DNA of 64,000 nt from assembly GCA_030272155.1 (NCBI GenBank), contig CP126195.1:6121001-6185000 (forward strand), written 5' to 3'. The stretch is from Tetradesmus obliquus (taxonomy: Eukaryota; Chlorophyta; Chlorophyceae; Sphaeropleales; Scenedesmaceae). A program made the position numbers and the translations under genes. Below the pieces are notes generated by a model, which searched no databases, had not been told where the DNA came from, and saw only the letters and a program-made list of their open reading frames with translations. Position 1 is the first letter of the stretch. The number at the start of each line of letters is the position of its first letter. Below are positions 1 to 64,000 of this stretch, one piece after another.

Positions 1-713
1 TGTAAGGTGGCATTGCATCCATGCAGCAGCAGCGGCCACAGCATAACAGAACAACATGAATCATGCACATGCAGCTTTAACATCCTACCTGCCTCCTGCA
101 GCAGCTGCAGCTGCTGCTGCGGCCGGCCATACATCAGCAGCTCAGATAGCACTGACAGCACCAGCAGCAGTGCAGCCTTGCTGACAAGCGCAAGCAGCAG
201 CGGCGCTGCTGCTGCCAGCTGTGCCACAGTGCAGCCTTGTGTGCTGCTGTCAGGCAAGCTTGCTGTTGCCTGCAGCAGCTCGCTGCTATTTATGATGCCT
301 GGGTACTGCTGGCTGGTGGACTGCAGGTAGCTGACAATGCTGCCCAGGTTGGCCCTGCAAGCCAGCAGTGGGAGGCAACATGAGAGCAGCGTCATAATCG
401 TGTGTTTTGGGTGTGACTACGTGTGTTGATTACGTTTTGCTGCTTGAGATGGAGCCCAAATGAATTATGTCTTCACAACAACGGCATTGGGCAAGATATA
501 TACACAGGGAAGATGGGCCAAGTACACAGAACTGGACCGCTGCACACGATGCGGCACCCAACTGGCACCATACAAGCTGCAGCTGTGCCATAAAACGCAC
601 CCAGGGAGTTGTTGCCCCCATGTAATTTTTCCCAACTCTCACATGGTTGCGCATACAAGCGTTGTAGGAAGTGCACAAAAAACGCAAGGTACTGCTGCAC
701 CGTGGCACCGTAC

Positions 714-990
714 CTGAGCGCTGCAATCATCTTGCTTGGGGCGTTGCCTATGTCGTCAGCTGTCATGCGCTTCATTATCTCCAAATCAACCAGCCCGCCA
801 GCTGTTGAGCCATTGCCTACGCGTAGCAGCAAAGCACATAACTGATTCAGTGGCTGCAGCACATGCTGCAGCACCTGAGGTCGCCGATCATCATGTTGGG
901 AGCATCGCCTATGTTGTCCATGTCCTTGCCCATGCGCTTTTACAGCGTCATTATCTCCAGATCAACTAGTCCGCTAGCAGTAGCAGAAGC
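714..990 (-). repeat. Tandem duplication of a short exon-like unit
   Basis: Two related units lie at about 714-815 and 875-990, offset by about 161 bp. Read on the minus strand, both begin with LVDLEIM and end in a similar segment followed by a GT (units closing before 713 and 874). The unit nearer the left edge stays open (LVDLEIMKRMTADDIGNAP). The other carries an in-frame stop just after LVDLEIM. The open unit may be an exon of the Dicer-like gene that lies upstream on this strand, and the other a decayed copy. I could not connect either one to a conserved domain, so this is an exon-duplication hint only. Confidence 0.4.
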
Positions 991-1534
991 AGCAGCACCA
1001 GCGCCTGCATGTCAACAGCAAGCAGTGCGACCTCTGCAAAATTGCCAACCGCTGCTTGGAGTGTGCTGCTGCAATGATGATGGTCTGAGCATGGCACCGT
1101 TGGCATGTCAAGCATGACCACGCCTGTCATGGCTTGTTGCTGCTACAGGATTGACACACAAGCATGCACATCTGCAAGTAGTAGAATCACTCTCCCCACA
1201 CCCACACACACCCGCAGTCTTGCCACATAGCAACCCGCCCAGCAGCTGCACAGCGCACACACATTTGCACCCAGCAACTGCACACACCTGTGCACGATCC
1301 AGCCCTCACACAAACAATCGCACATATCAACTCCCACCCGATGCCTCTGTGCGCATAGTTGCAAGCACACACTCACGCACCCATGCAGCCACGCACGCAC
1401 ACAGGGTACTCAATCCAAGCGTGGTGTGGCTCCCGCACAGCAGGATGCCGGTTCGACGACAGCTTCAGCCCATTGCTTGCATGCTGAATATGTAAACTTG
1501 ATCCACTTGCTCTGCAAACTCTATGTTAACACAC

Positions 1535-2218
1535 CTGGCTCCGGCACCTCCTCTTCATCATCATCCTGCCCTTCCACAACACGCCTGGCAGCATTGGCAG
1601 CAGCAGCATCGCCATCATCTTCCTCGTCCCAAGATCTGCTGGCCATCCCATCCGCATCAGCGTCAGCGTCCTCGCTGTCTGCCATGGCTCTCAGTAGGTC
1701 CAGGTGGGCTGCTGCTGCAGCCGGCCAGGCGCCTAGCTCACCCAGGCACGCGCGCGTGCCACGCACCTGCGACCGACAGAGAGCATTTCAGTCAAACTCT
1801 TACTAAGTAAGTAGTAGTTACAGATGCGTGAGGAATGCTAGCGCCGCATTGCTGCAAGTGGGGGATGTGTCAGGTTTGCCCGCTGCAGCTGGAATTGCTG
1901 GATTTGCGTGCACTAGCGTTGTTGCCAGGATCCTGCAACAAGCAGGGAGTGCACCAAAATGGTAGGAGGCGTGGAGGCGCATGAGGTATCCTCATCGCCA
2001 CACACGTCCCCTTCCTTAACTTACGCAGGTGTTAAGTGTGAACACACCACGCGTAGCTCACTCACTCACAGTGCACCAACTGTAAGCTGTTGACTGCCGG
2101 CATGCTGAAGCTGGCAGCATTATTCCCACCCAACCCGATGTTTCACCTGCGTGCATAACGCAGTCATGGATGCCCTGGGTCTGCTGTCATCCCTGCCAGC
2201 GAAGCATGCCAGGTCAGC

Positions 2219-2275
<57 letters not shown>

Positions 2276-5163
2276 ATCAGCGCCCTCCTGCTGCAGCTGC
2301 AGCTGCCCTGACTCCTGCAGCATGGCTTGACGCTGCAGCTGCAGCAGCAGCTTCTCACACCTGTCGTGTGCATGACAGGACAGCAGAAGAGATACCGAAG
2401 GATTGATGAGATACATTGGGGGGGCGAGCAAGTTGTATGTTGAGCAGTGCGACAAGATGCAGGCTGGAAGGAGCTGTGGAAGCCAACACGCGAGAAGCGC
2501 TGCAGCGCATGGCTAACTCACAAAGATGCAGCAGGAGCAGAGACAACAGTACTTACTTCTCAGCTGGCTCCATCATCTGCTTCTTTGCGTCATCAAGGTG
2601 ATCAAGCGCCTGTTGAATGGCAGCAGTGCCGTTTGACACATCGGGGCCGGGGTCGTAATATGGCGCTGACACATTTTCAGGGACGGGTACATAGGCCGTC
2701 ATGTCGCCCCTACAGGAGCAGCAGCAGCAGATGTGACCCGCTTCAGGATAGTGTCCTTGAAACCGTGACATTACAAACGACAGTCCACAGCACACGAGTA
2801 GAAATGGTGCCTGTGACTCAGCGCAAGGTCTGCACAGTTTCCAGCCGGCCAGGCACAGCGAACAGCAGCGCACAACAGACATCCATTGCAGCAGGCTTCC
2901 AGGCACTAGCAACCTACTACACTATTCGATGCAGCTGTTGCTGCTGCTGGGTGTTTGTTGCTCAACATTTGGTAAGCAATTGCCGGCACCCACTTGAGGT
3001 CAGGCGCCACAGTCAGCAGTGGCGCAGCCAGCCGCTGCTGAAGCCCCCAGCCAGCCGCCTCAATTGCTGCTGAGCCCCCGCCCTGGCCCTTCTTGAAAGA
3101 CTTCCTACTCCACTGGGGCTCTGCTGGGGCAAGCAGCTCTGTTGGGGATGCGGTAAGCCCCAAGACCTGCGGCCGCTGCTGCAGCGCTGCTGTGTGGTAG
3201 AAGTCTATCATGATCTGGCAGTACGCATGGTTTCCTACACAGTGGTGTGCCTCATCAAACACAAGCAGCCCGATCTGCTGCATCTGCACAAGCAGCAGCA
3301 CATGTATTTTGTAGCAGAGGAGCTAGATAATGTTGCGAAACGACCTTGGATGTTGCCAGTGCAAGGACGTAACCACACGAGAGGAAGCTCGATTGCAGTG
3401 CAGCGCAGTGGCAAAAGTAACAACGCTAGTCAAGCATACGTCCACAAGCTGCAAGGCAGCAAAGCAGCTGCAGGTGTGCCTGGATGCTGAAGCAAGGTCA
3501 AGCAAGGGGTGATGTGGTCAACGCGCTAAAGACAACCGCGCAGCAGCGCTCGCCCACCTGCATAGTGCCATGGGCCAGCACGTGCAGCAGTACCTCTGGC
3601 GTCATGACCAGCACATCAGCAGCAGCCAACTCCTCGGCCCACCTGCAGTTGCAGCATGCTGTATGTTGATACATTAGTCAACAGCCAGAGAATGCGCATG
3701 GATCATGGATCTGCAGCATGTGCCTGCGCTAGTGCATGCCAGCCTCATCGGTAGCTGCAGGCAATCGTGAGGTTCGGCGGCCGTTTATAAGCATGAAAAC
3801 AGATTCATCAGCTTGGCCGTTGAATTTGCGTGACGTTGAGCAACCTGTACTTGGTCCGGTTAGTTTTTTGCAGCATAAACTGGATATCAGGATCCTGCTG
3901 CTGCTGCTGCTGCTGGATGCGCACTTGTCTGGGTGCCACGTGCTGATGGACTGCGCTGCCGCGTCCCCATGGTATGCACGCGCTGCGATGTCATAGTAGT
4001 TCTGCAGCATCATGCATTGCTGCACAGCAGCAGCAGCAGCAGCGGCAGCAGCAGCAGCAGCGGCAACGGCACAGGCAAGAACAGAGCAGTACTTTTGGCC
4101 GACTGCAGCGCATAGCGCACCATGCCTGCAGGGGATGCGGTGTTTATTTCATATATGTGATGCAACATTGTTAGCCATGATGCGTGGCGCCACTCCAGTG
4201 CAACCACACATGACAACACAACCACTTGTACCTGCAACAGGAACACAAGTGCTTCCTCAGCACACTATCTTGCGCACGTCAAGCGCTGCAATGAAGCCCT
4301 GAGGCACACAACAATCCCAGGCGCTGCTGCATGGCTCACAGTTCATGTGTCCCATCTTTCACCACAAGTTGCCGACACAACTATGTTCAAATCGAAGCTG
4401 CCCTGCAAGTATTGCTACTGCTGTACCACACCTGTGCAACCAGTGGATTCGTTGGAGCCAGGAAGACCAGGGCCTTGGCTGGCTGGCCGCGTGCCTTGGC
4501 TTCCCTCAGCTGTGGCAGGTAGTGCAGCTGCATGATGCGCGCAGCAATGTGCGTCTTGCCAGAGCCTGCGGTTGCACACGATCAAGCTGGAAGCTGTGTG
4601 CAGGAGATAGTGCCACTGCTGAAGTGGCTGCAGCGCTGCAACCTGAAATGTTCTGGTGCAGCATTCACGAGCGCGCTGCTGCTGGCATCAACATTAGCAG
4701 GAGCTGACACCGTCCGCTGATGGGACTGAACGCCTTTGTCTCAGCAGCTACATTCAGCTGCTGCTGACATTGATCAATGCAAGGTACCCTTTTGCCACAG
4801 GTGTGATAGTTGCAGGCTGTTTGATTATGCTGCACCCAGCAGATCGTGCCCCAATGTGATGCTGTGCTTGCTAGACAGCAGCTGCTGCTGACCTGTTGGC
4901 AGTGTGATGAGTGCCTGCATGCAACAACCAGCGCAAAGGTAAGGAGTGGCAGCCAAGAACAGTAGCAGCAGCAGCAGCACATGGCACACACCAGGCAGAC
5001 AGTATGTGCATCTCCGACACAGGCAGCAACAGCAGCAAGCCCGATACGCGCTACAACGATATGGCACCCCAATACGTACATTGTTGCGCCTGACCAGTTG
5101 AATGAGCTCCTCCTGGTAACTTCGATCCCTCATTACTGCTTTCAGGCCTGCTGCTGCAGGTTC
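1535..5163 (-). CDS. DCL: Dicer-like DExD/H helicase (partial, runs off left edge)
   Basis: This is the helicase part of a Dicer-like RNA-processing enzyme, expected to act on double-stranded RNA. On the minus strand, exon 5080-5163 gives a Q-motif-like stretch (RSYQEELIQLVRRNN). A 22-nt exon at 4893-4914 gives ALITLPTG. Exon 4432-4565 continues SGKTHIAARIMQLHYLP and APTNPLVAQ, which together form a complete Walker A PTGSGKT. Exon 3558-3642 carries ADVLVMTPEVLLHVLAHG. The exon starting at 3283 carries LLVFDEAHHCVGNHAYCQIM and the motif III-like LGLTASPT. Exons 2557-2709 and 1535-1766 carry less conserved sequence (YDPGPDVSNGTAAIQ; an acidic stretch). DEAHHCxGNHxY is typical of Dicers rather than of FANCM or RIG-I. 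At least one exon between 4432 and 3642 is unplaced, and the 3' border of the 3283 exon is uncertain. The true start may lie upstream of 5163. The PAZ and RNase III regions would lie beyond the left edge and are not seen. Confidence 0.72.
2219..2275. repeat. (CTG)n microsatellite
   Basis: An uninterrupted CTG run of about 18 copies. It lies in what is probably an intron or low-complexity segment of the Dicer-like gene. It creates open frames of poly-Leu, poly-Ala or poly-Gln in several directions, which should not be read as evidence of coding. Confidence 0.9.
4893..4914 (-). other. DCL: 22-nt microexon of the Dicer-like gene
   Basis: The 22 nt are flanked by a TTGCATGCAG acceptor and a GTCAGC donor on the minus strand. 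They encode ALITLPT plus the first base of a Gly codon. Joining the upstream exon (ending RRNN) and the downstream exon (starting SGKTHIAAR) through it gives NN-ALITLPTG-SGKT, a perfect helicase motif I. Without it the Walker A would be missing and the frame lost. The donor is weak (GTCAGC), so the evidence rests on protein continuity. Confidence 0.72.
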
Positions 5164-6559
5164 CTGCACAGCAGGGCTTGAGCTGCACTGAGTAACTTGC
5201 GTACGTTTAATACTGGGCGTCCCATTGACACGTGTTGAGCGACCAAGGGCTCGCCAAGGCGGGCGAACTGTAGACAGGCACGACATGGCAGGATGGTTTT
5301 ACCTGCCCGAACATGCTGTTTGTTCATCTCATGCGCATCATACCGATTGCAGCAATTCCAACCATTGATAGATGATCACGTTTAAGCATGGTGAACTGCT
5401 TTCGCCGATAAGCACGGATACTGGTGTCACCTCGGACTGGCACGGATACAACCGTTTGCAGGAGCGTTGATCGCTGCCATCAGCTTTGATCGGCCCACCA
5501 CAAAGCAGTAAATGGCTTTGTTCGTTGCACCAGCAAAGCCTTACATCACACAGGTGAGTGACTGCTCCCCACCACTGGGTAACTACAGGCACTACAAAGC
5601 TTGTAGTACAAACCCTTGTTTGGTGCATGCCATCACGGTGATCACTGGCAGTACACACTGGACAAGCGACATTTGCCAGAGCTGAGCCAGTCTGCTGGAT
5701 TAACGTGCTTGAGTGGGTTCAGGAGTAACAGTTGCAGCACGAGTCTGTTCAACAAAAACATCGGCCAGCATCGCTGCAGCCAGGCCTTCACCGCCCCCCG
5801 CAAGAGGCGTTGCCTGCCACTGGCAGGTTGACTACACCAGGACGCAGTGTCAGTCCAGGCGCACTGTGCTGTTGAATAACTCATTGCACGCTGCGCCTGA
5901 CCCATGCAATGTCCGCACCGGAGGCACAGCGGCACTGCCGGGCATGGTGACCATGCACAACAATGCCTGTTTTGTGCAGCAAACATCAGCGGGGACAGCA
6001 CCACCCCATCTGGCAGCCACAGCTGCAGCAGTCGCTGCCAAAAATTATACCTCATGATCCGAGGCAGTCTTCGCCAGAGCTGTCAAATCAAGTAGCAGAC
6101 CTGTGTGTGTGTGCTTTAGAGCAACACCACGCTTGGGTGACCAAGCGTCTTATCGGCTACAATGGCGCCCGACACCTCTGGACAGAGATGGTGAACGACC
6201 ACTGCAGCACCACAGCGACTGATGTGATTCTTGGGTAAGTGCCAGGCGTGTGCTCATCAAAGATCATCAAAGTTCAACAATGTGCGTGATACAACAGCAT
6301 TTTTTATGAAAGTGTACAACAGGATGTCAAAGACAACCACGGCATTTGTGAAGAATACTTCATGTGAGCAGGCACAGGACGGTTTCCGCTCGATTGATGC
6401 CAGAAACACTAGGACAAAACATGTGAAATAACAGTATAATCTTGGTGTAAAATATTTGTAAATTTGAGCCCAGGGTGCTGACAAGAGAGGCAAAGAAACA
6501 GGCATGTGAAAAAATCAAACAGGATGATCAAGAGGTCTGTACATTCATGGATTGGAGGC
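5164..6559. other. Intergenic, no gene recognised
   Basis: This stretch lies between the Dicer-like exon 5080-5163 and the coiled-coil ORF. It may hold an upstream exon, the 5' UTR and the promoter of the Dicer-like gene, but I see no conserved protein motif on either strand. The part near 6230-6520 is less GC-rich than its surroundings. Confidence 0.4.
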
Positions 6560-7111
6560 CTAGGCTGCGCCAGCCAGTGGTGCTGGTGCATGCAGTGCCC
6601 CAACCACCTCACCCCAGCCGTTGCCGACCAGCCATGCCACCAGCAGGCGCTGCATTGTGCAGTGCCTTTCTGCCATGTTGTAGCGCACATGCCCGTTGCT
6701 GCTAAGTTTGATGTTGATCTCGCAGCCGTTGTTCCGCAGGTTGGCCTTTAGCTGCCCCAGCTGGTGCTTGTTCAGGCTGCCTGGCTCATGCTCGGCCAGG
6801 ATCCTGTTTGTCACAAGGCCGCGCCTGACAGCTGCTGCAAAGTGCTCCCTTGCAGCCTCCCGCTGTTCTGCGCCTGCTGCCGCCTCCTGCACCTGCAGCT
6901 GCAGCTCTTCAATGCGTGCAGCTTGCTCAGCAATGATGCCGCGCTGCTCCTCAGCAGCAGCCTTCTCCGCCTTGATTTCCGCTTTGAGGACTGCCACCTG
7001 ACCGGCCTTCTCTGCATTGTCAAGTTGCAGAGCCTCAAAAGCTTCCCGCAGGCAAGCAATGCTGAGATCTGCCATGGCGGCAGCCGCAGCAGCTTCGGTC
7101 TTGCCAGGCAT
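6560..7111 (-). CDS. Uncharacterised coiled-coil protein, intronless
   Basis: An uninterrupted 183-residue frame read from the ATG at 7111 (MPGKTEAAAAAAMADL). The open frame extends further upstream without better support. Residues of roughly 15-85 are rich in Ala, Glu, Lys and Gln in heptad-like order (EIKAEKAAAEEQRGIIAEQA and ARIEELQLQVQEA), so a coiled coil is likely. The C-terminal half is different in character (LNKHQLGQLKANLRNNGCEI, then RHCTMQRLLVAWLVGNGWGE) and looks like a small folded domain. I recognise no family. There is no signal peptide or membrane segment from the chosen start. The biased but not purely repetitive codon content suggests real coding. It could also be one exon of a longer gene. 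Confidence 0.5.
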   Translation of the reverse strand: MPGKTEAAAAAAMADLSIACLREAFEALQLDNAEKAGQVAVLKAEIKAEKAAAEEQRGIIAEQAARIEELQLQVQEAAAGAEQREAAREHFAAAVRRGLVTNRILAEHEPGSLNKHQLGQLKANLRNNGCEINIKLSSNGHVRYNMAERHCTMQRLLVAWLVGNGWGEVVGALHAPAPLAGAA

Positions 7112-10091
7112 GGTGGTGTGTGAGGACGGGCCTGCACAGGGCGCGGATAGCAAAAGGAGAGCAGCCAGCAAGAATGGTCAGGCAGCAGCAAAGAAAGCAT
7201 GAGAAAACAGATGGTCTGCAGGCGTCGCACCAAAGCCGGGGGCCGTATGCCATATACATGCGCACATGCAGCACATGGTAACAGCTGACACGGCAGTGCT
7301 GCTGGTGTCATCACTGCAGTGAAACAGCAGCCAGCTTCTAGAATATTTAGCTGACCTTGAACTCCTTGCTGAACTGGAGAAGAGGTCTTGAATGTCTTGC
7401 ACAGCTCGGCACAACCTGCACGCAAGGGAGCATCAAAGGCAGCAGCTTGATGTCAGCATTCGGTACGTCCGAGGTGCCAGGCGCCGCAAGCAACATGCTT
7501 GCAGACGCCGCAGCTGTTTCCATTGTTGTGCATAGTAGCTGCGGCGTTTAAGTTGCGAAATTGTTGCAGGAGTCGTTCAGCTGCAGCCACCAGCAAGCTG
7601 CGCAGCATGCTGCACCCGAGGCACGCCGCAGCACCAATGGCAGATGTACTAGACAAAGATGGCGCAGCTGCATCCATTTAGATTCATTTATTGCCTTTGC
7701 CTACTGAGCGATGCAAAGCAACGCGAACCTGGAGCAGCAAGTGCAGCTGACTACGACTACCAAAGTGTCTTATGCTGAGTACGTCTCACCTTGTTTGCAC
7801 CGCAGTGAGCAGAGCGAATGTGCAGCACACGAAGATTGCATTTATCGGGAGGTGGATCCTTTGTAGCAGGTGCACGAGGCATGCAGTGTGTTAGGTTCGA
7901 TACGACCGAGGCTCAAATCTTGGATGCAGGGAACTAGAAGAAACGAGGTGTTTACTTTACTATATCGTAGTAAAACGTATCGCAAAGTATGGCTTTTCAT
8001 GGTGTTCAACACCTCCAAGCCTACAAGGGACATGCAGGATATGTGCAAGGATTTCTAAGTCTCAGATTCAACTGCATGCTAGCCCGTTTCCAGGCAAGCT
8101 ATGATGTACACAGATAGTGCCTAGTAGGAAATATTCATTAGGTATAGTGACACCAGCACAGGTGAAGGCTGGCCAGAGCGTACGAGGGAAGCACAGAGCG
8201 GACAACAGTAGAACCACGGGCAGGCGTTACAGCAGGGCTTATCTGGCAACTTCACTCACGTGGCAAGAGCAGCCTGAGCCACAGCACGTGCTCACAGGTA
8301 TTGATGCTACGACCAACTTTGTCAAGCCAAAGAAACCTGGCTCAAGCATGATGAAGTGCTGACAGTGTCAGTGCCACGCGGCGTCGTGCTCTGTGTGCAC
8401 TTCTGGCCTGTCAATCCCGCAGTGTGTGCAGGCCACACATGGGTCTGCACGTATTCAATGTGATTCACATGGCCTTCTGTTGCACGCAGTCCATACAGCG
8501 ATATTCATGTGGCGGTGATCTGCCACCATGCATGACATGCAGACAACCACTGCTGGTCCCCCGAGTTCCCACTGTCTGTTGGTGCTGGGTGCGCACAGGG
8601 AGACACTGCTGGGGAAGCTAGAATGCTTTGCAACACAGCTCTGAACACTCAACAAATTGGAACCCAGATTTGCTGGATGCTGGCTGCAAAATGCATCCAC
8701 CTTGCGCAAAGCTGTGCTGTTGCAGTCACCGCCCCTGACGCAGGAGCATGGATGCAAGTGCTGCAGATGATGAGGAGGCACCAACTGCAGCCGCAACTCA
8801 TTGTGTCTGCAATGCTGCAGTTGCAGTGGGTGCCAGTGCTCAGGTTGGACACTTGCTCCACGCAACTGAAGAGGCAATGCCTGAGTGATCCTGCACATGC
8901 TGAAAACACGCCCTGACCACTAGCTGTCGTCTGGGCGATGCCATGCTGATATACTGCACGCATGGTTGTGCTAGGCGCATGGCTATCAAACTTCATCACA
9001 GCATGATTGCTGGCGTGCCAGATATGTCGGCTCAGTGTACAGAGCTGGACTTGGCTATGCATCCACAGCATTCACCGTCCACAGAATGCTGCTGCTGCGA
9101 CTGCGTCGCTTGTTGCTCAACAACCACTGGGCCAGGAGCACAAACTTCGCATCCGCAGCAGACAGCTTCCCAGGAACGCACCACCACAGCAGTGCCAGCG
9201 CTGCGTGTGAATCACACTGCGACATATCTATGTACGACACGCGGTGGCTGCCACCAGCCTCCTGCAGGAACTGCTGTACTCTGCTGAGCGGGAATAACAC
9301 TGGTGGTCTGGGTGTCTGCATTCTGAGCAATGGCCGCAGCTGTCACTCTGCTGGTGCTGCCTGCGTGTCTGCCTGGCCGGCTCTGCTGAGTGAATCTCCT
9401 CGCACGGGTAGCGTGCTTATGCGTACCGTGCTGCTTGCACAAACCTCACTGCTGCCAACATGCCAAAAAGCACCTGCATGATGGCACACGCGCAGCACAC
9501 GCAGTGGAGAAACACCATAATTGTGTCAGCTGCTATGTCGCGGAAGTCACTGTCATGTACAATTTGCTGTTGCACAGTTACTGTCATGCACAGTGTTGCA
9601 GCTGCACAATTGAGTCGGCACATACATGCATCAAGCAGCGCAGCAGCTGTTCTTGCACAATGTACAACAACTGGACCGCTGAGGCCCCTGCAGCGGTCCT
9701 CACTTGTATACAGCAGAACGCCAGGGATATAGCATTCAGCAGCACCTCAACCTTCAATCTGCACACAGCAAGAGAAGAAAATGCAGGTGTTCACAAGCAG
9801 CAAGATAACAGGGCCTGCTGCTGCACCCTATCTTGCAGGCAGTGCTGATGTCCTGGCAGTGCTATGCTGACGCGCATGCCTATGCAGACTGCAGCTGCCA
9901 GGATAGGTCAAACACAATGCATGGTAGCAGTGCCACTGCATTAGCGGTTAACGTGCTGCTGCAGCACATTAGTGCTGCTACCACTTTGATAGATTCACAG
10001 CCTTCCTCGGTGCTGCTGCAAGTGCTCCTGCTGCAACTGCAGGGGCCGCAGCAGCGGCTGCACGCCGGACGTGGACAGTAATGCCTGCCAC
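7112..10091. other. Long stretch without a recognised gene
   Basis: No conserved domain could be found on either strand. Two segments look somewhat gene-like. A minus-strand frame near 9055-9330 contains GGSHRVSYIDMSQCDSHAAL and reads less repetitively than its surroundings. A plus-strand frame at 8623-8916 contains LQMMRRHQLQPQLIVSAM. Neither could be linked to splice partners or a family. The rest is CAG/CTG-rich low-complexity sequence that keeps many frames open by chance. Confidence 0.35.
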
Positions 10092-10825
10092 TCACATGTA
10101 TGTCTGGTATTGCAGGAAGTAGACAAAGAACGCTATCATGGGGCATGACAGCAGCACGCTGAATATGAGCGGCCCTGACTGCTCCGTCTTGTTGCCTTTT
10201 GAGCCTGCACAGCAGCAGGGTTGCCACACAGAGCAAGGTCATGTTGTGCTGCAGCCCAAGCGCATACTACATGGGTACCATGGCATGTTGGGTTAGGCTC
10301 CGGGTGCTGCAGCTTGCTAAGCACTGGGTGCCAGTCCAATTGCAGCCCCGCCATAACACACTGCAGCATTGGCCCCATTGCATGGCGTCAGCGACCATGT
10401 CACAGTGTTGCTGGGCAGCACCTGCACACAACACCTGACCTGGCTGGTGCTTCACTTGTGCATGTGCAAACTCATGCAGCGTATGGCTCCAGCAGCATAC
10501 GTACCCAGAAATAACCGTGTTGGCTCCACGATGAGAAACATCCATTGCACAACAAACTCTGCTGCGAACTTCTGTGGCGGGTATGGCAGTGTGAACCCTG
10601 CAGATCGAATCAGGAGGCAGCAACTGTGTCAGTTTTACTGGGCCAGTCCTATGCAAAGGGTTGCATCTGCTGTTGCGGGACGACAGCACCTTTGTAGATG
10701 AACACCAGGATGCTCAGGACCCAGAACAGTACATCCCACCAGCCCCCAAAGTATATGAAGATTTGCAGAGGTAGCGAGGTCAGGATGGGCCTGGAACGGG
10801 CCGAACCTGCACGTAACATGTGCAT
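10092..10825 (-). CDS. TMEM17/TMEM216-family (Tmemb_17) membrane protein
   Basis: A three-exon minus-strand gene with exons 10690-10825, 10505-10597 and 10092-10204. The phases close exactly to 113 residues plus stop. The protein begins MHMLRAGSARSRPILTSLPL and then has a membrane segment IFIYFGGWWDVLFWVLSIL. It continues VFIYKGFTLPYPP, a second segment QWMFLIVEPTRLFLG, the family signature GSKGN formed across an exon junction, and a last segment IFSVLLSCPMIAFFVYFLQ. YKGxxxPYP and RLFxGSKGN are landmarks of the TMEM17/TMEM80/TMEM216 family, whose studied members sit at the ciliary transition zone (MKS module). At 113 residues it is slightly shorter than the usual 140 or so. The final ATG-TGA (10092-10097) overlaps a possible GTGAGT donor, so the C-terminus could continue in a further exon. 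The exact subfamily cannot be decided by eye. Confidence 0.78.
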
Positions 10826-11294
10826 CAGCTGCTTTGCCTTGCTTAATCAAGTACGTGGTCTGTCCCGCCATCGCACGCTGCTTTGACTGCACCTTCTCCT
10901 GGCTGCATGGTAGCACTCTTGTTCAGCGTCAAAACAAAGTTTTAATACATTTAATGTTCGCTCGTAAATTTCCCTTCTGAATCGGATCCCGCGTTAGCGT
11001 ATGCAGACGTGGTCAGTGTCACAGAGGTGTACGTCGATTCAATCACCACCTTCGCCATGCTCCAAAACGTAAAATGACTGTTTAACAGCTCCCAACACTG
11101 CTAAGCAGGCCAGTGCTGCGGCAGAACTCACCACAACACGAGCATGAACCCTGGCACCCACAACAGATAACAAGAACGGCTGTGCAGCACAGCCTGTGAT
11201 GAGACTTGCTGCTGGCTGCCTGCTTCCTGTCCGTGCTATGTGCTACTGCAGCCTACGATTGACAGACGACCTTCCACTCCCGTAATCCTGCTGG
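10826..11294. other. Intergenic between TMEM-family gene and SIRB
   Basis: Both flanking genes point left. This stretch holds the 5' flank of the TMEM17/216-like gene and the 3' end region of SIRB. I see no additional coding motif. The segment near 10920-11080 is less GC-rich than the flanking genes. Confidence 0.5.
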
Positions 11295-12591
11295 TCACTG
11301 ACGAGGTGCTACCGCTGCTGCTGGCACGGCTGCTTCCTCGGCTCCAGCAAGTGCTGCTGCTGCTTCACAGTCCTTGAGTAGTGCTGCCTTGACCCTGCTT
11401 TGTATCAGCTGCACCATCAGAGGGTCGATGCCTGCATGCAATCACGGGACGCAGGCAGAAAGGACGCTTAGGTGTTGATGGCATGGTGAGGTTTGTTTGC
11501 GTGCAGGGTGCGCCAAGCAGTGTTACAGCTCACTCATTAACTGACAGGCTCTGTCTTCCACCCAGATTCTGCTGCTGCTGCTGCTGCATGTACTGCCTCT
11601 GCCAACTTCCTTGTGGGGTTCAGGATACATCAACTGCTGCAAGGCAGATGTGCAGAAAGGCAGAATGCATGTATCTTGTTGCTGTAGTTAGCATCATCAA
11701 CCTGCGCCGCACCAGGACCAGCGCTGGCTCACCAATGGGCTCCGCTATGCTGCAGCTGATGCCTGGGTACTGCTGCTGCGCTGCCGCCACCAGCGCAGGA
11801 ATGTCTTCCTGTATGTGCCTGCCCCTGCTCAGGAAGTAGGGTGCAATGACCACCCTGCTGGCACCAGCCTCCACGCAGCGCCCTGAGCAGCACAGCGCAG
11901 ACACAAGACGGTGCACATACATCTTGAGCCCCTGCTAGCGATGTGTGTACAGTGATTGCAGCAGCTGCTGGCCCTAGTGTGCTACAAGCGATAGGCGTGC
12001 ATTGGCCGTATTGTGCAGGAAACATCGCTCATGCCTGCCAGGGCGGTGCTGATGTTGGCTGCCAGAAATACTTACTGCTGGCCCTGCGGTATGCTTGCCT
12101 TCTGCCCGTGTGCTGTGCTCAGACAACGTTGAAAGGACACCAGGTGCATGCAGAGCTACTGCAGCCAAGACAATGTCAGCCTCACCTACTGCCTGCGCAA
12201 TGGTTGGCTCTGCTATCTCCATGTGAGCTGGCTCAACTATAGGGTGCTGGGTCAGCTGCTGATACAGCTGGCAGAACTCCAGCAGCATGTCATTTGACGC
12301 CTTGCGCCTGGAGCCATGATCCACAATCACTACAGCACACAAGCACTCCTGCTGCTGGTCCCTGCAGGTGGTAGGCGCTCCTGCTGTGCTGTGAGTGCTG
12401 CTGCCATTGCTGCTGCTGCACCTTATTTGTAGATTAGCTATGTGTCTGCTGGATGAACTGCTGGTCATGTTGCTAACGACGAATTTGGTGGTGTGGCGAA
12501 CTGGGGCAGCAGCAGCAGCAGCACCAGGCACCAGCACTGGCATGGCCTGCATGGTGCCCTGGGGTATGCAGCGCCGGTGCAGACACTGCAT
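11295..12591 (-). CDS. SIRB: Sirohydrochlorin ferrochelatase, chloroplast
   Basis: Inserts Fe2+ into sirohydrochlorin, the last step of siroheme synthesis in the plastid. Siroheme is the cofactor of nitrite and sulfite reductases. There are three minus-strand exons: 12186-12591, 11733-11882 and 11295-11431. Their phases close to 230 residues. The first 80 or so residues are Ser/Arg/Thr-rich and acid-poor, as in a chloroplast transit peptide. The CbiX-type catalytic half then starts with VVIVDHGSRRKASN (metal-binding His) and includes HMEIAEPTIAQAVG. Across the splice it continues RCVEAGASRVVIAPYFLSRG and RHIQEDIPALVAAA. The last exon, GIDPLMVQLIQSRVKAALL, matches the family C-terminus in place and length. 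The single-CbiX size fits plant SirB. The start at 12591 was chosen because the transit-like sequence begins there. SIRB is divergent from MOT1 and lies 4.5 kb from NII1, which needs its product. Confidence 0.9.
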
Positions 12592-12924
12592 GACAGATAA
12601 TTGGAATGGAATGTGGCTAGCCGAAGCTCTGAGAGCCGTAAGAGATGGACCTGTGGTCGCTTGGCGAGAGACACGATGACAAAGAACTACAACACGATGC
12701 GAGCACAGCGGCCACAACAACACAATCCAAGAGTCATGTAGCGGATTCTTGACAAAATGGCCATGGCTGATGTGGCAGGGCTTTTGGAACGTGTTACATT
12801 GGCTGGGACCAGCAGCACGAAAGGCCACCCCGGGCGCATCTCTGGCGTTCTGTCCGAGACAGCTTGGCAATTCCTTATTCTCACTGCTCATCCGACTCTG
12901 TAAGCTTTCCCATACCAACCCGGC
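12592..12924. promoter_or_regulatory. Shared divergent promoter region of SIRB and MOT1
   Basis: Only 333 bp separate the two chosen start codons of the oppositely oriented SIRB and MOT1 genes, so both 5' UTRs and promoters must fit here or overlap. Co-regulation by nitrogen source is an inference from the shared pathway. I recognise no specific binding site with confidence. Confidence 0.6.
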
Positions 12925-12973
12925 ATGGGCCAGGCAGCTGGGCCAGCTGCACAGCAGGAGCAGGCACAAGCCA

Positions 12974-13005
<32 letters not shown>

Positions 13006-14486
13006 TCAACATATGCCACCATGCTCCACTGGCTTTCAGGTTCTGGCATTACGTTTCAGGAGCTCTCGGGCTCTCTTGGTGACCTAGGTGAGGTTCATGC
13101 ATCGGATATGTCTGCAACAATGAGCAGCTTGAATTTGACGAGCGCTAGTTAGCGCTGCTGGCCACCCTGGCACTAGCACTCATCTATACCAGCTGTCTGA
13201 TGCTCACCTTACTGCTGCTGTGTGGGACCATGCAGGGACTTTCCTGCCACTGGTGCGTGTGCATCACAGCCTGCGCAACTAAGCAGCACAGGTGCCTTGT
13301 CAGCTGGCAGTATGAGCTGCCAAGTACAGCGTGTCATACCACAGGACTTGACAGCCCCAACTCTGTGCCACGCATGCAGCAGCTATTAATTGGGCCTAGG
13401 TTTCTTTTTAGCCAGCAGCTGCTCAGCGCCCCGTGCAGCCAGCCAGCTGCGCGGCCTGCTGCTGCAGCTGGTTACAGCGCTTGCCTCAGCTCAAGGAGGC
13501 CAGCTACAGGAGCAGCAGCTGTCACCCTAATTCACCACTGTTTGACCCAGCACTATTCGTTGCGTGCTTGCAGGTTGTGGCGCTGGCTGCCACCATAGGC
13601 CTGGACCTCGGCATCACGCTGCTGTTCACTGGGCTGTACAATGTGGCCTCAGGCTTCGGCTTCCGCATCCCGATGTGTGTGCAGCCCATGAAGACGATTG
13701 CAGCAGTGGCGCTGGCGGCGCCTGGTAGGCTGGCTGCTGTCGATATTGACTCTTAACTGGGTAACCGCATTGTTTTGCCGTGCTACCTGATTTTGCAGGA
13801 GGCTGTTTTGCTTTGAGGCCCACAGTGCTGCCGGCCCTTTTGTCTGACGCAAGTTTAGATAATCCTCATGTATACCACATACTACGCAAGCGATAACCAG
13901 TGTTTTTGTCGCCTGCTGTGCGCTGCTGTGCCGCTCTGCAGGCCTCACCCTGCCCGAGGCGCTGTCAGCAGGGCTATTTGTGTCTGGCACAATGCTGCTG
14001 CTGGGCCTGGCAGGGCTCATGGACAGCTTCAATGCAGCAGTGCCAAGCAGTATTGTGAGGGGCATACAGCTGGCTGTGGGGCTGTCGCTGGCCAAGAAGG
14101 TGTGCAGCTGGGAGTTTGTTTTGTGTGTTTGCTGTGGTAATCTACGATTGTGTGTAAGCGTGAGTTGTGCACACGTTGAAGTATCATCCCCTGGCGTGCA
14201 CCATGAGGATCTTGGCCGCAGCACTGCTGTTCTGCTACCCAGGTCAGGTACACAACACATGACACTACAATGTGCTGTACACATACAGTTTACATGCGTT
14301 TTCATTCTACATTCAGCAGAGGACCTAAACTGGCGTCAACATGCTGTGTCCACTGCGCACCCTGTGTCGTGCAGGGCATCTGCCAGGCTCTGCAGTTGGG
14401 CCCTCATTCATGGCGGCCCTGGCTGGGGGCTGAGGGCCTGCTGCTGGGCCTGGCAGCAATTGTCTTCCTGCTGGTCACTACAGTCC

Positions 14487-14517
<31 letters not shown>

Positions 14518-16056
14518 CGGTGCTTTGGGAGATGCAGGGGACGAGCAGCGGCAGCAGCAAGGGCGCAGCAGCGAGATGCGGCATGGTGCATGTGATGTGG
14601 GACATTCAGGTGTTGAGCAGCAGCAGCAGCTGACTGGTGAAGACCAGCACTTGCTTGCAGATCAGCAGCTACAGCACCAGCAGCAGCAAGCACTGCCTGA
14701 CAGCGGCTGCTCCACTAACAGCAGCAGCACCACTGCTGCTGCTGGCATCCCATCAGCGCTTGTGGTGGTGCTGCTGGGTCTGGTGCTGACGCCAATTGCA
14801 CACCCCTCAGTGCTCTCAGGCCTTCATTTCGGCCCTAGCATCCCACAGCTCTTCATACCAACCTGGCAGCAGTTCAAATCTGGCGTGCTGAAAGCAGGGC
14901 TTGCTCAGCTGCCGCTGACCAGCCTCAACTCATGCATTGCTGTGACGCAGCTGGCGCAGCAGCTCTTCCCGCAGCGGTTGGAAAAGGATGGCTGGCGCTG
15001 GCGGCCTGGGCCTGTGGCTGTGAGCGTGGGGCTGATGAATCTGGTGGGCTGCTGGTGGGGCGCATTTCCTTGCTGCCATGGCTCAGGAGGGCTGGCTGCG
15101 CAGGTGAGGCGCATGTCGGTGGATTGTGGCGGATGGCTGGGGCTGGCAGTTCAACTGCCAGTGGCGCTGGGAAGCCCTAGAGGAGCAGCAGTGCTGCTAC
15201 AGTGCAATGGAGCAAGCTGTGCTGCTGAACAGCTTACGTGTTTGTGTCAGCTGTCAGCAGTGCAAGGCGGCAGCAGGTGCTGTAGAGCAATGCATGGCCT
15301 GTGTGTTGTGTGCGCGTCACCCCTGCTGCCATGGCTCCGGAGGGCTTGTTGGTAGGTGAGGCGCGTGGAGGTGCACGGGTGGCTGGGGCTGGCAGTGATG
15401 GTGCATGCAAGCTCTGCAGCGGGAGCAGCACCTGCTTGTACAGACCTGCGATGGAGCCAGCTGTTGCTGCTGAGCAGCTTCTTGCGTGTTTGTGTCAGCG
15501 GCGGGATGGCAGCAGCTGATGTGCAGCGCTGTATGGGTTGTGGGGTGTATGTTCATCACTGTCTGTTGCCTTTGTCGGCATGCTGCATGCGCTCCAACCC
15601 ACAAAGTGAAGCCCTGGCCTGGCTCATCTCACTGTAGTTCATCATCTCGCACTCCTCCCTGCTGTGCCGCCTGTCCTGCAGTACAAGTTTGGTGCACGCT
15701 CAGGTGCTGCACCTGTTCTGTTAGGCCTGCTCAAGGCTGGCCTGGCGCTGCTGTTTGGCAGCTCCCTGCTGGCGCTGCTGCAGCAGTTCCCGGGGCCCCT
15801 GCTGGGCTCTATGCTGCTACTGTCAGGGCTGGAGCTTGCTGCTGCTGCTGGCAAGGAGCGGGAGCCCCGGGGTGTTGGCTTCATGCTGCTGACTGCTGCA
15901 GCAATCATGGGGCTGGGTGATACAGCGCTAGGGTTCCTTGTGGGGCTAGGAGGGTGTGCAGCTGTGGCGGGGTATGAGAGGGCTGTTGTATGTGTGGGAC
16001 AGCTGCAAGCCCGCTGGAGGCGTAGAAAGCAGCAGGAGCACTACTGCAATGTGTGA
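12925..16056 (+). CDS. MOT1: MOT1-family molybdate transporter
   Basis: A high-affinity molybdate importer of the MOT1 family, which is distantly related to sulfate permeases. The exons are 12925-13087, 13236-13252 (17 nt), 13574-13724, 13942-14099, 14375-15103 and 15682-16056. The phases close to 530 residues. The N-terminus is poly-Ser from a CAG run. The family core is ELSGSLGDLG, then TFLPL from the microexon, then VVALAATIGLDLGITLLFTG. Both family signatures are present: CVQPMKTIAAVALA near residue 100, and NLVGCWWGAFPCCHGSGGLA late in exon 5. Several hydrophobic membrane segments are evident (LVVVLLGLVLTPIA; LLLGLAGLMDSFNAAVPSSI). A variable Gln/Ala-rich loop of about 90 residues, built on CAG repeats, interrupts exon 5. 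A TGTAA polyadenylation signal lies at about 16097. The start codon is the least certain part. A MOT1 gene next to NII1 and SIRB points to molybdenum supply for nitrate reductase. Confidence 0.92.
13236..13252 (+). other. MOT1: 17-nt microexon of MOT1
   Basis: The 17 nt are preceded by ACCATGCAG and followed by GTGCGT. Spliced in, they join LGDLG to GTFLPL and VVALAATIG. This restores the conserved GDLGTFxPLxxAL stretch of MOT1 proteins without a gap, and the reading phase (1 in, 0 out) is right. Reading on into the intron meets a stop after about ten codons. Confidence 0.85.
15325..15600 (+). repeat. Decayed copy of exon-5 end in MOT1 intron 5
   Basis: The 3' end of exon 5 and the following intron (from about 15068: CTTGCTGCCATGGCTCAGGA) recur about 257 bp downstream (CCTGCTGCCATGGCTCCGGA), again followed by a GT-rich donor-like stretch and related intron sequence (GGCTGGGGCTGGCAGT). 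The second copy is diverged and is skipped in the proposed model. This is a tandem duplication covering an exon-intron boundary. Confidence 0.75.
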
Positions 16057-17082
16057 GGTGGGAAAACACCCGTATGTAGCTACGTAGGTGTGTGTGTGTA
16101 ACCGTGCTGCGGTGGCTGTGGGCGCATTATGGCAGCAGAGGGCCTGGTGGCCGTGTGCATGGCTGCAGATGTCGCCGGCTTGCGGCAGCTTTTGTTGCAA
16201 ACCCTCCTGCTGCTGTTGCTGGCACGCCACGAGCACATGTAAGTAAATTCATCTGCACGAGAGGCTGCCAAAGTGTAGATGCTGAGCTTAAGCTGACCAA
16301 GTTCTCGGGCAAATTTATGTTGCGCCACAAAACACCATGCCACACCGCTGCACACCTTCATAACATCCGCTGCTTGGCGCCCCCTCTCAAGCCAGCCCAC
16401 TGCAGCTTGATGCTGCTGCCAGCCCACTGCACAGCTGCAGCAGCAACCTTTGCCAGTGAATGCCTGAGCTAGCATCTCGTCGACGCATGAACCAAGGTCA
16501 CGGGAAACTGTCTCTGGTGGGCGTAGGCACCGAAAGGCACAATGCCAGTGCAGAGAACAGAGTTTGGTTTGGCGTGTTCGGCTCAGTCAGGCTGCCGATC
16601 CAATAATGAGAAAACGCCAAATGACAACCAAATGAACCATACATAGTGCCATGCACAGGGCCCATTTAGCCTGCAGTGCTTCTTTCGCGTGTACTGGTGC
16701 TCGTGGGGCAGCTGACCACCCATGTGACCCCACGACCACGTCCGTACATCACATGGGCTGTGTAGTGCAGCAACATTCTGCGTGATTATGTGCTATGAAA
16801 GCGCTAAAACGCAATCAGCATGCGGTGCGTTCAAGGCTTGTTTGATGTCCTTGCCTGGTCCCAGTGCCAAGGGGCCCCTCTAATGGTCCCTAATCGCGAT
16901 GGCCCAGCCCGCCCTGTACATTAACAGGCAAGGCTGCGGTGTTCTCAACAATACTTCCCGACATATAACAGTACTCAGTGATTTCTTTGCTGTCCAAGCA
17001 TTCTGCGAAGACCTTTTGTGTCAGCTCGCGCTTTCAAAATTACCAGAGCCGACTCCGCACGTTGCAACAAAGAAATATCATC
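16057..17082. other. Intergenic between MOT1 and NII1
   Basis: Holds the MOT1 3' UTR with TGTAA at about 16097, and the NII1 promoter and 5' UTR. No conserved protein is seen on either strand. It is the likely place for nitrogen-responsive control of NII1, but I cannot name a binding site. Confidence 0.5.
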
Positions 17083-20000
17083 ATGCAAGCAAATTGTATG
17101 CGCCCAATGGGCAATGGGCAGCGCGTGCTGACCAGCTCACGCCCTAGTCGTGGGTCCCTCAAAGTGGCTTGCACAGCAACCCTGGAGCCCACTGTGAGTG
17201 TCTGGCCCAAATTCAGGCCCATCGATGTAAACGTAGAGTGTGTCTGTGCTCATGCCGCTGCCTGGTAGCTTGTAGCATGGACGTGGGTGTCATTCCCTCC
17301 TGTCACCTTGCAGCAACAGCAACAGCAGCACTTAGTCATGCTCATTGCAGGCGGAACAGCAGCAACATAGCTGTAATTACTTCCACAACTGCATCATGGC
17401 CAACTTATGCTCACACCTGCCCAACCATCACAGACCAAGACCGGCGCCACCCCAACCAGTGGGCTGAAGCATTTGTCTGAGGAGGCACGTGTCCGTGCAA
17501 CAGATAAGAAGGCCTCAAAGTTTGAAAAGGTGCGCTGAACTTTGAGGACCATGGCAGCAGCCCAAACCAAGAATGACAGCTCTTGCAGCTATGCAAAGGA
17601 TAAAGTGCTCGGCGCATGTGTACGCAGCGTTGCAACGGCTGCACTGGCATCACATCATGAGTCACTGACCTGCTGCTCCATGCACCCCTGGCAGCGCTGC
17701 ACAGCAAACTGCAGGCTTGCTGCTGAACAGAAAGCCACTTTGTTACCTCAGCTTTTGCTGGCAATCACCTGTCCTGCAAGCTGGCGTGACTCATGCAGCA
17801 GTCTGGCATGAGTCATGCAAGCGCAGCTTGCACGTCATTATCTGGCAGTTGTACTGCAGTGCTGGGCTTCCATCTCTTATGTTTGCGGTGCATCACACAC
17901 ATACACAGCAGCAGCCCATCACAAGGCTGCAGCAGCCTAGCCATACTCACCTCATTGGCCTCACTTTTCCTGCAGGTCAAGGTAGAGAAGTGTGGCAGCA
18001 CCATGTGGAGTGAGGTGCCAGAGCTGGCCAAGCTACTGCGCGAGGGCACCACTAAGTGGGAAGACCTGAACCTCGATGACGTGGACATCCGCATGAAGTT
18101 TGCAGGACTCTTCCACAGGGGCAAGCGCACACCGCAGCGCTTCATGATGCGCCTCAAGGTGAGGCTTCTGCGCGTGGTGTGGCTGTGTTGTGGCTTCACA
18201 GGATGCAGAGAATGGCTGTGACTCTCCTGTTGCACACAGGAGAGCAGTGGCGTGAGTGGAAAAGCAGAGTGGGTGCGGGCGTCAGGGTGCTTGGAGTTCG
18301 CAGGATTGTTGCAGGGGAAGTTGACAGCATGGTGCTCACTGATGTGAAGTCTTGCAGGCAAGGCTGTGGTGGGGATGCTTGCACACGCTGCCTCCTTCAT
18401 GCCTCCTTCACCATGCTTGCACCATGGTGATGCTCCACACGGTACATCCGCTGCCACCTACCAGTGCCTGCCTTCTCCTCCCATGCAATGCCTCACTCCA
18501 TCTCTGCACCCTCTCTGTTTCATCACCACCATGCAGCTGCCCAACGGCGAGATCAACGCCGCGCAGCTGCGCTACGCGGCCAGCATCATCAGCAAGTATG
18601 GCGAGGACGGCTGCGCAGATATCACCACGCGCGCCAACCTGCAGCTGCGTGGCGTGAAGCTGGAGGATGCTGACGGCATCATTGAGGGGCTTATCCAGCA
18701 CGACATGGGCAGCTTCCAGAGCGGCATGGACAGCGTGCGCAACCTGACAGGCAGCCCCATCGCAGGCCTGGACGCACACGAGCTGTTTGACACAAGGTGG
18801 GTTGCAAACTGGGGTTGTTTCTGGTGTAGTACAGCGCGCAGCGTGGGCAGCGCATGAAGTATGTGCGGATCTTGTTGGGTAGTGATGTGGTTCTGGGCTG
18901 GGCTCACAGATGCTTCTTGGGCACCTGTGTGGGTGTTAATTTGATGCCTTGGCGCTGTGTGACTCATTTACCAAGGGAAAACTCCTCCTGCACTTTGCTG
19001 CACAGTATTGCTGTGACAGCGCAAGCAGCCAAAGCACAGTGTTAGCTTGGCCTGTTCTGTTGTCTGTCTTGCCAGCCTGTGGGCAAATCCCTGCCAGCAA
19101 CTCCTTGCTGCCTGCACTCTGCTATTTCCCTGGCCCCTTTTCTGCAAGCGCAGGCCAGTGCTGCGCGAAATGAACAAGGTGCTGTTCAACGGCGGCAGGG
19201 GCAATGAGGAGTTTGCAAACCTGCCCCGCAAGATCAATGTGTGCATCAGCCCCACCCGCGACGACTTCCCACACACACAGGTGAGCCGGGCATTGGCATG
19301 AGTGGGCATTGGCGTGAGTGGGCGCTGCTGCCATACAACCACCAGCAGCTGGAGTGAGGGTTGGGATGTATTTTGTAATTAGATGTTTCTCTGGCTCTAC
19401 CCTACCGCCAGATCGAACGGGGTGGGCTGCACTGCTCACTGTCTGCTTCCTCTGCTCCCTGCTGTTGCGTGACTGTCCTTTTTCCTGCACCTGTCCCTTC
19501 CGCCACTCAGATCAACGACCTGGGCTTTGAGGCGGTGCGCGACCCCGCCAGCGGGCAGCTGCTGTTCAACGTGGTGGTGGGCGGCTACTTCAGCATCAAG
19601 CGCAACATCATGAGCGTGCCGCTGGGCGTGGCAGTCACAGAGGACCAGCTCATCCCCTTCACGCTGGCGCTGCTGCGTGTGTTCAGGTGCGGCTGCTGCT
19701 TGATGACCTGGCGGAAACAAACACAAAAACACCTGGAGGCTTGTGGTTTTGGATTTGTGATGTGCACAAGGCATGCTGCAGCTGCATATGAGCAGCGCTG
19801 GTTAGCTCATGTACTTTGCTGCAGCAGCAGCACACTCTGCTTTTGCTGTTGTTGCTTATCAAGCGCTGCGCTGCCGTCTTTGCAGCAGGCACTCAGCTGC
19901 TCACACGTCATTTGAACTCTGCCTGCTGCCATGTTGTATCCATTCTCCTGCAGGGACCACGGCCCCCGTGGTGACCGCCAGAAGACGCGCCTCATCTGGC

Positions 20001-21323
20001 TCATCGAGCAGCTAGGGTTTGAGGCTTTTTCAAACCTGGTGGCGGAGACCATGGGCCCCGGCACTCAGCTGGCGCCAGCAATGCATGTGGCATACGATGA
20101 GCCATGGGAGAGGCGCGACCTGCTGGGCGTGCACGCGCAGAAGCAGCAGGGCCTGAACTGGGTGGGCGTGTCGGTGCCCTCTGGGCGCCTGCAGGCAGAA
20201 GACCTGGAGGTGGGTGGCTGCAAGACAGCTACTTGTACTTTTTAGCTTTGTGTAGCTGTGCTTTCATGCTGCATGCTGCAGCAGCAGCATGTACAGCTAC
20301 GGCAGGTTCATGCAGGACAGCAGTGCACTGCACCATACTTGACAGGCGAGAAGCACGCGCACCGGCATGAACCGTGGCGGGCAGTGCTGCTGCCAATGCA
20401 GACCCCAGCACGAGCGGCCCCCTAATTGCTTGCCGGCTGCTGACCTTTGACCGCTGCCACGCCATCTGCTGCTGCATCTGTCACCACAGGAGTTTGCGCG
20501 CGTGGCTGAGCAGTATGGTGATGGCACTGCGCGGCTCACCCCTGAGGAGAACATTCTGTTTGTGAACGTGCCTGATGCCTCGCTGCCTGCCATGCTGGCG
20601 GAGCCTATCTTTGCAAAGTTCAAGGTCAACCCAGGTGGGTGCAAGAGGCGGCTGTGGGGCTCATGTTGAGCTCTTGAGTTCATGGCCTTGCAGCGGGTTC
20701 GATACTAGCTCCGCTGTTGCATGTTACAGGGCGTTCTGCATCTTCTGTGTATGTGCATGCATGTCTGCATGCACAGTCGGCAGGCTTCAATGCATGGGCA
20801 AGAACGCTGCATGCTGGCCGCTGGCACGTTTTGCAAACCTCATGCCCAGTCACAAGCTCATGGCATGTCAACCCAGCAGTCGCATTAGATACACATGCAC
20901 TCACATACTGCATGCCCCATGCCGCTTGCAGGCAACCTGGAGCGTGGGCTGGTGAGCTGCACCGGCTCGCAGTTCTGCGGCTTCGGCCTCATCGAGACCA
21001 AGCAGCGCGCCATGGCGGTCGTCTCCAAGCTGGAAGCCTCGCTGCACCTGCCACGGCCCGTGCGCATCCACTGGACGGGCTGCCCCAACAGCTGCGGTCA
21101 GGCGCAGGTGGCAGACATTGGGCTCATGGGGGGTCCTGCAAAGCTAGATGGCAAGGCGGTTGAGGGTGTGAAGATCTTCCTGGGCGGGAAGATTGGTGAG
21201 AACCCGGAGCTGGCTGCTGAGATCGAGGCCGGCGTGCCGTGCCATGAGGACTACCTGCTGCCGAAGCTGCAGCAGCTGCTGGTGGAGCACTTTGGAGCGA
21301 CGCCGCTGGAGGCTGCTGCATAG
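17083..21323 (+). CDS. NII1: Ferredoxin-nitrite reductase, chloroplast
   Basis: Reduces nitrite to ammonium in the plastid with six electrons from ferredoxin, using siroheme and a 4Fe-4S cluster. The nine exons are 17083-17193, 17434-17529, 17976-18158, 18537-18796, 19154-19280, 19511-19686, 19954-20209, 20490-20634 and 20932-21323. The phases close to 581 residues, the normal family size. Exon 1 is a Ser/Arg-rich transit peptide starting MQANCMRPMGNGQRV. Family landmarks follow: KFEKVKVEKCGSTMW, MKFAGLFHRGKRTPQRFMMR, ITTRANLQLRGV, the NLTGSP and LPRKINVCISPTRDD stretches, and the second half DHGPRGDRQKTRLIWLIE. The cluster and siroheme ligands are CTGSQFCGFG and TGCPNSCGQAQ, giving the expected CX5C...CX3C. 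The protein ends LVEHFGATPLEAAA. It lies 1.0 kb downstream of MOT1 on the same strand. Confidence 0.95.
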
Positions 21324-24300
21324 GTGGTGTGCTAGCAGGCCAGGGCAAGGGAGAGCAGCAACTGGAGTAGGGGTTGGCTTGGTTTGAGGTGACTGGGGTA
21401 GATGCAGGTGTGTGACGTATGGTTGGCTTGGTGCGTAATGCTCATGGTGCAGCCGTGGCTGTTTTGGTAGGGATGATGAAGAAGCGTGTGTGCTGGCCGA
21501 GCACACTTCGTATTTGGTTTGTCGTGCTGTTTGACCCAGTCGGCGTCTGAGGTCTTGCTTCTGCTTGGCATGATGGTTCTGCCCTGAAGGATTCTGCTGG
21601 CAGCCAGTAATCAAGGCCGTGTGTGCATGGCAAGCTGTACTATACCCTGGGTTCTGTCTTGTGCATGCACAGTCGCATACACATGCAGCATGTGTGCACA
21701 ACTGGGAACCCACTTGTTTTGGTTTGCAATTGGTTCGGGCTATTCTTTCTTTGAGTTCACTGAGCATTTGTCAACTGTTCACACTATGGAAGTCTGTGGC
21801 TGTCTGTGGCTGTGCAGTGCTCCTGGAATTGAGGAGCTATCACAGCAACAGCGGCTGATTGCAGCAAAAACTTGCTCTGGGTGTGATGTGATGGAACTGA
21901 GTTATAGCGTGCTGCAGCTGCAACTGCTCGGGACAGGAAGCTATTGATGATGCTGATGAGTTTTTTTCTGCGTTTTCGTCTGACGCTTTGGACGATGATG
22001 AGTTGTTCTTCGATGTTTCCTCCCCCTATGAGCCTCTCGTTGGCTCCTGACTGGGGTTCCCACTCCTCGTTGAGTGGAGCATGTAATGTAATGTAATGTA
22101 ATGAAGCACAGTTGGATGTGTATGTGTGTGTGCAACGGGCACTGCTGCAGTGCAACTTGCGGCGGCCGCTCTTTACACTTGAGTTCACATCCATGAACAG
22201 TTTCAGATCCACTACTAGTGGAGTATGCCATCTGATGATATGATGCAGCGGGTCAGCGGGCCTGATTGGTGTCACGTGCTGGCAGCTAGTAACGCACTGT
22301 TCGAGCACCAGTTTGACTTTTGGGCAACAGTCAAGCATCAGATCAGGCGATGGTAATGTTACAAGGTAACATTGATGAAGAGAAATAAGTGGCGCCACCA
22401 CCCCATGGCCTAGGTTTGGGTAGCCTGCCGCAAAGTCTCAACAGCATAGTGCTGTCCTTGGCCTATTCGTACATTGTGCACTGATCCCGGTCTCCCCTAG
22501 GCAATGGGACCAGTGCAGCCTGTGTGGCATGCAACTGCGAACGTCACACCACATAACTAGAGCCTATAGGCTAGCCGAAGCACTACCTGATGTGTCTTCC
22601 ATAAATTCAAAGCACACCTACTGGGCAAAGCATTGCTGCCATGGAACGGCGATGCCAAGCACTGGCAGTCGGCTGGATCAAGCTTGGAAGCCACATGCTG
22701 CTTACGTACGCACCCTTGCCCTGCGTACCTGTGAAACGTACAGAGTTGTTGCAACTCAATTTCATGCAGCCGTGTCATGACCCGCGTTGGCACGCTCACA
22801 TGTAGTTCGGACCACACTGGCAGCTGTAAGCCGTCAACTGTTGCGTCCACAGAAACACATGCGCCACATACATCAGGCCTCCCAACCATGCTCATGTCAC
22901 CATCCACATGACTCATGTTGCTGAGCAAAGCAGCAATCCACCAAGTGTTTCAAGCAGCAACAAAAGGACATGCTTTACATACATAATACGTAACAGTAAG
23001 TATATACTAGTAGTATGTCACAGGCTGAGAGCCTACATGTGTAAAGCCTGTTGCTGTACTTCACACAACCACGAGCGCTATGTGCCTGCGTGTGTGATTT
23101 AAACTTCACTGACATGGCATCTTCACAAGGCATGCATCTGGGGAGCGCAGCAGGCGCCCTTGCTGTGCATGCTTTCCATCCCGACACAGCTGTGCACAGC
23201 ATCATGCATCACATGGCGCGTCATGTGGACAGCAGATGCAGCAACTGGGCAACAAAATGAAACTGCAACACCTCGTTGCAGCAATGCAATGCCGAGCAGG
23301 GCAAAGTGGGCGCTGACATACCTTATACTGAGTCACATCAGCCTACAGCAGCTGTACCTCAGTAGGCCAACCTCTGCACAGCGCACCAGCCTCAATGCAG
23401 AGCCCCACCATACTGCACACTGCACAACAGCAACAACCATTGTGCATTGCACCGGCACCGTTTGCATGCATGCATGCTTGTGCCTGGCTGTCCTAGGATG
23501 CATGCGAGCATGTATGCCCCATGTTTCTGTCCTCTATTAGACCACGACCAGCAACTGATGCATGCTTCCCATATCACAAGCGCCATGCTCGAGTGTGCCA
23601 CTGCTAGGTAGTCAAGTACAGCACACTCGGCAGTACCAGTACAGTATGAATGTTTACTCATGATAAAGCGCATGCGGCTTGCTGTACTGCATGCACTGCA
23701 GTGCACGTTGCCGCACAGGGCCTCTCTCATGCCTCCGCATGCTGCAGACTCCTTCTGGCTTCTTGCTGTTACGAAACAGCACGAGCCAGCTGCGTGCGCA
23801 ACCAGTCACGTGTGCACGCGTCAACGTGATCGCTACCTGCGTGCTTGCAAACCGTCAAATAGCTGGTGTGCGCACAAAGAAGAGCCCCACACCGTTCACT
23901 GTGTACCCAACCAGGTGCAGTGCCCAAGCGGTTGCAAGCAATGAGCAGAGAAGCGCAGCTGTACTGCCAGCGGTCTTCCTGCAAGAAGCACAGCTGTACT
24001 GCCAGCGGTGTTTTTTGCAAGAAGCGCAGCTGTCCTGCAAATGTGCCCTGCAGTATCACATCATCCATGCATTTAAAACATGCATAATAATCTAGCAGCA
24101 TGACCAAGTGAAGCGGTGTACCACCAGATGCTTAGCAGCACTCAGCAATGGCGACAAAGCATATGTGTGCAGTAATACTCGCTACAATACCTATTGACCT
24201 GCAAAAAGTGGGTGCACTGCAGCCAACGCGGCAATGTGTGGCTGCAGCAGTTGACCTGTTGCAAACTCCCAAACCTTGCACACCAGCCACATGTCAACTC

Positions 24301-24880
24301 CAGTTCCTAAAAGTACCATGTAATTTGTGCCCGGCACCAAACTGCATATGCAGCGCAGCCGCCTATGATATTAGCCCGGCACCAAAAGCCTAAAGCCTGC
24401 CTTGCAGCTGCAGCAGTGATGCCAATGCCCTGCGTTACTAACATATGTAACATATGCCCACCATTGCACAGAGCTCACCCTGCACTGCATCACTGCAACA
24501 GACCCCGTACCACATGCCCTGCATGTCCTGTTAACCTTTCACAACCACCAGGTTCAACCACACCCACAACACCTCGCCCTGCCGTTGCTTCTGCCTTGCA
24601 GCACGATGTGTGGTGGTGCAGCATAGCCCTGCTGAACATGCCATTACGTGCCCTTTCCACACACATGCCAAATAACAGCACTGGACTCACCGGGCTCACA
24701 TGCCTGACATGCTGCTAAGCAGGCAAGGGTTGCGGACTGCAGGTAATTTCCTACCAACCGTACCAGGGGTGGCGGTTTGCAGCACACCACCAACAAATAG
24801 TTTGTGCGCACCAGCATGCATGCACACATGCATGCCATGCTATCCTCCTTGCATCATCACAGCCATATGCTCCTCACCGC
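21324..24880. other. Intergenic, no gene recognised
   Basis: About 3.5 kb follow the NII1 stop codon. A run of four ATGTA units at about 22080-22103 contains overlapping TGTAA signals and could serve polyadenylation. A 34-35-bp tandem repeat with three copies lies at about 23949-24045 (unit starts GAAGCGCAGCTGTACTGCCA). No splice-linked exons or protein domains were seen on either strand. Confidence 0.5.
23949..24045 (+). repeat. 34-35-bp tandem repeat, three copies
   Basis: Units begin GA(A)GCRCAGCTGTACTGCC and end TGCAA. The second and third copies differ by a few bases and a short T run. There is no sign of function. Confidence 0.8.
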
Positions 24881-24881
24881 C

Positions 24882-24952
24882 TGCCAAAGATTCTCACCGC
24901 CTGCCAAAGATTCTCACCGCCTGCCAAAGATTCTCACCGCCTGCCAAAGAAA
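24882..24952 (+). repeat. 20-bp tandem repeat at the 3' end of ECM gene 1
   Basis: Four copies of CTCACCGCCTGCCAAAGATT. The last copy contains the stop codon of the minus-strand gene (24934-24936) and encodes its terminal PFFGRR. The reading frame therefore ends inside a minisatellite, which may have set the C-terminus. Confidence 0.85.
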
Positions 24953-27410
24953 GGGAAGGGAAAGGGCAGCACCTGGAACGGCGTCCCTCGCCGCTTCACA
25001 ATTGTCAGCGGGCCAAGCTGAATGACCTTCTCATCACCATCAGGTGCAGGCCCTGGCGGGGTTGGCGGCTGTGGGGTTGGCGGCTTCACACAGCCAGCAC
25101 CCTTGAACTTCCCAAACTTGCCAAGATGCAGCCCCGGGTGGATGAAGTGACTGGGAATGCATGCGCAGCAGTTGTCGATGCTGGCAGGCAGTGGGCCGGA
25201 GTCTGCAATGTAAGCGAAGCCATCTGGGCAAGGGAAGCGCTCTCCGGCTTCATTTGAGCTGGCACAGGTGAAGCTTGCAGGAGGGGAAGGGGAGGGAGAT
25301 GCCGGGGGTGGCTGGCTGGGGGAAGGGGAGGGGGAGGCAGGGGGCGGGGTAGGGCTGGGCGATTGAGGCGGTGGGGAGGGGCCGGGGACAGACTGCAGGT
25401 GGGTGGTGGGTGGGGTGGGTGTGAAACGGCAGCAGGAGCAGCGGGGAGGCATGTGTGTGAGGCAGTGCACGTGTGTTGTGCCGCGAAGTGTGCCAAGTGA
25501 ACAGGGAGTGCATGATGAGTGGTCCAAGTGGTGCGGTGTGTGGCACGCTGCAAGGGCAACACATTTCACATCTGCAGCAGCAACTACAACGAGCGCACGT
25601 GTGCACAACTGCACCAGCGCCTTGTGATAGGGGTATACACAGTTTTTGTCTGCAGCTGCTGGCAGAGCGCACCGCTGCTGCAGCACAACTTCTCCTGATT
25701 CTAAAACGACCCTGCCTGCGCCACCTATCAGCACATATCTCACGCTGGGTTCTGTAGGCTGCCTGTGCCGGGCACTGTGCAATTGCCGTATGCAGCTGTT
25801 GCAGCACAACATCATCTTGCCGTAGCACTGCCCTGCCGGCCCCACCTGGCAGGACGTGTTCAATGCTGGGTTCTGCAGGCTGCCTGAGCCGGAAACTGAT
25901 GTGCTGTGTTATTGCTGTATGCAGCTGTTGCAGCGCAACATGCTCTTGGCCCAACTGGGCACTGCCATCCTAACCTGGCAGCACACATCCAATGCTGGAT
26001 TCTGCAGTCGGGGTTTGGGTTCTGTGCAGTTGCTGTATGCAGCTGCTGCAGCGCAACATATTCTTGCCGTAACAAGGCACTGCAGGCCCACCTGGCAGCA
26101 CATGTGTGATGCTGGGCTCTGCAGGCTGCCTGTGCCAGACACCGATGTGCTGTGCAACTGCCGTATGCAGCTGTTGCAGCGCAGCATATTCTTGCCCTAA
26201 CATGGCCCTGCCATTCTCACCTGGCAGCATACATCTGATGCTGGGTTCTGCAGGCTGCCTGTGCCGGGGATGGCCGCCAGGCCCAACACCGCGCAGTCAA
26301 ATGGCTGCAGACCTGGTGAGTTTAAGTCAGCATCTGCGCATGTGGGCTGCAGTAGCAGCAACAGCAGCAGCAGCAAGAACATCCGTCAGGATGCGGTGTG
26401 TTAGGGCACGTGTTGGGGTTGTGCGGCAGGGTCGAATAAGCAGCAGCAGCGTGATGCCGCGGTTGTCAGTGGTTGCTGTCGCAGCAGATAGCATGCTGCA
26501 GGTCTGGCATGCTTACATACCAGCTGGAAGCGTGCTGCTGCTGCAATACACACAACCCCTGCTGAAGTTTTGTTGTGCTGCACACTGCACATCTGTCTGC
26601 AAGCACAGTGCCCAGCAGCTGCTTTGTGTGAACAAAAGCATATCAAACCAAACCCAAACCACGCACCCTCACGCAGGTGTACTCCATGCCGCTCCAGTAC
26701 ATGCCGTCGCTATCCCTGCAGCTGCCGCCACACCTCGCGTCCTCAAACAGCGCTGACAGCTGCACAGCCCTGAACCCTGCGCCAGGCGCGGCCTCAACCG
26801 TCATCGGTACAACCCCAAACCCTTCGCGGCAGTCTGAGCAAGCGCCGCAGCGCAGTGGCTCTCCTTCATCGCCATTGACTGTCCAGTTGTGTGCTGTAAC
26901 AACGTCTGGTGCCTTTGAAGGGTCGCTGCCATACACTCCACCCAGCTTTGCGCCTGCTGTGCCCACATCAACCACAGTGAAGCGCACAAATGTGAGGAAA
27001 GCCTGCGCAGGCGAATCTGTCAGGCTGTAAATGATTGGGTTGCTGGGAGGGATGACTGCTTCTGGGGAGCCTGAGACGCCGCCAGTGCCGTGAGTGATTG
27101 GGCCAATAGGGCCGAATGTGGATCCGGCTTCGCTGCAGGTGAAGGAGGCCCTGCCCCCGCAAAACTGGTTTTCTGCCAGTGCCACATCTGTTGCATCCAG
27201 CGGCTGGTCCTTCCTGTTGCAGGAGAGGCCGCTGGGGGTGGTGATGGGGTGGAAGAAGGTGGCCTCATTTGGGAAGGGCGCAATGGGCGTGTTGAGCACG
27301 TGGCGATTGCCATCGCAGATGAGCTGCGCGTCTGCACAGCTGGCGGCAAGCAGCAGCAGGAGGGCTGCAGCAGCGCTGTGTAGCTGCGTGGGGATGGTGC
27401 TGCGCCTCAT
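24934..27410 (-). CDS. Short secreted Cys/Pro-rich protein, ECM family gene 1
   Basis: A two-exon minus-strand gene (26667-27410 and 24934-25392) whose frames close to 400 residues. It starts MRRSTIPTQLHS, followed by the hydrophobic core AAAALLLLLAASCADA, a clear signal peptide. Exon 1 is the family N-domain: LICDGNRHVLN, FGPIGPITHG, VVDVGTAGAKLGGVYG (degenerate GTGGA), CGACSDCREGFGV and a C-rich end SCRDSDGMYWSGMEYTC. Exon 2 opens with a Pro/Ser hinge of about 45 residues (PPASPSPSPSQPPPASPS). One Cys module follows (ERFPCPDGFAYIADSGPLP, then DNCC), and a basic tail ends PFPFFGRR. It lacks the DUF11, GACC and knottin parts of genes 2-4. The 1.27-kb intron contains a 125-bp minisatellite. 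A wall or matrix location is inferred from the signal peptide and the hydroxyproline-type hinge. I know no named family for the N-domain. Confidence 0.75.
25650..26285 (-). repeat. About 125-bp minisatellite inside the gene 1 intron
   Basis: Four full units and partial ones at both ends, each containing CTGGCAGCAC..., GCTGGGTTCTGCAGGCTGCC and GTATGCAGCTGTTGCAGCGC in the same order. The units are roughly 115-130 bp and moderately diverged. Open frames cross the array on both strands, but codon periodicity is lost because the unit is not a fixed multiple of three. I regard it as intronic. Confidence 0.85.
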
Positions 27411-28689
27411 GCTGCTGTCGCTGCTGGAAGAACTGTCCAAAGAGCACTGAACAGTGGGTGGGTTTGGCCTGTGTACAGCAGCAGGGCGGGTGAAGACAAG
27501 ATGTCGCAGCTGCAAAAAAAGTGATCGAGGATTTGGCGCTCTGCAATGGCTGCGCGTTGAACATTTGACTGAGCAATTGGCTGATCACTGCCTGGTCAAC
27601 GTGTACTGCTGTACCTCAGACAGACAATCTCCACAGGTGACGCTGTTGCAGGTCGTAAGCCTAGTAGTTTAGATACTGTTGCCCTTTGACAAATTGAACA
27701 AGCATGCGTACAGCGGCAGGGCCTGTTAGCGCTTGATGACTGCCTTGCAGTGCTCAACCGTCAGTCCAGTTGTTGGGTACTTGAGTACAAGACGCCAGGT
27801 GACATCGATAGCACAGAACTTTATCTTGTGTTACCTTGATCGTTGCTGTGTGAATCTGTGATGGCTGCGGCTGCAACCACGACTGATCCCAAGGGCAAGG
27901 CAACAGCGTCAGACGCACTCTTTGCAGTAGCTGCCGGAACAGGAACGTTTTCACTGTCACGCGCACGGTTGCGGCGGTGTCTTCAAAGCACTGTGCGCCC
28001 AAGGAACCATTGCTGCTTGAAGCAGGAGCATGCATTGCAACTGACGGTTCGACTGCTGTCATTGACATGGACAGTGTAAAAGGCGAGAGCCACCTTCCCA
28101 GAAACTGCAATCTACAAAACCATTAAATTTGAGAATTAACTGATAGGATATCAGCTGTGCACCACAGCAGGACAGGATGTTGCGGCCTGATTTTCGCAAT
28201 TTCTCTGTTTGTGACACACTCCTCCCACCTTTCAGCAACATCAATCAATCAATCAATTAATCCACGTCTCTCAATCAAGAGGTGAAACCAGAAAAGGGAG
28301 CCACTTCCAAACCACCTTAGATGGCTCCTCAACAGTGTCACTGGGGACACTCAGTCACTGGGGGCACTCTGAGTGCAGACCCACAACCCAGGGCCGGATT
28401 CGACCAAACCCTCAGCAACACCAACAAGGGTGCCTGCACCAGCAAGCAGCAATTTGCAGATCAGATGCAACCTTGCGCCGCCCTTGCCCCGATCGCAATG
28501 AGGTTGCAGTGTTGTAACGAAGTAACATTTCATGCCGCTACATCACTACAGTGTGCTGAGGCGAACGGCACTTGCGCTGCAGATGTAGTGCCTACAGGCA
28601 GCTGCTGGCGTGGTCCAGCAGCAAAAGTAATTGGGGAGCAACAGCAACAGCAGCTGAAGTGGTAATGCCAGTACGACAGATGTAACTGG

Positions 28690-29375
28690 TATGATGCACC
28701 TCACGGAGGGGGGGGCACCAAGAAAGCTGACAGACAGTATGTTGATTAGTTCAAAAGGGGGGGTGCCCCCCCCCCCCACCCCACCCCCCTACCCCCCCCC
28801 CTTCCTCCATCAAAAGAACTCAAACAGCCGTTTACACCCCTTGAATAGTAATTATATATATTTGTTAATTGATATGCGGGTTTATTTGGGGTAGTTCGTG
28901 CTGTATGACACAGTTGTGACGCCTGGATCGATCCATCGATCGAACCGCTGCGTGACAGCTGCAAGACAGCATCGACCTCAACAAAGCTCCCAACATATAG
29001 GCGGTTGCAAAATCATGTACAAAGCGGTTGTTATGGCCTGGTTCGCTGTGCTGCGCTTCGCCCTGAGGTCGCAAGCACCCCTCTGCCTCTGCCTGAGCTG
29101 TCAGCGGCGCCCCCCAAAAGTGCCTGTAGCACCCTCTGGTCACCAGAACTTAAATAAGGAACCTACAAACCATCTTAATCAACTCATATTCACAATAGCT
29201 TTCATTTGAGCTGCGTACGGCGCTGATCCGACGCCTACAAAGAAAGTTGGCAGAAAGACAGCAAGATACCTGAACCCCCCCCCCCCACCCCACCCCTCTT
29301 TTGACCTTGTCAGATGGGCGATAATTTCTTAATATAAGTTATATATATCGTAATTAATATGTTGTGTAAGTTTCA
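28690..29375. repeat. Pair of diverged repeats with poly-C core and AT-rich tail
   Basis: Two segments, about 28690-28885 and 29235-29375, share one order of parts: AAGAAAGYTGRCAGAMAG, a C13 run followed by ACCCCACCCC, then an AT-rich tail with TTATATATAT and TTAATTGATATG or GTAATTAATATG. Direct orientation about 540 bp apart suggests two copies of a dispersed repeat or the ends of a small non-autonomous element. I see no coding capacity and no clear target-site duplication. Confidence 0.5.
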
Positions 29376-32300
29376 GGTCCAAATCAACTTATTGTCAAAA
29401 ACTTACAGAGTGCCCCTGCAAGCAACAGTTGACACACTACAGGCTGCTGCGGATGTTCAACATCGTAAGTTATCCAACAGCAGCAGAAAGTGAGAGCAGC
29501 ACAACGGCAACAGTGGAACAACAACACAAGCCGCCGGTGCCTAGATTCATCATAGTTGCAACACTGAAGTTACTGCAGCTGATTCGGGCGCTGCTGCCGC
29601 GTATGTAAGATCACCTGCATTCAACCTCTGTCTAACACTGTCAATCGATCTGCATGCAGGCATTGACGCTTCCCTTCCCTTGGCGCTGCCTGAAACATCT
29701 GAAACAACAAGCACAACGCAGCCCAGCTCAGCTATGCTGGCTGCTGCCAGGCCATGCGCTGCAAACTGCTGATGCACCATCAGCGATGCTGATACAATGA
29801 TAATGCTGATATAATGATACTATCGGTAGTACCGGGAAAGATATATATTTTGCATTGCCACTCAGGCCTGCAGGCCCATTGCATGAGGTCCACAGCATTC
29901 ATACTGGAGAGGTGCAGCATGGCATAGCATGCAGTAGTGTTCAAGTAGTGCATACGCGCAGGCTGTATAAGATATATATACGTTAATAAGCTGTATGGCA
30001 GAACAAGGCCCTTGATGCAAGTGTCGATACATAAGCAAGACCCTGTGTGAGTGCGCGAACACAGGCCGTATGCTATGTAGGGTGCCCACACTCATTGAAT
30101 AAACCCCAGGGTAAACCTGAACACTAGGTTAAGCCAGATACATTTGACCGCCACAACCAACTGGGCCTCAACTTGTAAAGCCCCCTCTTCCCTACTCCCA
30201 CCCCCTGCAAGCAACACTGCTGCCTGAACTGCCGTAATGTAAGAGCTGGTGCCCCCCTGCCTGGGCTTGTAAGAAGCCACTGGCTTAACTGGGTTATGGC
30301 ATCACGTGACCAGCTGGACAACATACAACTGTCACACAGTACCAGCACAACTGGCACGCAGGGTACTCCACCCACGCATGTCGTCCACCTTTTATCCTGG
30401 TAGGATATATCATATCGACGCCAGCTGGCAGCTGCAGCTTCGGTCCACTGCTTACGATGTATGTAACCTCTGTGCCAATATCACTCTATCTCTGGAGAGC
30501 AGCTACAGCACCACTCCAATCACAGTGCTACAGCAATTCCATTGAGCACAGGCGCGCATGCAGTTGCTTGTGCATTGTGCTTGATGCGCGGCAAATACAA
30601 TCGACCTGACAAACCCCCACCCACACACAGCGCAACAAGCCTGACAAATTGCGCATCGCTTGCAGCAGAGCAGCCATATCGGATTTGAACAGCGCTGCAC
30701 AACAGCAGCAACCAGCAATCAGCGGCGCCAACTGCAGTCCTGCAAGCCCACAGAACAACATGTTGCATCACGTCAAACAACCCCACCCACAACCGCCATG
30801 GGCAGATTCTGCAGATGCTGCAAGTGACCACACCCCAGCACATGCTGCATAGAGAGCGTGAGCTGTGCCAGCAGCAGCAGCAGCACGTGGCCTGCTGCCC
30901 ACACAGCAGCTACTTCCTGATACAGATCTGCAAGTGACAGTGCTGCAACAAGACAGCAGCTGCTAATTGACGACCTACTCCAGCAACACGACAACCTCTG
31001 GCTGCAATGCAGCGCACTGTCCAACATCTTAAAAAGTGTACAACAGCACGGCCAGCTCTCCATAGGAGGAAACACGCAGGCAGCTGATTGCTTGCAGGTG
31101 CAAGGGCTTGCAAGGCCCCTGCAAGATGAACATCACAACTGAATGCAGCCATCTCCTCCTTTTGATCATTGCAGCATCCCCAGCACCACAGCCGTGTCCC
31201 CCACCCCCACCACAACACTGCTCAGGCCGTTCCAGCCATCCCCGCCTCGGTAGCCCAGTTCATTCCAGAACATTCCAGAACACTTTGCTGTTGCCGGAAT
31301 GAGTGCATCGCCTCATCTGCCTGTACTGCAGACACTCCCAGCACAACCGCTGCCGACACGCCACTTCAAAACGCACGCTACTGCTGTGCTGCAGGAACCC
31401 CGTCACATATCATATGTGACATATGTGACGTATGGTGTTGCCAGCCAAGCAACCTTAGCCGCAACCCAAAGGAGCCAACCTCGCAAAGGTGATGCACACA
31501 CACAGAAGCTGCTGCTGCTGCTGCTGCTGCTGCTGCCGCTGCTGGTGCACGAGCAGAAGCAGACACGCCACAGGTGCTGCTGCTGCTCGAGGCCGCCACC
31601 AGAGCTTGTGCTGCTGCATCTCATTCACCAAGCAGCAGGCGTCACCCAGAACAAGTGTTCAGGCGCGGCTACAAGTGACACTTCACAAAGCCGGCAGCAG
31701 CCCATTCAACAAGGCATCAACCAATCAACAGCAGTTGACAAAACACAATCCAGCATCTCCTCAGCGTTGCCAGTTAACGCATCCTCGCCCCCATCATGTC
31801 AACACATCAGGCAGGCAGCGCAGCCAGTGACAGCCCGTGTCACCAACCTGCCATGACAGATGGGGTTTGTACAGGGCTCAACACACAGCCCAAGCCCAAG
31901 CGTGCCGTAAACGTTTGATCCAAGTAGGATACAGTCTTTCAGCGCCAGAGCCAGCTTCAGCCCTGCTTACATGTTGTAATGTGCAAGCCCCTCAGGGTGT
32001 AGCTGGTTGAAGATGCATCCAGGGCAACATTGCCGAGCAAGTTGACAGTACACAGCACATCGCACATGCACATTGTGCACACTGCCGCACATGCCGATGA
32101 GGACATTGTGCACACTGCCGCACATGCCGATGAGGAGAATTTGATAACCTTTCGTGTGTTGCCGCCCAGTTAAGAACAATCAAAGCCGCCAGCGCCCTCA
32201 CTTCGAAGCAGCTCGCACATACGTAAGAACCTTACTGTTAACACTAACACTTCAACACTTATAAGATCAACTGAGCAGGCAGATGCTGACACCAGGCCTC

Positions 32301-32439
32301 AATCCAGGGTGTGGAAGATGTGGGGACAGAATGGGATCCAAGTAGGAGGCACACCAAGACACGACTCCTGCCACGGCAGCCTAGTGCTGTGCACCGCGTT
32401 GTAGCGCTACTGCGAACGTGCTGCATGCTGCGCTAGTGC

Positions 32440-32680
32440 GCATGTGCTACGTGTTGCGCCTGCGGCACGTGCTGCCTGCTGCCGCTACTGGGCATGTGCT
32501 GCCTGCTGCGCTACTGCGCACGTGCTGCCTGCTGCGCTACTGCGCATGTGCTTCCTGCTGCGCTACTGCGCACGTGCTGCCTGCTGCGCTACTGCGCACG
32601 TGCTGCCTGCTGCGCTACTGCGCACGTGCTGCCTGCTGCGCTACTGCGCATGTGCTGCCTGCTGCGCCTGCGGCTGTGGT
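32440..32680 (+). repeat. 26-bp minisatellite (GCTGCCTGCTGCGCTACTGCGCACGT)
   Basis: About eight copies in a row with few changes (CGCAC/CGCAT). Because 26 is not a multiple of three, the frames rotate and open frames of over 100 codons appear in all three forward frames (VLPAALLRTCC and similar). I treat these as artefacts of the repeat. Confidence 0.9.
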
Positions 32681-33235
32681 GCCCGCTGCGCCTGGTTGTA
32701 CTGCTCATCAACTGCGCCCGCTTCTATGACTGCGCCAACGATTGGCCAGAAAGGGAAGCTTGCTGCGGGCAGCATGCAGCAGCAGCAGCAGCGGGCGGCG
32801 TTAGCAGCGTCAGCGCAATGCAGAGATTGTGGTGCAGAGCAGCAGAGTTGGTGCAGCACACCAGCTAATGAACCCGTGATGGCCGCAGCAAGCATGCACC
32901 GCACGCCCTGCTGCCTGGACACACTGCTGCATACCACGCATCCAATGCAACAGCAGTAGTGAGGCTGCGGTCAGCTTTTGCAAACGCCTGGGCACAGCAT
33001 GTGTTTACCACCTCAAAATTTAGCGCGTGGTGCGCCGCTGGTGCCACGCAAGCCAGCAATGCTGTCTGATTTTCTCTTCAAAGCGGTGGCAGCCAGTTTG
33101 AAAGAACCACATATGTTCACAACACAGCAGTGCTGTTTACATTCCTCTTCGAAGCAGCGGCAGCCAGTCCAAAACAACCACATATACTTACAACACAGCA
33201 GCCACTAGAAGGAACTCGGCTCACCCGTGAGCATC

Positions 33236-33373
33236 TCAGCCATCTGCAGCCAGGCAAAACATGCTGACCGCAAGGCTCTGGATGCTGCGCAGCCGCATGT
33301 GGCGCTGCAGCTGGCTGTTGATCGCAGCAATCTGCGCAGCCCCGTCCTGCAGCCCTGCCCCACCAGCAAGCGG

Positions 33374-33437
<64 letters not shown>

Positions 33438-34360
33438 GCCTTGCCAGTTGGAGCCCTGCTGCTGCAGCTGCTGCTGCGGCCGGCTGCGCTGCCGTTGCTG
33501 CTGCTGCCGCTGCCCACTCCATCCAGGGCTCTGCTGATGCTCAGGCTGGCCATGCTCTGCAGCACACCCTCTCCCTCTGCTGCTGCATCGCGAGACATGC
33601 GCGCATACAGCTGCATTACTAGGCGCAGCCGCAGCATGTGCCGCTGCTGCAGCCCTATCCGCCTCGACACCTGCGTGGGCAGCACAACAACTCGTTACAG
33701 AACGTGTTACATATGGTGAGTTTGCATTGTCTGGCTGTGTACTGTTCATCAAGCACTTGGCATGGCATGTCTGCTGCTAGTATGTACTGCTACACAGGTT
33801 AAGACAGTTCACTCCTCTGTCTTTGCCGCTAGCAACCAAGTCACAAGTGCACTCTGCCGCATCAGAATCTCACCAGCAGCCAGTACCAGTCTGCTAGCCC
33901 TGCCACTGCAGCACACATGCAATCACTGGCAATGCTCTGTAAGGCACCCGGCCAGGTGGACAGCATGCAACAGCAACCCCACACAACCTGCTACGTCAAC
34001 AGGTCAACATGGAGCTTGCAGAGTTCTTTCGCATGTACAGCAGATGTGAGGGCCAGTCTCACCAGCACCCAGTGGTGTGGCGGCGCCACTGCCTGCCACC
34101 CCTGGTCAAAGCACTAATAATCAAGCCACGCAGTGCATTTGCCACACACAGCATCTCACCAGCAGCCTGTGGTGTGGCGGCGCCACTGCGGCCTCGCCAG
34201 TGGATGCATTGCTGGCAGCAACATGAAAGACAACTAAAGGGTTGTGCAGCAGCAGCAGCGTGGAGAAGCGCACACTGCTGTCAATACAGTGCTCCAGCTC
34301 CTCGAGTGCTGCTTCCACAGTGTTCTGAATGCCAGCAGGGTACTCAGATGCAGCACCGCC

Positions 34361-34395
<35 letters not shown>

Positions 34396-35400
34396 GTGGT
34401 GTTTTGGCATCTGTTGCAGCTGCTGCACCTGAGGCACGGCCGACTGCTGCTGTGTGCTCTGCATAGAGGTTGCTGCTGCTGCGGCTGCTCTGGCCGCACC
34501 ATTGCTGCCTTCCAGCATCCTCACATGAGGCATTGGCGTCCATGCTGCCTGGATGCGCTGCTGCTGCTGCTGCCGCGCTGCGGCGGGACAGCTCCAGCAG
34601 CGGTGCAGTTTTTTGGAACAGCTGCACATACCACTCGCGCAGCTGCTCTGGGGTTGTCAGCACAGCCTGCTGCACCTCCTCACGCGTTGCAGTGGCAATC
34701 TGCCGCAGCGCATAATTGATGCCTGCTGCTTCGCTGGGCGCGTGGCGCGCTGCAGCCGCAGCATGCTGCGCTCTTGCCACTGCTGCGGCCGCTGCCGATG
34801 CCGCTGCAGGCGCGCAAGCAGCCGCTGAGGCTTGTTCAAATTCATCTGGTTGCTGCGCATTGCCGCACGCCAGCTGCTCGATCCATACGTTGTGCTACAG
34901 CAGGATAGGCTGCAACTGCTCCTGCTGAGAGATGACCGCTGCCAGCACCTGGTGGGACATAGAGCAGCAGCAGACGGTGCAGGCGCACGCGTTGAGTACA
35001 CAACTTGAGGGTATCAACGCTAGTGATGGCAGTGCAGATACGTTTTCCAGCTCAGGCACTGCTACCCACGACAAGACCAGGACCAGCAGCAGCAGCAGCA
35101 GCGGCAGCAGCAGCAAGGCAGGGCAGTGACTGATGGCATTGGCATGGCATCCCCTTCCAGATGCACATTCGCACAGCTTTTGCGCTTGTATCAACCAGTT
35201 TCGTCTGATTCAGCCTACATACTTTCACGTACCCGCAGCAGCTCGCTGGATTCGTGGAGTTCGACTTCAGCCTGCTGGAGCTCAGCTTGCTTTGCGATCA
35301 GCTGCTGCTCCATCTGCGCTCTGCGACGTATACAGTCACAGGATGATTTTGTGCGATTCTTGGAGGCATTCAGGTTGCGACCAGACATGGCTGTCATCAC
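33236..35400 (-). CDS. Possible multi-exon Ala/Gln-rich helical protein, unknown
   Basis: Three minus-strand segments look coding. At 35206-35392, MSGRNLNASKNRTKSS runs into a charged helix (MEQQLIAKQAELQQAEVEL) and then a GTACGT donor. At 34121-34850, an open frame holds GINYALRQIATATREEVQQA and LTTPEQLREWYVQLFQKTAP, among poly-Ala. At 33236-33670, after a CCCACGCAG acceptor, come RRIGLQQRHMLRLRLVMQLY and a long poly-Ala tract encoded by a CTG run, then QIAAINSQLQRHMRLRSIQS. Helix-rich, Gln/Ala-rich composition of this kind is common in algal transcription regulators, but I see no proper bZIP basic region. Exon borders between the segments were not resolved and the frame of the last segment is arguable. 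This is a candidate only; borders are approximate. Confidence 0.35.
33374..33436. repeat. (CTG)n microsatellite, about 20 copies
   Basis: An uninterrupted CTG run. In the proposed minus-strand frame it encodes poly-Ala. The other frames give poly-Gln and poly-Ser. Confidence 0.9.
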
Positions 35401-37900
35401 ACGAAGTTCAAGGATTGATCACTGATGCACAGGCCACGTCATATTCTTCTTAATATAGCTAGTTGACAAGATAATATCTGGTGGTCATGCATAACTGGTG
35501 TTGTTGAAAGGTGGGAGGAGTGTTACGTCACCAGCCGGAAATCCAGTAATTCAGCCCTTCGCCAAGGGTCTGTGCAGAACCAAGCTGTAAACATGCTTAC
35601 TAGGCATATCAATTTGTTTCTTGCCCGTTACACATGTGAAGTCTGCATGCTACAACTAGATGTAATGCACAGCGCTGGTGACTTTACGCAGGGTGCCTGC
35701 AAAAGAGCAAAGCTGTAAGTTCATTTTAGCAGTCGATAAACATACTTGTAATCAAACTTTTTACTTTTGGTACCTCCTAAGTTCCACGAAAATAGGCTGT
35801 CCCACTGATGTTTACCTCCCAACTTCCCTGTGAAAGCCTGTTCTCTGAGATTCAAACGAAGTTAGAAAACTTCTCTGATGATCAGCTAGCTCCCCTATAG
35901 GGAATTTAGCTATACCCCTGGCTGTCACTCATGTCTCCCTGCACGTGCCTAGCCACTGAATCCCACACGCTCCCAACTTCCCCTGTTTTGGCCTCGCCCA
36001 CTGATTATTGAATCCCAACTTCCATGGATGTCCCAGCCCTTTTTGAAATATTGAGAATTTAGAGGAAGTTGGTATACACACAGCCTTGTGACGCTTGTTA
36101 CAATATTTCTGCCGTTTTACATTCACTAGCTTCCATCATTTGTCCCTCTGCCCCAAGGGGTGTGACAGGGTGTTAGGGGAGTCAACGGGCCCTTCTGAGC
36201 ATTACAATGCCATGGCAGCTGAGTCCGTCAACAGCGCTGCCTAGCCAATGCCCCTGCCAGGACGTTTGGGCTGCTGGTACAACCTGCCAGTACAGTCCAT
36301 TGAGCTGTATCATACATGCGTGTAACCTTCTCTGCGCCTACATGTGAAAACTGCGCATGATGCTATGGTGCCAGGCAGCCGTGCCTACATGAACAGCAAC
36401 ACCACTCGGAGTGCCAGGAGACTTTGGCGGGGGTCTTCTGGCTCAGCATTGCTTGAGGGTGCGCAGCTGTGCATGATCAGCGTCCTTCGGGATCGTGGCT
36501 TTGTCTACAATTCTTCATTTTACATGCCATGATGGTAGCTGACATGGCCCAACGTGCTGCAGTGTCAGCATTGCCTGAGGGGATTCAGTTTGTCAAGTCA
36601 ACCTTAAGGCACCCAAGCTTGGGTGCCTGCGGCCCTCGCGTTACAAGTCCTACGCATCAGAAGCAGGCACGCCTGCTTGAGCCTATAGGCTGTGATCACA
36701 GAGCATAGCTATGCTCTTCCGTGCGTAATTGAGAGAAAGACAAGGACAGGCCTGCTATGGGCCTGAGAGCTTCATCGTGAGAACTCACTTCTATCCCACC
36801 AAGCGTTGACACAAGGAGACCTAAATCAAGCTGCAAATGGACTCCGACGCCAGGCCGCCTGGCAACAGGCTGCCCCCAGGGGTCGGCTACTACTGCCGGG
36901 CCGCATGCGGGCAGACTGCCATATGGGTCGGCTTCGCCTGCCTTGCCGCATGAGAGCAAAGTGCCCCACGGGTTGGCTTCTCCTGCCAGGCTGCATGAGA
37001 GCAAAGTGCCCAACGGGCCGGCTCCGCCAGCTCTGACTTCCCTTCAGCGCAGACGCCGCCGTCTTCAAGTCTATCTGCCAGACAGACACAGTGTGGGCGG
37101 GAGGTCTTCTGGCCCAGCTTTGCTTGAAGGTGCGCAGCTTTGCTTTCTTCATGCTAGACTGTCCATCTTTACAGTGTGTCAAGCAAGGTTATCTGGTGGT
37201 AGAGTGTACACATGTCGGTGTTGCTTGCGCTTTCTGTGTTGCGCTGGGAGCATCGTAGTGAGAGGCTTCTGATAACAGCCAGAACTACAAACCTTTTCTT
37301 GAAGAATTCTTCAAGAAAAAGTTCGAACTGGCAGCGGTGCCCAGCTCAGCCCTTGCTGAAATAGCATGCCGCAAAGGGACGTTGATGAAGTGCAAGCTGA
37401 AATGCAGGCTGGCTGTACTGGCTGCTATGCTAAAGCACTGGCTATGCTGAAGCACTGGCCAGCGCTGCTGGCATAGCTACTGGGAGCTGCTCAAAACACG
37501 AGCCTTATTGTCACTGCAGTGCAGTGCACTGCAGCTCAGTGAGCTGCCGTCATGCTATGATCATGATGATGCTGAGGTGTCAGTCAGACTGGCGAGTGCA
37601 GGGCGCTCCCTGCAACTCAATCACATACCAAGCAACACGATAAATGTTTTTGCCGGTCGTCTGCTCGCCTTGCAGCTGGCCTGCCAGGGTGCGCGTGAGG
37701 CAGCCTCTTTCTTTTCAGGAAGTCTCTGCAGCTGCCCACGCACACAGTGCCACTGAAGCTTGAAGCTTGTTGTGATACATAAAGATAACGTTTTGGGTTA
37801 TAATAATATATTTTGGGCGCCTCAGCACTAGGCTGTCGGCAACACTGTGCACAATCCGTACAGTGCGTCAAGAGTCACCGTCCGTCAGCCGCATTACACA
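35401..37900. other. Stretch without a recognised gene, partly lower in GC
   Basis: From about 35430 to 36130 the sequence is visibly poorer in GC and almost free of CAG/CTG runs, unlike the rest of the window. From 36340 on, the usual composition returns. A 40-bp motif (GTCTTCTGGCYCAGC followed by TTGCTTGARGGTGCGCAGCT) occurs at about 36430 and again at 37100. A 48-bp tandem repeat lies at 36873-37030. I see no gene. Confidence 0.45.
36873..37030 (-). repeat. 48-bp tandem repeat, three copies
   Basis: Units contain GGTYGGCT...CTGCCRGGCYGCATGAGAGCAAAGTGCCC. On the minus strand it reads as a 16-residue repeat (GRRSQPVGHFALMRQ and variants). The frame is open because the unit length is a multiple of three, but no start, splice partner or family supports a gene. 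Confidence 0.7.
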
Positions 37901-38778
37901 AAGACGGTGTTGACGTTGTGCCATACAGTGCCAATGATCTGATTAGGACAATTCCAACGACGTTGAAGCCCAGCATGCAGCAGTAGTCCATGCTGAACTC
38001 AAAAGCCTCCAGCGCTTACTTGGATTGCTTATGAGCCTCCATCAATGCCGCAAACGAGTCGTTATACAGCAAACTCTATCTTGTAAATGTGTTCTGCCGA
38101 TCTAGCAATGTCGTGGTGTCACCAGCTCCAGCTGCACCTGTGTCCTCGTGGCCATCCGACCTCAGCTCCAGGTGTGATGAGCTTTACTATTCTCAATTTG
38201 TTTGTAGTATGAGACGTCTGATGGTGATCTGCCCGCGCAACGATCCTCGCGCCCACATGCGCGCTCCCCGCCAGGCATGCACACACGGCCTTGGGCGTCA
38301 TACGCAATGCAAGATTCCGTCATTATCATGAATACTATATTACTGATATTATCCATCAGCTGATCGTTCCTCAGTGGCGCACATGTCAAAGGACAGCTGT
38401 TGGCTGCAGGTGCACTGACATGCTGTCTGCTCATGCCGCAACGCTGGTTCGACCAGTACAGGATTCTGCAGTACGCACCTACCACCGCTCAGGCAGAATC
38501 TGGCGCGCAGAGGAGCTACGTTGCTGGTTGCCGCCACCTGTTGTGACATTGCTGCTGCTGCTGCTTTTCGCCACCACCGCTCCTGCTGCCGTTGCATTGG
38601 TGCAGGCCAGTAGGCGCCCCCGGAGTGTTGAACCACCCGAAATCACATACCAAATACTACGATTGGTTTCAAAGTGCAGCTGCTGCAGCAGTAGCTGGAC
38701 CTGTGCAGCCAAGGCATCAGGTGAGAGCCATACTGCAGCAACCTGAAGCTTGATTGTGCACTTTGAGCCATCCACCAA
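37900..38778 (-). other. Weak coding hints, possible gene fragment
   Basis: Minus-strand frames at about 38479-38778 (SPDALAAQVQLLLQQLHFET, then RSIWYVISGG), about 38290-38400 (MDNISNIVFMIMTESCIAYD) and about 37930-38020 (FSMDYCCMLGFNVVGIVLI, possibly a membrane segment) read more like protein than like low-complexity DNA. I could not link them by splicing or place them in a family. They could be exons of one membrane protein or a decayed gene. Confidence 0.25.
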
Positions 38779-39065
38779 GCATAGCTGGCATCAAGTCATT
38801 GCACGTTTGACATACAGCAGCAGAAGTCAGACTTGAGTTGTCTCACAGCTGTGATGGCTGATAGGTGTGCGTGCATGCTGTCAGAAAAAATGCGCTGATT
38901 GACTAGGCTGCCTGTTAGGCTTGCATTGTTGCGAGTTTTTTGTTATGCCATCTAGCGCAATGGTCAGCATGCCTTTGATGTGCTTGGCTTCGTCTCTGTG
39001 GTTTGCAGGTACCTGTCATTGTCAGTTTGAAGCACCACAAGGTGGTAGCTGCGCAACAGCACACA

Positions 39066-39069
39066 ACAC

Positions 39070-39106
<37 letters not shown>
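39066..39106 (+). repeat. (CAG)n run just upstream of ECM gene 2 start
   Basis: About a dozen CAG copies end 15 bp before the ATG at 39121, so the run lies in the 5' UTR or just upstream of it. Confidence 0.85.
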
Positions 39107-39107
<1 letters not shown>

Positions 39108-39120
39108 TGTGCGCGACACA

Positions 39121-40267
39121 ATGCGGCAGCAATCCTTGCTTGTTGTAGCTCTCCTGCTGTGTGTCAGCGCTGCGCCAACTCAAAGCGCCCCTGACCAGAG
39201 AGAGCTGCAGCAGCAGCAAGAGGCGGTACCAGCAGCAGCAGCAGCTGCATCCAACCCAGAGCAGCAGCAGCATGACATGACGGTGCTGCCAGCGCAGCTA
39301 GGGCTGGTCTGTGATGGCCAGGTTCGAACCCTGGTGATGGCGCAGGCTCCTTTTCCAACCTCGCCTCCTTGGACACCCATCCGCACAGCTGATGCCTTCA
39401 CATGCAGCAGGCCACTGCCAGGCACCACCCGGCAGTGCGGCAGCATGGCAGTTGACACATGTGAAGCACTGCGCTTCGGCCCTGTGCTGCAATCCTCTGG
39501 AAGCATCCCTGGCATAATCCCTCCCAACAACCCCCTGCGGTTTGCAGTAAAACCTGAGTCGCCCGCGTACCTGACGTATGTCCAGTTCCGAGCTGGCGGT
39601 ATTGGTACCGGCGGCGCCCGCGTGCGCGGCCTGTACGCGCAAGGATCTCCGCTGCGAGCTGTCAGTGACGACTATGCATGGGCAAAGAACGGGCCTGTGC
39701 AGTTGCCTGGTGGTATTGTGGTGTACGACAGCTGCGGAGACTGCAGGGTAGGGTTTGGGGTTCAGGACCTGAAGGTCGCTGCGCTGCCTGGCGCAGGGTT
39801 CAGGGCTTTGGAGCTGTCACAGCTGTTCATGGACACGCGGTGTGAGGGGTCGGGAGTCAACAATGACGGCATGCTGTGGGATGGCAACATGCGCTACAGC
39901 TGTGCCCAGGTGGGTGGACCACACAGCACCTGCCACTTGAATCTTGGTGCGAGCTCTTGGAGTTGACTCGTCACCTTGGTATAGTAATCACGTGTTCTGT
40001 TAGTAGTAACATCAAGTGTCCAAAGCCTCTGCAACGTGTGCTCATGACTGTGTGCGATGCTCCCTGGCAACGCCACTGGCAGCATGCAACTCACCACAGC
40101 AGAAACCTATTCGCAGCCGCAGCAGCAGGGAGCAGAGGTGCGTGCTTGGTGTTCGTGTATTTTACAGATCTCTATGATGCTGTGAAGCTGTCTTCGGGTT
40201 GGCAGTTGCTGCTCGACCCAGCGGCCTGTGTCAACCACGCCACGCGCTGACGGCCCACCTGCGCCCC

Positions 40268-40315
<48 letters not shown>

Positions 40316-42752
40316 CTGCTGGTGTTGCTGCTGCTACTGCTGTTGCCCCTCTGCGCGCCTGTGTCGCCTGCCTGCAGCCCACCTGCGGTGACGCTGACCT
40401 GGACAGGGAAGGTGCGCAGCAGTTTGCCGGCTGTGTGGCGCCCTTCTTCTTTGACTCCAGCAAGGCCTCTGCCAGCCCTCCAAGCGTTGCTGCGTGCTGC
40501 ACCCAGGTGAGGCTGCGGCTGTGTTTGTATATTGTGCACGCTGTGCAAGCTGTGGCACATGTGAGAGCTGTGGCACATGTGAGAGCTGTGGCACATGTGA
40601 GAGCTGTGGCACATGTGAGAGCTGTGGCACATGTGAGAGCTGTGGCACATGTGACAGCTGTGGCACATGTGACAGCGTCACGCTCGCGCGCTGCACAGAG
40701 TTGAGGGCACAGTGGCAGCTGCTGCTGCTGCTGCTGGCGGGGAGAGCAGGGTGGTGGTAGTGGAGCAGGGCAGGCTGCAGTGCGGTGCTGAACAGCGGGC
40801 AGCAGCGTGTGTTCATGGTGCCGGTGCTCGCTTGCGGATGCTACCACGAAAGATATAAGAGGCATGCTGCTGCTGGTTTGATGGTCTTGTCAATGAGCAG
40901 CAACCACACTGGATGAGCCGGTGCACTGGGCAGCACTGCCCTGCTGCATGCGGCAGGCACCCTTCAGCACCCTTCCTGCTTTTGCAGCCAGCAGCACGCG
41001 TGATTCCTGCTTATGCGGCGTGCAGCTGCATGCTTTGGTGCAGCGTTTGGTTTGGAAACATGCAATCTGTCATACATCATGCAAAACCTGCCCTGTTGCA
41101 TCTGCATTTGTTGCATCCGCACATACACCGCTGTGCCACAGGCGCCACCCAGCGCCACGTGTGGTGCAGTGGTGCCGGGGGAGCGCTACGCCTGCCCTGC
41201 TGGCTACCAATATGATGACAGGAAGAACAACGCATCCCCACCAAGCACAGACGCCTGCTGCATGGTGGGTTGGCTTGCAGTTTGGCTGCAGTGGTGTTGG
41301 TATATGCTGCTGCTCCAGCAATTATCGCATCTGCAGGGGTGGGGTGTCTATGTGTGCAGCAGCAGGAAAACTGGGTGGTAGGTTGGGTTGGCTGCAGCGG
41401 TGCCGGTATATGCTTGGCTTGGTTTGGCTGCTGCAGTATGTCATCTGCAGGCGGTACCGCAACTATGTATGCAGCAGTAGGCAGCTTGCGTAGCTACAGC
41501 GCTGGCTGTATGGCACGGTGGCTGCTGGAAGATGTAATAGGCCCTTCTCTGCTGATGATGTGTGCAGCAGCTGGGGCAGTGCTGCCAGATGCAAATGCGT
41601 TCTGTGCAGCAACATGCTCACTGAGCTTGCAGCCAGCTTGCAGGGAAGACACTCACGAGCACAGCCTAACACAGTGCTGTGTGGTGCTGCTGCAGAGGAC
41701 GTCCTGTGACAGCATAACACCTGTCACGGCGCCTGGCACCAGGTTTCCCTGCCCCTCGGGCTACGAGTATGCGCCTGCTGGCTGGCCGCCCAGCATTACC
41801 ACATGCTGCAAGGTAAGCGCCAAACAGCTGCTGCTGTGTTTGTAATGCCATGTGCCATACAACAGCGGCAGTCCCCACTGTCAGCGCGAACAATTGTGAT
41901 GCACACTTTGAGCGTGTGCTGTGGAGATATTGACCTACTGCAAGCGGCATGGGCAGCTGTTGATGAACCAAAAGGTTCACCACATGTGCATCAATCGCAC
42001 TGCCAACATCCTGACAACATGGCAGCGTGCAGCCCATGCTGGCGCTAGCCTGCGGCTCCTGTGCGGACCATCAACGATCATCTATCATGACACGTTACCA
42101 CTATACTGCTGTGTTTCTGCTGCTGCTGCTGCTTGCAGCTTGCAACGTGTGCCGACACAAGGCCTGGGTCAGCACCCGGCACGCCCTTCGCCTGCGAGTT
42201 TGGCACCGTGCCAAACCCTAATGCCCAGGCTGCCTCTCTACCCAGCCAGGCAGCCTGCTGCCTGGTAAGTGTTGCGCGGCAGCCATCAACAGACAGTGCA
42301 GCCAATTCTACTGCATACCCATGCATGGGATGAGGCTGTATGTAGCTGTTGCGGCAGGCACCTAGTGCGTTTGCAGCAACGCGTGCTCCATTACACCCCA
42401 GGGTCCAGCTGCCAGCAGCAGCGCAGCAGAACCAGCAGAGGATGCGGCCCAGCCCACATACTGCGCTGCCAGCTGCTATTGACAGGTGGCATGCCGTTGA
42501 TTGGTTGCGTGCGCCCTGTCAACCACATCACAGTGCAGCGCAAAAGTGACTCACTCTCGCTGCTCCCCATATCTGCTGTTGCCGCAAATCCCGCAGCGCA
42601 AGACGTGTGGTTCCCCTGATCCTGTAAATGCGCCAGACCAGGGGTTCGTGTGTGCTCCTTTTTCAGAGTTCAACCCCGGCAACATCCAGACCTCCCCGCC
42701 AGGACAAAACACATGCTGCAGGGTGAGCAATGCGCATTGCTGCTGCAGCTGG

Positions 42753-42793
<41 letters not shown>

Positions 42794-45700
42794 CTGCTGC
42801 TGCTGCTGCTGCTGCTGTCACTGCTGTTCAAGCACTGCATGGTTTGGCAGCTGCATGATGCAACGCCGCATCTGGCCCTCACAATACCACCATCACAGTC
42901 ACTGAGCATGGTTTGTTGCTGTTGCCGCTTTGTTTGGTGTGTGGCTTGCAGCCGCGCACCTGCGGCAACGTGTCCCCAGTGACCAAGCCCAACACCATAT
43001 TCGGCTGCCCCAGCGAAACCGAGTACGACCCAAGCACATCATTTGTCAGCCCACCTAGGTAACCACTGGAGCTGCTGCACTGCTGTGGTGACCTTTTATG
43101 CTGCAATTTTGTGCTCTGTGGCTGCAGCGCCCAGTTGTGCTAGTTTCTGCCACAGTGTCACAAAGCAAGGAGGCACTCAGCGGCAAAGGTCAGCTTGTTG
43201 TTTCTGGTGCTGAGCTTGCTGATGCCAGCACGGTAGTCCATGGCAAGAGTTGCAGAGTCGCAGCACATCTGTCTGTTGCAGCACACCTGCCTGGTTGAAT
43301 TCTCTGTTTTTAACATCCCAGAGTAAATGCTACAGCCAGATTATCACTGTGTTATGCACAGCATGCGTCTTGAGGCAGTTTAATTTAGTTTAGTTTAGTT
43401 TAGTTTAGCACAAGTCACCTGTCTTGGCAAGTACATCTGATGAAACCTTTTTGGCCTTTGCTGCACCTGCTACACCTTCACTGCACTTGTACTCTGCAGT
43501 TTGAACATTTGCTGCAAGGTGAGGATGCAGCTGATTTAGTCCACCACACGGGGAGACAGCAATGCTCTATACAGGCTAAGTCTCCCAGACTAGAGACCGA
43601 CTGCCAGTTGCCTTAGATTTGGCAGATGACAATGTCAACGTCGTACCTGACAAAGAAGCAGCCGCTCAGCGGTACACACAATGTTGCTCCTGCAGACATT
43701 GCCACACTGCATTGTACCACACACTCGATATGCCACACTGCTACATGGCTGCCTGCTGTACTTTGACTATCATTTCATGTCTGCCACTTGGTGCGTGCAG
43801 CCGAGGACGTGCAGCAACATGCAGCCGGTCACCAGCCCCAATACAGTAAAGTTCAGCTGTGTCACCCCTGGCAAGGACTTGGTGTTTAACCCTGCTGCAG
43901 CAAATGCTGCACCGCCCTCCCTGGACGCCTGCTGCAAGGTGAGGGGCAGCTGTTGACAGCAGTGCAACGGAATATGCAGGGGGCTACTGTAAGGGGTGGC
44001 CGCCTGCATTGCATAGATTGCAAAGGCATCAACTTGCTGTAACTTTGGTGCATAGCCCAACTAACCATGCACATGTTTTATTACCCCCTGCAGCCTGCCA
44101 CATGTGGGGACTCCGACCCCTCTAAGCCAGGCACGCCCTTCAACTGCCTGCTGTTCGGCATGTTCTACGACCCTGGCAATGCAGACAAGCCCGCCTCCAT
44201 GAAGAACTGCTGCGTGAGTGATGCTGATGTAAATAACAGAACAGCATGACAGCTGGAAGATTGCTGCACTGCAGGTCTGGCAGACCTGCGGCTTCTGGCT
44301 ATATGTTGCGCTCCTGAGCACCAGATTGCTGCGTCAATGGTCGGTTGACCCTCACACAGGCCTGCTTGTATGCTACCGCAGCTGCAGCAACGCTGCACTG
44401 CCTGATGTACTTTGCAAAACCTTGGTGACCAGGTTTGACCAGGTTTGACAACATCCCAGGCTGTTTGACTCAGCATGTGTAAGTCTTTGACCAGCGTTGC
44501 CTGTCCGCTCCCCTGCAGACTGACATGCCGATCGACCCCCAGAGCAGAGCCGACGTGGCCCTGAACAAAACAGTGGCACCGCCCTTTAACGGCAACAACC
44601 AGAACAGCAGCACTTTGCTGGTGGGCTCGGAGTTCACATTCAAGATCCGGGTGGAAGTTCAGGGCGAGCGCAGGGACTTTGCAGAGAACGTGGTCATGAC
44701 CGACAACTTGCCGCCCGGGCTGCTGCTTTTGTCATTCAGCGAACAGCCAAATGACAGAGGTAGGTGGCTGCCGCATCAGTGCAGTGCACCACATACTAGT
44801 GGGGTTGCGTGATAAAGCAAGGCAGCCGTCTTTGCAATTTGGTGTGCTATGTCGCAGAAAGCATGTTGGTGGGGTTAGCTGGCATCACTGCTCCTAGCGC
44901 GCTCGACTGCATGCATCTCTGCACCACTTTGGACTTTTTTCATTATGTGTGTGGTGTGTTGTGATGCTTGCAGCGTGCACGGTTGCTGGGAGCGTCATCA
45001 CCTGCAGATGGGCGCTCATCAATGCCCTGAGAGCCAACGCCAAGACTGTTACAATTGTTACAAGGGCTTTGTGGGCAGGGGTGCATGTGAACCCTGCGCA
45101 GGTCACCACCACCACCCAGGAAATAAACCCCGACAACAACTTTGACACATCTACGGCAAACGTCAAGGTGGGCTGCTTGCAAAGAATATACAGCAAGCTG
45201 CGGAGAGCCTCTATCAGCCTCTTGTTAACTCCTGACTGGGGTTCTCATTGTTTGCTTGATGGAGTGTGTTTACACAATGAGTGTGGTTGCTTAATTAGAG
45301 AGGGAAGTTACATGTAGGTGATGCACTCAACTATGTCTGTGATAAAATGTGGCTGCAGAGAGCCTGCTGCCTCGATGAGCCTCTTGTTTACTCCTGGCTG
45401 TGGTTCCCATTGTTTGCTTGACAGAGTGTGTTTACGTAATGCAATCCACTGTGTCTGTCATACACTGTGGCTGCAGGGAGCCTGCTGCCTCAGGGGCTCC
45501 TGCACAGAGTGCTGCCTGCAATCTGCCCCAAGCCCTGAAAGGTGGATGTCCTCAATGTCGCCCTGCTGCCACAAGTTTGCCCCAACATGTGTGTGTGCTG
45601 CCTTTCCTGCTGGCTGCAGGGAGCGTGCTGCCTCAGGGGGGCCTGCAGTGAGGTGCTGCCCGCATTCTGCCCCAAGCCGGGCGAGGTGGATGTGTCCAAT

Positions 45701-48259
45701 GGCTGCGCCACCACCATCACCACCTGCGGCAGGAACATCACGGACGAGACAGGTGAGCACGCAATTTCAAGGTGCAGCCAGACATGTTTTATATTCATAA
45801 AAACAACTGGTTACCTCAGCAAGTCTGTTCTCAGAATCACTTGCAAACAGCAGACCACTTGTGGCAGGAACATCACATATGAAACATGTGAGCAGCAGGT
45901 GTCTACTGTGATGCAGGCAGACGCCGCGTGCGAGGAAATGAATAGCTCTGGACACCTTCTGGGGGACGGGGTAGCTTTGGCACAGCTGTACCCTTGGTCT
46001 GCATGGCATTTCTGTTTCTTTACCTCAACATACCCAATCCGTCTCCTCAAACTTTTTTGCAAGCAGCAGACTGCAAACAGGATTTGGAATAAGGCTCATA
46101 CTATGCTGCTGGTGGCCCTGCTGCCACTGCTGTGCTGCATGACTTGCAGGTGCATGCTGCATCAACACAAACGAAGTCGCCACCTGCATCAACCGAGTGC
46201 AGCAGGCTGCCTGCAACGGCATTTGGAGCAAGGGAGCGCCCTGCAGCAGCGTTGACTGCAAGTCACCCGCTGGGGCTTGCTGCGAGGTGCCCAGCGGCAA
46301 ATGCAGCGATGGCGTAACCCGCTCGCAGTGCCCCAACCGTCACAGCTGGCTGCTGAATGGCAGGTGTGGCAAGGACGGCTGGTGCATTGGCGGCTGCTGC
46401 AATGAGGCTGCCAGCAACTGCACGGAGACCACGGCTGGCAGGTGTAGGCCTCCCGGCAAGTGGAGCCTGTACAGCAAGTGTGACAAGGACTACTGCCCAG
46501 TGGAGGTGAGTCTGCAGAAATCAGCAGGTTTTGGGGTGCTATGGTTGCTTTGTTTTTACTAGTACAAAGATTTACAGGTATTGCTTGTGGCACGTTGTAC
46601 GTTCCTCTGACTCGTAACAATGCCGACAAGTGACTGTGCCCTATCACCAAACACTGCTATTGTGTGGGCATCTCCCGGCCGCCGCCACCATGCGTGCCGC
46701 CCTGGTGGAGCTGCAAGCCGTCAGACTGACCCGGATCACGCTGATGCATATCTATGCTAAACGGATGATGCCGCTTCTGTGCCTCCCATTCTGCGCGTGC
46801 AGCCACCGTGTGTGCCGCCCTGGTGGAGCTGCAAGCCGTCCGACAAGGACCCCTGCTGCCCCGGCTACGCCTGCCTGCCCACCTACACCGGCTGCGAGGT
46901 GGGCCCGTACGTGTGCAAGCCCAAGGCGCCCACATGCGAGCCCAGCCAGTGTGGAGGCAAGCACGGGTCCTGCTGCTCAGGTGAGTGGCAAAGGGGCTGC
47001 AAGTTTCTCAATAAGGGGAAAGCTGTGCTGCATGTGGGGGCGTGTGAGTGGCGGGCAGGCAAACACAGCTCCTGCTGCTCTAATGAGTGCAGATGGGCTG
47101 TTGAGTGTTCTAGACGTGCACAGCTGCACTGCATGGCTGCGAGGTGGGCCCGTACGTGTGCAAGCCCAAGGCGCCAACCTGCGAGCCCAGCCAGTGTGGA
47201 GGCAAGCACGGCTCCTGCTGCTCAGGTGAGTGCAGAAGGAACCGGCTGTCAATGTGTTTTGGATTTGCGGCTTTTGAGTGCAGAGCCACTGCTGCAGTCA
47301 GTATGTGTGTGCAAGCCCAAGGCGCCAACCTGCGAGCCCAGCCAGTGCGGCGGCAAGCACGGCTCCTGCTCCTCCTGTGAGTGCATAGGGAAGTACGGCT
47401 ACTGTGTTTGGGGTCTTTTAGTGCAGAGGTACAGCTGCAGTCAGTATGTGTGTGCAAGCCCAGGGCGCCAACCTGCGAGCCCAGCCAGTGTGGAGGCAAG
47501 CACAGCTCCTGCTGCTCCGGTGAGTGCAGAAGGACGTACAGCTGTTGTGTTTTGTTTCGGGTTTGCGGCTTTTGAGTGCAGAGCTACAGCTGCAGTTGGT
47601 AGGTGTGAGCGAGCCCAGGGCGCCAACGTGCGAGCCCAGCCAGTGTGGAGGCAAGCACGGCTCCTGTTGCTCCAGTAAGTGGTGAAGGAAGTACAGCTAT
47701 TGTGCTTTGGGTTGTTGAGTGCAGAGCTACAGCTGCAGTCGATGTGTGTGTGCAAGTCCCAGGCGCCAACCTGCAAGCCCAACCAATGTGGAGGCAAGCA
47801 CGGCTCCTGCTGCTCCGGTGATTGTAGCAGCTGCTTGCAGCATAAACACACCAGCTGCCACCCGCTGCCATGCTATACCTCTGCTCACTTCCCAAGTGCC
47901 CAACCGACATGCAAGCTGCATGCACTGTACAGCACTGCGTGCCAAGCTGCACCATTCTTACCACCTTCCTGCTGTAACTCACCGCCCTTTCAGGCCATGG
48001 CTGCTTCTGGGATCACAAGAAGAAGCGAGGCAAGTGCTGGAAGCACAGAAGCAATGCATGCAGCAAGCCAGGCAGCCCCTGCACAGAAGACACGCAGTGC
48101 TGCGTGGGATCCCGCTGCACGAATGGCAGCTGCCAGAGGGTGACAAAGGAGCGCTGCAACCGCAAGTGCACTAGCTATGGCTGCTTCCAGGAGCGGCAGC
48201 GCGACTGTGATTGCCTGTACGCTGCTGCTGCATCAAACAGCAGGCTGGCCGTGCCCTGA
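39121..48259 (+). CDS. Large secreted DUF11/GACC/knottin protein, ECM family gene 2
   Basis: The exons are 39121-39909, 40378-40506, 41142-41264, 41696-41812, 42139-42264, 42597-42722, 42952-43058, 43500-43518, 43801-43938, 44094-44213, 44519-44759, 44974-45167, 45620-45752, 46150-46505, 46803-46980, the array 47124-47817 (five exons) and 47994-48259. Every phase closes, giving 1211 residues plus stop. Order of parts: signal peptide (MRQQSLLVVALLLCVSAAP); N-domain with LVCDGQVRTLVM and GGIGTGGARVRGLYA; eight Cys modules of 39-46 residues (for example RYACPAGYQYDDR...CC); a DUF11-type domain (FTFKIRVEVQ, NVVMTDNLPPGLLLLSF, then INPDNNFDTSTANVK); four GACC-type repeats (GACCLRGAC, GACCINT, GACCEVPSGKC, GGCCNEA); a knottin-like domain with CXXPWWSCKPSDKDPCCPGYAC; the half-knottin array; and a last knottin CSKPGSPCTEDTQCC, ending RLAVP. 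All-secreted, Cys-dense architecture suggests wall or matrix. Whether all five array exons are used is unproven. Confidence 0.8.
40260..40345 (+). repeat. CTG-rich run in gene 2 intron 1
   Basis: Imperfect (CTG)n with TTG interruptions, ending about 30 bp before the acceptor of the second exon (40378). It may act as a polypyrimidine-like tract. Confidence 0.7.
40549..40676 (+). repeat. 18-bp minisatellite in gene 2 intron 2
   Basis: About seven copies of GCTGTGGCACATGTGAGA; the last two carry GACA. The unit is a multiple of three, so all three forward frames stay open. One reads as a Cys-rich hexapeptide SCGTCE repeat, another as AVAHVR. The array begins about 43 bp after the donor at 40507. 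It is skipped in my model. Confidence 0.9.
43380..43409 (+). repeat. (TTTAG)n short tandem repeat
   Basis: Five copies of TTTAG lie in the intron just before the 19-nt microexon of gene 2. It is not the green-algal telomere unit. Confidence 0.85.
43500..43518 (+). other. 19-nt microexon of ECM gene 2
   Basis: The exon TTTGAACATTTGCTGCAAG sits between CTCTGCAG and GTGAGG. The preceding exon (42952-43058, 107 nt) ends in SPP plus two bases of a codon, without the terminal CC of the module. Adding 19 nt gives SPPS-LNICCK and a module of exactly 126 nt, the same size as its neighbours. The tiny exon is therefore strongly supported by module length and by the conserved terminal Cys pair. Confidence 0.85.
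44519..45167 (+). other. DUF11-type domain of ECM gene 2 (two exons)
   Basis: Exons 44519-44759 and 44974-45167. The first carries FTFKIRVEVQGERRDFAENV and VMTDNLPPGLLLLSF. The second carries a Cys-start strand CTVAGSVITC and the end INPDNNFDTSTANVK. The order (N/A-x-NVVxxDxLPxGL, then C, then NPxNNxxxS/D) is that of the DUF11 repeat found in bacterial and archaeal surface proteins. The corresponding exons in gene 3 (55545-55764, 55163-55353) and gene 4 (62922-63141, 63503-63693) match it more closely (DTNPNNNQDSD). Confidence 0.75.
45205..45600 (+). repeat. Intronic duplications of acceptor plus exon start (gene 2)
   Basis: Before the true exon at 45620, its first 80 or so bases appear as a diverged copy at 45477-45560 (GGAGCCTGCTGCCTCAGGGG), also after CTGCAG. 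This copy has a one-base shift relative to the exon, so it cannot encode the same repeat. A further stretch (GCCTCTTGTTWACTCCTGRC ... TTGCTTGAYRGAGTGTGTTTA) occurs twice, from about 45213 and from about 45379. These are nested tandem duplications of about 145-165 bp. Confidence 0.75.
47124..47817 (+). repeat. Tandem array of five phase-1 exon duplications (half-knottin units)
   Basis: After the knottin exon 46803-46980, its 3' half and intron recur five times. The in-frame exons are 47124-47225 (102 nt) and 47284-47376, 47427-47519, 47582-47674 and 47725-47817 (93 nt each). Each has an AG acceptor and a GT donor (GTGAGT three times, GTAAGT, GTGATT). Each enters and leaves in phase 1, so any number can be included without a frame change. 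The repeated unit reads VCKPKAPTCEPSQCGGKHGS followed by CCS. Copy 4 has lost the VCVCK cysteines. Spacing is about 143-160 bp. The exons are proposed from sequence; their use in mRNA is not shown. Confidence 0.75.
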
Positions 48260-49213
48260 GTGGCAAGATGGCTGCAAAAACAGCATAGCGTGCGGCGGGA
48301 GCAGCTGCAGCATGCAGAATCGGCTGCCTTACAATCGTATGCTGAGGCAGCACAAGTGGCACAGGGTACTTGCACCTGGCCCTGTTATCAGGTGCAGGGG
48401 CAGCTGCAGGAGCAGAAAGGCTCTGCAATGATTATGGTTGCTTGTCTTGTGCAGTTGGCTGCTGGTTGTGATGCAGTTGTGAATGCCAGCCGCCGCAGGG
48501 AATGATTTGGAGAGGAAACGAACATGTTATGTTGAAGGCCTGGTGTGGTGAAAGCAAGCGTTGTGGGGCGCTCTGCAATGCATGCCACTGCAGACATTGC
48601 TATTTGGAAGGATGACAGGAGGTGCATTTGGCTGAGAGAGTGGTACAGCAGCATTTGTATCAACGTGTGGTCAAGTGGAGCTTCACAACACACATATAAA
48701 GGGCAGCAGGCGGTCTGGTTTTGGTGTGTACTGCAGGCGTCGATGATAATGTTTATAACATCGAGCAGCAGCATGAAGGATTGTGCACCGCTTTCAGAGC
48801 TTGTGACCCTCAAACTGTGTGGGGCACCAGGCGAAGCAAATGGACTGGTAGATGCTTCTGACTGGCGTACATTGGTAGCGGTTGAGGACTGTCCTCGTAT
48901 GCTGTGCACTGCAGATCAAGCGGGTTGGGCTAGCGGCAGCTGCTGTTGTTGCGTGGTTGGCGGCTGGTTGCTGGCCGCGCACATTCTACTATTTTTGTGT
49001 GAGGCAAGCTGTGATGCAGCCGACACACTCAGAGGCATGGTGGTGGCACTAGCATGAAATGCATGCTGGCGGCAGATTGTGCTGTGCCAGGCTTGAGGGT
49101 TGTTGTGTTGGCGGATGTAGCACCCAGCATCCCTTGCCTGTGCTGCATGGTATGATTAGCTGGGGTTCATATCCCAGGGGTCCACACAATGCGTCTTTGT
49201 GATGACAGTGGTT

Positions 49214-49245
<32 letters not shown>

Positions 49246-51681
49246 CGGCGGCAGGCACCTTTGAGCTTTGTGTGGTGCATACAAAGGCAACACTGCTTAC
49301 ATATCAAAGGACTCACTGGCACAGGACAGGCCTGGCTTGCGCGGGTTACAAATGTGCACCCAGCTGCTGCTGTTGAGGCACATCAACATGGTTGGGAGCA
49401 TCATTTGGCTGCATTGCGTGCAGCATATCATCAGCTGATGCAATGCATGGGAGCGAGCAGTGTGCACTGGTATTACAATCATTGAGCAACCATGCCACAG
49501 TGCCTGGGGGTGTTGTGACTGGGATGTTGATTGCCTAGGGAACAGCTTTGTCAAATTTTGTCGCTTTTGGTGCTGTAGGGAGGGGTTGTGCCACAGGCTG
49601 CACAGCCTCTAGCATCTCAGCTATTGATCATGCTTGGCAGAATGCTTATACTGCATTACTGTGCACACCCTTGAATAGTTTGCATTTTACATAGTATGCA
49701 TTGGCTGAGGGGTTGCTGCGCATCACTTGAGGTTGCATTGCAGCATTGCTGCTGATAGCTCCTGCATAGTGTGTCGGCATTTGAACAGTGCCGCACGATT
49801 CTGGTTGGAAATGTTGGCAGACAGTGCAAGCAACAGCAGAACATCCTTCCAAAACTGGTGCGGCATGTGGCTGGCAGGCAGCAAGGCAGCTTGGCAAGCA
49901 CATGCATGATGATTGGAGGCATCATTACGGCAGAAGCACATGATGCATGCAGCATGTGACATTTGGTGTCATTTGATGCAGGCGTGCGCTGTTCTGGTGC
50001 TGTGGCTGTTTTGCATGCATGGATGTTGTGTGTTGGCTGAGGCAAGAGGTTGGTTGAGTGCAGTGTTGAGGTGCACGCCTGTTGCGTATGGTTGCTGCTG
50101 TGCTACTGTGTTGGGCCAACGCAGTTCGATTGGCGACCAAGCTGCTTGGAAGGTGCTATGCCAAGCCTTGCATGTACTGCTGCGTCAAGGTCACCATGCC
50201 CTGTCAGCCCATCATTGCCTGCACAGCAGCAGGGTAAGCAGCTTGCAGGGTGTACAGGGTGAGCAATTGACACTGGCTGGTACAGCAGGTGTGAAATAAA
50301 GCCTGAGGGCTGTTGCGCTTGCCATTTCGATGCATTGTGACTAGCAGCAAGTGACTGTCTGTGGTGTTGTTGCCCAGCTACGTATGTTGCGAGAGCATAG
50401 CATTGAATTTGTGGACCATGGCTGCCAACCTAGCTGTGCATGATACGCACTGATCATATGAGTCAAATGAGGCTGCGGATGTGCATTGGAATTCGGGCTG
50501 CTTTTTAAGCACGCAGCTGGCTGCTGGCAGGGAGCTTGCTGCTACTTCTGTCAGCTGCGCGTACTAGTGTATTTTGAGTGTTGTTTGCAGTGGCCTCAGC
50601 CCATGGCAAGTAACCAACGCGTGCTCTTTGGTCCACCAGTGATACTCTTTTGTCGGCAGCAACTGGGAGGGTCAAAGGCAACACCTTCTGCTTAGCCAAA
50701 CCCAGAGAGTGCCGACAAACTGACACCCCAAAGCGTCGTGGGTAAAGTTACACAAACCAACGTTTCCAGCCAGCTGACAAGGCAGCATCAATGCTTTGAC
50801 GCTTAAAACCATGGCCTGAAACAATGGCAGCGGCTCAGCTGCAGTCACTACCACTCTTCAACGCCAGCGCGTATGCCAGCCGTGAACATGGCTGGCGTTG
50901 TGCCATGTCGTGGCGAGTATATGGCAAGCGCACTCCCTGGAAGGGTTCAGAAAGTGCAGCGGCCTGCCAGCTTCGCCTGGCTCACATTCTGCAACAGCAA
51001 GATGTAGCTTGCTCTGCTCAAGACGCTTGAACTCGTCCACACGACTACACTTGCAACATCAACACAGAAACACAACAGATGCCTAAGCTGAGGCCTGTCC
51101 CACAGTTGTTCAGCTTGGGTTGATTATAAACCCTGTACTGCAACGCAGCCCTGCAAACCTGAGAAAAAAGCAACTCAACCTACTGTGCTGAACCTACAAG
51201 CAACCTGGACCAGACAGGAAAACTGCCAAAAACAACACAGCTATACTGCTATGCCTAACCTTGCAAGCTGCACAATCAATAAACTACTCCGCAATGAGCT
51301 CTCTGAATATGCTCAATAACACTGTCAAACAGCAAGGCAACCAGCCACAGGCTCAAGACCAGCAATTGGCTACGTCTGTGTACAACAGAAGTTGCCGTCT
51401 GCCAGCTGTAAGTGTGGGCAGGAGCCTTCCTGAAGAGGATGACAGCAGGCACTCCATGCAGATGCACATGCGGCGAGCAACATGCCAAGATACACTGGTG
51501 CAGTCAGTGACTGCCAAAAGAGCCTGCGATGAACACTGCTGACCGCAGTAGCCAGGCTGGAGGAGCGTCTGCGGCAGCACCTGCAAGCACACATCGCGCA
51601 TGGTGCATCTCACACCACTGCCCCATCCACTGCCAGTCAACAGATAACTCCGCTGTTGAGAATGCAGAGCGCAGGCCACAC

Positions 51682-51724
<43 letters not shown>

Positions 51725-52820
51725 CCCGCAGCCATCGCCTGGCCCTGTATGGCTTTGCTGCTGCTGCCAGGCCCAAGGATGTTCTTTGTGAACGTTCCAA
51801 GCAGCCGCGGCTGGCCCGCAGCTGCTGGTGGTGTACGATGCTGCACTTGCCAGAAGTAACAAGCCACCCACACGATGATACTGTAAGCCCTGACAAACAC
51901 CAGGCGATGTGAGTGCACACATAACACCACTGCACAGCGCGCGCGCGCGCGCACACACACACACACAGCCCTGGTGTGCCACTGGCGGGCCTCCTCCTGT
52001 TCAAAGGAGGGCAGTTTGAAGTGAGACCAGGAAACCTGGGGCGGCCGTCCACCACTGGGGCCCCAGCCTCTGACATGTAACAATGTGACATAACACACTC
52101 TGCCCATGTCTACTGGCAGCTGCGCTGCACAGTGCACAGGCTGTGGCTTCTGCCCAGCTGCAGCGGCAGCTGTTGCCAAGCCCACTCCACGATGTTGACT
52201 CAAACAAGCCAGGTGGAGCGGATGTAGGCAGCTGATGAGTTGCCACCACATGTTGCTGTCATGCCACCTGTGGCGTCGCAACTGTGCAGCTCCCAAGGAG
52301 GGCTCCAGCTGTGCACCTGCTAGCGACTGCTGCCCATTGCACCCCACCACCATGCTGCTGCTGACTAACAACAGCTCGGGGTGTGGGGTTTAAAGCTCAG
52401 TCAAGCACTGGCAGTGCCACATGTGCCACATGTCTCTGTCGTGCCACGATTAAGGTGGCTGGGAAGTGCTGGCAGTACGGATAGGATGAGCCATGGCCTT
52501 GAAAGGGCGCATGGCTAGATCTTGGCGGGAGGCCAGAGCTGTGAATGCTGCTGTGACCTGGAGGCTGGCGTCGACTGTGGGGCAGGGCAGCCGCTCAGCT
52601 GTACTGCCTGCTGCTGCTGCTGCTGCTGCTTCTGCCACCCTGATGCTGCCCTCTCCAGCAGCAGCAGCAGCACAGCATGGCGGCTGCCCGCAAGGTGGCT
52701 GCAGCTGCAGCGCCAGCGATCACCAAACTGGCGCTGCCGCAGCACATGCTCCTTGCGTAGCCATCAAGCCACTGCCCCTCAGTCAACTGCCGCGCCTCCA
52801 AGTCACACTTCTGGCCGTGC
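48260..52820. other. Stretch between convergent ECM genes 2 and 3, no gene recognised
   Basis: Genes 2 (+) and 3 (-) point towards each other, so both 3' UTRs lie here. The rest holds a CAG run near 49215-49245, a (CA)n run at about 51685-51722, an alternating (GC)n(AC)n tract at about 51937-51967, and low-complexity frames. A short plus-strand frame at 50824-51030 (containing REHGWRCAMSWRVYGKRTPW) reads like coding but stands alone. Confidence 0.45.
51685..51722. repeat. (CA)n microsatellite
   Basis: A nearly perfect CA run of about 19 units. A second tract at 51937-51967 is (GC)7 followed by (AC)8, alternating purine-pyrimidine. These produce long poly-His/Thr and poly-Val/Cys open frames on both strands. 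Confidence 0.95.
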
Positions 52821-55800
52821 TCACACCATGTACTTGGCGCCAGCTGCTGACAGCTTGGCAGCAGAGGTGGCATAGAAGGCGTTACAATCCTTCTTGCGCT
52901 CCACAAAGCAGTTGTAATCGAAGCACTCCTTGTGACACTTCTCGTATGTGACTGGCGTGCACTGGCCGCCGTGCTTTGCCAGGCGCTTGGTGGCCAGCTT
53001 GCTCTTGCCCTGGGGGAAGCAGCAGCGCGAGCCGTAGCAGCAGTCGCGGTCGTCGCCGCACTGGTCGCCGTCCTTGCGGCAGTAGTCGGGGTTGGGCTCG
53101 GGGTGGCAGCTGCCCTTGTGCTGCTTGTAGTCCCAGTAGCACGCAAAGCCTGGCCGGGTAGGGCGGTGGGGGCAGGGGTGGGCGGCACGGCATGTGGAAG
53201 GGTGAAAAGGTTGTGTCAGCCAGGGAAACACTGTGATGGTGTTGTGCGGCCATGCATGCAGGCCTGTGGTTCCAAACAAAGTAATTACTGCTGCTGTAAC
53301 CAGGCGCTTCTGCACCGCAACATGTACACTTGCACCGCGCAGCTGCTCTGATGCGTGCCTCTGCCTGCTTGTCCTTATACATCGGACATGCATGCACAAA
53401 GGTACATGTTTGCCGGTGCTGATACAGCGAATCTTTGCCCGAGTAACACATGCCCCATGTCACGTGCCCCTGCCCTTATCCCAGCAACCCACCCAACCTG
53501 CAGCAGCCCACTCCACGCTACTCAAACCCCAGCACAGTGCATCTCTGCTTATCTGTGCATGACCATCACTATGTACCCCTGCCCTTATGCCAACACCTCC
53601 CGCCCAGCCACACCGCCGCTCACCCTCGCAGCAGACCGCGCCGGACTTGCCGCCGCAGGAGAAGCCCTCCTGGCCGCAGCTGGGCGTGAACTTGGGCTGG
53701 CACACATACTTGCCGACCTTGCAGCCCTTGGGGGCCTCCTGGCAGGAGTAGCCGGAGCAGCACTCGTCCTCGCCCTTGCCCCAGAACTTGGGCTTGCACT
53801 TGTACCAAGGTGGAGTGCAGGTGTCACCCTGCAGCCAGCAAGCGCAGTGAGGCAGAGCGCAGAAGCAGCAGAGCTGATGAAGCATGCTGGTGCTACCACG
53901 GCAGGCTGCAGCCTGTCTGTTGGTTGTGCCTGTCATTCTTCAACATGGTGGCAACATAACGCTGATTTTGTGCAATGTTATGTTCCTGCAAGCCCTTGTA
54001 TGTTCCTGCAAGCGCCCGCCTGCAAGCGCCTGCATGTTCCTGCAAGCACCCCCATGTTCCTGGAAGCACCCGCGTGTTCCTGCAAAGCCCCACATGTTCC
54101 TGCAAGCGCCTGTGGCACCATGTGTCTGTCACAGTTTCACAGTAAGCCAGGATTTCCAGCCAGCAGCTTCAAACATCCAATCGCAGAGTCAATGACAGGC
54201 AACATCTGCCACCCTCACTCACATTGGGGCACTTGAGCGGGTCGCACTGGCCGTAGATGGTCCACAGCTGCGTGGGCGAGGCGCAGTCGGCCTTCTTGGA
54301 CTGGTAGCAGTTGCCGTTGGCAGTGTCGCAGCAGGCGCCCGAGCAGTAGCCGTCGCTGCTGCAGCTGCCGTTCTTCCACCAGGTGCTCCACTTGAGGTCA
54401 CACTGCGTGATGCTCTTGTCCTCAAAGCACTCGCCGCTGCGCACGTTGCAGCAGGCGCCGCTGGGCTGCCTGCAGGTGCCCTGCTTGCGCAGCTCGTCGC
54501 AGAGCTTGCCCTGGTACCAGGTGCCGCCCGCGGCGCTACATGCGGTCTCGTAGGTGCGCTCAATGCACTGGCCCAGCAGCTCCAGGCAGCAGGCGCCGCC
54601 GGGGATGGGCCCGCAGGGCACCTCGTTGCAGTTCTTGCTGTTGTAGAAGGTGTTGGGGTCGGGGCAGGAGGCCTTGGAGGGCACCTCGCTGCAGCTGGGA
54701 GGGGACACGCGGCTGTTGCAGCACGCGCCCTGCAAGTACAAACAGTACACAGGAAAGGGTGCGTTGTTCGATTGGACTATTTTGCTAAGCAGAGCACACT
54801 GGTGTGATATGTTACGTGATAAAACCCATTGCAAATTCTGTGATCACGCAAGATGAATTATGCAAAGAACACACCTGCACCGATCGCCCTATGCTGCTTC
54901 AGCATGCTTAGCAGCAACCCTTCTGCCTGACAGAGGCCTTGCATAGCGGTTGTGCATGTGTTCCTGCACATCACTTTCTTTCCAGCATTGCACTGCACGA
55001 CACTTTCCCTCCTCATACACAGCATACACCACATGCACACATTCACCTGATGAACCATCTCGACCCTCAGCTGGCAAGTGACTCTTGATCAAGACCCCTT
55101 CTTTACAATGTGCAGGAGCTTGTTCCACACTATGTGCCTATGAGGCACACGCCCCTGCTCACCTTGACTTCCACTGTATCAGAGTCCTGGTTGTTGTTGG
55201 GGTTGGTGTCACCCGAAGCGGTCTTCACAAATGCAGTGTTGGTGTACGAGCCGGCGGTTGTGGATGTCACCGTCACTTGCACAACGCGCACATCTTGGAA
55301 TAGTAGCACTGGCCATGTGCAGCGGAACTTGTGCGCAGTGACCGTCTGGCAAGCTGCAGCACAAAACAGTAACAACAGCAGATGCAGAAACACATGCAAG
55401 CAGTATGTGTCAGCGAGTTTGTCTGTGCACTTGATACTTGGCCCGCATTTGCAAGCGCTGACACGCGCTTGCGTTGACAAGAGCTGACAAGAGCTGGCGC
55501 TGAAGCAGCATAGCTGAGCCACACTGCTTGGCTGGCAGCCTCACCGTTTTCGAAGGGTGTGTGCTCCTCTGTCACGCCGTCCAGCAGCAGCCCCGCGGGC
55601 ACCTCGTCCTCCAGCACCACGTTGCGCGCCACTGCTGTGGCCAGGCCCCTCACGCCCACCTCGATAGTAAAAGTGAACTGGCTGCCCACGGGCCTGGCCT
55701 TGGGCGCGTTGGTCTGCTTGACCACGTACACGTCCGGCGCGGACGCGGGAGGAGACTTCTTGGTCTGCAAGCAAGATGGAAATTGCAGCAGCAGGGCTGT

Positions 55801-58500
55801 GAGAAATGGCTTGCGCTGTTTCCTGCAAGCTGTGCCAACACCTAGAGTGCTTGAAGCAGATGCGGGTTTTGTACTTGTGATTTCAGCCGCTGCGCAGTTT
55901 TGCATGCAGCCACAGGCTTTATCTGGGAGCACAGCAACAAGGAAAGCTACTAGCTGCAGAACCCAACACTAGCTCCCATGCATGCATAGGAAGTGCCTGC
56001 TAGCGCTTCACAACACAAACTCAACCCCAGTCCCAGCCATTCACACAGCACCCTGGCACCAGATCATACAGGCTGGTGTTGGGGTCCTCTGGGTCAATCA
56101 ACCACAAGCTGTACAAGAATGCACGCACGCATGGCAAGTGCATGCAAGCACATGGAACATCATATGCAACTCATGATTCAGCCCGGACACTCACGCAGCA
56201 CACTGGCACCAGGTCGTCCAGGCTGGTGTTGGGGTCCTCTGGGTCAATCGGCGTGTCTGCTGCTTTGGGGTTGTACTGGAAGCAGCTGGTCTCAAAGGGC
56301 GGCGAGTCACAGCCGCCGATGGTGAGGCAGGGGAAGGGCTGGTCACCCGGCAGCGGGGAGGTGTCGCCGCAGGTGTAGGCGAACTGCAGGGGGTGGCGGC
56401 AGGAGAGGAGAGCCGGGATATGGGTGCACGCACAGCTTCAGTCAGAGTCATGGATGTCTGGAAAGGATGCAGCGTTTAGCATTGCAGATCTTCCTCCATG
56501 AATGCATTGCAGCAGGAAATGCCTGCACTGCAACATCATCAGCACTGATATGTCAGCAGCTTACCAGGTTCATGTGTGCGTGCCAAATATGCTTTGCGCA
56601 GCTGCTGCGGATGTACCCAGCTGGCTTACACATGTCAGCAGAAACATACCCGCTGCTTGTTTCTAGTTGTGTGTGTGGCTGCAAGCTCACCTTGCAGCAG
56701 TTGCTGTCGCTGGGGCTGGCAACGCTGTCTGCGCCTGCCTTGTATGAAAAGCCAGCAGGGCACGCGTACTGCTGCTTCCCTGGCCTCGACAGGTCGGTGT
56801 CACCGCAGGTGGGCTGCGCAGGGCACACAGAACACCAGACACAGGTCGAAAGCGGCAGCAGCAGCAATAACATCAGTGGTGCTGTCGCTGTACTGTTGCT
56901 GGCAGCGGCTTACAGAGTGCAGCTTGGCTTGGGCGCACGGATGATGTGCATGTACAAGCGGACGCAGCACAACTGCTGCGCACCCTAAACCGCAGCAGCT
57001 AGCACACAAAGCACAGTACAGCACCACCGCATCAGCTCACCTGCATACAGGCATAGGTCATGCCCGTCCAGTAGGAGCCATCCAGATCGAAGCAGGACTT
57101 GCCGCAGCGCGGGGAGCCGTACAGCTGGCTGATTTCAAAGGCCGCGTATCCAGTGCCCGGGCGCGCGTCCAGGCGCATCTCTTTGATGCCCTTACCCATG
57201 TTGCAGTCTGAGCACACGTCGCAATTGTTATCGCCGTCCACTGGGCCTGGCGGCAGCGTCCAGCCATGCTCGATCTTGTCATCTGCGATCTGAGATCCTG
57301 CAGGATACTTGCCGACCATCTTGGCGCCGCCGGTGCCCACATCGTACACCGTCCAAGCCACATACGTCATGAAGTGACCCGGCTGCATTGCAAATACCAG
57401 GGGGTTGTCGGGGTGGATCAGTAGCGGAGCGCTGCCGCCTTGCGTGTCACCATATGTCACAGGGCCAATCAAGCCGTTGTTGTCTGTGAATGGCAGGCAG
57501 GCAATGGATTGCAGCGCAGAGCAGGTGCCTCCTTGGGGGCGGCTGCAGGACATGCCCGGCGGCAGGGTATAGGGGCTGAGCTTGGTTGGAACCACGATGG
57601 TGTGCTGGTTGCCGTCACAGATGAGGACGTCGGACTGCGCAGCGGGGACAGCTGTAGCGTTGACAGCCGGCACTTTTGTAGCTGCCTGCTTCGGTGTTGC
57701 AGCAGCGGGCTTGTCGGTGGTAGGCGTTGGGGGTGTAGCAGGGGTAGCGCTGCTTGCCTGCTGCTGTGTGGGTGCTGTGGTGCCCCTTTGGACAGCCTGC
57801 TGCACTGGTAGGCCTGTGACCTTGTTGATGGCAGGATCATCCTGCACCTGAGGTGTTGTGGCTGCTGGCGCCTGGGCTGCCTGCTGCTGTGCTGTGGTAG
57901 GTGTCTTGCTGGCGGTCTGGCGCAGTGCGCGGAGTGCAGCTGGCTGCTCCTCCCGCTGCCAGAGAGGCACGGCGTCAGTGTTGCGGGTACCTACAGCTGC
58001 TGCAACCCATGGAGAACAGCAGCGGACGTGCCCAGGATTACGTGGCGAAGAGTTGGTCCGTGTGCATGCGCTGCTGCTGCTGGCAGCAGGGGCTGACGCT
58101 GTCTACCTAGCACACTGACAGCATGTTCTTGTTAACAATGTCACGTATCATTGGCCAGCAGTGATCCTGGAATGTCCACAGATTTCTTTGCCAAGACCAC
58201 CTGTCACAACTTTCAGGCAACCGCTGCCGCCACAGCATTCCACTCACGTGCATCCGTCACATCTGGTGCAGCCACGCAGAGGCTGTCTGGGCAGCCCGCG
58301 CACTGCGCACAGCCGGCACACGACCCCGCCTGGCACACACAGGTGTTGGGGAAGGCCACGCGGCAGCTGCTGCTGGCCTCCGGCCGCTTTGCTGCTGCTG
58401 CGGTGGGCTGTGCGGCGTCTGCTGCACTGCACAGCAGCAGGCTTGACGTTGCCAGCACTGCCAGCAGCACTGTTTGGTGCTGCAGCTGCATGGTGCGCAT
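52821..58500 (-). CDS. Large secreted DUF11/GACC/knottin protein, ECM family gene 3
   Basis: The nine minus-strand exons are 58248-58500, 57041-57999, 56691-56813, 56195-56383, 55545-55764, 55163-55353, 54223-54729, 53624-53828 and 52821-53149. The phases close to 991 residues. Order of parts: signal peptide (VLLAVLATSSLLLCSAADA); a Cys-rich head (CVCQAGSCAGCAQCAGC); an Ala/Pro/Gln/Thr linker of about 95 residues; the N-domain (LICDGNQHTIVVP, YDVGTGGAKMVGKYPAGS, CDVCSDC, SCFDLDGSYWTGMTYAC); one 41-residue Cys module; one 63-residue variant module; a DUF11-type domain (GLATAVARNVVLEDEVPAGL; DTNPNNNQDSDTVEV); four GACC repeats in one 507-nt exon; a knottin-like domain with CTPPWYKCK...DECCSGYSC; and a last one, CRKDGDQCGDDRDCCYGSRC, ending AAGAKYMV. 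Compared with gene 2 it has two modules instead of eight and no half-knottin array. A gap-free extracellular architecture is seen; the function is unknown. Confidence 0.82.
53975..54115 (+). repeat. Minisatellite in gene 3 intron 7
   Basis: About six imperfect units of TGTTCCTGCAAGCRCCYGCA, each near 22 bp, between the GACC exon and the knottin exon. Confidence 0.8.
56042..56100 (-). repeat. Intronic copy of the end of gene 3 exon 4
   Basis: The stretch CAGGCTGGTGTTGGGGTCCT followed by CTGGGTCAATC occurs here and again inside exon 56195-56383 (at about 56217-56249). The upstream neighbour GGCACCAGRTC is shared as well. The copy lies in the following intron and is not used in the model, so it is another duplicated exon end. 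Confidence 0.8.
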
Positions 58501-60258
58501 GCCGGCCTGCAAGCAGACCGCAGGCAGCAGGCATGATAGTTTATGCTGCTTGCTGCGTAATGAATATTGTGATCATTGTAATGATCATTGTAAACAATTG
58601 CTGTGACAATTGGCCATCAGACTCTCAGGAGTACAATACTGCTGTGGAGCAGCTGCAGAGCCGCCAGCTGGTAGCATGGGCATTGGTGTACTGACTGTGT
58701 TTGTACCTACGTGCTGCTGCAACAAGCAGCAGGCAAGAACATATGGATTGCATGTGTCTGCCACGAGGGATGGCCACCTTCATATCGCTGCCCGCACCCT
58801 ACCCACCTGTTGCCCTCCTTCACTGCAAGTGTTTTACTTGTACTCTGCTTCACTCAAGGCAGGCAGCAGCGGCAACAGCAAAACACAGCTGGTTGTTGAA
58901 CATGAGCATTGTCGCAGGTAGCAGCTGTTCAGCACAGCTGTGCAAGGCCTGGCCTGCTTGCAGGACAGTGCGGTTGGCAGCAGAAGCTGGCAACTGGGCC
59001 CAGTGGGCCAACATCGATGTTGCTGCAGGTGCCTTGCACTCTGACCGGCTATTAAGAAGTTGTCAATATTCATATCTATCAATGCTGAAAGCATGTCGCA
59101 TGTTCTGGCTGCCTCCTCAATGCATATTCAACGTGGTGGTTGCGGTGAACACCTTGTTGACGTGCTCGGGGAGGCTGCAGCTGCAGGTTATTGAAGCGCA
59201 AGGACAAGCGCAAATGTATACTGCACAAATTAGCATGCAGTGCTTGCTCGCTGCTGCGGCGATCAAAGCCCGACACAACCAGCTGTACAGATGCCTGTCA
59301 ACGGTGCGCCCTGGCTTATGTGAAGTTGGAAGCTGCTGAAACTAACCTCAAATGGCTCTGCAAGTTGCGTAGAACGACACCTCTCGATCCTTGCGATGAT
59401 GGCAGTCTATCCAGTACACAGGGCGTCACCCCACTCGTAGCAACACAGCTGGGCAACAAGTTTGCAGTATTATCGTGTGTCTCAGCTCTCTCGATGAGAC
59501 ATAAGTAGTTCCGCTCTGGAACCAGCTGTCCTGAGTTAGAACCCAAAGTGGCTCCTGCACTGTCAGTTACCCACAATTTTGCGGCATACAACTCCGAAGA
59601 GACCAGGCAGGCTGACTATTGAAAACTTTGTAGTTGACATATCTTAATATAGCTTCGGCTGCTATCTAGTTTGAGCGCTGATTACACCCCCTCACCTTCC
59701 ACACTGGTGTACCAGTTGATTGCGGGCTGCCTGGAAGCCCCATACAAGATCAAAAGCTTTTAGCAGACGATTAGGTGTGTGTTGAATTATATGATTTGGA
59801 GAGAGCCGGCAGTGGTGTCGCTGTAGCTGTCCTGGCTACCAGCATTGATGTTGAGGTCACCAGCAGCTGCACTGCTGTATCTAGCACTGACACACGACAT
59901 GATATGCTGATAAGCGTCTGTTAAGCAGCTCAGACTGGTTTGCGGCAGACTCGCTTGCTGGTCAGCTGATCGTGACCCTTAACCACCACGGTCAACCACA
60001 CCTGAGCAGACAACTCTAGAAAGCCATTCGTCCAGCGAACCACCATGTCAGTTGCATGCTTGAAGTAGAATTGGTGTGGCAGGCGAAATCAGAGTGACAG
60101 CTGCCAATGCTGCAGCCCTCCTGTCCATGGATCGCTCTTGGCCTGCAGTCTGGTGTTCTCAAATGCTCTTGTACATGTTGCTGCTTCTATGTCTTGCTGC
60201 TGCTGTACAATTGATGCTGCTGCTTGCAGGAGATCCGGAGCTGTCCTTACAGGCCGGC
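58501..60258. promoter_or_regulatory. Divergent intergenic region between ECM genes 3 and 4
   Basis: 1.76 kb separate the two head-to-head start codons. Similarity between the two genes begins abruptly at AGGCCGGCATGCGCACCATG, directly after an AG in both (TTGCAG in gene 3, CCTTACAG in gene 4). This suggests that a 5' UTR intron ends right before each ATG. Beyond that, the two upstream flanks do not look alike. The segment 59500-60060 is lower in GC. No further gene is seen. Confidence 0.5.
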
Positions 60259-63200
60259 ATGCGCACCATGAAGCTGCAGCACCGAGCAGTGCTGCTGGCA
60301 GTGCTGGCAGCGTCAAGCCTGCTGCTGTGCAGTGCAGCAGACGCCGCACAGCCCACCGCAGCAGCAGCAGCAGCAGAGCAGCCTGAGGCCAGCAGCAGCT
60401 GCCGTGTGGCCTTCCCCAACACCTGCGTGTGCCAGGCGGGGTCGTGTGCGGGCTGTGCGCAGTGCGCGGGCTGCCCAGACAGCCTCTGCGTGGCTGCACC
60501 AGACGTGACGGATGCACGTGAGTCATGTGCTGCAGCAGCTTGTCCTGCAACTTCATTTACAAAGCTCCAAGCAGGCGGCAGTGCTTAGGGTCTTCTGACA
60601 TTCAAAGGCCTCGCAATGCTATGCCAGAACACGTTCGTTGTTGGAGCTGCCTGCCAAGCTGCTCTCGCAGCTTCATTTCCATCAAGGCTGTCAGCAATTG
60701 TGCTCTTGACTGTGTTCTGCACTGTACTGCTCGTGACATACTCCTGCAGCCAGCAAGGGTGTCCGCAATGCTGATGCAATCCACATATGGGCACGCGAGG
60801 AGCCGCCAGTTGCGCGCCGCGCGCTGCAGCAATCAACAACAGCACGCACCCTCCTGCAGTCAAACGTTGTCACGTGCGACGGCACCCTGCGCACCATCAT
60901 CCTGCCTACTGCTGAGGCTCCATACACCCTGCCGAGCGGCCTGTCCTGCGGCCGACCAAACGGCGGGTCCTGCGCTGGCCAAAACGCAATTTCCTGCAAG
61001 CCCTTCACAGATGACAAGGGCCTCATCGGCCCCATTACATTTGGAGAGGAGACCAGCCAAGCGCCGCTGCTGATCAACCCAGATAATCCGCTGGTCTTCA
61101 CGCTTGCACCCGGCCTGTTCATGACGTCCGTTGCCTGGAAGGTGTATGACGTCGGGACAGGCGGCGCACGGCTTGTGGGCAAGTATCCTGCAGGGTCCAA
61201 CATTGCAGCTGACAAGGTGGAGCATGAGTGGACGCTGCCGCCTGGCCCAATTGATGGAGATGGCAACTGTGACGCCTGCACCAACTGCACAGTTGGCTTT
61301 GGCATGAAGGACATGGCAGTAAAGGCCCGGGCAGGCGCCGGCTACTCCTCATTCGAGCTCAGCCAGATCTATGCTGCCCCGCGCTGCGGCAAGTCCTGCT
61401 TCGATCTGGACGGCTCCTACTGGACGGGCATGGCCTACTCCTGCGTGCAGGTGAGCAGCTGCCAGGGCTGGGCATCCTTGTAGGGATTTGAAACTTGTTA
61501 TTTGTTATTGCCTGAGGGATGCTGCAGTGCTTGCAGGATTCCAGTGCTGTTGCAGCATGACTGTGCCCAGGTCACTGCCAACCCTCTGTCCTGCTGTTCC
61601 CTGTGTGTGACTAGAGAACCTCAGCAAGCAGGTGTGTCTTATGCCTTGCTGCTGACATGTCGCTGATGTGCAACCAAACTCCTGTTGTTACGCTTGCCTG
61701 CTCATGCTCGCCTGCTCACTTGCAGGCCACCTGTGGTGACACTGACTACATGCCCTGCCGCTCCCGGTCACTATCACTGGTGCAACAAACACAGAAGGAG
61801 ATGCACACTGGTGAAACAAACACAGGAGATGCACCTGGGCCCTGCTGCTAGCTGGCAGGTTCATGCACTGCCGCTTCAAACTCATGCCCGCCTGCTCATG
61901 CTTTTTACCTGCTTGCTTGCAGGCCACCTGTGGTGATACTGACCTGGGCAAGCCAGGCAAGCAGAAGTATGAGTGCCCAGCTGGCTTCACCTACGACATG
62001 GACGCAGACAGCAAGACAGCAATCAGCGATTCCAGCTGCTGCACAGTGAGTGCGATGTTGTTGTGCTGTTGCCTCGCGCGTGATCACACATCATTAGCGT
62101 AAGGCCAGCAAAGTGTCTGGAATTCAAATCGCGTTGCGCAACACTGGTGCATGCTGTGTGCGCAGCGGGGATGCGACTGACGTGCACCTCTCTCTTTAAA
62201 CCCATCCTCCCATCTTCTAGTACCCTGTGTCACCTGTCGCTGCCGCCTGCTGCAGTTTGAGTACACCTGCGGTGATATCAGCCCCCTGCCAGGCAAGCAG
62301 CTCTTCCCCTGCCTGGCTGTGGGCGGGTGTGACGCGCCGCCCTTTGCCACCAACTGCTGGGCCTACGATGCCAAGAATGCAGATGTGTCCATCGATGCAG
62401 GCAACCCTAACAAGACGCCAGAGGACTTTGTGCCCATCTGCTGCGTGAGTACACTCCTTGACTGTGCTGAGGGCTGTCGCATGTGTCTGCAACAACCGTC
62501 AAGGTGCTGGTGCACAAGCGTATAAAACAGGCACTGGTGTACTTGCGTGTTTCTGCAGCCTCCTGTGCAGCTGCATTGCCAGGAAGCTGCATGCAACTGC
62601 AGGCCATGTTGCACCTGCTCAGCGCCATCCACCCCGCTGGCTGCTGCCACGTGACACCGCATTGCCTCCCTCTCCGCAGACCAAGACTTGCCATGCGTGC
62701 ATGCATGTGCAGCTAGTGTTGGGTTCTGCAGCTGGGAGCTTCATGTTGCTGTACTGTTCAGAGGAAGCCTCTGGCTGCATGCAAGCTGCTCGGTGCTGAC
62801 ATCACAAGTGCAAAATCTGCATCTGCTTCAAGCACTCCAGGTGTTGGCACAGCTTGCAGGAGCATCATGATCTAAATCCTTTCTCACAGCCCTGCTGCTG
62901 CAATCTCCGTCATGCTTGCAGACCAAGAAGTCTCCTCCCGCGTCTGCGCCGGACGTGTACGTGGTCAAGCAGACCAACGCGCCCAAGGCCAAGCCCGTAG
63001 GCAGCCAGTTCACCTTTACCATCGAGGTGGGCGTGAGGGGCCTGGCCACAGCAGTGGCGCGAAACGTGGTGCTGGAGGACGAGGTGCCCGCGGGGCTGCT
63101 GCTGGACGGCGCGCAGGAGATCACGCAGCCTGGTGAAAAGGGTGAGGCACAGCAGCAGGCAATGCGCAGTGCTGGGCGCCTGGAGAGCAAGAGGCAGGGC

Positions 63201-64000
63201 GGTAGAGGGGTTGGCAGCATGGTATGCAGATGCCAGCATTGGCATCTTGCTGTGGAATGACGTCGGCGTGAGACGAGGTGACAGAGGCAACACGTCACCC
63301 TGTGCATGCATTTTGAAATCCACTTGCGCTGGCTTGCTCCTGGTGAACCGCATAGCAAAACTTCCTGCTCAGTGCTAAAGGCAATTGCAGCTGCCACAGC
63401 TGAACTCCTGGTACCTTGCAGTTAGAAGTCCTTGTCCTAACAGGTTCCCTGGTGCACTGCCTGTCTCCTTGCACCTGCTGCTGCTGCTGCTGTCTCTTGC
63501 AGCTTGTCAGACGGTCACTGCACGCAAGTTCCGCTGCACATGGCTGGTGCTGCTCTTCCAGGATGTGCGCACGGTGCAGGTGACAGTGACTGGCCAAATC
63601 GCTGGCGACTACACCAACACCGCGTTTGTGAAGACCACGTCTGGTGACACCAATCCGAACAACAACCAGGACTCAGACACTCTTCAGGTCAAGGTGAGCA
63701 AGCGGGATGTGTGGACATCTAATACAAGGACCTGCGCAAGCTTGCGATTTCCTGCAGTGATTTGGCATGTAGGCATGTCGGGTGCAGGAGGCTGGAGTTC
63801 GCAGCGTGTGCCAAATACATGTGGTGCAGCCAGCTACTGCCCTTTATTTATGAATAATGGTGTCAATCGCAATGTCACCACGCTGCGGACCTAACCACCA
63901 ATCACAAATCAGGGTGCTGTGCGTAAAGATCCAGTCCAACTCACCTCTGCACTTCTTCCCTGTGTGCTGCCTGTGCCTGCACAGGGTGCGTGCTGCAACA
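60259..64000 (+). CDS. Large secreted DUF11/GACC protein, ECM family gene 4 (partial)
   Basis: The exons are 60259-60517, 60750-61450, 61923-62045, 62256-62444, 62922-63141, 63503-63693 and 63985 onward, running off the right edge with the start of a GACC repeat. 561 residues are complete. The first exon is almost identical to that of gene 3 (signal peptide, then CVCQAGSCAGCAQCAGC). The four exons from the Cys module to DUF11 have exactly the same lengths as in gene 3 (123, 189, 220, 191 nt). The N-domain reads VVTCDGTLRTIILP, YDVGTGGARLVGKYPAGS, CDACTNC, SCFDLDGSYWTGMAYSC. The long Ala/Pro/Gln linker of gene 3 is replaced by a shorter one, so the second exon is 701 rather than 959 nt. The DUF11 part ends TSGDTNPNNNQDSDTLQV. 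It is a recent inverted duplicate of gene 3; the GACC and knottin parts are expected beyond the window. Confidence 0.82.
61720..61770 (+). repeat. Intronic copy of the start of gene 4 exon 3
   Basis: CTTGCAGGCCACCTGTGGTG followed by ACACTGACTACATGCC repeats the acceptor and first 20 or so bases of the true exon at 61923 (CTTGCAGGCCACCTGTGGTG followed by ATACTGACC). The upstream pyrimidine-rich stretch is shared. The copy soon loses the module sequence and its cysteines, so it is not a usable module. Confidence 0.8.

What the first reader, a model, noticed from the sequence alone, without database searches (positions are those of the whole stretch)
39121..64000. Undescribed family of secreted proteins joining an algal N-domain, DUF11, GACC repeats and knottins
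Genes 2, 3 and 4 share the same layout in the same order: signal peptide, N-domain of about 220 aa with GTGGA and CxxCxxC motifs, small Cys modules, one DUF11-type domain and GACC repeats. Genes 2 and 3 end in knottin-like domains; gene 4 leaves the window at its first GACC repeat. Seen directly: reading frames close in phase through 9 to 21 exons, giving 1211 and 991 residues. Known: DUF11 and GACC-type repeats are mostly reported from bacterial and archaeal surface proteins. Inference: an algal cell-wall, adhesion or matrix family, possibly with domains acquired from prokaryotes.
Basis: partly seen in the sequence, partly recalled or inferred. Interest (0 to 1): 0.88.

Follow-up and report, generated by a model that had tools for sequence, protein, structure and literature searches.

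The report
Modular cysteine-rich secreted algal protein family
A freshwater green alga carries a family of secreted, disulfide-rich proteins built from a fixed series of small modules, one of which it shares with planctomycete bacteria; they are probably cell-wall proteins, but their function has not been tested.

Summary
Genes 2, 3 and 4 are intact multi-exon genes with one layout: signal-like start, N-domain, small CC modules, one DUF11 (Pfam E 2.5e-11 to 8e-14), GACC repeats, knottin-pattern domains and a Cys tail. Gene 4 closes outside the window (906 aa) with the same ending. Exon-limited similarity between genes 3 and 4, with dN/dS 0.29, supports the models. The genome matches Tetradesmus obliquus.

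One N-domain-free paralogue carries a 765-aa Pro/Ser/Ala shaft like a wall hydroxyproline-rich glycoprotein. GACC repeats match planctomycete repeats in reciprocal profile searches. The N-domain has no Pfam match; its weak model is all-beta, nearest to carbohydrate-binding modules.

Best reading: secreted cell-wall or matrix proteins, N-domain on glycan, disulfide-rich C-terminal half for assembly. Wall function and bacterial origin are inferred. No RNA-seq or other algal genomes were available.

The parts
39121..39909 (+). Gene 2 exon 1: signal-like start (39121 to about 39186) and N-domain (39283-39909)
   Evidence: ATG to GT donor, phase 0; N-domain aligns with three other window copies
40378..44213 (+). 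Gene 2: eight TCG..CC modules, seven in one phase-0 exon each and one in two exons (40378-40506, 41142-41264, 41696-41812, 42139-42264, 42597-42722, 42952-43058 + 43500-43518, 43801-43938, 44094-44213)
   Evidence: exon chain; seven of the eight pass i-E 0.01 with a module HMM built from these and other modules, the one at 42597 does not
44519..45167 (+). Gene 2: DUF11 in two exons (44519-44759, 44974-45167) split by a phase-1 intron
   Evidence: Pfam PF01345 E 2.5e-11, residues 626-739
45620..46505 (+). Gene 2: GACC repeats (exons 45620-45752 and 46150-46505)
   Evidence: the unit in 45620-45752 was read by eye
46803..48259 (+). Gene 2: knottin-pattern domains and Cys tail (exons 46803-46980 and 47994-48259), stop at 48257-48259
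   Evidence: Toxin_12 below cut-off, E 0.015
47156..47821 (+). Gene 2: tandem array, 4.5 copies of 143 bp, of part of the knottin exon with intron sequence (optional or decayed exons)
57041..58500 (-). Gene 3: signal-like start and small CxxC stretch (58500-58248), then P/T/A/Q linker and N-domain (57999-57041)
56195..56813 (-). Gene 3: two CC modules (56813-56691, 56383-56195)
55163..55764 (-). Gene 3: DUF11 (55764-55545, 55353-55163) split by a phase-1 intron
   Evidence: Pfam PF01345 E 8.2e-14, residues 519-642
54223..54729 (-). Gene 3: four GACC repeats in one exon
52821..53828 (-). Gene 3: knottin-pattern domains and Cys tail (53828-53624, 53149-52821)
60259..61450 (+). Gene 4: signal-like start and CxxC stretch (60259-60517), linker and N-domain (60750-61450)
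61923..62444 (+). Gene 4: two CC modules (61923-62045, 62256-62444)
   Evidence: the first passes the module HMM, the second is assigned by its match to gene 3's exon
62922..63693 (+). Gene 4: DUF11 (62922-63141, 63503-63693)
   Evidence: Pfam PF01345 E 3e-13
63985..64000 (+). Gene 4: start of the GACC exon; the gene goes on outside the window to its stop at L009:1482-1484 (C5:6186482-6186484)
26670..27410 (-).

Best explanation
A family of secreted, disulfide-rich structural proteins of the cell wall or extracellular matrix of Tetradesmus (Scenedesmus) obliquus. Shown: signal-like N-terminus, no membrane-like segment elsewhere, 8-9% cysteine, recurring module order, purifying selection between genes 3 and 4, the shared C-terminal half at 10 loci. 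Inferred: the N-domain (in other members a Pro-rich shaft or runs of DUF11) reaches out to or binds wall glycan; CC modules and DUF11 act as stiff spacers; the GACC, knottin and tail block is a protease-resistant, disulfide-locked unit that anchors or cross-links the protein into the wall.
For: Intact gene models with complete module order. Exon-limited conservation and dN/dS 0.29 between genes 3 and 4. DUF11 over Pfam cut-off in all three. The same order DUF11, GACC, knottins, tail was read at C1, C5:1.27M, C9 (two), C13 (two) and C17; the C17 GACC exon matches those of C13 (9.8e-31, 3.3e-28) and C9 (4.9e-11, 1.3e-10). Knottin-tail matches also lie at a third C9 place and on C2, where DUF11 and GACC were not read. 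The C1 member has a 765-aa stretch of 37% Pro, 25% Ala, 19% Ser before its CC modules and DUF11, as in hydroxyproline-rich wall glycoproteins (recalled). N-domain model: all beta, pTM 0.69; 20 of the 50 weak PDB matches listed are carbohydrate-binding modules, several being copies of one protein. S. obliquus walls hold glycoproteins above 150 kDa and only about 0.1% of wall spectra were assigned (PMC11839794; abstract, introduction, first part of section 14 and search passages read).
Against: No expression, proteomic or localisation data were seen, and no signal-peptide program was run (hydropathy only). Genes 2-4 themselves lack an extensin-like stretch (gene 3 has only a P/T/A/Q linker). The N-domain model is weak (pLDDT 64.7, four sequences; best Foldseek E 5.8e-3, and that to a bacterial cleaved-adhesin domain; query TM 0.17-0.42). 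The DUF11 structure was not modelled because its two exons could not be joined for that tool. The seven other loci were not spliced. At the C5:1.27M locus a GACC block also lies before a DUF11, so the order is not strict there. The published wall list gives accessions of other species that could not be compared here.
Confidence: 0.55

Rival explanations
1. Secreted defence proteins: the knottin domains act as antimicrobial, anti-grazer or protease-inhibitor heads, carried on spacers and held near the cell by the N-domain.
For: Knottin cysteine pattern; sub-threshold Toxin_12 (E 0.015); theraphotoxin chains at E 0.31-0.47; the top three Foldseek matches of the knottin model are sea-anemone and spider toxins, with E 1.6-1.9, not significant; tandem expansion of a knottin exon.
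Against: The knottin block lies behind GACC and before the tail at all 10 loci read and is not a free peptide; no diversifying selection between genes 3 and 4 (knottin and tail dN/dS 0.22); the shared scaffold is most of the protein.
Confidence: 0.15
2. Adhesion proteins or lectins for cell-cell or cell-surface contact (coenobium, biofilm, self-flocculation): the N-domain binds sugars on neighbouring cells.
For: CBM- and lectin-like neighbours of the N-domain model, among them discoidin II and gingipain cleaved-adhesin domains; cell-wall polysaccharide and cell-wall proteins are discussed for S. obliquus self-flocculation (PMC7590803, passages).
Against: The fold match is weak; that paper names GPI-anchored and fasciclin proteins and a B-lectin, and 'DUF' does not occur in its main text.
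Confidence: 0.2
3. The C-terminal block, or its GACC part, was acquired from Planctomycetota and then amplified.
For: Reciprocal profile matches: a bacterial GACC model finds algal units (best 1.7e-7; 6 domains at i-E 0.01 or better against 0 in reversed frames and 0 in five shuffled sets); an algal model still finds bacterial units with the GACC letters masked (68 domains in 120 ORFs, filters off). By my reading of the titles, 65 of 80 held bacterial loci are Planctomycetota, at least 10 of them from one genome bin. One of 62 bacterial GACC proteins also has DUF11.
Against: Run on the whole spliced proteins, the bacterial model gave nothing significant: gene 2 E 3, genes 3 and 4 not listed, probably through the composition correction. 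Direction not tested; no other eukaryotes searched; short Cys repeats can converge; 15 of the 80 loci carry other labels; algal copies are intron-rich and scattered over several chromosomes, so any transfer is old; no CC, knottin or N-domain match in the bacterial loci, which were picked for GACC.
Confidence: 0.25
4. Mis-assembled or pseudogene exons that only look like one gene.
For: No transcript evidence; gene 2 holds decayed-looking duplicate exons (near 45478 and 47156-47821).
Against: Frames close in three genes; exon-limited conservation; dN/dS 0.29; the same order at seven other loci.
Confidence: 0.05

Closest known systems
DUF11 (Pfam PF01345) surface proteins of bacteria and archaea
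   Same: A full-length DUF11 domain over the Pfam cut-off, beside other extracellular modules
   Different: Here in a eukaryote, split by a phase-1 intron, followed by GACC repeats and knottin-pattern domains; NCBIfam gives no match for gene 3
GACC repeat proteins of Planctomycetota (no Pfam name found)
   Same: GACC, then C, C, (GG.[WY].G), C..C at matching spacing; reciprocal profile matches
   Different: Bacterial copies come in other contexts (Dockerin_1 in 6, CARDB in 3, DUF11 in 1 of 62 proteins); no knottin or CC modules found there
Hydroxyproline-rich wall glycoproteins of green algae (extensin-like, GP1 type; recalled)
   Same: Secreted; the C1 paralogue has a 765-aa Pro/Ser/Ala shaft
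   Different: Genes 2-4 have no such shaft and are Cys-rich
Knottin / inhibitor cystine knot domains
   Same: C..C..CC..C..C order with plausible spacing; model with a two-stranded hairpin
   Different: Below the Pfam Toxin_12 cut-off; embedded in a large protein
Carbohydrate-binding modules of jelly-roll type (CBM29, CBM62, CBM32)
   Same: All-beta model; best target TM 0.53 with CBM29
   Different: No sequence match; low model confidence; extra conserved cysteines

Membership tests
DUF11 (PF01345) | Profile match over curated cut-off across the whole profile | tested here: met
   44.3, 52.3 and 50.5 bits against 24.6; gene 3 covers 1-114 of 114
DUF11 (PF01345) | Beta-sandwich fold | not tested
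   The two exons are not contiguous in DNA, so no model was made
Knottin (ICK) | C-Xn-C-Xn-CC-Xn-C-Xn-C order | tested here: met
   Gene 2 residues 909 on and 980 on; gene 3 818 on and 865 on; gene 4 734 on and 780 on. The pattern is loose: it also hits GACC units (gene 2 860; gene 3 722 and 768) and many chance frames
Knottin (ICK) | Knotted fold | tested here: inconclusive
   pLDDT 65.2, pTM 0.52; top three PDB matches are ICK toxins but E 1.6-1.9
Pfam Toxin_12 (PF07740) | Score over curated cut-off | tested here: not met
   16.4 bits against 21 in gene 2; not listed for gene 3 or 4
Bacterial GACC repeat | Profile similarity beyond the GACC letters | tested here: met
   Reciprocal searches, masked and shuffled controls; not significant when whole proteins are the target
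Jelly-roll carbohydrate-binding module (N-domain) | Fold match | tested here: inconclusive
   No PDB match at E 0.001 or better; 20 of 50 listed rows are CBMs
Jelly-roll carbohydrate-binding module (N-domain) | Sugar binding | not testable with these tools
   Needs a binding assay
Hydroxyproline-rich glycoprotein | Long Pro/Ser-rich stretch in genes 2-4 | tested here: not met
   None seen in the proteins of genes 2-4; gene 3 linker 14% Pro; present in the C1 paralogue
Pherophorin (DUF3707; number recalled) | Pfam match | tested here: not met
   No such family at E 1 or better in genes 2, 3, 4 or gene 1's N-domain

The most novel reading that the evidence does not exclude
These genes encode a so far unrecognised class of wall proteins of Scenedesmaceae, including some of the unidentified high-mass wall glycoproteins, with a new glycan-binding domain at one end and, at the other, a disulfide-locked assembly block whose GACC repeats came from planctomycete bacteria and spread over several chromosomes.
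Probability: 0.15. Interest if true: 0.72.

Novelty: new variant of a known kind. Interest (0 to 1): 0.52.

Why it matters
The proteins of the tough Scenedesmus wall are poorly known: in the one wall proteome read here about 0.1% of spectra could be assigned (PMC11839794). A defined family with a recurring module order gives candidates to look for in wall extracts after reduction and deglycosylation. It also defines two modules with no Pfam match found, the N-domain and the GACC repeat, the second shared by an alga and planctomycetes.

Tried and rejected
Sequence search of the N-domain: no match in viral contigs, no Pfam family at E 1 or better for gene 1's N-domain, and no convincing PDB sequence match for gene 3 (best E 0.057, to PsaO in the linker). 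A direct match of the C17 GACC exon reached C13 and C9 but not genes 2-4, C1 or C5:1.27M at E 1, so two subgroups are joined only by profile and spacing. Rfam: no match in 37001-64000. Papers: DUF11 with green algae and cell wall (2 papers), DUF11 with alga (25 of 33 listed), DUF11 with Chlamydomonas as whole words (0), DUF11 with Planctomycetes and eukaryot (4), knottin with green alga and Chlamydomonas (1), Tetradesmus obliquus with secreted proteins and cysteine-rich (0), GACC repeat (10 of 30 listed): none of those listed describes such a family by its title and abstract start. Only open papers were searched. PMC12571836, PMC10762512, PMC11573180 and PMC7590803 were seen only as search passages.

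Considered and rejected: pherophorins (no Pfam match); one hybrid gene made of two neighbours (the same order recurs at other loci); chance cysteine patterns (controls; one of five shuffled sets gave a single hit at 0.0043 with the algal GACC model, none at 0.01 with the bacterial model).
Full report
Where it is. The window lies in a genome of 104,662,953 bases in 17 contigs. Its D1 processing protease is identical over 89 of 89 residues, and over 110 of 112 in another stretch, to the solved chains 1fc6/1fc7, which I recall as coming from Scenedesmus obliquus. A published table lists Tetradesmus obliquus GCA_030272155.1 with 104.70 Mb, 17 contigs and 56.5% GC (PMC12571836, passages). The organism is therefore T. 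obliquus or a very close relative. The paper counts two annotated T. obliquus genomes, so these genes may already have automatic names; I could not see them.

The genes. Gene 2 (+, 16 exons, 1053 aa), gene 3 (-, 9 exons, 991 aa) and gene 4 (+, 9 exons, 906 aa) were built by hand with GT..AG junctions and close in frame. Genes 3 and 4 stand head to head. Gene 4's end lies outside the window and has the same knottins and tail as gene 3. A blastn comparison of genes 3 and 4 gave nine blocks, one per exon; in each gene 15 of 18 block ends lie within 33 bp of the predicted exon ends (only blocks at similar offsets were printed). The exceptions are the diverged linker in exon 2, a block that runs about 220 bp into intron 4, and one end 53 bp before the last exon. 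Forced global alignment of the introns matches 27-69% of the longer intron, so they are diverged but not unrelated. Overall dS is 0.430, dN 0.126 and their ratio 0.29. These are strong signs of real, selected coding exons, though not a substitute for cDNA.

The modules. DUF11 passes the Pfam cut-off in all three genes. The N-domain (about 200 aa) has no Pfam family at E 1 or better. It was found at five places in this genome: genes 1-4 in the window and a gene on C15. In gene 1 and the C15 gene CC modules follow and no DUF11 was seen; but the exon-wise DUF11 search of the genome also missed gene 2's split DUF11, so this absence is not proof. The CC module, TCG..C..CC, mostly lies one per phase-0 exon; gene 2 has eight, genes 3 and 4 have two each, and the C15 region has 14 module hits in tandemly repeated blocks. 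These module models were built partly from the same sequences, so their own hits are no independent test; they missed one module in gene 2 and one in gene 4 at i-E 0.01.

The family is defined by its C-terminal half. DUF11, then GACC repeats, then knottin-pattern domains, then a cysteine tail were read in this order at 10 loci: genes 2, 3, 4 and loci on C1, C5 near 1.27 Mb, C9 (two), C13 (two) and C17. The seven others were read exon by exon and not spliced. Their best GACC units score from 8.2e-13 (C1) through 3.9e-4 and 5.7e-4 (C9), 0.0016 (C17), 0.0027 (C5) and 0.022 (C13) to a non-significant 0.33 (the other C13 locus, L022); that last one is secured by its match to the C17 exon at 3.3e-28. 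At C5:1.27M a further GACC block lies before a DUF11. Knottin-tail matches at a third C9 place and on C2 were not read for DUF11 or GACC. The upstream halves differ: the N-domain in genes 2-4, and on C1 a 765-aa stretch of 37% Pro, 25% Ala and 19% Ser. DUF11 is split near profile position 60 in genes 3 and 4 and in C1, and by a phase-1 intron in gene 2 as well, which points to common descent.

GACC repeats. An exact DNA pattern for a recalled consensus found at least 120 stretches; of 80 held, 65 are titled as Planctomycetota by my count, at least 10 of them from one genome bin. A model from 394 bacterial units in 75 loci finds algal units at 1.7e-7 (C1), 8.5e-6 (gene 4) and 1.4e-5 (gene 3) among 5575 reading frames, with six domains at 0.01 or better; reversed frames and five shuffled sets give none at 0.01. 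Against the three whole spliced proteins the same model was not significant (gene 2 E 3; genes 3 and 4 not listed), which I ascribe to the correction for cysteine-rich composition. A model from eight algal units finds 35 domains in 13 of 80 bacterial loci. With the GACC letters masked and filters off, it still finds 68 domains in 120 bacterial frames. So the two repeats share spacing well beyond four letters. Of 79 loci with a motif-bearing frame, 62 frames of 150-1100 aa were scanned with Pfam and 17 were left out by length: DUF11 in one, CARDB in three, Dockerin_1 in six. Five of six high-scoring bacterial GACC proteins have no Pfam match at 0.001. Common origin is likely, direction unknown.

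Structures. The N-domain of gene 4, folded with four sequences, gives an all-beta model (pLDDT 64.7, pTM 0.69). No PDB match reaches E 0.001; the best by E is a gingipain cleaved-adhesin domain (5.8e-3), 20 of the 50 rows shown are carbohydrate-binding modules (several of them copies of one protein), others are discoidin and IFT25 domains, and the best by target TM is CBM29 (0.53). Gene 3's first knottin exon gives a small model with one hairpin (pLDDT 65.2, pTM 0.52); its top three matches are ICK toxins, at E 1.6-1.9. Both are hints only. The knottin cysteine pattern is loose and also hits GACC units.

What it most likely does. The four N-termini tested are hydrophobic and signal-like, genes 2-4 have no later stretch of membrane-like hydropathy, and cysteine makes up 8-9% of genes 2-4 (no signal-peptide program was run). 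With the Pro-rich C1 paralogue this points to the cell wall or matrix. The wall of S. obliquus holds glycoproteins above 150 kDa, and most wall spectra stayed unassigned (PMC11839794). I propose that the N-terminal part reaches or binds glycan and the C-terminal block is a disulfide-locked assembly or anchoring unit. This is inference. Defence and adhesion are the main rivals.

Novelty. Each part has a known analogue, but the combination was not met in the open papers searched, and the N-domain and GACC repeat have no Pfam match here. I rate it a new variant of a known kind.

Noticed in passing
window 52821-58500 and 60259-64000 (to L009:1484): Genes 3 and 4 are an inverted pair with patchy divergence: GACC exon dS 0.12 and the first 84 codons dS 0.08, but N-domain dS 1.06, while introns between near-identical exons mostly give no blastn block. 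This suggests exon-limited gene conversion, perhaps through cDNA, or strong synonymous constraint.
   Followed up: partly
window 47156-47821: Tandem array of part of a knottin exon with intron sequence, 4.5 copies of 143 bp; by eye at least one copy could be spliced in frame, so protein length may vary.
   Followed up: partly
window about 45478-45540: Decayed-looking duplicate of the start of the GACC exon at 45620 (read by eye).
   Followed up: no
L020 (C1:9944001-9954000): Paralogue with a 765-aa Pro/Ser/Ala shaft, three tandem LLSQFP repeats, CC modules, two DUF11, GACC repeats, knottins and tail.
   Followed up: partly
L021 (C15), L033 and L034 (C5:1.28M): CC modules at repeated spacings of roughly 950 bp, suggesting recent multi-exon tandem duplications.
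   Followed up: no
L046-L125: GACC repeats are widespread in Planctomycetota and also occur under several other labels, with up to 21 motif matches in one reading frame, and five of six high-scoring proteins have no Pfam match.
   Followed up: partly
C10:5053416-5064365 (L030, L031): A gene region with 14 DUF11 matches, six of them near full length in single open frames without the family's usual intron, with weak CC-module matches at regular spacing.
   Followed up: no
L029 against L022-L025: GACC exons of C17, C13 and C9 form a close subgroup that does not directly match those of genes 2-4, C1 or C5:1.27M at E 1; two subfamilies with possibly separate histories.
   Followed up: partly
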